Assembly (NCBI GenBank): GCA_028820795.1
Contig: JAPPHK010000028.1
Coordinates: 1 to 40,454, forward strand
Source: Nitrospinota bacterium
GTDB taxonomy: Bacteria > UBA8248
DNA: 40,454 nt
Reading direction: 5' to 3'
Part shown: positions 1-40,454 of the stretch, piece by piece
Numbering within the stretch: position 1 is the first letter of the stretch
Layout of the letters: the number at the start of each line of letters is the position of its first letter
Made by a program: the position numbers and the translations under genes
Notes under the pieces: generated by a model
Told to the model about the DNA's origin: nothing
What the model saw: only the letters and a program-made list of their open reading frames with translations
The model's database searches: none

Positions 1-9
1 AGCACGTTC

Positions 10-2085
10 TCAACCGCTGAAACAACTCCCGTCACCCTGCCGCCGAACGTTTACATGTATTTCTTCTGAGATGAACTTCAAATTGTCTAATTCAACAGAT
101 TGATCTCGGAAATCGCTTACGCGAATGTATGGATGTTTTGTCGGATAACCGGCAAACTGTTCTCCCTTTGGGAGCCTCTTTCCTCCTTTAACTTCACACA
201 CCTCCCCCAACGCCACCATCGGCCATTCGGGATCGATCGCTATATGCGGGCGGTAGTTGTCAACCACCGCGCGCGCTCCGTCGATGACCTTCTGGTAGCC
301 CTCGATTTCAGCGATGATCTCTTTTTGAATATCAGGAGGCGGGAGGGGGATTTGGATTTCCGATAATTGTCCTTTAGTAACCCCCTGAATCGTTGAACCT
401 TGACTAACCTTCTTGAAATTTTCGACTTTATCCTTAAGCACATACACGAGATAGTCTGCGTTGATCGTATCTTTTATGATTAGTCCTTGGGAATCCTGGC
501 TAATACAAACATCAAAGTCATTCCTGAATAACTTCCCTAGTCCAACTCTTGTTACTACTATCAGATTCCCCTTAGGGATTAAGTTAGTCGCTGATTCTTT
601 AATGGCTTTCTCTGTGATGTACTTCCGGGGCATCGCGGTCTTGAGGTCCACGATGTCCGCGCTTGTAATCCACGGAATATCTCCATTCCAGTAATCTTCA
701 TTTTTTGTTGATGGCGTACCTCCGCTTAAAATACCGTCGCAAATTTCCCCTAACTCCACCATCGGCCATTTCGTTTTTGAGAGAACTCGATTCTCCCGAT
801 ACCTCTCCCCACTCAGGTTGTACTCCCCGCCCCCTGCAATCTTCTCCTTCTCGACGACTAACCCCAACGTAGGTTCGAAGTCGTCAAGCGATTCCCCCGC
901 CCGCCCGCGTCTCAGATATTCGAGAATTTCCGCCTTCGCCTGCGGCAGGTCGTTTTTATCAATCTCCCGCCGCTGCGCTCCCAGGTCGAAGCCGTCGTTC
1001 TCCACTTTGAAGAAAGCGACATGGCCCGTTTTCCTCGCCAGTGCCCGATCCAAAATAAGAACGGAGGTCTTGACTCCTGCATAGGGGTTGAACACGCCCG
1101 CAGGGAGCGAGACCACGGCGACTAGGCATTCCTCCACCAGCATTTTGCGAAGCTGCTTATAAGCGTTCTGGCTCTGGAAGATGATCCCCTCGGGCACAAT
1201 GATTCCCGCGCGTCCCCCCGGTGTGAGATGCTCGGCCATGTAGTCCACGAAGAGCACTTCGCTTCGTTTGGATTTGACTGAAAAGCCGTTGTGTGGGCGG
1301 ATGCCGCCTTTGGGCGACATGAACGGGGGGTTCGCCAGAATCACGTCTGCGAAATCTTCCCAGCGCTCCTCGCTGGTGAGCGTATCGTACTCGAAAATAT
1401 GCGGGTCCTTGAGCTCGTGGAGATACATGTTCACCAGCGAGAGGCGCACCATGTCGGGCGAAATGTCGTAACCCTTCAAGTTGTCGGCCAGCCGCTTCCT
1501 CTCCTCTGGCGTCAAGGCGCCTCCGCCGTTAGCCTCCGCGTTTGACTTCAGAACGTGCTTGTAGGCGGAGATGAGAAAACCGGCGGTGCCGCAGGCGGGG
1601 TCGAGAATCTTCTCGTCCTTTTGGGGGTCCACTATCCCGACGATGAAGTCGATGATGTGGCGCGGCGTGCGGAACTGGCCGGCATCGCCCTGCGATCCGA
1701 GAACGGACAGCAGGTATTCAAAGGCGTCGCCCAGCCTTTCCGAATGCTCATAGCTGAACTCGTCGATGACCTTGAGAAACATTCGAAGCGTTTCGGGGTC
1801 TCGGTAGGGCAGAAAGGCGTTCTTGAAAATATCCCGAAACAGTGGCGGTATTCCGGGGTTTTCTGACATTTTCGTAATAGCGTCGGCGTAGAGGTTCAGA
1901 GTCTCGAAGCCGCCCAAACCCCCGCGAGTCAGTTTGGGCCACCCGTAGCGGGCGAAATCCCCGCCGAAGAAGCTGCGCTCCCCGCCCAGTTCCTCTATCT
2001 GCGCGTCCATGTCGTCCATGAACTTGTAGATGAGGGCGATGGTGATCTGCTCGACCTGGGACTTGGGGTCGGGAACCTTGCCCAC
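10..2085 (-). CDS. hsdM: Type I restriction-modification methyltransferase HsdM fused to HsdS-like target-recognition domains; C-terminus truncated near contig edge
   Basis: ILDPACGTAGFL (SAM-binding) and NPPF (N6-adenine MTase) motifs; N-terminal VPDPKSQVEQITIALIYKFMDDMD typical of HsdM; C-terminal WPMVELGEICDGILSGGTPSTKN and WPMVALGEVCEVKGGKRLPKG typical of HsdS TRDs. Start may lie upstream: RRRIDTARDIL is conserved-looking in frame but lacks ATG/GTG. Confidence 0.9.
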   Translation of the reverse strand: MGKVPDPKSQVEQITIALIYKFMDDMDAQIEELGGERSFFGGDFARYGWPKLTRGGLGGFETLNLYADAITKMSENPGIPPLFRDIFKNAFLPYRDPETLRMFLKVIDEFSYEHSERLGDAFEYLLSVLGSQGDAGQFRTPRHIIDFIVGIVDPQKDEKILDPACGTAGFLISAYKHVLKSNAEANGGGALTPEERKRLADNLKGYDISPDMVRLSLVNMYLHELKDPHIFEYDTLTSEERWEDFADVILANPPFMSPKGGIRPHNGFSVKSKRSEVLFVDYMAEHLTPGGRAGIIVPEGIIFQSQNAYKQLRKMLVEECLVAVVSLPAGVFNPYAGVKTSVLILDRALARKTGHVAFFKVENDGFDLGAQRREIDKNDLPQAKAEILEYLRRGRAGESLDDFEPTLGLVVEKEKIAGGGEYNLSGERYRENRVLSKTKWPMVELGEICDGILSGGTPSTKNEDYWNGDIPWITSADIVDLKTAMPRKYITEKAIKESATNLIPKGNLIVVTRVGLGKLFRNDFDVCISQDSQGLIIKDTINADYLVYVLKDKVENFKKVSQGSTIQGVTKGQLSEIQIPLPPPDIQKEIIAEIEGYQKVIDGARAVVDNYRPHIAIDPEWPMVALGEVCEVKGGKRLPKGEQFAGYPTKHPYIRVSDFRDQSVELDNLKFISEEIHVNVRRQGDGSCFSG

Positions 2086-2187
2086 GAGGATGTCGCGGGC
2101 GGTGTCGATGCGGCGTCTGGTGTCGGCGTCGAGAATGGGGTTTCTTCCTATGGGAATGATATGATCGATCAGACGTGATTCGGGAAA

Positions 2188-2628
2188 TTACCCGCGAATC
2201 ACGACCTTGCCGGTGATGCCGTTATAATCCATTTGAAAATTTCCGAGAAACGTCCGGCCTATCAGGGCGAAATGCCTTTGCCCGCCGGAAACCAGGTCGA
2301 CCCCGGCAAAAGAGCCGTATTGTATATGATCCAGCGCGGGAATATATATCTGCGCCGCGTGCATATCGGCGACGTAAGCGCCGCCGATTCCAGCCAGATT
2401 TTCGCGATCCACAACCGGCAGTTTCAACTGGGCGGCCAGTTGTTTGTCGATGCAGCTTATCGTCGCTCCGGTATCCACGACGGCATGGATTTGCTGAATC
2501 GAGGGGATGGGAATGCTCCCCTCTTTTCCCGGGTCGAAAGTCGGGTCGAAGCCGACGTCCACCAACAGTGTCGGCCCGTATTTGACCAGATCCTCCCGAT
2601 TGGAGAAGCCGCAATCCGTGCTAAGCAT
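2188..2628 (-). CDS. Retropepsin-like (clan AA) aspartyl protease family protein
   Basis: AVVDTGATISCIDKQLAAQLKLP (D-T-G-A catalytic motif) and C-terminal FALIGRTFLGNFQMDYNGITGKVVI typical of bacterial retropepsin-like proteins. Confidence 0.8.
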   Translation of the reverse strand: MLSTDCGFSNREDLVKYGPTLLVDVGFDPTFDPGKEGSIPIPSIQQIHAVVDTGATISCIDKQLAAQLKLPVVDRENLAGIGGAYVADMHAAQIYIPALDHIQYGSFAGVDLVSGGQRHFALIGRTFLGNFQMDYNGITGKVVIRG

Positions 2629-2863
2629 CTATCGGCCTGTACAATACCGACGCCGGCAAAGATTGCGGCCTCGCGCCGATTTGGCGAATCAGGTAAGGGC
2701 CTGCGCCGAACTTCTTTACCGCCACTTGCGCCGCATCATGAAAACTATCGAAAGTTCCGATAAACTCTTCCTGGTGAAACACAACCCATTTCCCCAGATG
2801 TTGCGCCTCCAGGCGTTCACGCATCTTTTCGAACGCCGCAATGTCATTATCTAATGCGTCCAT
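2621..2863 (-). CDS. Small hypothetical protein (DUF5678-like; GKWVVFHQEEFIGTFDSFHDAAQVA), overlapping the aspartyl protease start
   Basis: ATG start (MDALDNDIAAFEKM) after a G-rich RBS; stop overlaps the downstream protease start by 8 bp, suggesting translational coupling. Confidence 0.65.
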   Translation of the reverse strand: MDALDNDIAAFEKMRERLEAQHLGKWVVFHQEEFIGTFDSFHDAAQVAVKKFGAGPYLIRQIGARPQSLPASVLYRPIDA

Positions 2864-2968
2864 GTCCGCACCCCCCGAAATGGAAAAACGATTTTGTAGA
2901 AGGAAACGCGCCGCGCGCCGCAAATACCAAGACGCGGCTCAACGCCCGCCAAGGCGACCGCTCCCGAA

Positions 2969-3100
2969 TTACGCTGATACAGGGATTTTCCTGTCCGCCG
3001 CTCTGAATATCGTCTTGGTGCTTCGATTCGCAGTTCCGGTCGGGACTTCCATGACATTCCGGGCGGGGCGTCCCCATGATTTGCTCGTGTTCCGGCTCAT
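2969..3100 (-). CDS. Small 43-aa basic hypothetical protein (MSRNTSKSWGRPARNVMEVPTGTANRSTKTIFRAADRKIPVSA)
   Basis: Strong RBS AGGGAGG 8 nt before ATG; same strand as and between hsdR and downstream genes. Confidence 0.4.
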   Translation of the reverse strand: MSRNTSKSWGRPARNVMEVPTGTANRSTKTIFRAADRKIPVSA

Positions 3101-3226
3101 GGTTTGACCTCCCTGAGAATGAGCGTCTCCTGCTGCGAGGGCAGGAGATGACCCACTCTTTATGTCATGGCGCAAATCATTTATCAAACGCCGGCCGGAC
3201 TGCGCCATATCGCGCAGGGAATTCCT

Positions 3227-5779
3227 CTAAGGATATGGCGCAAACTTGTTCAAAGAAACGTAATCCTTGACGTAGTTCGGGATGAGAGCGCGATACTTCT
3301 CCGGCACGTTGCGCAAGTCGTCGAGTGAAAAAGCGGAGTTCGTGACGAGTTCGTTGTACCGCCTCTCGTCGATGACGGATCGAAGCCTGTCGCTCGTGAG
3401 ATACGCCTCGAAATAATTCCGAACCGCCGGAATGGCACTCGCTTCATCTGTTTCGTGCTCGGCGAGGAATTTGGCGAATTCCTCCTCCAGCAGGTCTCGC
3501 TTCGACTTGAACTCGGGGATGAGGCCGAAGACTTTCTCCAGAATCTCGCGCAGGGTGAGGCGGCGGTCCGCGTCGACGGCCTTGCGCAGCTTGTCGAGGT
3601 TGTAAAAATCCTCGGGCTTGTCGAACACTTCCCGGTTCACATGGTCGAGCACGCGCTCCCACTCACCGGCCCGGACGGCGGCGGCGATGGACGCATCCCC
3701 CTGAACGGTATCGCGGAACCTGTCGAAGAGCATGCGGTCGACCTTCATGCCCCGATATCCGATGGGCACTTCCTTTACCCCCGCGAGAATGTCCTCGCCC
3801 GTATACTCGTAAACGCCTCCTGTCGGAGTCGGCCCGTCGCCCTCACCGGGATCGTCCCCGCCCCGCCCGCGGCTTTGCGGCAGCTTCAGCACTTGCTCGT
3901 AGTCGTATTCGGTCTCGAAGTATTCATAGTTGCCGAAGAAATCGAAGAGCATGAACGTGGTCTTCTTCGTTTCATCCGATTCGGGAAAATCCCGCAAGAG
4001 CCGCTCGTCAATGATCTCCCGCCTGAAATCGTGCGTGCGCGTGCCGCGCCCTTTTATCTGCACGAAATCGGTGGGCGAGAAGATGGGGCGAATCAGGCCG
4101 AGGTTCAAAACGTCGGTGCAGTCGTAGCCCGTCGTCATCATCCCCACCGTCACGCAGACGCGGGCCTTGCTCGTGCGGTAACCATCCAGAAAGTTGGCCG
4201 AACCGAGCAGGTTGTTGTTCGAGAAATTGATGGTGAATTGCTGGGCGTCTGCGACCTGGGAGGTCACCTGCACGGCGAAGTCGGACTGGTACTTGCCCGG
4301 AAACATCCTGTCGGCGATCTCGTTCAATATCTGCGCGAGCTTGGCCGCGTGGTTCTGGCTTACGGCGAAGACGATGGCCTTTCCAACTTCCCCGCTCACG
4401 GGATCGCGCAGGGCCTTCTCCAGAAAGGTCTTGCAGAAAAGCTGGTTGGTCGCTTCGGAATAGAAGCGTTTTTCGAACTCGCGCTTCTTGTAGATTTCCT
4501 CCCATTCCTCGCCCTCATCGTCGGCGAACGCGGCGACGAAGCCCTGCTCCGAGAGAAGCTGCGTGGTAACGTCCGTGCGTGCGTCCATCACGGTCGCGTT
4601 GATCAGGTATCCGTCCCTCACGCCGTCGAGCAGCGAATAATGAAAAGTGGGCCGATCGATCTCGCAGCCGAAGGTGTGGTAGGTGTCTCGTTGCAGGCGG
4701 CGTTCCACCGCGCGCGGGTCGCGTATGGTCGCGTCGATCTCGTCGAAGTTCTTGAGGTAGGCGCGGGGCGTCGCCGTGAGGCCCAGCTTGCTGCCCACGA
4801 AGAAATCGAAAACCGCGCGCGCGTTGCCGCTTATCGAACGGTGCGCCTCGTCCGAAATCACCAGGTCGAAGTCCGTCGGTGAAAAAAGGCGCTCGTATTT
4901 GTCGTCGAACTGGAAGGATTGCACGGTGGTAACGACGATCTCGGCGCGCCGCCAGTCGTCGGGGTTGTGTTTGTAGACGACGGTGTCGTAGTCATTCGAG
5001 AGCAATTCCCTGAAGGCCTTGAACGCCTGCTCTTCGAGTTCGAGCCTGTCCACCAGGAAGAGCACGCGGCGGGCGTTGCCCGTGCGCAGAAACAGCTTGA
5101 TGATGGCGGCGGCGGTGAGCGTCTTGCCCGTGCCGGTCGCCATCTCGAACAGGAAGCGGTCGCTCCCTTCTCGCACCGCCTTTTGCAGCGCGTGGACAGC
5201 CCGCAGTTGATAGGGACGCAAAAAACGCAGCTTGTTGGCCCGGATGAATTCTTCGCGCTCGTGAGCGTTCTTCCAGGCGGCCTCCTTGGCGTAGTTCGGC
5301 CGCTGGGTGAGGACGATGTAGTCATCGCCGACTCGTTCGTCGATTAGTACCTGCGGATTGGGGGAAAACTCCCGGCGGGCGGATGCCGAGCCCGGCGCCG
5401 GAAAATCAGGAATGGAGTGAGGGTTTCCGTGTTCCAGATCCCAGAAGTAGTGACGGTTGCCGTTCGAGAGAATGACGAAGCGGCAGTTCTGAGAACGCGC
5501 GTATCTTCGGGCCTGCTCCTTGCCGACGAGCGGGTCCTTATCTTCCGACTTCGCCTCCAGGACGATGAAGGGGAATCCCGCCTCATCGAGCAGTAAAAAG
5601 TCGATAAAGCCTCTGGATGTTCGCTCGAAGTCATCGCCCAAAGCGTCAAGGTCCGCCGCCTTGATGGTGACGCTCGGCTCCAGGCAGATGTTGGCGGGCT
5701 TTCCGTCTTCGGCGAAGAAACGCCAGCCCGCCTCTTCGAGCAGCCTGTTTATCTTGACGCGCGCAGCCGCCTCGCTCAT
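3227..5779 (-). CDS. hsdR: Type I restriction enzyme R subunit HsdR (EcoEI-like; DEAD/DEAH translocase)
   Basis: FEMATGTGKTLTAAA (Walker A), VISDEAHRS (motif II), LGLTATPRAYLKNFDE, FVQIKGRGTRTHDF (motif VI); N-terminal nuclease-like FPFIVLEAKSEDKDPLVGKEQARRYA. Confidence 0.95.
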   Translation of the reverse strand: MSEAAARVKINRLLEEAGWRFFAEDGKPANICLEPSVTIKAADLDALGDDFERTSRGFIDFLLLDEAGFPFIVLEAKSEDKDPLVGKEQARRYARSQNCRFVILSNGNRHYFWDLEHGNPHSIPDFPAPGSASARREFSPNPQVLIDERVGDDYIVLTQRPNYAKEAAWKNAHEREEFIRANKLRFLRPYQLRAVHALQKAVREGSDRFLFEMATGTGKTLTAAAIIKLFLRTGNARRVLFLVDRLELEEQAFKAFRELLSNDYDTVVYKHNPDDWRRAEIVVTTVQSFQFDDKYERLFSPTDFDLVISDEAHRSISGNARAVFDFFVGSKLGLTATPRAYLKNFDEIDATIRDPRAVERRLQRDTYHTFGCEIDRPTFHYSLLDGVRDGYLINATVMDARTDVTTQLLSEQGFVAAFADDEGEEWEEIYKKREFEKRFYSEATNQLFCKTFLEKALRDPVSGEVGKAIVFAVSQNHAAKLAQILNEIADRMFPGKYQSDFAVQVTSQVADAQQFTINFSNNNLLGSANFLDGYRTSKARVCVTVGMMTTGYDCTDVLNLGLIRPIFSPTDFVQIKGRGTRTHDFRREIIDERLLRDFPESDETKKTTFMLFDFFGNYEYFETEYDYEQVLKLPQSRGRGGDDPGEGDGPTPTGGVYEYTGEDILAGVKEVPIGYRGMKVDRMLFDRFRDTVQGDASIAAAVRAGEWERVLDHVNREVFDKPEDFYNLDKLRKAVDADRRLTLREILEKVFGLIPEFKSKRDLLEEEFAKFLAEHETDEASAIPAVRNYFEAYLTSDRLRSVIDERRYNELVTNSAFSLDDLRNVPEKYRALIPNYVKDYVSLNKFAPYP

Positions 5780-5932
5780 CGGGTCCTATTCCTCGTGATA
5801 TAAATCTATTATTCAGGTCCTGCTTGTTTTATCCCCTTCACCACACGAGGGCAAGCTTCATCAATCGGAACGAACTCCCCCTCAGGGGAAGTCCCGACCC
5901 CCTCATCAACCGGCAGTCTCGCCCCATTTCAA

Positions 5933-6109
5933 TGATAAGAAACGGTTTCTGTCTCCACCTCACGCCCCGCGTAAGGAAACCCGTAAACGACAAAATCCGC
6001 CTGCTCGTCACAGGCGGGCCTGAAGAACGCTTACCCTGAAGATACTCGCCCCGAATCGATATCCCTCGAAAGTTTCATCGGCGACGTGAGGCTCCTGAAC
6101 TTCCGGTAG
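5933..6109 (+). repeat. Copy 1 of a ~178-bp dispersed element with coding-like divergence and an invariant hairpin
   Basis: About 85% alignable to 12645-12822, including an identical 32-nt block aacgacaaaatccgcctgctcgtcacaggcgg. Confidence 0.8.
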
Positions 6110-6133
6110 TTTCCTCCCTTGACGTCGCTCAAT

Positions 6134-6158
6134 AATATGGTCTATACTAGACTATATT
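6134..6158. promoter_or_regulatory. Imperfect palindrome upstream of toxin-antitoxin pair; candidate autoregulatory operator
   Basis: aatatgGTCTAtacTAGACtatatt, 10 of 12 base pairs symmetric, ends 18 nt before the antitoxin ATG. Confidence 0.5.
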
Positions 6159-6176
6159 TACTCGCTTGAGGGAGCC

Positions 6177-6461
6177 ATGGCCGAACAACATCCCGAACCC
6201 CGCCGCGTCTGGACCGTCGCCGAGGCCAAGGCGCGTCTGTCCGAAGTGTTGCGCCGCGCCGAGGAGGAGGGGCCGCAGCACATCGGCAGGAGGCGGCCCT
6301 TCGTGGTCGTGCCCGCCGAGGCGTGGGACGCGAAAAACCCGCCCCGCAAGCCCATGGGGCAGTGGCTGGTCGAGAACATGCCGCGCGGCGCGAACCTGGA
6401 GATCCCGGCAACGAGAAGTTCCCGGAGAGAGACCCCCTTCGCCGATGAAGAGGCCGAATGA
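6177..6461 (+). CDS. Type II antitoxin, Phd/YefM family
   Basis: RRVWTVAEAKARLSEVLRRAEEEGPQHIGRRRPFVVVPAEAWDA matches the Phd/YefM fold pattern; overlaps downstream PIN toxin. Confidence 0.85.
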   Translation: MAEQHPEPRRVWTVAEAKARLSEVLRRAEEEGPQHIGRRRPFVVVPAEAWDAKNPPRKPMGQWLVENMPRGANLEIPATRSSRRETPFADEEAE

Positions 6462-6877
6462 GCGGGTTCCTCCTCGACACCAACGTCATTTCGGAGTTGA
6501 CGAGGGACGCGCCGCATTCGCGGGTGACGGCGTTCCTCGCAGGCGCTGAGGACCTGTGGCTCTCCGCCGTCGTACTGCACGAGCTGGATTTCGGCGTGGC
6601 GCTGCTGCCGCCCGGCCACCGCCGCGAGGGAATCCGCGCGACATTGTCCGCATTCACCTCGGAATATGAGGATCGGGTTCTGCCCGTGGGGCGGCCCGAA
6701 GCCGCCCGGGGCGCGGCCTTGAGGGCGCGGGCGCATCGGGCGGGCCGCGTGCTGGATATGGGGGACGCGCTGATCGCGGGGACGGCCGCGGCGCACGACC
6801 TTGCGATCGCGACGAGAAACGTCCGGGATTTCGACGGCCTCGAACTCGACGTCGTGAACCCCTGGGACGCGCCGTAG
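6458..6877 (+). CDS. vapC: PIN-domain toxin, VapC/FitB family
   Basis: MSGFLLDTNVISEL, LHELDFGV, DMGDALIAGTAAAHDLAIATRNVRDF: the acidic residues of the PIN domain; ATGA-type overlap with antitoxin. Confidence 0.9.
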   Translation: MSGFLLDTNVISELTRDAPHSRVTAFLAGAEDLWLSAVVLHELDFGVALLPPGHRREGIRATLSAFTSEYEDRVLPVGRPEAARGAALRARAHRAGRVLDMGDALIAGTAAAHDLAIATRNVRDFDGLELDVVNPWDAP

Positions 6878-6983
6878 GCCGCTTCACCGGATCGGAAGTC
6901 GAGGCGGCCGCTTTGTGGCCCCGAACCCTCCTTGTCGGGGTTGGTGAAAAACCTCCCCAAAGCGTTGAGGATGCGAGGGTTTT

Positions 6984-7007
6984 GTAGGGGCCGCATATAT
7001 GCGGCCC
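6984..7007. repeat. Palindromic repeat, TGTAGGG family (core GGGCCGCATATATGCGGCCC)
   Basis: Perfect 20-bp palindrome at 6988-7007 with TGTA 5' flank. Confidence 0.8.
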
Positions 7008-7039
7008 GTGTCGGATGGCGAAAAATTCAGGGTCGCATA

Positions 7040-7065
7040 TATGTCGGACATATATGTCCGACATA
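7040..7065. repeat. 26-bp perfect palindrome TATGTCGGACATATATGTCCGACATA
   Basis: Read directly from sequence; intergenic between vapC and tauA. Confidence 0.85.
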
Positions 7066-7293
7066 CAACAGAAACGGCAATGGTGCCGGAATGACGGCGG
7101 TGGTCAATTCGGAACGAGGAGGTTCTTTTTCAACAACCCCCTCAAGGGGGGAGTGGTTCTTCGTTCTTCATTCGTCGCCAATGACCCGCAAGAGGGAGAG
7201 CCGTTTCATCCACGTATGACCGTTGAGAAATCTATTGCCGGTTGTTGGGAGACTAAATCAACAGTCCTGATAATGCAGGAATCGTTCAGCAGC

Positions 7294-7333
7294 AATACCG
7301 CTTTCGCCTTTGCACATTTCCCGGATGACAACC
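7294..7333 (+). repeat. Direct repeat copy 1 flanking the tau operon
   Basis: aataccgctttcg...atttcccggatgacaacc; 34 of 40 positions match 10605-10644. Confidence 0.7.
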
Positions 7334-7610
7334 TCGCCTCGAAACCCCTCAAAGACTCACAAATCATTCCATACAAGAGCCGGGCAAAATTCACGATCCT
7401 CATATGATTCGATCCCGACCGAGGAAAAAGGATGTGACCAAATCGAAAAATATACAGGGCGGATTCGCGTATCGCCCGGCTTGAGTCGTGTGCGCATTCA
7501 TTCTCCGCGCCTTTCGTGGCTCCGCATACGGTGTGGCGGACGGCGGGACAACCTGATACGATTACCGGATAATTCGCGACCAATCTCAAACGGGTATAGG
7601 AGACAAAACC

Positions 7611-8609
7611 ATGAAATCACGTCTGCGCAAAACCATTCTGGCGCTCGCCGTAGCTTCGCTCGGTCTTGCCGGCGGCGCGCAAGCGGCCGACGTCACCATC
7701 GGCTATCAGCTCCTTTACGGTCCGTGGAAGGCGAAGATGAAGGAAATCCGGGCGAAGGGCCTTGGCGGCAAGAGCATCGAATTCGTGAAATTCACGTCCG
7801 GGACCGAGGTCATCAACGCGATGGCGTCGGGTTCGGTGGACATATCCCTCAGCGGATCCTCGCCGACGGCGGCGGGCTACAGCCGGGGCGTCGACCTCCA
7901 CGTCATCTACGTCTACGACAACATCAACGACGCCGAAGCGCTGGTCGTGGACGAATCGATCACGGCGCCTCAGGATCTCAAGGGCAAGACGATCGCGGTG
8001 CCCTTCGTTTCCACCACCCACTTCCACATGATGTTCGCCCTGGAGCAGTTCAACATCTCTCCCCGGGCGCTCAAGGTCATCGACATGTCGCCGCCGGACA
8101 TGATCGCGGCCTGGGAACGCGGCGACATCAACGGCGGTTTCGTCTGGGACCCCGCACTCGGGCGCATGAAGAAGAAAGGACGCGTGCTCATCACCTCCGG
8201 CGATCTCAGCAACTGGGGGAAGGCGACTTTCGATGCGATGCTCGCGCACAAGAGTTTCACGAAGAAAAACCCCAAATTCGCCTGCCAGTGGGTGAAGATG
8301 GTGGCGACGGCCGATGCGCACTATCGCGCCAACCCGGGCGAATACGGCCCCGGCACCGCGAACGCGAAGGCGATCGCCGCTTCGGTGGCCGGCGACGAGT
8401 CCCAGGTCGGCGGCGTGCTCGCCCTCTACGGCTATCCGTCGCTGAAGGAGCAGATTTCGGCGACCTGGCTCGGCGGCGGCGTGCAGAAAGCGCTGCGAGC
8501 GACTTCGGAGTTCCTCAAGTCCCAGGGCAAGCTCGACAAGGTGCTCAAGAGTTACGCGGATTCCGCGACGCCGAGATTCGCGAAAATGGCCATGGAAGGC
8601 GGCTGCTAG
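7611..8609 (+). CDS. tauA: Taurine/sulfonate-type ABC transporter periplasmic substrate-binding protein
   Basis: Signal peptide MKSRLRKTILALAVASLGLAGGAQA; GSVDISLSGSSPTAAGYSRG, DLKGKTIAVPFVSTTHFHMMFAL, IDMSPPDMIAAWERGDINGGFVWDPAL closely follow the TauA pattern. Confidence 0.85.
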   Translation: MKSRLRKTILALAVASLGLAGGAQAADVTIGYQLLYGPWKAKMKEIRAKGLGGKSIEFVKFTSGTEVINAMASGSVDISLSGSSPTAAGYSRGVDLHVIYVYDNINDAEALVVDESITAPQDLKGKTIAVPFVSTTHFHMMFALEQFNISPRALKVIDMSPPDMIAAWERGDINGGFVWDPALGRMKKKGRVLITSGDLSNWGKATFDAMLAHKSFTKKNPKFACQWVKMVATADAHYRANPGEYGPGTANAKAIAASVAGDESQVGGVLALYGYPSLKEQISATWLGGGVQKALRATSEFLKSQGKLDKVLKSYADSATPRFAKMAMEGGC

Positions 8610-8714
8610 ACGCCGCGGGGCACGGGCTACCGACCCCGGGGCGTCCCGCGGAGGCGGTATGACGGCGCAGCCTTCGCGGCCAACCCGGGGCCGATCCCGG
8701 ATCGGAGCAAGCCA

Positions 8715-9515
8715 ATGACCGCGGTCATCAGCCTCAACCAAGTCGCCATGGTCTTCCCCTCCCTCCAGGGACTGGGCAGCGTTCAGGCGCTCGAAGACAT
8801 CAATTTCGAGTTTCGCGATAACGAGTTCGTGGTTGCGCTCGGCGCGTCGGGCTGCGGAAAGACGACGCTGCTCAACGTCATCGCCGGTTTCCTGCCGCCC
8901 ACGTCCGGCGACATCAAGCACAAGGGCGAACCGGTGACCGGGCCGGGAAGGGACCGGGGCGTCGTATTCCAGAAGCACGCCCTCCTGCCCTGGCTCAACG
9001 TCATCGAGAACACCGGGTTCGGCCTCAAGCTCCAGGGCGTGGCCGGCGCCGAGCGCAGGGCGAGGGCGATGGAGAATCTGGCGCTGGTGGGTCTCTCGGA
9101 CTTCGAGAACTACCCCATCTACCAGCTGTCCGGCGGCATGCAGCAGCGGGTGGGACTGGCCCGGGCCCTGACCTGCGACCCGGACATGCTGCTCATGGAC
9201 GAACCGCTGGGCGCGCTCGACGCCTTCACGCGGGAAAACATGCAGGAACTGATCCTCGACGTCTGGCGGAAGACCCGGAAGGTCGTCTTTTTCATCACCC
9301 ACAGCGTCGAGGAGGCTTTGTTCATGGCGACGAGGCTCATCGTCATGTCGCCTCGGCCGGGCCGGATCACGCACGAATACGAACTGGACTTCTACCAGCG
9401 GTATTTCGACACGGGCAATGCGCGCCAGGTCAAATCGTCGCCGGATTTCATCACGATGCGCGAAGAGATACTTTCCATCATTTACGGTGAAGAGGTTCAA
9501 GAGCAGCCGTTATGA
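8715..9515 (+). CDS. tauB: ABC transporter ATP-binding protein, TauB/SsuB/NrtD family
   Basis: GASGCGKTTLLN (Walker A), QLSGGMQQRVGLARAL (signature), LLMDEPLGALD (Walker B), FITHSVEEALFMATR. Confidence 0.92.
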   Translation: MTAVISLNQVAMVFPSLQGLGSVQALEDINFEFRDNEFVVALGASGCGKTTLLNVIAGFLPPTSGDIKHKGEPVTGPGRDRGVVFQKHALLPWLNVIENTGFGLKLQGVAGAERRARAMENLALVGLSDFENYPIYQLSGGMQQRVGLARALTCDPDMLLMDEPLGALDAFTRENMQELILDVWRKTRKVVFFITHSVEEALFMATRLIVMSPRPGRITHEYELDFYQRYFDTGNARQVKSSPDFITMREEILSIIYGEEVQEQPL

Positions 9516-10405
9516 AACTCGGTATATTCTCGCGCCGCAAACCGGAGGCCGTCGACCAGTTCGGCGTGCCGGGACGCGGCAACAGCACGGCGATCAGCGC
9601 CGCGACCATCGTGCTTATCCTGGGCGGCTGGTGGGTCGCGACCCAGCTCGAGCTCGTCCGGCCGCTGTTCCTGCCATCGCCCGAAATGGTCATTTCGAAA
9701 TTCAACAAGATCGCGTGCACGGATTACTATTTCGAGCATTTGCTGGTTGTGCTCGGCGCCCGGGCCGAGGTCACGGCCAAGTGCTTCGGCTTCAGCGAAC
9801 ATACCCTGCACGAGCACATTCTCTGGAGCCTCTACCGCGTTTTCGGCTCCTTCTTCCTGGCCGTGGTCACCGCGGTGCCCATCGGGGTCGCCATGGGCAT
9901 GAGCCGTTACGCGCGGGGCGTCTTCGACCCGCCGATCGAGTTCTACCGCCCGATCCCGCCGCTCGCCTACCTGCCGCTGACCATCATCTGGTTCGGCATC
10001 GGCGAGTCGGGCAAGTTCTTCCTGATCTACCTGGCCTGCTTCGCGCCCATCGCCATCAACGCGCGCGCCGGAGTGCGCTCCGTATCGGTCGAGCAGATCC
10101 ACGCGGCGTATTCGATGGGCGCAACCAGCGGGCAGGTGATCCGCCAGGTCGTGATCAAGGCGGCGCTGCCGGAGATACTCACGGGAATGCGGGTGGCGAT
10201 CGCCTTCGGCTGGACGACGCTGGTCGCAGCCGAGATGGTCGCGGCCAAGGCGGGAATCGGCGTAATGGTGCTGAACGCCGCTCGCTTCCTGGCGACCGAC
10301 ATCGTGTTCCTCGGGATCGTGGTGATCGGCGCGGTCGCCTTTGTTTTCGATTTCATCATGCGGCGCATCGAGGGGACGCTCGTCCCCTGGAAGGGCAAGG
10401 TCTGA
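9512..10405 (+). CDS. tauC: ABC transporter permease, TauC/SsuC family
   Basis: Overlaps tauB; PPIEFYRPIPPLAYLPLTIIWFGIGESGKFFLIYLACFAPI and GQVIRQVVIKAALPEILTGMRVAIAFGWTTLVAAEMV (EAA-loop type). Confidence 0.9.
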   Translation: MKLGIFSRRKPEAVDQFGVPGRGNSTAISAATIVLILGGWWVATQLELVRPLFLPSPEMVISKFNKIACTDYYFEHLLVVLGARAEVTAKCFGFSEHTLHEHILWSLYRVFGSFFLAVVTAVPIGVAMGMSRYARGVFDPPIEFYRPIPPLAYLPLTIIWFGIGESGKFFLIYLACFAPIAINARAGVRSVSVEQIHAAYSMGATSGQVIRQVVIKAALPEILTGMRVAIAFGWTTLVAAEMVAAKAGIGVMVLNAARFLATDIVFLGIVVIGAVAFVFDFIMRRIEGTLVPWKGKV

Positions 10406-10604
10406 ACGCTTCCCGCCGCGCTTTCCACAGGGTCGGACGCATATGTCCGCTGGCCCCTGTCCCTGTCCGAGGTCGCGACCTGTCCTTACAAGGTGGTGCG
10501 GTTTTGTTCGTCTGCCGGCGCGGGGTAAAGTGATCAGAAATCGCAAGCGAATGTTATCCGCTCCCTTTTTCCTGTTCGAACGAATACGACCGGACGCAGC
10601 GAAC

Positions 10605-10644
10605 AATACCGCTTTCGGCTCACCGAATTTCCCGGATGACAACC
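10605..10644 (+). repeat. Direct repeat copy 2 flanking the tau operon
   Basis: aataccgctttcg...atttcccggatgacaacc; see 7294-7333. Confidence 0.7.
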
Positions 10645-10960
10645 ATCGCCCCGGTTTGTAAACTGTCCGGCGGTGAATTACACATCTACCGATGATGCCC
10701 GGCAACTGAGATAAAGAAACCATGGCGCGAGTAGGGACGAAGAAGGCTTAACCCAATACCTCACAGAACGAAAGAGCCGGACCGGCGAGAAATATGTCGG
10801 CGGCGCCGTCGACGATGATCGCCTCACCACCCTGCCGCCCTACGGCGACCTGAGCGAGGGCCGCAGGAGTGGAGATTCGTAAGGCGCTGACTCCGAACCC
10901 CGACTCTTCCCATCACCGAGCCGCGGTGGTATGCCTTCGCTCTTGCGAGCGGCGGCTTGG

Positions 10961-11938
10961 CTACGGCGTGTGGTGGGCTCCGAATACCCCGAGCACGGTC
11001 TCGTTCCCGTCGGCGGTGGTGACGCCGAAGGTTCCTGCCGCGCTCATGGGCATCGCATCTCCTCCGCTCCCGTAAAACTGACCTCCCCACTTGCCTCCGT
11101 ATTGTCGCCCGCGGAAGGTCATGCTCGTCTCACCCGTAAAGAACCCGGAGTGGTCATCGCCGATTGGAGCCGTCTCCAGGCGCAGTACGCTCGGCAAACT
11201 CTCAAGCCCCTCCGAAATCGCTATTATCTCCTGCCGAAAATCGCTGATCGCGCCCCCGACCGTCCCCAGCCCGTCGGTCCCGGCGTCGAAGTCGGCCGTC
11301 AAGCTTACCAAGCCCGAAAGCACCGCGCCTTGGGCTTCGTCAGTTGCGATCCACGACATGATTGCAGTGCCTTCGAAGATGGCTGATCCGGTGAGCGGCG
11401 CAACCGCTGATTGTGGAAGCGGGTTGGATCCGTCCATGAACACTCCAAACGCCATCGCCTCGAGTATCTCACGGGTATATATCTCCGGGAAGTTCCCCTC
11501 CGCATCCAGAAACGACGAGGGCACAGTCGCCCACCACCCGCCGACGAGATAGTCGGCGTCGGTACCCACCTGGGGTTGGACGAACAGGTTCACCTCGCGC
11601 AAGTCCCCGTTGGAAGTGCGCTGGACTGCTCCGTCCCCATGCCAGCCGCGTACGGTGAATCGGGCGGGTCCTATCGAAACCGACCCGCCCCCCCGCACTT
11701 CTGCGCGCGCGAAGACCGCTCCGTTTTCGATCCGGGCGGTCGCATCGACGGTGTCGACGGTCGTCCCGTTCCGCACGTTGGACGACTGCGCGACACTGCC
11801 GGGGTTCGGAATCGCCTGCGCTGCGATCGAAGGAGCGGGCCAGCGGTCCATCGTTCCAGACCCGCCACCGCAGCCTCCCAGAACAATGGTGAGAACTGTC
11901 ATCAGTGCTGCTGTCAAATTATTGCCACGACGTGCCAT
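10961..11938 (-). CDS. Lipoprotein with TbpB-like (transferrin-binding-protein-like) C-terminal beta-barrel
   Basis: Lipobox TIVLGGCGGG after basic N-terminus; C-terminal YGGKWGGQFYGSGGDAMPMSAAGTFGVTTADGNETVLGVFGAHH; RBS AAAGGAGGAAGCT before ATG. Confidence 0.7.
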   Translation of the reverse strand: MARRGNNLTAALMTVLTIVLGGCGGGSGTMDRWPAPSIAAQAIPNPGSVAQSSNVRNGTTVDTVDATARIENGAVFARAEVRGGGSVSIGPARFTVRGWHGDGAVQRTSNGDLREVNLFVQPQVGTDADYLVGGWWATVPSSFLDAEGNFPEIYTREILEAMAFGVFMDGSNPLPQSAVAPLTGSAIFEGTAIMSWIATDEAQGAVLSGLVSLTADFDAGTDGLGTVGGAISDFRQEIIAISEGLESLPSVLRLETAPIGDDHSGFFTGETSMTFRGRQYGGKWGGQFYGSGGDAMPMSAAGTFGVTTADGNETVLGVFGAHHTP

Positions 11939-12119
11939 AGCTTCCTCCTTTGGATTCGTCGACAAGGGACTTGGCGCTAGCGTGTTTAATCAGGGACTGA
12001 AGCACATGGTGGGGAAACATGGCCGAGCCACGTACCAGTCTTGACAACCAGAGGGGCTTGTTACCAGCCGATGGTGGCGAGTACACACGTTTGTTTGAAC
12101 GCAGCATGAAAGAATAACT

Positions 12120-12136
12120 TAAATAAAATTTATTTA
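12120..12136. promoter_or_regulatory. AT-rich palindrome TAAATAAA-A-TTTATTTA in the region upstream of the lipoprotein gene
   Basis: Perfect 8-bp arms in a markedly AT-rich stretch of a GC-rich window. Confidence 0.35.
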
Positions 12137-12644
12137 TCCTTCAGTTAATATTTGCAAAAAACTCTCAGCCAGAAAAGTTCTTACCAGCTAACAACGAAGC
12201 AGTCCTCCTCTCGGCTCCCGTGCGCGAAGCTGACGCATGCCCAGCCCCCTAACGGCCATCAATACACGAATGCTACCGTCTGTCCCTGGCCACATTAGGA
12301 GGAACATCGTCACCGCATCTATTTTGCTACAGCTTTGGGGTCCTCAGGACGAGAGCAGGCCTCGACGTTTACACAGGCCCTCGACCGAGAGTAACGGCTT
12401 GACGAACACGGAGAAGAAACATATTTCAAAGTGAGACTTAACCTGTACCTCTTGATTGACTATACCATATTATAGCTGATCTATACCACCGTTTCTTTTC
12501 ATAACAAGAAGCAAAGCTTCGCAGGCTATTCCCCGAACAGGGAAACGATTCAACCCTCGCGACGCCTCGGCCTCTCCGGGGGTTTATTTTTTCCCCCACC
12601 TTCAAGCAACCTTCATCCCCGCCATAGCACCCCACCCGCTTCTA

Positions 12645-12822
12645 TGATAAGAAACCGTTTCTGTTTTCACTTCACACCCAGCACTTGGAGAAGCCGTGAA
12701 CGACAAAATCCGCCTGCTCGTCACAGGCGGGTCTCAAGAACGCATACCCTGAAGATATTCGGCCTGAATTGATTTCGCTCGAAAGTTTCATCGGTGATGT
12801 AAGACTTCTGAACTTGCGGTAG
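12645..12822 (+). repeat. Copy 2 of the ~178-bp dispersed element
   Basis: Aligns to 5933-6109; same 41-codon frame following an in-frame stop and ending in TAG. Confidence 0.8.
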
Positions 12823-12869
12823 CTCTCGCTCTTTATTCGGTCGCACTCCCTCCTCGGTCGGGAATGGCC

Positions 12870-13334
12870 TCACTCCCCCATACGCATTCTGCTTCTCGTC
12901 AGGGCGTCGATGGAGAGGGGGCCGCCTCCCATGAGGAGTATCGCGGTCGTGGCGAGGAGGAGGAAGAGCGAGTATTCGTATCCGCCGGCGACGGCGGCGC
13001 CGGTCTGGGGGTTCGTGACGATGCCGTGCATGAAAAAACCCTGGTCGAAATGCACGAACGCGGCGGCGCCCGCCATGATGGGAAGATTCATCAGGGCGCC
13101 CAGGCGGGCGTAGAGCCCGATGATCAGGAGCGCCCCGCCGACCAGGTGGCCCAGCAAAACGGCCCACGCACTGACGGTGGGCAGAGGGATTCCCATCGAT
13201 GCGTTCAGGGCGGCGAGGCGCTCCACGCCGATCACCAGCCATCCGTAATAGCCGTGCAGAACGTAGTAGACGCCCAGAGAGACGCGAAGCAGGGCGATTC
13301 CGTATGTCTGATACGGCCTCAACCTCGGGTTCAT
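12870..13334 (-). CDS. DoxX family membrane protein
   Basis: MNPRLRPYQTYGIALLRVSLGVYYVLHGYYGWLVIG... HLVGGALLIIGLYARLGALMNLPIMAGAAAFVH: DoxX-type four-helix pattern. Confidence 0.85.
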   Translation of the reverse strand: MNPRLRPYQTYGIALLRVSLGVYYVLHGYYGWLVIGVERLAALNASMGIPLPTVSAWAVLLGHLVGGALLIIGLYARLGALMNLPIMAGAAAFVHFDQGFFMHGIVTNPQTGAAVAGGYEYSLFLLLATTAILLMGGGPLSIDALTRSRMRMGE

Positions 13335-13363
13335 CGACTCTTCCCCAATCAATGTAAACACTT

Positions 13364-13387
13364 ATATTCGCGCAATTACGCGAATAT
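13364..13387. promoter_or_regulatory. Inverted repeat ATATTCGCG-N6-CGCGAATAT; candidate operator of the doxX-like gene
   Basis: Perfect 9-bp arms starting 29 nt upstream of the preferred ATG (13334). Confidence 0.55.
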
Positions 13388-13429
13388 CGCCACCCCTGCC
13401 ACAAGGGGTTGTTGAAAAACCCTTCTCCG

Positions 13430-13487
13430 CCTCATCCTGAGTAGCGGCGACGCCGCGTATCGAAGGATGCCCTCTCGACCGATGAGG
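13430..13487. repeat. Nested palindromic repeat (CCTCATCCTGAGTAGCGGCGACGCCGCGTATCGAAGGATG...GATGAGG)
   Basis: CATCCT/AGGATG, GCGGCG/CGCCGC and outer CCTCATC/GATGAGG arms. Confidence 0.7.
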
Positions 13488-13515
13488 AATGGTGGTTTTG
13501 CTCCTCGCTTTTGAT

Positions 13516-13647
13516 CGTCATTCCGGCGAATGCCGGAATCCAGGGACTTTGCTTTTGTATTTGTCTTTTCGCTGTATCGTTTTTGGGGGTCGTCCTGCGA
13601 TTCGGTGTCCCCGTCTGAATTGGATTCCGGCATTCGCCGGAATGACG
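13516..13647. repeat. 132-bp element bounded by 27-bp perfect inverted repeats CGTCATTCCGGCGAATGCCGGAATCCA
   Basis: Arms 13516-13542 and 13621-13647 are exact reverse complements; each arm contains its own 8-bp hairpin ATTCCGGC/GCCGGAAT. Confidence 0.85.
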
Positions 13648-13834
13648 GCGGTGGTCAATTACAAGCGGGGAGGGGCTTTTTCGACAACACCCAAAAACGC
13701 GGGGCGATTTGACCCGCGCGCGAAATGTGATAGAAGCAAAACGCGGCGCAGGCCATACGCCGAGCCGCGAGCCACGTGGAGCAGCCGTTTCCTCCAGCGT
13801 CGCCACCCAAAACTTGGAAAGCAGCCATCCGACA

Positions 13835-14551
13835 ATGAGCGAATCCGAAAAAAAACTATCCTTCAAGAACTTCATCATCCCGCTGGTCCTGGTCCTCGTT
13901 CTGTTCGTTTTCTTCTACTCGGGGCTGGGCCGCTACCTCACCTTCGAGACCCTGAGGGAGAACCAGGGCCTTCTCAAAGATTGGGTGCGCGAGAACGGCG
14001 CAATCGCCGTCATCACCTACATGCTCGCCTACGCGGCGGTCACGATATTCTCGCTTCCCGGCGGGTTGGTGATGAGCATCACGGGAGGCTTCCTGTTCGG
14101 GACCGTCTGGGGCGCGCTCTACATCGTCGTGGGCGCGACGGCGGGGGCGACCGTTCTCTTCATCGCGGCCAAGACCTCGCTCGGAGACCCCCTGCGCGCC
14201 AAGGCCGGCCCCTGGCTCCAGAAGATGGAAGAGGGTTTTCAGGAAAACGCGCTGAGCTACCTGCTGGTTTTAAGGCTGGTTCCCCTGTTCCCCTTTTTCG
14301 TGGTGAACCTGGTGCCCGCGTTCCTGGGGGTGTCCCTGAGCGTCTACGTCATCGGCACGTTCTTCGGCATCATTCCCGGCTCGTTCGTATTCGCCTCGGT
14401 GGGTGCGGGGCTCGGCAGCATTTTCGAGGCGGGGGGCGAGTTCTCCGCCAGGGGGATTCTGACGCCCCAGGTCCTCATCGCGCTCGTGGGGCTCGCCGTT
14501 CTCTCGCTCATCCCCGTGGTCTACAAGAAGATGAAATCGAAAGAGGGTTAG
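13835..14551 (+). CDS. TVP38/TMEM64 family (VTT/SNARE-associated domain) membrane protein
   Basis: YAAVTIFSLPGGLVMSITGGFLFGTVWGALYIVVGATAGATVLFIAAKTSLGD and RLVPLFPFFVVNLVPAFLGVSLSVYVIGTFFGIIPGSFVFASVGAGLG. Confidence 0.9.
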   Translation: MSESEKKLSFKNFIIPLVLVLVLFVFFYSGLGRYLTFETLRENQGLLKDWVRENGAIAVITYMLAYAAVTIFSLPGGLVMSITGGFLFGTVWGALYIVVGATAGATVLFIAAKTSLGDPLRAKAGPWLQKMEEGFQENALSYLLVLRLVPLFPFFVVNLVPAFLGVSLSVYVIGTFFGIIPGSFVFASVGAGLGSIFEAGGEFSARGILTPQVLIALVGLAVLSLIPVVYKKMKSKEG

Positions 14552-14558
14552 TCTTCAC

Positions 14559-15347
14559 TCAGAGCGGCTTGTCCGCCGTGAACAGGTATCTCGTCTGCGA
14601 GAAGAAATATGCGCCCCGCTCGTCCAGGCCGCGCAATTCACTCGCCCATGCGTCTACTTCCTCTTGCGTCAGGTCCGTTCTGGCGGGGACGACGCCCTGA
14701 AGCTGACGAATGAATTGAAAACTGAAGCTCTCGGGTTCGCAGGCGGTGTTGAGAACGGGAATCGCGCGGGCGGAAACATCGACGAAGCCCGCCGCCTCGA
14801 TACTGGACTTGAGCGTGAGCGGCAGCCTCAAATGGGCGAAGCCCTGCAACCAGCCATTCATTACCCGCTCGCAGAGCGCCGCATCCTCACAGCGCCACGA
14901 CGTGGCGCCCCAGTCGGCGTCGCTCACCGCGAGTCGTCCGCCGGGCTTCAATACGCGGTGAATCTCGCGCAAGGCCGCATCCACGTCAGCCACGAACTCC
15001 AGCGTCTGCACGCTCACGCAGGCGTCGAAATACTCATCTTCGAAGGGAAGTGATACGGCGTCTGCGATTTGAAAGTCGACCCAGGGCTTATCGGCGCAGC
15101 GCGTCCGGGCGAGCCCGATCATCGACTCGCTGATATCCACCCCGCGCACGCAACCCGTCGGGCCGACCGTCTGCGCCATCTCATCGGCGAAGAGGCCGGG
15201 GCCGGAACCCACGTCCAGAACGCGCATGCCGGGGGTGAGACCGAGCGCCTCTATCGTCCGCCGTCTGACCTCGGTCAAGTCCCGCGTCAGGTACATGACT
15301 TCGGCCTGGCGCGAGGCGCGCTCATCGAAATCCATCGTATCGCTCAC
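14559..15347 (-). CDS. Class I SAM-dependent methyltransferase (Methyltransf_11 type)
   Basis: GMRVLDVGSGPGLFADEMA, GVDISESMIGLAR, ADAVSLPFEDEYFDACVSVQTLEFV; GTG (15347) or ATG (15335) start. Confidence 0.88.
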   Translation of the reverse strand: MSDTMDFDERASRQAEVMYLTRDLTEVRRRTIEALGLTPGMRVLDVGSGPGLFADEMAQTVGPTGCVRGVDISESMIGLARTRCADKPWVDFQIADAVSLPFEDEYFDACVSVQTLEFVADVDAALREIHRVLKPGGRLAVSDADWGATSWRCEDAALCERVMNGWLQGFAHLRLPLTLKSSIEAAGFVDVSARAIPVLNTACEPESFSFQFIRQLQGVVPARTDLTQEEVDAWASELRGLDERGAYFFSQTRYLFTADKPL

Positions 15348-15450
15348 GGGCGCACTCCGGGGGGGGGGGTCGAACCCGACCGGGCAGAGAAGAAATTCAC
15401 TCCCCCCTTGAGGGGGTTGTTGAAAAAGCCCGATGAAGGAGGAATGGCGG

Positions 15451-15480
15451 TGTAGGGACAACCCTCCGTGGTTGTCCTTT
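15451..15480. repeat. TGTAGGG-family palindrome (core ACAACCCTCCGTGGTTGT)
   Basis: tgtagggacaaccctccgtggttgtccttt. Confidence 0.7.
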
Positions 15481-15498
15481 TGCAGGATGATTGCAATC

Positions 15499-15526
15499 AG
15501 GACAGGCACAGAGGCCTGTCCCTACG
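15499..15526. repeat. TGTAGGG-family palindrome (core GACAGGCACAGAGGCCTGTC)
   Basis: aggacaggcacagaggcctgtccctacg. Confidence 0.7.
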
Positions 15527-15611
15527 GGATCATCACGTCGCCGACAGGGGGGTACATGGACTTTTTCTAAAACCCCATATGCGACCCCTACACGCCCCCT
15601 CGAATAACGAC

Positions 15612-15641
15612 CGTAGGGGCAGGTCGCGACCTGTCCCTACA
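15612..15641. repeat. TGTAGGG-family palindrome (core CAGGTCGCGACCTG)
   Basis: cgtaggggcaggtcgcgacctgtccctaca. Confidence 0.75.
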
Positions 15642-15667
15642 ACAAACGTAAATCCTCTCGCCGACGC

Positions 15668-16063
15668 CTATTCGTCCTTGAAATACTCGGCGTCCTCGGG
15701 CCTCGCCTTCCAGTTCGGGTTGGTGGGCCATTCCTTGTGGCGCGAGACCTTGTCTCCCCCGTAGCGCACCCGGTAGAGCAGCGTGCGCTCCGAACCGTTC
15801 GTGTACTCGTGTAGCTCGCCCGGCGGATGGACGATGAAGGAGCCGGGGATCACGTCGACCTCGCCGGTGGGGGTCTTCATCCTGCCGCCGCCCTTGTAGC
15901 AGAAATAAATCTCCGTCGCGTAGGGGTGGCAGTGGTAGGGGCTCACCTGGCCGGGCTCCCAGCAGGCCACCGTCACGTCGCCCTCCTCGTAGCGGCCCAG
16001 AATCTTCTCCACGTGCTTCTCGGTGCTGAATTCCTTTTCCTTTTCCAGATCGAAAACGTGCAT
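15668..16063 (-). CDS. Cupin domain-containing protein
   Basis: PGQVSPYHCHPYATEIYFCYKGGGRMKTPTGEVDVIPGSFIVHPPGELHEYTNGS: two cupin motifs with His ligands. Confidence 0.88.
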   Translation of the reverse strand: MHVFDLEKEKEFSTEKHVEKILGRYEEGDVTVACWEPGQVSPYHCHPYATEIYFCYKGGGRMKTPTGEVDVIPGSFIVHPPGELHEYTNGSERTLLYRVRYGGDKVSRHKEWPTNPNWKARPEDAEYFKDE

Positions 16064-16131
16064 CTTCTTCTCCTGTGTACGTGATTACGTCTCTATGAAA
16101 ACGGGCGCGCGACGCGCCCCATGAACTCTCC

Positions 16132-17496
16132 CTACATCTGGCTGAACTCCTCGCAGATGGCGGCCATCCACTTGGCCCCGTCGATCAGGTCCGCGACTTT
16201 CAGGTTCTCGTTCGCGCTGTGCGTGCGCGAGGTGATGCGGCCCACACCGGTGGAGGACAGCGGAACCCCCAAATGCTTCAAGACGATATACGTCGGCGTG
16301 CTCCCGTTGCCGAAGGGGTTGATGATGGCGTCCTCCCCGTAGAGCCGCTGCGACGCCGCATTGCACGCCTTGACGATGTCGGCCTCCGGGTCGCTCTTCG
16401 CCGGGTAGGAGGTGAAGAGAAGCTCCACGCCGATGTCCTCGAAGCCGTGCCTGTCCAGGTGCGCGCGCACGCAGTCCCTGATTTTGTACGGGTCCTGGTT
16501 CGGCACGAGGCGGCAGTCTATCTTGGCCCTTGCGCGGGCGGAGACGATGGTCTTCACCCCCTCGCCGGTGTAGCCGCCGTCGAAACCGGCGATGTTGAAG
16601 GTGGGGTTAGCGAGATGGCGGCGCGGGAGGTCCTCGTCCTTCATGTCGAGGAGGAACCCCCGAAGCTCGAACTTCTCGACCCGCTCCGCCCCGTTGTAGG
16701 GTTTGATGCGGCGGATGAGCTCGTCCTCGATTTCGGTGACGGGCAGCACGTCGTCATAGAATCCTTCCACGAGCACGTTCTCGTCGCGGTCCTTCATGGT
16801 CGAGAGCGCCCACGTCATCCGCCAGGCCGCGTTCTCGTATATCTGGGCGTTCGAACTGTGGAAATCCACGTTCGCCGTCCGGCAGGTGAGCTCCATGTAG
16901 CAAAGCCCCTTGTTGCCGAGCGAGAGCACGGGGATGTCCACCCGCGTGGTGTTGTCCTCCCAGACGCAGCCGTCCGCGGCGAGCAGGTCGGCGTTTTCCT
17001 TCACGAACGGTTCGAGCGAGGGGCTTCCCACCTCTTCTTCGCCCTCGATGATGTACTTGACCGAACACGGCAGCTCGCCGCGCACCGCCAGAAACGCCTC
17101 GAACGCCGCCAGGCGGCTCATGATGTTGCCCTTGTTGTCCGTGGCGCCGCGCGCGATAACGGCGCCGTCCACTACTTCCGCGTCAAACGGCGGGGTGTCC
17201 CACTCGGAAAGCGGCTCGGCGGGCTGCACGTCGTAGTGGTTGTAGAAGAGGAGGGTCTTGTCTCCTCCGCCCGCAAGGGTCGCGGTGAGAATCGGGTTGC
17301 CCCCCGTCTCATGGAGCGTCGTCCCGAGTCCCGATCTCGCCACGCGGGCCTCGAGCAGGGCCGCCATCTCCCTTATACCCACGTTCGTGGTCGAGATGCT
17401 CGGCTGGCGGCAGAGTTCCTGCAGATCCGCCACGGTGCGCTCCGCGTTCGCATCGATATAGTCCAGCACTTTCTGGAAGTCACTTCCTTCGCTCAT
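16132..17496 (-). CDS. M20 family dipeptidase/metallopeptidase
   Basis: TLLFYNHYDVQPAEPLSEWDTPPF, ARGATDNKGNIMSRLAAFEAF, IIEGEEEVGSPSL, ARAKIDCRLVPNQDPYKI; start MSEGSDFQKVL with RBS aaaaggag. Confidence 0.93.
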   Translation of the reverse strand: MSEGSDFQKVLDYIDANAERTVADLQELCRQPSISTTNVGIREMAALLEARVARSGLGTTLHETGGNPILTATLAGGGDKTLLFYNHYDVQPAEPLSEWDTPPFDAEVVDGAVIARGATDNKGNIMSRLAAFEAFLAVRGELPCSVKYIIEGEEEVGSPSLEPFVKENADLLAADGCVWEDNTTRVDIPVLSLGNKGLCYMELTCRTANVDFHSSNAQIYENAAWRMTWALSTMKDRDENVLVEGFYDDVLPVTEIEDELIRRIKPYNGAERVEKFELRGFLLDMKDEDLPRRHLANPTFNIAGFDGGYTGEGVKTIVSARARAKIDCRLVPNQDPYKIRDCVRAHLDRHGFEDIGVELLFTSYPAKSDPEADIVKACNAASQRLYGEDAIINPFGNGSTPTYIVLKHLGVPLSSTGVGRITSRTHSANENLKVADLIDGAKWMAAICEEFSQM

Positions 17497-17672
17497 CGCA
17501 CACTCCTTTTCGCGGAACGCCCGCGGTCGGCTCATCGGTTTGATTATCAGCGTGGAACAAAGATATGATCCCGCACGCTTACATTCAACCCGAAAACCCG
17601 CATTCGCGCGACTTAGACCCGGGCGTCCATGCGCTCCGGCGCGTTCCGGATGCGGCCCGAAGGAGGCCATTC

Positions 17673-18848
17673 ATGCCCGAAGCACCCGCAAACACGAACT
17701 GGTACACGTACTTTCCCGAAGACTACCGCTGGTCGGCCGCCATCTGCGGCATGGTCTCGAGCGCGCAGTGGGGCGGGACCGAGATCGGCGAGGTCGACAA
17801 GGTCTGCCGCCGCCTCTACAAGAAACTCGGCGACGACAACCTCTGGTTCCGCGAGTGGGACCGCATGGGCGACACCGTGCGGGACCTGGGCCGCGCCGCC
17901 GAGCGCAAGAAGCGCAACCTCTCCGCCGCGACCCACTACAAGCGCGCCACCTGCTACTACCAGATGGGCGAGCGCTTCCGGACGCCCAAGGACAAGCGCG
18001 CCGTCGCCACGTTCAAGAAATCGCTCGACACCTTCCGCCGCTTCGTGCGCCTGACGGACAGGCCCCGAATCGAGGCCGTGGAGGTTCCCTTCGAGGGAAG
18101 AAAGAAACTCCCCGGCTATCTCGTGCACGCGGAGAACACGCGGAAGAGAAAGCCCCCCGTCGTGGTCTTTTTCGACGGGCTGGACGTGACCAAGGAGCTC
18201 CAGTTCACGCGCGGCGTGGAAGACCTCATCCGCCGGGGCATGAGCTGCCTGGTGATGGACGGCCCCGGCACGGGCGAGGCCATCCGCCTGCGGGATATCT
18301 ACCTGCGCCCCGACTACGAGGTCGCCGGATCGGCCGCGCTCGATTACCTGGAGACCAGAAACGACGTGGACGCGAAGCGAGCGGGCGTCATGGCCGTCAG
18401 CCTGGGCGGCTACTACGCGCCGCGCATCGCGAGCATGGAGCACCGCTACAAGGCGTGCCTGGCCTGGGGGGCGATATGGGACTACTACGCCACCTGGAAA
18501 AAGCGCATCGAGGCTTCGTTCAAGGCGGAGCTCTCCGTTCCGGGCCATCACATCCAGTGGATCCTGAACGCCGACTCGCTCGACGACGCCCTGGTCAAGC
18601 TCGAGGGCTTCCGGCTCGACGGCGTGGTGCAGAATATGCGGTGTCCCTTCCTCGTAACGCACGGGGCGGACGACAAGCAGATACCGCTCCGGGACGCCAA
18701 GGCGCTCTACAACGCCGTGGGCTCGAAGGACAAGACGCTCAAGGTCTTCACCGTGAAAGAGGGCGGCTCCCAGCACTGCCAGCGCGACAACTACGCCATC
18801 GGCACGGCCTACATGTTCGACTGGCTCCAGGAGAAGCTCTGCGGGTAG
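17673..18848 (+). CDS. Alpha/beta hydrolase (FrsA/DUF1100 or 2,6-dihydropseudooxynicotine-hydrolase-like)
   Basis: GVMAVSLGGYYAPRIA (GxSxG nucleophile elbow), RCPFLVTHGADDKQIPLRDA, C-terminal His in GGSQHCQRD; RBS aaggagg before ATG. Confidence 0.85.
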   Translation: MPEAPANTNWYTYFPEDYRWSAAICGMVSSAQWGGTEIGEVDKVCRRLYKKLGDDNLWFREWDRMGDTVRDLGRAAERKKRNLSAATHYKRATCYYQMGERFRTPKDKRAVATFKKSLDTFRRFVRLTDRPRIEAVEVPFEGRKKLPGYLVHAENTRKRKPPVVVFFDGLDVTKELQFTRGVEDLIRRGMSCLVMDGPGTGEAIRLRDIYLRPDYEVAGSAALDYLETRNDVDAKRAGVMAVSLGGYYAPRIASMEHRYKACLAWGAIWDYYATWKKRIEASFKAELSVPGHHIQWILNADSLDDALVKLEGFRLDGVVQNMRCPFLVTHGADDKQIPLRDAKALYNAVGSKDKTLKVFTVKEGGSQHCQRDNYAIGTAYMFDWLQEKLCG

Positions 18849-18960
18849 TCGATCCTGAGCGAGGAATCGACCGACCGAGGAAGGAGGAATCGATTCCGTA
18901 TAACGCAGGGACACTTGCAGGGACAGGCTCCCGTGCCTGTCCGGGCCCCGTGGTTTTCAT

Positions 18961-19005
18961 TGTAGGGACAGGCCCCCGTGCCTGTCCGAGGTCGCGACCT
19001 GTCCC
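18961..19005. repeat. Compound TGTAGGG-family palindrome (GACAGGCCCCCGTGCCTGTC fused to GAGGTCGCGACCTGTCCC)
   Basis: tgtagggacaggcccccgtgcctgtccgaggtcgcgacctgtccc; similar fused form at 10460-10490. Confidence 0.75.
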
Positions 19006-19072
19006 TTGAGGGATGGCAAACAAATTGGAAACTCACCTTTGAGGGGCAAACCCAACCGGGGAGAGAGAAATT

Positions 19073-19266
19073 CACTCCCCCCTTGAGGGTCGGGCATCTC
19101 CTCATCGGGATGCCCGACGATGAGGTAAGGGTGTAAACCCGAAACCGAATCGGTGGGGGGAGTTTTTTCTGTGGTATGTCCCCCCACCACATCGGCCTTC
19201 GCACAAACCGCTCGGCCTCTGTCGGGCTTTCCCCTCGGGAAGCCCGACCCCCTCAAGGGGGGAGTG
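19073..19266. mobile_element. MITE-like element: 17-bp perfect terminal inverted repeats CACTCCCCCCTTGAGGG with subterminal CGGGC...GCCCG hairpins
   Basis: Left terminus 19073-19089 and right terminus 19250-19266 are exact reverse complements; no transposase inside. Confidence 0.55.
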
Positions 19267-20217
19267 ATTAGAATCGCACAAAAGGGGAAACTAACCATCT
19301 TCCACACCCACGTCATCGTCGACTGGTCGGCGCGCTCGGAACCAAGCCCCGCCCGTCCGACAAAAGACGCCATCTGGTGGGCCGTCGCCAGAGACGGCGT
19401 CGTGGACGAACCCGCATACGCCCGCACCCGCCATGACGCCGTGGAGCGGCTCGCCACCCTGATTGAGACGGAACTCGACGCCGACCGCCGCGTGTTGATC
19501 GGCTTCGATTTTCCCTTCGGCTACCCCGCCGGAGTAGCGGCGCACCTGACCGGTGAGGCTTCGGCCTTCGCGCTTTGGGACTGGCTGGCAAGCCGCATCG
19601 AGGATGCCGAGGATAACGCGAACAACCGCTTTGAAGTCGCAGAAGAGATAAACCGGACCTATTCGGGAATCGGTCCTTTCTGGGGACGGCCGGGAACATG
19701 GGAATTCCTGGGGGTGCCGACACGCGAATCGCGCCGCACGCGCCGGGAGTCTCACCCGAACGAACGACGCATCGCCGACCACCACGCCAAAGGCGCCAAG
19801 ACCGTCTGGCAACTGGCCTACGCCGGTTCCGTCGGCTCACAGGTTCTTCTGGGTCTTCCCGCCATCAAGCGCCTCATCGAGCACCCGCGCATGAAAGGTC
19901 GCCTCGCCGTCTGGCCCTTCGATACCGGCTTGCGCGCACCCGAAGCCCCCGCCGTTGTCGCCGAAATCTACCCCTCCCTCCTGAGGCAAGAGATTGAGGA
20001 GCACAAGAGTGATGACGAGATACCGGACGCCGCCCAGGTTCGCGTGAATGCCGAGGCCTTCGCCCGGCTCGACGCTTTGGGCGGCCTGGGCCCCCTGTTC
20101 GAGGTCGGTCCTTATCTCGACGCGGAAGAGCGCCACATCGTCGAAACCGAGGAAGCATGGATTCTCGGCCTCGGCCATGCAGAGGCGCTCCATGAGGCGC
20201 TGGCGCGACCATTGTAG
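19264..20217 (+). CDS. Conserved hypothetical protein, possible DUF429-like nuclease fold
   Basis: HTHVIVDWSARSEPSPARPTKDAIWWAVA, RRVLIGFDFPFGYPAG, VWPFDTG...VVAEIYPSLL, DAEERHIVETEEAWILG; start codon uncertain (GTG 19264 or ATG 19153 inside the repeat). Confidence 0.7.
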   Translation: MIRIAQKGKLTIFHTHVIVDWSARSEPSPARPTKDAIWWAVARDGVVDEPAYARTRHDAVERLATLIETELDADRRVLIGFDFPFGYPAGVAAHLTGEASAFALWDWLASRIEDAEDNANNRFEVAEEINRTYSGIGPFWGRPGTWEFLGVPTRESRRTRRESHPNERRIADHHAKGAKTVWQLAYAGSVGSQVLLGLPAIKRLIEHPRMKGRLAVWPFDTGLRAPEAPAVVAEIYPSLLRQEIEEHKSDDEIPDAAQVRVNAEAFARLDALGGLGPLFEVGPYLDAEERHIVETEEAWILGLGHAEALHEALARPL

Positions 20218-20242
20218 GGGCGGTTCGCGAACCGCCCCTACA
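20213..20242. repeat. TGTAGGG-family palindrome at the exact axis of the window
   Basis: TGTAGGGGCGGTTCGCGAACCGCCCCTACA, axis between 20227 and 20228. Confidence 0.95.
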
Positions 20243-21191
20243 ATGGTCGCGCCAGCGCCTCATGGAGCGCCTCTGCATGGCCGAGGCCGAGAATCCATGC
20301 TTCCTCGGTTTCGACGATGTGGCGCTCTTCCGCGTCGAGATAAGGACCGACCTCGAACAGGGGGCCCAGGCCGCCCAAAGCGTCGAGCCGGGCGAAGGCC
20401 TCGGCATTCACGCGAACCTGGGCGGCGTCCGGTATCTCGTCATCACTCTTGTGCTCCTCAATCTCTTGCCTCAGGAGGGAGGGGTAGATTTCGGCGACAA
20501 CGGCGGGGGCTTCGGGTGCGCGCAAGCCGGTATCGAAGGGCCAGACGGCGAGGCGACCTTTCATGCGCGGGTGCTCGATGAGGCGCTTGATGGCGGGAAG
20601 ACCCAGAAGAACCTGTGAGCCGACGGAACCGGCGTAGGCCAGTTGCCAGACGGTCTTGGCGCCTTTGGCGTGGTGGTCGGCGATGCGTCGTTCGTTCGGG
20701 TGAGACTCCCGGCGCGTGCGGCGCGATTCGCGTGTCGGCACCCCCAGGAATTCCCATGTTCCCGGCCGTCCCCAGAAAGGACCGATTCCCGAATAGGTCC
20801 GGTTTATCTCTTCTGCGACTTCAAAGCGGTTGTTCGCGTTATCCTCGGCATCCTCGATGCGGCTTGCCAGCCAGTCCCAAAGCGCGAAGGCCGAAGCCTC
20901 ACCGGTCAGGTGCGCCGCTACTCCGGCGGGGTAGCCGAAGGGAAAATCGAAGCCGATCAACACGCGGCGGTCGGCGTCGAGTTCCGTCTCAATCAGGGTG
21001 GCGAGCCGCTCCACGGCGTCATGGCGGGTGCGGGCGTATGCGGGTTCGTCCACGACGCCGTCTCTGGCGACGGCCCACCAGATGGCGTCTTTTGTCGGAC
21101 GGGCGGGGCTTGGTTCCGAGCGCGCCGACCAGTCGACGATGACGTGGGTGTGGAAGATGGTTAGTTTCCCCTTTTGTGCGATTCTAATCAC
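20238..21191 (-). CDS. Mirror copy: conserved hypothetical protein (twin of 19264-20217)
   Basis: Identical translation on opposite strand. Confidence 0.7.
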   Translation of the reverse strand: MIRIAQKGKLTIFHTHVIVDWSARSEPSPARPTKDAIWWAVARDGVVDEPAYARTRHDAVERLATLIETELDADRRVLIGFDFPFGYPAGVAAHLTGEASAFALWDWLASRIEDAEDNANNRFEVAEEINRTYSGIGPFWGRPGTWEFLGVPTRESRRTRRESHPNERRIADHHAKGAKTVWQLAYAGSVGSQVLLGLPAIKRLIEHPRMKGRLAVWPFDTGLRAPEAPAVVAEIYPSLLRQEIEEHKSDDEIPDAAQVRVNAEAFARLDALGGLGPLFEVGPYLDAEERHIVETEEAWILGLGHAEALHEALARPL

Positions 21192-21382
21192 TCCCCCCTT
21201 GAGGGGGTCGGGCTTCCCGAGGGGAAAGCCCGACAGAGGCCGAGCGGTTTGTGCGAAGGCCGATGTGGTGGGGGGACATACCACAGAAAAAACTCCCCCC
21301 ACCGATTCGGTTTCGGGTTTACACCCTTACCTCATCGTCGGGCATCCCGATGAGGAGATGCCCGACCCTCAAGGGGGGAGTG
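21189..21382. mobile_element. Mirror copy of MITE-like element
   Basis: Reverse complement of 19073-19266. Confidence 0.55.
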
Positions 21383-21606
21383 AATTTCTCTCTCCCCGGT
21401 TGGGTTTGCCCCTCAAAGGTGAGTTTCCAATTTGTTTGCCATCCCTCAAGGGACAGGTCGCGACCTCGGACAGGCACGGGGGCCTGTCCCTACAATGAAA
21501 ACCACGGGGCCCGGACAGGCACGGGAGCCTGTCCCTGCAAGTGTCCCTGCGTTATACGGAATCGATTCCTCCTTCCTCGGTCGGTCGATTCCTCGCTCAG
21601 GATCGA

Positions 21607-22782
21607 CTACCCGCAGAGCTTCTCCTGGAGCCAGTCGAACATGTAGGCCGTGCCGATGGCGTAGTTGTCGCGCTGGCAGTGCTGGGAGCCGCCCTCTTTC
21701 ACGGTGAAGACCTTGAGCGTCTTGTCCTTCGAGCCCACGGCGTTGTAGAGCGCCTTGGCGTCCCGGAGCGGTATCTGCTTGTCGTCCGCCCCGTGCGTTA
21801 CGAGGAAGGGACACCGCATATTCTGCACCACGCCGTCGAGCCGGAAGCCCTCGAGCTTGACCAGGGCGTCGTCGAGCGAGTCGGCGTTCAGGATCCACTG
21901 GATGTGATGGCCCGGAACGGAGAGCTCCGCCTTGAACGAAGCCTCGATGCGCTTTTTCCAGGTGGCGTAGTAGTCCCATATCGCCCCCCAGGCCAGGCAC
22001 GCCTTGTAGCGGTGCTCCATGCTCGCGATGCGCGGCGCGTAGTAGCCGCCCAGGCTGACGGCCATGACGCCCGCTCGCTTCGCGTCCACGTCGTTTCTGG
22101 TCTCCAGGTAATCGAGCGCGGCCGATCCGGCGACCTCGTAGTCGGGGCGCAGGTAGATATCCCGCAGGCGGATGGCCTCGCCCGTGCCGGGGCCGTCCAT
22201 CACCAGGCAGCTCATGCCCCGGCGGATGAGGTCTTCCACGCCGCGCGTGAACTGGAGCTCCTTGGTCACGTCCAGCCCGTCGAAAAAGACCACGACGGGG
22301 GGCTTTCTCTTCCGCGTGTTCTCCGCGTGCACGAGATAGCCGGGGAGTTTCTTTCTTCCCTCGAAGGGAACCTCCACGGCCTCGATTCGGGGCCTGTCCG
22401 TCAGGCGCACGAAGCGGCGGAAGGTGTCGAGCGATTTCTTGAACGTGGCGACGGCGCGCTTGTCCTTGGGCGTCCGGAAGCGCTCGCCCATCTGGTAGTA
22501 GCAGGTGGCGCGCTTGTAGTGGGTCGCGGCGGAGAGGTTGCGCTTCTTGCGCTCGGCGGCGCGGCCCAGGTCCCGCACGGTGTCGCCCATGCGGTCCCAC
22601 TCGCGGAACCAGAGGTTGTCGTCGCCGAGTTTCTTGTAGAGGCGGCGGCAGACCTTGTCGACCTCGCCGATCTCGGTCCCGCCCCACTGCGCGCTCGAGA
22701 CCATGCCGCAGATGGCGGCCGACCAGCGGTAGTCTTCGGGAAAGTACGTGTACCAGTTCGTGTTTGCGGGTGCTTCGGGCAT
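21607..22782 (-). CDS. Mirror copy: alpha/beta hydrolase
   Basis: Identical to 17673-18848. Confidence 0.85.
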   Translation of the reverse strand: MPEAPANTNWYTYFPEDYRWSAAICGMVSSAQWGGTEIGEVDKVCRRLYKKLGDDNLWFREWDRMGDTVRDLGRAAERKKRNLSAATHYKRATCYYQMGERFRTPKDKRAVATFKKSLDTFRRFVRLTDRPRIEAVEVPFEGRKKLPGYLVHAENTRKRKPPVVVFFDGLDVTKELQFTRGVEDLIRRGMSCLVMDGPGTGEAIRLRDIYLRPDYEVAGSAALDYLETRNDVDAKRAGVMAVSLGGYYAPRIASMEHRYKACLAWGAIWDYYATWKKRIEASFKAELSVPGHHIQWILNADSLDDALVKLEGFRLDGVVQNMRCPFLVTHGADDKQIPLRDAKALYNAVGSKDKTLKVFTVKEGGSQHCQRDNYAIGTAYMFDWLQEKLCG

Positions 22783-22958
22783 GAATGGCCTCCTTCGGGC
22801 CGCATCCGGAACGCGCCGGAGCGCATGGACGCCCGGGTCTAAGTCGCGCGAATGCGGGTTTTCGGGTTGAATGTAAGCGTGCGGGATCATATCTTTGTTC
22901 CACGCTGATAATCAAACCGATGAGCCGACCGCGGGCGTTCCGCGAAAAGGAGTGTGCG

Positions 22959-24323
22959 ATGAGCGAAGGAAGTGACTTCCAGAAAGTGCTGGACTATATC
23001 GATGCGAACGCGGAGCGCACCGTGGCGGATCTGCAGGAACTCTGCCGCCAGCCGAGCATCTCGACCACGAACGTGGGTATAAGGGAGATGGCGGCCCTGC
23101 TCGAGGCCCGCGTGGCGAGATCGGGACTCGGGACGACGCTCCATGAGACGGGGGGCAACCCGATTCTCACCGCGACCCTTGCGGGCGGAGGAGACAAGAC
23201 CCTCCTCTTCTACAACCACTACGACGTGCAGCCCGCCGAGCCGCTTTCCGAGTGGGACACCCCGCCGTTTGACGCGGAAGTAGTGGACGGCGCCGTTATC
23301 GCGCGCGGCGCCACGGACAACAAGGGCAACATCATGAGCCGCCTGGCGGCGTTCGAGGCGTTTCTGGCGGTGCGCGGCGAGCTGCCGTGTTCGGTCAAGT
23401 ACATCATCGAGGGCGAAGAAGAGGTGGGAAGCCCCTCGCTCGAACCGTTCGTGAAGGAAAACGCCGACCTGCTCGCCGCGGACGGCTGCGTCTGGGAGGA
23501 CAACACCACGCGGGTGGACATCCCCGTGCTCTCGCTCGGCAACAAGGGGCTTTGCTACATGGAGCTCACCTGCCGGACGGCGAACGTGGATTTCCACAGT
23601 TCGAACGCCCAGATATACGAGAACGCGGCCTGGCGGATGACGTGGGCGCTCTCGACCATGAAGGACCGCGACGAGAACGTGCTCGTGGAAGGATTCTATG
23701 ACGACGTGCTGCCCGTCACCGAAATCGAGGACGAGCTCATCCGCCGCATCAAACCCTACAACGGGGCGGAGCGGGTCGAGAAGTTCGAGCTTCGGGGGTT
23801 CCTCCTCGACATGAAGGACGAGGACCTCCCGCGCCGCCATCTCGCTAACCCCACCTTCAACATCGCCGGTTTCGACGGCGGCTACACCGGCGAGGGGGTG
23901 AAGACCATCGTCTCCGCCCGCGCAAGGGCCAAGATAGACTGCCGCCTCGTGCCGAACCAGGACCCGTACAAAATCAGGGACTGCGTGCGCGCGCACCTGG
24001 ACAGGCACGGCTTCGAGGACATCGGCGTGGAGCTTCTCTTCACCTCCTACCCGGCGAAGAGCGACCCGGAGGCCGACATCGTCAAGGCGTGCAATGCGGC
24101 GTCGCAGCGGCTCTACGGGGAGGACGCCATCATCAACCCCTTCGGCAACGGGAGCACGCCGACGTATATCGTCTTGAAGCATTTGGGGGTTCCGCTGTCC
24201 TCCACCGGTGTGGGCCGCATCACCTCGCGCACGCACAGCGCGAACGAGAACCTGAAAGTCGCGGACCTGATCGACGGGGCCAAGTGGATGGCCGCCATCT
24301 GCGAGGAGTTCAGCCAGATGTAG
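22959..24323 (+). CDS. Mirror copy: M20 family dipeptidase
   Basis: Identical to 16132-17496. Confidence 0.93.
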   Translation: MSEGSDFQKVLDYIDANAERTVADLQELCRQPSISTTNVGIREMAALLEARVARSGLGTTLHETGGNPILTATLAGGGDKTLLFYNHYDVQPAEPLSEWDTPPFDAEVVDGAVIARGATDNKGNIMSRLAAFEAFLAVRGELPCSVKYIIEGEEEVGSPSLEPFVKENADLLAADGCVWEDNTTRVDIPVLSLGNKGLCYMELTCRTANVDFHSSNAQIYENAAWRMTWALSTMKDRDENVLVEGFYDDVLPVTEIEDELIRRIKPYNGAERVEKFELRGFLLDMKDEDLPRRHLANPTFNIAGFDGGYTGEGVKTIVSARARAKIDCRLVPNQDPYKIRDCVRAHLDRHGFEDIGVELLFTSYPAKSDPEADIVKACNAASQRLYGEDAIINPFGNGSTPTYIVLKHLGVPLSSTGVGRITSRTHSANENLKVADLIDGAKWMAAICEEFSQM

Positions 24324-24391
24324 GGAGAGTTCATGGGGCGCGTCGCGCGCCCGTTTTCATAGAGACGTAATCACGTACACAGGAGAAGAAG

Positions 24392-24787
24392 ATGCACGTT
24401 TTCGATCTGGAAAAGGAAAAGGAATTCAGCACCGAGAAGCACGTGGAGAAGATTCTGGGCCGCTACGAGGAGGGCGACGTGACGGTGGCCTGCTGGGAGC
24501 CCGGCCAGGTGAGCCCCTACCACTGCCACCCCTACGCGACGGAGATTTATTTCTGCTACAAGGGCGGCGGCAGGATGAAGACCCCCACCGGCGAGGTCGA
24601 CGTGATCCCCGGCTCCTTCATCGTCCATCCGCCGGGCGAGCTACACGAGTACACGAACGGTTCGGAGCGCACGCTGCTCTACCGGGTGCGCTACGGGGGA
24701 GACAAGGTCTCGCGCCACAAGGAATGGCCCACCAACCCGAACTGGAAGGCGAGGCCCGAGGACGCCGAGTATTTCAAGGACGAATAG
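24392..24787 (+). CDS. Mirror copy: cupin domain protein
   Basis: Identical to 15668-16063. Confidence 0.88.
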   Translation: MHVFDLEKEKEFSTEKHVEKILGRYEEGDVTVACWEPGQVSPYHCHPYATEIYFCYKGGGRMKTPTGEVDVIPGSFIVHPPGELHEYTNGSERTLLYRVRYGGDKVSRHKEWPTNPNWKARPEDAEYFKDE

Positions 24788-25107
24788 GCGTCGGCGAGAG
24801 GATTTACGTTTGTTGTAGGGACAGGTCGCGACCTGCCCCTACGGTCGTTATTCGAGGGGGCGTGTAGGGGTCGCATATGGGGTTTTAGAAAAAGTCCATG
24901 TACCCCCCTGTCGGCGACGTGATGATCCCGTAGGGACAGGCCTCTGTGCCTGTCCTGATTGCAATCATCCTGCAAAAGGACAACCACGGAGGGTTGTCCC
25001 TACACCGCCATTCCTCCTTCATCGGGCTTTTTCAACAACCCCCTCAAGGGGGGAGTGAATTTCTTCTCTGCCCGGTCGGGTTCGACCCCCCCCCCCGGAG
25101 TGCGCCC

Positions 25108-25896
25108 GTGAGCGATACGATGGATTTCGATGAGCGCGCCTCGCGCCAGGCCGAAGTCATGTACCTGACGCGGGACTTGACCGAGGTCAGACGGCGGACG
25201 ATAGAGGCGCTCGGTCTCACCCCCGGCATGCGCGTTCTGGACGTGGGTTCCGGCCCCGGCCTCTTCGCCGATGAGATGGCGCAGACGGTCGGCCCGACGG
25301 GTTGCGTGCGCGGGGTGGATATCAGCGAGTCGATGATCGGGCTCGCCCGGACGCGCTGCGCCGATAAGCCCTGGGTCGACTTTCAAATCGCAGACGCCGT
25401 ATCACTTCCCTTCGAAGATGAGTATTTCGACGCCTGCGTGAGCGTGCAGACGCTGGAGTTCGTGGCTGACGTGGATGCGGCCTTGCGCGAGATTCACCGC
25501 GTATTGAAGCCCGGCGGACGACTCGCGGTGAGCGACGCCGACTGGGGCGCCACGTCGTGGCGCTGTGAGGATGCGGCGCTCTGCGAGCGGGTAATGAATG
25601 GCTGGTTGCAGGGCTTCGCCCATTTGAGGCTGCCGCTCACGCTCAAGTCCAGTATCGAGGCGGCGGGCTTCGTCGATGTTTCCGCCCGCGCGATTCCCGT
25701 TCTCAACACCGCCTGCGAACCCGAGAGCTTCAGTTTTCAATTCATTCGTCAGCTTCAGGGCGTCGTCCCCGCCAGAACGGACCTGACGCAAGAGGAAGTA
25801 GACGCATGGGCGAGTGAATTGCGCGGCCTGGACGAGCGGGGCGCATATTTCTTCTCGCAGACGAGATACCTGTTCACGGCGGACAAGCCGCTCTGA
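25108..25896 (+). CDS. Mirror copy: class I SAM-dependent methyltransferase
   Basis: Identical to 14559-15347. Confidence 0.88.
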   Translation: MSDTMDFDERASRQAEVMYLTRDLTEVRRRTIEALGLTPGMRVLDVGSGPGLFADEMAQTVGPTGCVRGVDISESMIGLARTRCADKPWVDFQIADAVSLPFEDEYFDACVSVQTLEFVADVDAALREIHRVLKPGGRLAVSDADWGATSWRCEDAALCERVMNGWLQGFAHLRLPLTLKSSIEAAGFVDVSARAIPVLNTACEPESFSFQFIRQLQGVVPARTDLTQEEVDAWASELRGLDERGAYFFSQTRYLFTADKPL

Positions 25897-25903
25897 GTGA
25901 AGA

Positions 25904-26620
25904 CTAACCCTCTTTCGATTTCATCTTCTTGTAGACCACGGGGATGAGCGAGAGAACGGCGAGCCCCACGAGCGCGATGAGGACCTGGGGCGTCAGAATC
26001 CCCCTGGCGGAGAACTCGCCCCCCGCCTCGAAAATGCTGCCGAGCCCCGCACCCACCGAGGCGAATACGAACGAGCCGGGAATGATGCCGAAGAACGTGC
26101 CGATGACGTAGACGCTCAGGGACACCCCCAGGAACGCGGGCACCAGGTTCACCACGAAAAAGGGGAACAGGGGAACCAGCCTTAAAACCAGCAGGTAGCT
26201 CAGCGCGTTTTCCTGAAAACCCTCTTCCATCTTCTGGAGCCAGGGGCCGGCCTTGGCGCGCAGGGGGTCTCCGAGCGAGGTCTTGGCCGCGATGAAGAGA
26301 ACGGTCGCCCCCGCCGTCGCGCCCACGACGATGTAGAGCGCGCCCCAGACGGTCCCGAACAGGAAGCCTCCCGTGATGCTCATCACCAACCCGCCGGGAA
26401 GCGAGAATATCGTGACCGCCGCGTAGGCGAGCATGTAGGTGATGACGGCGATTGCGCCGTTCTCGCGCACCCAATCTTTGAGAAGGCCCTGGTTCTCCCT
26501 CAGGGTCTCGAAGGTGAGGTAGCGGCCCAGCCCCGAGTAGAAGAAAACGAACAGAACGAGGACCAGGACCAGCGGGATGATGAAGTTCTTGAAGGATAGT
26601 TTTTTTTCGGATTCGCTCAT
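25904..26620 (-). CDS. Mirror copy: TVP38/TMEM64 family protein
   Basis: Identical to 13835-14551. Confidence 0.9.
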   Translation of the reverse strand: MSESEKKLSFKNFIIPLVLVLVLFVFFYSGLGRYLTFETLRENQGLLKDWVRENGAIAVITYMLAYAAVTIFSLPGGLVMSITGGFLFGTVWGALYIVVGATAGATVLFIAAKTSLGDPLRAKAGPWLQKMEEGFQENALSYLLVLRLVPLFPFFVVNLVPAFLGVSLSVYVIGTFFGIIPGSFVFASVGAGLGSIFEAGGEFSARGILTPQVLIALVGLAVLSLIPVVYKKMKSKEG

Positions 26621-27120
26621 TGTCGGATGGCTGCTTTCCAAGTTTTGGGTGGCGACGCTGGAGGAAACGGCTGCTCCACGTGGCTCGCGGCTCGGCGTAT
26701 GGCCTGCGCCGCGTTTTGCTTCTATCACATTTCGCGCGCGGGTCAAATCGCCCCGCGTTTTTGGGTGTTGTCGAAAAAGCCCCTCCCCGCTTGTAATTGA
26801 CCACCGCCGTCATTCCGGCGAATGCCGGAATCCAATTCAGACGGGGACACCGAATCGCAGGACGACCCCCAAAAACGATACAGCGAAAAGACAAATACAA
26901 AAGCAAAGTCCCTGGATTCCGGCATTCGCCGGAATGACGATCAAAAGCGAGGAGCAAAACCACCATTCCTCATCGGTCGAGAGGGCATCCTTCGATACGC
27001 GGCGTCGCCGCTACTCAGGATGAGGCGGAGAAGGGTTTTTCAACAACCCCTTGTGGCAGGGGTGGCGATATTCGCGTAATTGCGCGAATATAAGTGTTTA
27101 CATTGATTGGGGAAGAGTCG

Positions 27121-27585
27121 ATGAACCCGAGGTTGAGGCCGTATCAGACATACGGAATCGCCCTGCTTCGCGTCTCTCTGGGCGTCTACTACGTTCTGCA
27201 CGGCTATTACGGATGGCTGGTGATCGGCGTGGAGCGCCTCGCCGCCCTGAACGCATCGATGGGAATCCCTCTGCCCACCGTCAGTGCGTGGGCCGTTTTG
27301 CTGGGCCACCTGGTCGGCGGGGCGCTCCTGATCATCGGGCTCTACGCCCGCCTGGGCGCCCTGATGAATCTTCCCATCATGGCGGGCGCCGCCGCGTTCG
27401 TGCATTTCGACCAGGGTTTTTTCATGCACGGCATCGTCACGAACCCCCAGACCGGCGCCGCCGTCGCCGGCGGATACGAATACTCGCTCTTCCTCCTCCT
27501 CGCCACGACCGCGATACTCCTCATGGGAGGCGGCCCCCTCTCCATCGACGCCCTGACGAGAAGCAGAATGCGTATGGGGGAGTGA
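27121..27585 (+). CDS. Mirror copy: DoxX family protein
   Basis: Identical to 12870-13334. Confidence 0.85.
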   Translation: MNPRLRPYQTYGIALLRVSLGVYYVLHGYYGWLVIGVERLAALNASMGIPLPTVSAWAVLLGHLVGGALLIIGLYARLGALMNLPIMAGAAAFVHFDQGFFMHGIVTNPQTGAAVAGGYEYSLFLLLATTAILLMGGGPLSIDALTRSRMRMGE

Positions 27586-27632
27586 GGCCATTCCCGACCG
27601 AGGAGGGAGTGCGACCGAATAAAGAGCGAGAG

Positions 27633-27810
27633 CTACCGCAAGTTCAGAAGTCTTACATCACCGATGAAACTTTCGAGCGAAATCAATTCAGGCCGAATAT
27701 CTTCAGGGTATGCGTTCTTGAGACCCGCCTGTGACGAGCAGGCGGATTTTGTCGTTCACGGCTTCTCCAAGTGCTGGGTGTGAAGTGAAAACAGAAACGG
27801 TTTCTTATCA
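27633..27810 (-). repeat. Mirror of ~178-bp dispersed element copy 2
   Basis: Reverse complement of 12645-12822. Confidence 0.8.
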
Positions 27811-28516
27811 TAGAAGCGGGTGGGGTGCTATGGCGGGGATGAAGGTTGCTTGAAGGTGGGGGAAAAAATAAACCCCCGGAGAGGCCGAGGCGTCGCGAGG
27901 GTTGAATCGTTTCCCTGTTCGGGGAATAGCCTGCGAAGCTTTGCTTCTTGTTATGAAAAGAAACGGTGGTATAGATCAGCTATAATATGGTATAGTCAAT
28001 CAAGAGGTACAGGTTAAGTCTCACTTTGAAATATGTTTCTTCTCCGTGTTCGTCAAGCCGTTACTCTCGGTCGAGGGCCTGTGTAAACGTCGAGGCCTGC
28101 TCTCGTCCTGAGGACCCCAAAGCTGTAGCAAAATAGATGCGGTGACGATGTTCCTCCTAATGTGGCCAGGGACAGACGGTAGCATTCGTGTATTGATGGC
28201 CGTTAGGGGGCTGGGCATGCGTCAGCTTCGCGCACGGGAGCCGAGAGGAGGACTGCTTCGTTGTTAGCTGGTAAGAACTTTTCTGGCTGAGAGTTTTTTG
28301 CAAATATTAACTGAAGGATAAATAAATTTTATTTAAGTTATTCTTTCATGCTGCGTTCAAACAAACGTGTGTACTCGCCACCATCGGCTGGTAACAAGCC
28401 CCTCTGGTTGTCAAGACTGGTACGTGGCTCGGCCATGTTTCCCCACCATGTGCTTCAGTCCCTGATTAAACACGCTAGCGCCAAGTCCCTTGTCGACGAA
28501 TCCAAAGGAGGAAGCT

Positions 28517-29494
28517 ATGGCACGTCGTGGCAATAATTTGACAGCAGCACTGATGACAGTTCTCACCATTGTTCTGGGAGGCTGCGGTGGCGGGTCTGGA
28601 ACGATGGACCGCTGGCCCGCTCCTTCGATCGCAGCGCAGGCGATTCCGAACCCCGGCAGTGTCGCGCAGTCGTCCAACGTGCGGAACGGGACGACCGTCG
28701 ACACCGTCGATGCGACCGCCCGGATCGAAAACGGAGCGGTCTTCGCGCGCGCAGAAGTGCGGGGGGGCGGGTCGGTTTCGATAGGACCCGCCCGATTCAC
28801 CGTACGCGGCTGGCATGGGGACGGAGCAGTCCAGCGCACTTCCAACGGGGACTTGCGCGAGGTGAACCTGTTCGTCCAACCCCAGGTGGGTACCGACGCC
28901 GACTATCTCGTCGGCGGGTGGTGGGCGACTGTGCCCTCGTCGTTTCTGGATGCGGAGGGGAACTTCCCGGAGATATATACCCGTGAGATACTCGAGGCGA
29001 TGGCGTTTGGAGTGTTCATGGACGGATCCAACCCGCTTCCACAATCAGCGGTTGCGCCGCTCACCGGATCAGCCATCTTCGAAGGCACTGCAATCATGTC
29101 GTGGATCGCAACTGACGAAGCCCAAGGCGCGGTGCTTTCGGGCTTGGTAAGCTTGACGGCCGACTTCGACGCCGGGACCGACGGGCTGGGGACGGTCGGG
29201 GGCGCGATCAGCGATTTTCGGCAGGAGATAATAGCGATTTCGGAGGGGCTTGAGAGTTTGCCGAGCGTACTGCGCCTGGAGACGGCTCCAATCGGCGATG
29301 ACCACTCCGGGTTCTTTACGGGTGAGACGAGCATGACCTTCCGCGGGCGACAATACGGAGGCAAGTGGGGAGGTCAGTTTTACGGGAGCGGAGGAGATGC
29401 GATGCCCATGAGCGCGGCAGGAACCTTCGGCGTCACCACCGCCGACGGGAACGAGACCGTGCTCGGGGTATTCGGAGCCCACCACACGCCGTAG
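28517..29494 (+). CDS. Mirror copy: TbpB-like lipoprotein
   Basis: Identical to 10961-11938. Confidence 0.7.
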   Translation: MARRGNNLTAALMTVLTIVLGGCGGGSGTMDRWPAPSIAAQAIPNPGSVAQSSNVRNGTTVDTVDATARIENGAVFARAEVRGGGSVSIGPARFTVRGWHGDGAVQRTSNGDLREVNLFVQPQVGTDADYLVGGWWATVPSSFLDAEGNFPEIYTREILEAMAFGVFMDGSNPLPQSAVAPLTGSAIFEGTAIMSWIATDEAQGAVLSGLVSLTADFDAGTDGLGTVGGAISDFRQEIIAISEGLESLPSVLRLETAPIGDDHSGFFTGETSMTFRGRQYGGKWGGQFYGSGGDAMPMSAAGTFGVTTADGNETVLGVFGAHHTP

Positions 29495-30049
29495 CCAAGC
29501 CGCCGCTCGCAAGAGCGAAGGCATACCACCGCGGCTCGGTGATGGGAAGAGTCGGGGTTCGGAGTCAGCGCCTTACGAATCTCCACTCCTGCGGCCCTCG
29601 CTCAGGTCGCCGTAGGGCGGCAGGGTGGTGAGGCGATCATCGTCGACGGCGCCGCCGACATATTTCTCGCCGGTCCGGCTCTTTCGTTCTGTGAGGTATT
29701 GGGTTAAGCCTTCTTCGTCCCTACTCGCGCCATGGTTTCTTTATCTCAGTTGCCGGGCATCATCGGTAGATGTGTAATTCACCGCCGGACAGTTTACAAA
29801 CCGGGGCGATGGTTGTCATCCGGGAAATTCGGTGAGCCGAAAGCGGTATTGTTCGCTGCGTCCGGTCGTATTCGTTCGAACAGGAAAAAGGGAGCGGATA
29901 ACATTCGCTTGCGATTTCTGATCACTTTACCCCGCGCCGGCAGACGAACAAAACCGCACCACCTTGTAAGGACAGGTCGCGACCTCGGACAGGGACAGGG
30001 GCCAGCGGACATATGCGTCCGACCCTGTGGAAAGCGCGGCGGGAAGCGT

Positions 30050-30943
30050 TCAGACCTTGCCCTTCCAGGGGACGAGCGTCCCCTCGATGCGCCGCATGAT
30101 GAAATCGAAAACAAAGGCGACCGCGCCGATCACCACGATCCCGAGGAACACGATGTCGGTCGCCAGGAAGCGAGCGGCGTTCAGCACCATTACGCCGATT
30201 CCCGCCTTGGCCGCGACCATCTCGGCTGCGACCAGCGTCGTCCAGCCGAAGGCGATCGCCACCCGCATTCCCGTGAGTATCTCCGGCAGCGCCGCCTTGA
30301 TCACGACCTGGCGGATCACCTGCCCGCTGGTTGCGCCCATCGAATACGCCGCGTGGATCTGCTCGACCGATACGGAGCGCACTCCGGCGCGCGCGTTGAT
30401 GGCGATGGGCGCGAAGCAGGCCAGGTAGATCAGGAAGAACTTGCCCGACTCGCCGATGCCGAACCAGATGATGGTCAGCGGCAGGTAGGCGAGCGGCGGG
30501 ATCGGGCGGTAGAACTCGATCGGCGGGTCGAAGACGCCCCGCGCGTAACGGCTCATGCCCATGGCGACCCCGATGGGCACCGCGGTGACCACGGCCAGGA
30601 AGAAGGAGCCGAAAACGCGGTAGAGGCTCCAGAGAATGTGCTCGTGCAGGGTATGTTCGCTGAAGCCGAAGCACTTGGCCGTGACCTCGGCCCGGGCGCC
30701 GAGCACAACCAGCAAATGCTCGAAATAGTAATCCGTGCACGCGATCTTGTTGAATTTCGAAATGACCATTTCGGGCGATGGCAGGAACAGCGGCCGGACG
30801 AGCTCGAGCTGGGTCGCGACCCACCAGCCGCCCAGGATAAGCACGATGGTCGCGGCGCTGATCGCCGTGCTGTTGCCGCGTCCCGGCACGCCGAACTGGT
30901 CGACGGCCTCCGGTTTGCGGCGCGAGAATATACCGAGTTTCAT
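30050..30943 (-). CDS. tauC: Mirror copy: TauC-like permease
   Basis: Identical to 9512-10405. Confidence 0.9.
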   Translation of the reverse strand: MKLGIFSRRKPEAVDQFGVPGRGNSTAISAATIVLILGGWWVATQLELVRPLFLPSPEMVISKFNKIACTDYYFEHLLVVLGARAEVTAKCFGFSEHTLHEHILWSLYRVFGSFFLAVVTAVPIGVAMGMSRYARGVFDPPIEFYRPIPPLAYLPLTIIWFGIGESGKFFLIYLACFAPIAINARAGVRSVSVEQIHAAYSMGATSGQVIRQVVIKAALPEILTGMRVAIAFGWTTLVAAEMVAAKAGIGVMVLNAARFLATDIVFLGIVVIGAVAFVFDFIMRRIEGTLVPWKGKV

Positions 30944-31740
30944 AACGGCTGCTCTTGAACCTCTTCACCGTAAATGATGGAAAGTATCTCTTCGCGCATC
31001 GTGATGAAATCCGGCGACGATTTGACCTGGCGCGCATTGCCCGTGTCGAAATACCGCTGGTAGAAGTCCAGTTCGTATTCGTGCGTGATCCGGCCCGGCC
31101 GAGGCGACATGACGATGAGCCTCGTCGCCATGAACAAAGCCTCCTCGACGCTGTGGGTGATGAAAAAGACGACCTTCCGGGTCTTCCGCCAGACGTCGAG
31201 GATCAGTTCCTGCATGTTTTCCCGCGTGAAGGCGTCGAGCGCGCCCAGCGGTTCGTCCATGAGCAGCATGTCCGGGTCGCAGGTCAGGGCCCGGGCCAGT
31301 CCCACCCGCTGCTGCATGCCGCCGGACAGCTGGTAGATGGGGTAGTTCTCGAAGTCCGAGAGACCCACCAGCGCCAGATTCTCCATCGCCCTCGCCCTGC
31401 GCTCGGCGCCGGCCACGCCCTGGAGCTTGAGGCCGAACCCGGTGTTCTCGATGACGTTGAGCCAGGGCAGGAGGGCGTGCTTCTGGAATACGACGCCCCG
31501 GTCCCTTCCCGGCCCGGTCACCGGTTCGCCCTTGTGCTTGATGTCGCCGGACGTGGGCGGCAGGAAACCGGCGATGACGTTGAGCAGCGTCGTCTTTCCG
31601 CAGCCCGACGCGCCGAGCGCAACCACGAACTCGTTATCGCGAAACTCGAAATTGATGTCTTCGAGCGCCTGAACGCTGCCCAGTCCCTGGAGGGAGGGGA
31701 AGACCATGGCGACTTGGTTGAGGCTGATGACCGCGGTCAT
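30940..31740 (-). CDS. tauB: Mirror copy: TauB-like ATPase
   Basis: Identical to 8715-9515. Confidence 0.92.
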   Translation of the reverse strand: MTAVISLNQVAMVFPSLQGLGSVQALEDINFEFRDNEFVVALGASGCGKTTLLNVIAGFLPPTSGDIKHKGEPVTGPGRDRGVVFQKHALLPWLNVIENTGFGLKLQGVAGAERRARAMENLALVGLSDFENYPIYQLSGGMQQRVGLARALTCDPDMLLMDEPLGALDAFTRENMQELILDVWRKTRKVVFFITHSVEEALFMATRLIVMSPRPGRITHEYELDFYQRYFDTGNARQVKSSPDFITMREEILSIIYGEEVQEQPL

Positions 31741-31845
31741 TGGCTTGCTCCGATCCGGGATCGGCCCCGGGTTGGCCGCGAAGGCTGCGCCGTCATACCG
31801 CCTCCGCGGGACGCCCCGGGGTCGGTAGCCCGTGCCCCGCGGCGT

Positions 31846-32844
31846 CTAGCAGCCGCCTTCCATGGCCATTTTCGCGAATCTCGGCGTCGCGGAATCCGCG
31901 TAACTCTTGAGCACCTTGTCGAGCTTGCCCTGGGACTTGAGGAACTCCGAAGTCGCTCGCAGCGCTTTCTGCACGCCGCCGCCGAGCCAGGTCGCCGAAA
32001 TCTGCTCCTTCAGCGACGGATAGCCGTAGAGGGCGAGCACGCCGCCGACCTGGGACTCGTCGCCGGCCACCGAAGCGGCGATCGCCTTCGCGTTCGCGGT
32101 GCCGGGGCCGTATTCGCCCGGGTTGGCGCGATAGTGCGCATCGGCCGTCGCCACCATCTTCACCCACTGGCAGGCGAATTTGGGGTTTTTCTTCGTGAAA
32201 CTCTTGTGCGCGAGCATCGCATCGAAAGTCGCCTTCCCCCAGTTGCTGAGATCGCCGGAGGTGATGAGCACGCGTCCTTTCTTCTTCATGCGCCCGAGTG
32301 CGGGGTCCCAGACGAAACCGCCGTTGATGTCGCCGCGTTCCCAGGCCGCGATCATGTCCGGCGGCGACATGTCGATGACCTTGAGCGCCCGGGGAGAGAT
32401 GTTGAACTGCTCCAGGGCGAACATCATGTGGAAGTGGGTGGTGGAAACGAAGGGCACCGCGATCGTCTTGCCCTTGAGATCCTGAGGCGCCGTGATCGAT
32501 TCGTCCACGACCAGCGCTTCGGCGTCGTTGATGTTGTCGTAGACGTAGATGACGTGGAGGTCGACGCCCCGGCTGTAGCCCGCCGCCGTCGGCGAGGATC
32601 CGCTGAGGGATATGTCCACCGAACCCGACGCCATCGCGTTGATGACCTCGGTCCCGGACGTGAATTTCACGAATTCGATGCTCTTGCCGCCAAGGCCCTT
32701 CGCCCGGATTTCCTTCATCTTCGCCTTCCACGGACCGTAAAGGAGCTGATAGCCGATGGTGACGTCGGCCGCTTGCGCGCCGCCGGCAAGACCGAGCGAA
32801 GCTACGGCGAGCGCCAGAATGGTTTTGCGCAGACGTGATTTCAT
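31846..32844 (-). CDS. tauA: Mirror copy: TauA-like substrate-binding protein
   Basis: Identical to 7611-8609. Confidence 0.85.
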   Translation of the reverse strand: MKSRLRKTILALAVASLGLAGGAQAADVTIGYQLLYGPWKAKMKEIRAKGLGGKSIEFVKFTSGTEVINAMASGSVDISLSGSSPTAAGYSRGVDLHVIYVYDNINDAEALVVDESITAPQDLKGKTIAVPFVSTTHFHMMFALEQFNISPRALKVIDMSPPDMIAAWERGDINGGFVWDPALGRMKKKGRVLITSGDLSNWGKATFDAMLAHKSFTKKNPKFACQWVKMVATADAHYRANPGEYGPGTANAKAIAASVAGDESQVGGVLALYGYPSLKEQISATWLGGGVQKALRATSEFLKSQGKLDKVLKSYADSATPRFAKMAMEGGC

Positions 32845-33577
32845 GGTTTTGTCTCCTATACCCGTTTGAGATTGGTCGCGAATTATCCGGTAATCGTATC
32901 AGGTTGTCCCGCCGTCCGCCACACCGTATGCGGAGCCACGAAAGGCGCGGAGAATGAATGCGCACACGACTCAAGCCGGGCGATACGCGAATCCGCCCTG
33001 TATATTTTTCGATTTGGTCACATCCTTTTTCCTCGGTCGGGATCGAATCATATGAGGATCGTGAATTTTGCCCGGCTCTTGTATGGAATGATTTGTGAGT
33101 CTTTGAGGGGTTTCGAGGCGAGGTTGTCATCCGGGAAATGTGCAAAGGCGAAAGCGGTATTGCTGCTGAACGATTCCTGCATTATCAGGACTGTTGATTT
33201 AGTCTCCCAACAACCGGCAATAGATTTCTCAACGGTCATACGTGGATGAAACGGCTCTCCCTCTTGCGGGTCATTGGCGACGAATGAAGAACGAAGAACC
33301 ACTCCCCCCTTGAGGGGGTTGTTGAAAAAGAACCTCCTCGTTCCGAATTGACCACCGCCGTCATTCCGGCACCATTGCCGTTTCTGTTGTATGTCGGACA
33401 TATATGTCCGACATATATGCGACCCTGAATTTTTCGCCATCCGACACGGGCCGCATATATGCGGCCCCTACAAAACCCTCGCATCCTCAACGCTTTGGGG
33501 AGGTTTTTCACCAACCCCGACAAGGAGGGTTCGGGGCCACAAAGCGGCCGCCTCGACTTCCGATCCGGTGAAGCGGC

Positions 33578-33997
33578 CTACGGCGCGTCCCAGGGGTTCA
33601 CGACGTCGAGTTCGAGGCCGTCGAAATCCCGGACGTTTCTCGTCGCGATCGCAAGGTCGTGCGCCGCGGCCGTCCCCGCGATCAGCGCGTCCCCCATATC
33701 CAGCACGCGGCCCGCCCGATGCGCCCGCGCCCTCAAGGCCGCGCCCCGGGCGGCTTCGGGCCGCCCCACGGGCAGAACCCGATCCTCATATTCCGAGGTG
33801 AATGCGGACAATGTCGCGCGGATTCCCTCGCGGCGGTGGCCGGGCGGCAGCAGCGCCACGCCGAAATCCAGCTCGTGCAGTACGACGGCGGAGAGCCACA
33901 GGTCCTCAGCGCCTGCGAGGAACGCCGTCACCCGCGAATGCGGCGCGTCCCTCGTCAACTCCGAAATGACGTTGGTGTCGAGGAGGAACCCGCTCAT
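33578..33997 (-). CDS. vapC: Mirror copy: PIN-domain toxin
   Basis: Identical to 6458-6877. Confidence 0.9.
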   Translation of the reverse strand: MSGFLLDTNVISELTRDAPHSRVTAFLAGAEDLWLSAVVLHELDFGVALLPPGHRREGIRATLSAFTSEYEDRVLPVGRPEAARGAALRARAHRAGRVLDMGDALIAGTAAAHDLAIATRNVRDFDGLELDVVNPWDAP

Positions 33998-34278
33998 TCG
34001 GCCTCTTCATCGGCGAAGGGGGTCTCTCTCCGGGAACTTCTCGTTGCCGGGATCTCCAGGTTCGCGCCGCGCGGCATGTTCTCGACCAGCCACTGCCCCA
34101 TGGGCTTGCGGGGCGGGTTTTTCGCGTCCCACGCCTCGGCGGGCACGACCACGAAGGGCCGCCTCCTGCCGATGTGCTGCGGCCCCTCCTCCTCGGCGCG
34201 GCGCAACACTTCGGACAGACGCGCCTTGGCCTCGGCGACGGTCCAGACGCGGCGGGGTTCGGGATGTTGTTCGGCCAT
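33994..34278 (-). CDS. Mirror copy: Phd/YefM antitoxin
   Basis: Identical to 6177-6461. Confidence 0.85.
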   Translation of the reverse strand: MAEQHPEPRRVWTVAEAKARLSEVLRRAEEEGPQHIGRRRPFVVVPAEAWDAKNPPRKPMGQWLVENMPRGANLEIPATRSSRRETPFADEEAE

Positions 34279-34345
34279 GGCTCCCTCAAGCGAGTAAATA
34301 TAGTCTAGTATAGACCATATTATTGAGCGACGTCAAGGGAGGAAA

Positions 34346-34522
34346 CTACCGGAAGTTCAGGAGCCTCACGTCGCCGATGAAACTTTCGAGGGATATCGAT
34401 TCGGGGCGAGTATCTTCAGGGTAAGCGTTCTTCAGGCCCGCCTGTGACGAGCAGGCGGATTTTGTCGTTTACGGGTTTCCTTACGCGGGGCGTGAGGTGG
34501 AGACAGAAACCGTTTCTTATCA
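34346..34522 (-). repeat. Mirror of ~178-bp dispersed element copy 1
   Basis: Reverse complement of 5933-6109. Confidence 0.8.
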
Positions 34523-34675
34523 TTGAAATGGGGCGAGACTGCCGGTTGATGAGGGGGTCGGGACTTCCCCTGAGGGGGAGTTCGTTCCGATTGATGAAGC
34601 TTGCCCTCGTGTGGTGAAGGGGATAAAACAAGCAGGACCTGAATAATAGATTTATATCACGAGGAATAGGACCCG

Positions 34676-37228
34676 ATGAGCGAGGCGGCTGCGCGCGTCA
34701 AGATAAACAGGCTGCTCGAAGAGGCGGGCTGGCGTTTCTTCGCCGAAGACGGAAAGCCCGCCAACATCTGCCTGGAGCCGAGCGTCACCATCAAGGCGGC
34801 GGACCTTGACGCTTTGGGCGATGACTTCGAGCGAACATCCAGAGGCTTTATCGACTTTTTACTGCTCGATGAGGCGGGATTCCCCTTCATCGTCCTGGAG
34901 GCGAAGTCGGAAGATAAGGACCCGCTCGTCGGCAAGGAGCAGGCCCGAAGATACGCGCGTTCTCAGAACTGCCGCTTCGTCATTCTCTCGAACGGCAACC
35001 GTCACTACTTCTGGGATCTGGAACACGGAAACCCTCACTCCATTCCTGATTTTCCGGCGCCGGGCTCGGCATCCGCCCGCCGGGAGTTTTCCCCCAATCC
35101 GCAGGTACTAATCGACGAACGAGTCGGCGATGACTACATCGTCCTCACCCAGCGGCCGAACTACGCCAAGGAGGCCGCCTGGAAGAACGCTCACGAGCGC
35201 GAAGAATTCATCCGGGCCAACAAGCTGCGTTTTTTGCGTCCCTATCAACTGCGGGCTGTCCACGCGCTGCAAAAGGCGGTGCGAGAAGGGAGCGACCGCT
35301 TCCTGTTCGAGATGGCGACCGGCACGGGCAAGACGCTCACCGCCGCCGCCATCATCAAGCTGTTTCTGCGCACGGGCAACGCCCGCCGCGTGCTCTTCCT
35401 GGTGGACAGGCTCGAACTCGAAGAGCAGGCGTTCAAGGCCTTCAGGGAATTGCTCTCGAATGACTACGACACCGTCGTCTACAAACACAACCCCGACGAC
35501 TGGCGGCGCGCCGAGATCGTCGTTACCACCGTGCAATCCTTCCAGTTCGACGACAAATACGAGCGCCTTTTTTCACCGACGGACTTCGACCTGGTGATTT
35601 CGGACGAGGCGCACCGTTCGATAAGCGGCAACGCGCGCGCGGTTTTCGATTTCTTCGTGGGCAGCAAGCTGGGCCTCACGGCGACGCCCCGCGCCTACCT
35701 CAAGAACTTCGACGAGATCGACGCGACCATACGCGACCCGCGCGCGGTGGAACGCCGCCTGCAACGAGACACCTACCACACCTTCGGCTGCGAGATCGAT
35801 CGGCCCACTTTTCATTATTCGCTGCTCGACGGCGTGAGGGACGGATACCTGATCAACGCGACCGTGATGGACGCACGCACGGACGTTACCACGCAGCTTC
35901 TCTCGGAGCAGGGCTTCGTCGCCGCGTTCGCCGACGATGAGGGCGAGGAATGGGAGGAAATCTACAAGAAGCGCGAGTTCGAAAAACGCTTCTATTCCGA
36001 AGCGACCAACCAGCTTTTCTGCAAGACCTTTCTGGAGAAGGCCCTGCGCGATCCCGTGAGCGGGGAAGTTGGAAAGGCCATCGTCTTCGCCGTAAGCCAG
36101 AACCACGCGGCCAAGCTCGCGCAGATATTGAACGAGATCGCCGACAGGATGTTTCCGGGCAAGTACCAGTCCGACTTCGCCGTGCAGGTGACCTCCCAGG
36201 TCGCAGACGCCCAGCAATTCACCATCAATTTCTCGAACAACAACCTGCTCGGTTCGGCCAACTTTCTGGATGGTTACCGCACGAGCAAGGCCCGCGTCTG
36301 CGTGACGGTGGGGATGATGACGACGGGCTACGACTGCACCGACGTTTTGAACCTCGGCCTGATTCGCCCCATCTTCTCGCCCACCGATTTCGTGCAGATA
36401 AAAGGGCGCGGCACGCGCACGCACGATTTCAGGCGGGAGATCATTGACGAGCGGCTCTTGCGGGATTTTCCCGAATCGGATGAAACGAAGAAGACCACGT
36501 TCATGCTCTTCGATTTCTTCGGCAACTATGAATACTTCGAGACCGAATACGACTACGAGCAAGTGCTGAAGCTGCCGCAAAGCCGCGGGCGGGGCGGGGA
36601 CGATCCCGGTGAGGGCGACGGGCCGACTCCGACAGGAGGCGTTTACGAGTATACGGGCGAGGACATTCTCGCGGGGGTAAAGGAAGTGCCCATCGGATAT
36701 CGGGGCATGAAGGTCGACCGCATGCTCTTCGACAGGTTCCGCGATACCGTTCAGGGGGATGCGTCCATCGCCGCCGCCGTCCGGGCCGGTGAGTGGGAGC
36801 GCGTGCTCGACCATGTGAACCGGGAAGTGTTCGACAAGCCCGAGGATTTTTACAACCTCGACAAGCTGCGCAAGGCCGTCGACGCGGACCGCCGCCTCAC
36901 CCTGCGCGAGATTCTGGAGAAAGTCTTCGGCCTCATCCCCGAGTTCAAGTCGAAGCGAGACCTGCTGGAGGAGGAATTCGCCAAATTCCTCGCCGAGCAC
37001 GAAACAGATGAAGCGAGTGCCATTCCGGCGGTTCGGAATTATTTCGAGGCGTATCTCACGAGCGACAGGCTTCGATCCGTCATCGACGAGAGGCGGTACA
37101 ACGAACTCGTCACGAACTCCGCTTTTTCACTCGACGACTTGCGCAACGTGCCGGAGAAGTATCGCGCTCTCATCCCGAACTACGTCAAGGATTACGTTTC
37201 TTTGAACAAGTTTGCGCCATATCCTTAG
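34676..37228 (+). CDS. hsdR: Mirror copy: HsdR
   Basis: Identical to 3227-5779. Confidence 0.95.
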   Translation: MSEAAARVKINRLLEEAGWRFFAEDGKPANICLEPSVTIKAADLDALGDDFERTSRGFIDFLLLDEAGFPFIVLEAKSEDKDPLVGKEQARRYARSQNCRFVILSNGNRHYFWDLEHGNPHSIPDFPAPGSASARREFSPNPQVLIDERVGDDYIVLTQRPNYAKEAAWKNAHEREEFIRANKLRFLRPYQLRAVHALQKAVREGSDRFLFEMATGTGKTLTAAAIIKLFLRTGNARRVLFLVDRLELEEQAFKAFRELLSNDYDTVVYKHNPDDWRRAEIVVTTVQSFQFDDKYERLFSPTDFDLVISDEAHRSISGNARAVFDFFVGSKLGLTATPRAYLKNFDEIDATIRDPRAVERRLQRDTYHTFGCEIDRPTFHYSLLDGVRDGYLINATVMDARTDVTTQLLSEQGFVAAFADDEGEEWEEIYKKREFEKRFYSEATNQLFCKTFLEKALRDPVSGEVGKAIVFAVSQNHAAKLAQILNEIADRMFPGKYQSDFAVQVTSQVADAQQFTINFSNNNLLGSANFLDGYRTSKARVCVTVGMMTTGYDCTDVLNLGLIRPIFSPTDFVQIKGRGTRTHDFRREIIDERLLRDFPESDETKKTTFMLFDFFGNYEYFETEYDYEQVLKLPQSRGRGGDDPGEGDGPTPTGGVYEYTGEDILAGVKEVPIGYRGMKVDRMLFDRFRDTVQGDASIAAAVRAGEWERVLDHVNREVFDKPEDFYNLDKLRKAVDADRRLTLREILEKVFGLIPEFKSKRDLLEEEFAKFLAEHETDEASAIPAVRNYFEAYLTSDRLRSVIDERRYNELVTNSAFSLDDLRNVPEKYRALIPNYVKDYVSLNKFAPYP

Positions 37229-37354
37229 AGGAATTCCCTGCGCGATATGGCGCAGTCCGGCCGGCGTTTGATAAATGATTTGCGCCATGACATAAAGAGT
37301 GGGTCATCTCCTGCCCTCGCAGCAGGAGACGCTCATTCTCAGGGAGGTCAAACC

Positions 37355-37486
37355 ATGAGCCGGAACACGAGCAAATCATGGGGACGCCCCGCCCGGAATG
37401 TCATGGAAGTCCCGACCGGAACTGCGAATCGAAGCACCAAGACGATATTCAGAGCGGCGGACAGGAAAATCCCTGTATCAGCGTAA
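37355..37486 (+). CDS. Mirror copy: small 43-aa hypothetical protein
   Basis: Identical to 2969-3100. Confidence 0.4.
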   Translation: MSRNTSKSWGRPARNVMEVPTGTANRSTKTIFRAADRKIPVSA

Positions 37487-37591
37487 TTCGGGAGCGGTCG
37501 CCTTGGCGGGCGTTGAGCCGCGTCTTGGTATTTGCGGCGCGCGGCGCGTTTCCTTCTACAAAATCGTTTTTCCATTTCGGGGGGTGCGGAC

Positions 37592-37834
37592 ATGGACGCA
37601 TTAGATAATGACATTGCGGCGTTCGAAAAGATGCGTGAACGCCTGGAGGCGCAACATCTGGGGAAATGGGTTGTGTTTCACCAGGAAGAGTTTATCGGAA
37701 CTTTCGATAGTTTTCATGATGCGGCGCAAGTGGCGGTAAAGAAGTTCGGCGCAGGCCCTTACCTGATTCGCCAAATCGGCGCGAGGCCGCAATCTTTGCC
37801 GGCGTCGGTATTGTACAGGCCGATAGATGCTTAG
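37592..37834 (+). CDS. Mirror copy: small DUF5678-like protein
   Basis: Identical to 2621-2863. Confidence 0.65.
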   Translation: MDALDNDIAAFEKMRERLEAQHLGKWVVFHQEEFIGTFDSFHDAAQVAVKKFGAGPYLIRQIGARPQSLPASVLYRPIDA

Positions 37835-38267
37835 CACGGATTGCGGCTTCTCCAATCGGGAGGATCTGGTCAAATACGGGCCGACACTGTTGGTGGACGT
37901 CGGCTTCGACCCGACTTTCGACCCGGGAAAAGAGGGGAGCATTCCCATCCCCTCGATTCAGCAAATCCATGCCGTCGTGGATACCGGAGCGACGATAAGC
38001 TGCATCGACAAACAACTGGCCGCCCAGTTGAAACTGCCGGTTGTGGATCGCGAAAATCTGGCTGGAATCGGCGGCGCTTACGTCGCCGATATGCACGCGG
38101 CGCAGATATATATTCCCGCGCTGGATCATATACAATACGGCTCTTTTGCCGGGGTCGACCTGGTTTCCGGCGGGCAAAGGCATTTCGCCCTGATAGGCCG
38201 GACGTTTCTCGGAAATTTTCAAATGGATTATAACGGCATCACCGGCAAGGTCGTGATTCGCGGGTAA
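37827..38267 (+). CDS. Mirror copy: retropepsin-like aspartyl protease
   Basis: Identical to 2188-2628. Confidence 0.8.
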   Translation: MLSTDCGFSNREDLVKYGPTLLVDVGFDPTFDPGKEGSIPIPSIQQIHAVVDTGATISCIDKQLAAQLKLPVVDRENLAGIGGAYVADMHAAQIYIPALDHIQYGSFAGVDLVSGGQRHFALIGRTFLGNFQMDYNGITGKVVIRG

Positions 38268-38369
38268 TTTCCCGAATCACGTCTGATCGATCATATCATT
38301 CCCATAGGAAGAAACCCCATTCTCGACGCCGACACCAGACGCCGCATCGACACCGCCCGCGACATCCTC

Positions 38370-40445
38370 GTGGGCAAGGTTCCCGACCCCAAGTCCCAGG
38401 TCGAGCAGATCACCATCGCCCTCATCTACAAGTTCATGGACGACATGGACGCGCAGATAGAGGAACTGGGCGGGGAGCGCAGCTTCTTCGGCGGGGATTT
38501 CGCCCGCTACGGGTGGCCCAAACTGACTCGCGGGGGTTTGGGCGGCTTCGAGACTCTGAACCTCTACGCCGACGCTATTACGAAAATGTCAGAAAACCCC
38601 GGAATACCGCCACTGTTTCGGGATATTTTCAAGAACGCCTTTCTGCCCTACCGAGACCCCGAAACGCTTCGAATGTTTCTCAAGGTCATCGACGAGTTCA
38701 GCTATGAGCATTCGGAAAGGCTGGGCGACGCCTTTGAATACCTGCTGTCCGTTCTCGGATCGCAGGGCGATGCCGGCCAGTTCCGCACGCCGCGCCACAT
38801 CATCGACTTCATCGTCGGGATAGTGGACCCCCAAAAGGACGAGAAGATTCTCGACCCCGCCTGCGGCACCGCCGGTTTTCTCATCTCCGCCTACAAGCAC
38901 GTTCTGAAGTCAAACGCGGAGGCTAACGGCGGAGGCGCCTTGACGCCAGAGGAGAGGAAGCGGCTGGCCGACAACTTGAAGGGTTACGACATTTCGCCCG
39001 ACATGGTGCGCCTCTCGCTGGTGAACATGTATCTCCACGAGCTCAAGGACCCGCATATTTTCGAGTACGATACGCTCACCAGCGAGGAGCGCTGGGAAGA
39101 TTTCGCAGACGTGATTCTGGCGAACCCCCCGTTCATGTCGCCCAAAGGCGGCATCCGCCCACACAACGGCTTTTCAGTCAAATCCAAACGAAGCGAAGTG
39201 CTCTTCGTGGACTACATGGCCGAGCATCTCACACCGGGGGGACGCGCGGGAATCATTGTGCCCGAGGGGATCATCTTCCAGAGCCAGAACGCTTATAAGC
39301 AGCTTCGCAAAATGCTGGTGGAGGAATGCCTAGTCGCCGTGGTCTCGCTCCCTGCGGGCGTGTTCAACCCCTATGCAGGAGTCAAGACCTCCGTTCTTAT
39401 TTTGGATCGGGCACTGGCGAGGAAAACGGGCCATGTCGCTTTCTTCAAAGTGGAGAACGACGGCTTCGACCTGGGAGCGCAGCGGCGGGAGATTGATAAA
39501 AACGACCTGCCGCAGGCGAAGGCGGAAATTCTCGAATATCTGAGACGCGGGCGGGCGGGGGAATCGCTTGACGACTTCGAACCTACGTTGGGGTTAGTCG
39601 TCGAGAAGGAGAAGATTGCAGGGGGCGGGGAGTACAACCTGAGTGGGGAGAGGTATCGGGAGAATCGAGTTCTCTCAAAAACGAAATGGCCGATGGTGGA
39701 GTTAGGGGAAATTTGCGACGGTATTTTAAGCGGAGGTACGCCATCAACAAAAAATGAAGATTACTGGAATGGAGATATTCCGTGGATTACAAGCGCGGAC
39801 ATCGTGGACCTCAAGACCGCGATGCCCCGGAAGTACATCACAGAGAAAGCCATTAAAGAATCAGCGACTAACTTAATCCCTAAGGGGAATCTGATAGTAG
39901 TAACAAGAGTTGGACTAGGGAAGTTATTCAGGAATGACTTTGATGTTTGTATTAGCCAGGATTCCCAAGGACTAATCATAAAAGATACGATCAACGCAGA
40001 CTATCTCGTGTATGTGCTTAAGGATAAAGTCGAAAATTTCAAGAAGGTTAGTCAAGGTTCAACGATTCAGGGGGTTACTAAAGGACAATTATCGGAAATC
40101 CAAATCCCCCTCCCGCCTCCTGATATTCAAAAAGAGATCATCGCTGAAATCGAGGGCTACCAGAAGGTCATCGACGGAGCGCGCGCGGTGGTTGACAACT
40201 ACCGCCCGCATATAGCGATCGATCCCGAATGGCCGATGGTGGCGTTGGGGGAGGTGTGTGAAGTTAAAGGAGGAAAGAGGCTCCCAAAGGGAGAACAGTT
40301 TGCCGGTTATCCGACAAAACATCCATACATTCGCGTAAGCGATTTCCGAGATCAATCTGTTGAATTAGACAATTTGAAGTTCATCTCAGAAGAAATACAT
40401 GTAAACGTTCGGCGGCAGGGTGACGGGAGTTGTTTCAGCGGTTGA
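38370..40445 (+). CDS. hsdM: Mirror copy: HsdM-HsdS fusion (truncated)
   Basis: Identical to 10-2085. Confidence 0.9.
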   Translation: MGKVPDPKSQVEQITIALIYKFMDDMDAQIEELGGERSFFGGDFARYGWPKLTRGGLGGFETLNLYADAITKMSENPGIPPLFRDIFKNAFLPYRDPETLRMFLKVIDEFSYEHSERLGDAFEYLLSVLGSQGDAGQFRTPRHIIDFIVGIVDPQKDEKILDPACGTAGFLISAYKHVLKSNAEANGGGALTPEERKRLADNLKGYDISPDMVRLSLVNMYLHELKDPHIFEYDTLTSEERWEDFADVILANPPFMSPKGGIRPHNGFSVKSKRSEVLFVDYMAEHLTPGGRAGIIVPEGIIFQSQNAYKQLRKMLVEECLVAVVSLPAGVFNPYAGVKTSVLILDRALARKTGHVAFFKVENDGFDLGAQRREIDKNDLPQAKAEILEYLRRGRAGESLDDFEPTLGLVVEKEKIAGGGEYNLSGERYRENRVLSKTKWPMVELGEICDGILSGGTPSTKNEDYWNGDIPWITSADIVDLKTAMPRKYITEKAIKESATNLIPKGNLIVVTRVGLGKLFRNDFDVCISQDSQGLIIKDTINADYLVYVLKDKVENFKKVSQGSTIQGVTKGQLSEIQIPLPPPDIQKEIIAEIEGYQKVIDGARAVVDNYRPHIAIDPEWPMVALGEVCEVKGGKRLPKGEQFAGYPTKHPYIRVSDFRDQSVELDNLKFISEEIHVNVRRQGDGSCFSG

Positions 40446-40454
40446 GAACGTGCT

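Follow-up and report, generated by a model that had tools for sequence, protein, structure and literature searches.

A contig that reads the same on both strands from end to end raises the question of whether its mirror belongs to the organism or to the assembly. The window analysed here, a stretch of 40,454 bases, is such a case: compared at all positions with its own reverse complement it shows no mismatch (in its base counts G equals C and A equals T), and its two arms abut directly, spacerless, at 20227 and 20228. An earlier note, made from the letters of this DNA, had described a perfect, spacerless, head-to-head inverted repeat of 20,227 bp with identical arms, a description fully borne out by the self-comparison; 20,227 matched pairs cannot be due to chance. 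The mirror spans the whole of the contig (C87, exactly 40,454 bases) rather than a section of a longer one, and both arms start and stop at the identical base with no unique flank outside them, i.e., the anatomy expected of a fold-back artefact. A search of the bin (3.28 Mb, 322 contigs, 79.5% complete) found the axis DNA and the contig-end DNA once per arm and confined to this contig; the arm was not encountered in the bin as a separate, single-copy contig, nor was any overlap found between the outer end of the contig and other contigs. None of the 107 other whole contigs examined (1.16 Mb) is palindromic, and two apparent 100-base palindromes elsewhere in the bin were rejected, being runs of N. 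We consider that the mirror is almost certainly no biological feature and that the contig is very probably an assembly artefact, folded back at a short palindrome.

The first arm (1-20227, forward strand) is taken as the single real stretch and 20228-40454 as its artefactual copy, the exact reverse complement on the other strand. Its genes comprise type I restriction genes, an ABC transporter of the taurine/nitrate kind, a toxin-antitoxin-like pair, a VTT-domain protein, a methyltransferase, a cupin-like protein, an M20 peptidase, an alpha/beta hydrolase of the Peptidase_S9/FrsA-like type (17565-18848, forward strand; domain match and congener comparison) and a conserved protein of 354 amino acids (19153-20217, forward strand), which is the last gene before the axis and has its stop codon inside the axis palindrome. 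Judged by its proteins, this content is chromosomal. The outer end of the contig lies at an hsdM-hsdS fusion-like ORF (10-2085, reverse strand; domain match), probably an assembly break.

What lies at the axis is a palindrome at 20210-20245, whose two halves, CATTGTAGGGGCGGTTCG and CGAACCGCCCCTACAATG, meet there, with a 28-base core at 20214-20241, GTAGGGGCGGTTCGCGAACCGCCCCTAC, that is dispersed in the bin: it occurs at 13 exact places, and at 25 places when up to two mismatches are allowed, the window's included. At the 12 other exact copies the flanks are ordinary and non-mirrored and the perfect arm extends only 14 bases to each side; the repeat itself is thus short and usually assembled with ordinary flanks. 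Since the 107 other contigs are not palindromic even though the repeat is common, the fold-back event must be rare. The element is REP/MITE-like in look and also occurs, very unevenly, in genomes of the same genus, with 24 exact copies in one (G001) and none in another (G002). No Rfam match to a structured RNA was obtained at or near the axis, within 1-20260.

The same locus in relatives indicates what should follow the axis. The gene that ends there is carried by six genomes of the same genus at 80-85% identity (loci L038, L039, L040, L041, L042 and L082); all are metagenome-assembled genomes (MAGs), four carry the label Nitrospinota or Nitrospinae and two just 'bacterium', and NODE names in the SPAdes style occur in several. 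The stretch 12868-20227 is broadly colinear with these congeners, some of whose contigs begin inside it. At the end of the gene, L038 carries a perfect palindrome copy of 40 bases, L042 an intact one of 28 bases, L041 one with a single mismatch and L040 a remnant, while L039 and L082 lack the repeat. The length of the palindrome at the axis in the source genome we infer, as the contig itself cannot reveal its true value. In all six congeners the DNA past the gene is unrelated to the arm and is not the arm's reverse complement, so that each relative has a different, normal right flank, as a fold-back artefact predicts. A second hydrolase gene, conserved in all six and starting about 0.5-2 kb past the axis position, is 71-73% identical to window positions 17700-18848, i.e., a paralogue, and is absent here. 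With 5-kb right-flank queries taken from L038 and L042, no close orthologue was found in the bin; the only matches were paralogues diverged to 71-75% and dispersed repeats. The right flank is therefore likely absent from the bin, as expected of an assembly break, although in an incomplete bin absence alone proves little.

These observations fit a simple course of events. The real molecule would be a chromosome in which the arm (S) leads into one copy of the dispersed repeat, a palindrome (P) that is short and perfect, beyond which comes other DNA, the right flank (X). As long as k does not exceed the length of P, a de Bruijn graph would offer two equally valid continuations from S, one through P into X and one through P into the reverse complement of S, because P is identical on both strands. 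Were X poorly covered, as we presume, or trimmed as a tip, nothing but the strand opposite to S would lead out of P, and the contig would return along itself to its own start; running back over S to that point yields exactly a spacerless palindrome of twice 20,227 bases. The earlier note had preferred an assembler that strays onto the opposite strand of its own contig. That choice is supported, and it can now be given a specific cause in the dispersed palindrome at the axis together with the right flank missing from the bin.

The bin carries marks of a short-read assembly and of the k-mer lengths involved. Three of its five 100-N gaps are flanked by overlaps of exactly 55 bases (L210, L266 and L271, on contigs C214, C230 and C235 of the bin, G000), i.e., these scaffold gaps are really k-mer overlaps, and two contig ends share an overlap of that same length. 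Owing to these exact overlaps, the last k of a multi-k assembler was probably 55; the 21/33/55 scheme of metaSPAdes is what we take to be the obvious candidate, and the identity of the assembler is in this sense our inference. In L038, the fold-back path (the arm joined to its reverse complement) contains no k-mer that is missing from the normal locus at the tested k up to 41, and 14 such k-mers at k=55; the 28-base palindrome of L042 puts this limit between k=27 and k=31. At k=55 the fold-back path would thus not exist unless it were inherited from a smaller k or P were longer here. An intermediate at k=33 carried into a final stage at k=55 would fit the marks in the bin: the fold-back contig may have formed at an early k, at which the right exit was lost, and been passed onward.

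The artefact could be reproduced in silico with a toy unitig assembler run on simulated 150-base reads of L038. At k=33, with 60 bases of right flank and an arm of 4,000 bases, it returned a full-length perfect palindrome of 7,888 bases. With a 1-kb arm at the same k, a palindromic contig appeared in six of six runs when the right flank measured 30-80 bases and in none of six when it measured at least 100 bases; at k=55 none was ever produced. The single run made with the right flank uncovered (20 bases) halted at the axis, from which it follows that the fold-back needs reads through the palindrome but not far past it.

The alternative that survives best places the fold-back in the tube: the short palindrome would have snapped back and primed synthesis on its own strand during library preparation or whole-genome amplification, and the chimeric reads would then have been assembled. 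A hairpin-forming axis would favour such an event, the product would be identical in sequence, and whole-genome amplification is well known to yield palindromic chimeras (PMC6218980). It would, however, require so many chimeric reads at a single site that they outnumber those of the true flank, the 12 other exact copies of the palindrome are unmirrored, and there is no known sign that the sample was amplified. Moreover, that study ties amplification chimeras to no single repeat, whereas here the axis is the centre of a dispersed palindrome found at the same gene end in congeners. The earlier note had put a fold-back molecule (MDA or otherwise chimeric) on a par with an assembler error; with the axis at the centre of a dispersed palindrome and the congeners normal beyond it, we regard such a molecule as the less likely of the two and improbable.

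Far less credit is due to a hairpin-ended linear replicon, read round its closed tip so that the palindromic target of a resolvase lies at the centre, which we regard as extremely unlikely. It would give the same anatomy, with arms that do not diverge and an axis that is palindromic, and for this reason the statement in the earlier note that no natural mechanism short of very recent duplication or continuous arm-to-arm conversion keeps the arms identical was too strong, even though hairpin-ended replicons fail the tests applied here. The axis sequence of such a replicon should be confined to its ends, but the palindrome lies at many internal sites (the 25 and 13 places given above) with ordinary flanks at the other exact ones, and the congeners run on past it. 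A telomere resolvase should also be encoded, but one of the ResT/TelK type (PF16684) was absent from the 79%-complete bin in a search that did match in one control genome. The same note had seen no protelomerase and had called the gene content chromosomal, and the scan of proteins upholds the latter too, with no replication gene among those scanned. Megablast against 72,556 plasmids gave at most 3% coverage, from the conserved transporter and other short matches; a plasmid was accordingly rejected, and the lack of any plasmid record covering more than 3% also speaks against a hairpin-ended replicon. In its most specific version, a linear chromosome or plasmid of this Nitrospinota lineage would end in the contig as a closed hairpin, and an unknown resolvase would use the dispersed palindrome as its resolution site; this has a negligible probability. 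Were the mirror true, it would mean a hairpin-ended replicon in Nitrospinota; the evidence is against it. That the chromosome itself underwent a head-to-head duplication very recently, or contains an inverted dimer junction, is hardly credible either. Identical arms would follow from this too, but not readily arms with the same start and end base and no unique flank; a dispersed repeat sits at the axis, and long spacerless palindromes are unstable in bacteria.

An assembly fold-back has known counterparts. Contigs mirrored exactly at the middle were considered very likely assembly artefacts and removed from single-cell genome assemblies (PMC12755884); the passage that reports them names no cause, whereas the present contig turns at a short palindrome that is dispersed, and the setting differs too, the contig belonging to a fragmented bin and the named congeners being MAGs. 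In metagenome scaffolds, identical sequence has been described as artificially concatenated (PMC7111523); there, as here, the assembler repeats its own sequence (detected there by a repeat finder), but the repeats there follow one another as concatenated units whereas here the copy is inverted and full-length. The palindromes in amplified long reads (PMC6218980) share the order of a molecule followed by its own reverse complement; those are made by a polymerase in the tube and visible in the reads, whereas here the graph alone suffices. We found no literature that describes a dispersed palindrome as the cause of palindromic contigs.

For users of these data, the information is limited to bases 1-20227, and 20228-40454 should be treated as a copy; the advice of the earlier note to halve all copy-number claims is one we share. 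With this contig the bin is 20 kb too large and every gene on the contig is counted twice; any gene copy number, claim of duplication or coverage statistic drawn from it is therefore wrong. As a practical rule, a contig that equals its reverse complement and has its axis in a short dispersed palindrome can be automatically flagged and cut.

Several features of the arm and its relatives deserve mention in their own right. At the outer end (10-2085, reverse strand) the hsdM ORF runs in frame into an hsdS specificity domain, and a second specificity stretch is broken off at the contig end, resembling a repeat or a shufflable hsdS locus. The ORF pair at 6177-6877 (forward strand) is antitoxin-like (a Phd/YefM match on a plasmid) and PIN-toxin-like, and a PIN-like ORF also lies just past the axis position in L038 (7064-7519). 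Other dispersed repeats, translating to motifs such as HSGECRNP and WIPAFAGMT, are found at 13489-13690 and 19020-19270, and some of this type are present in congeners as well. The conserved part of the 354-amino-acid protein (19225-20214) has no Pfam match; 484 relatives were confirmed, and the family is widespread in MAGs and Rhodobacterales.
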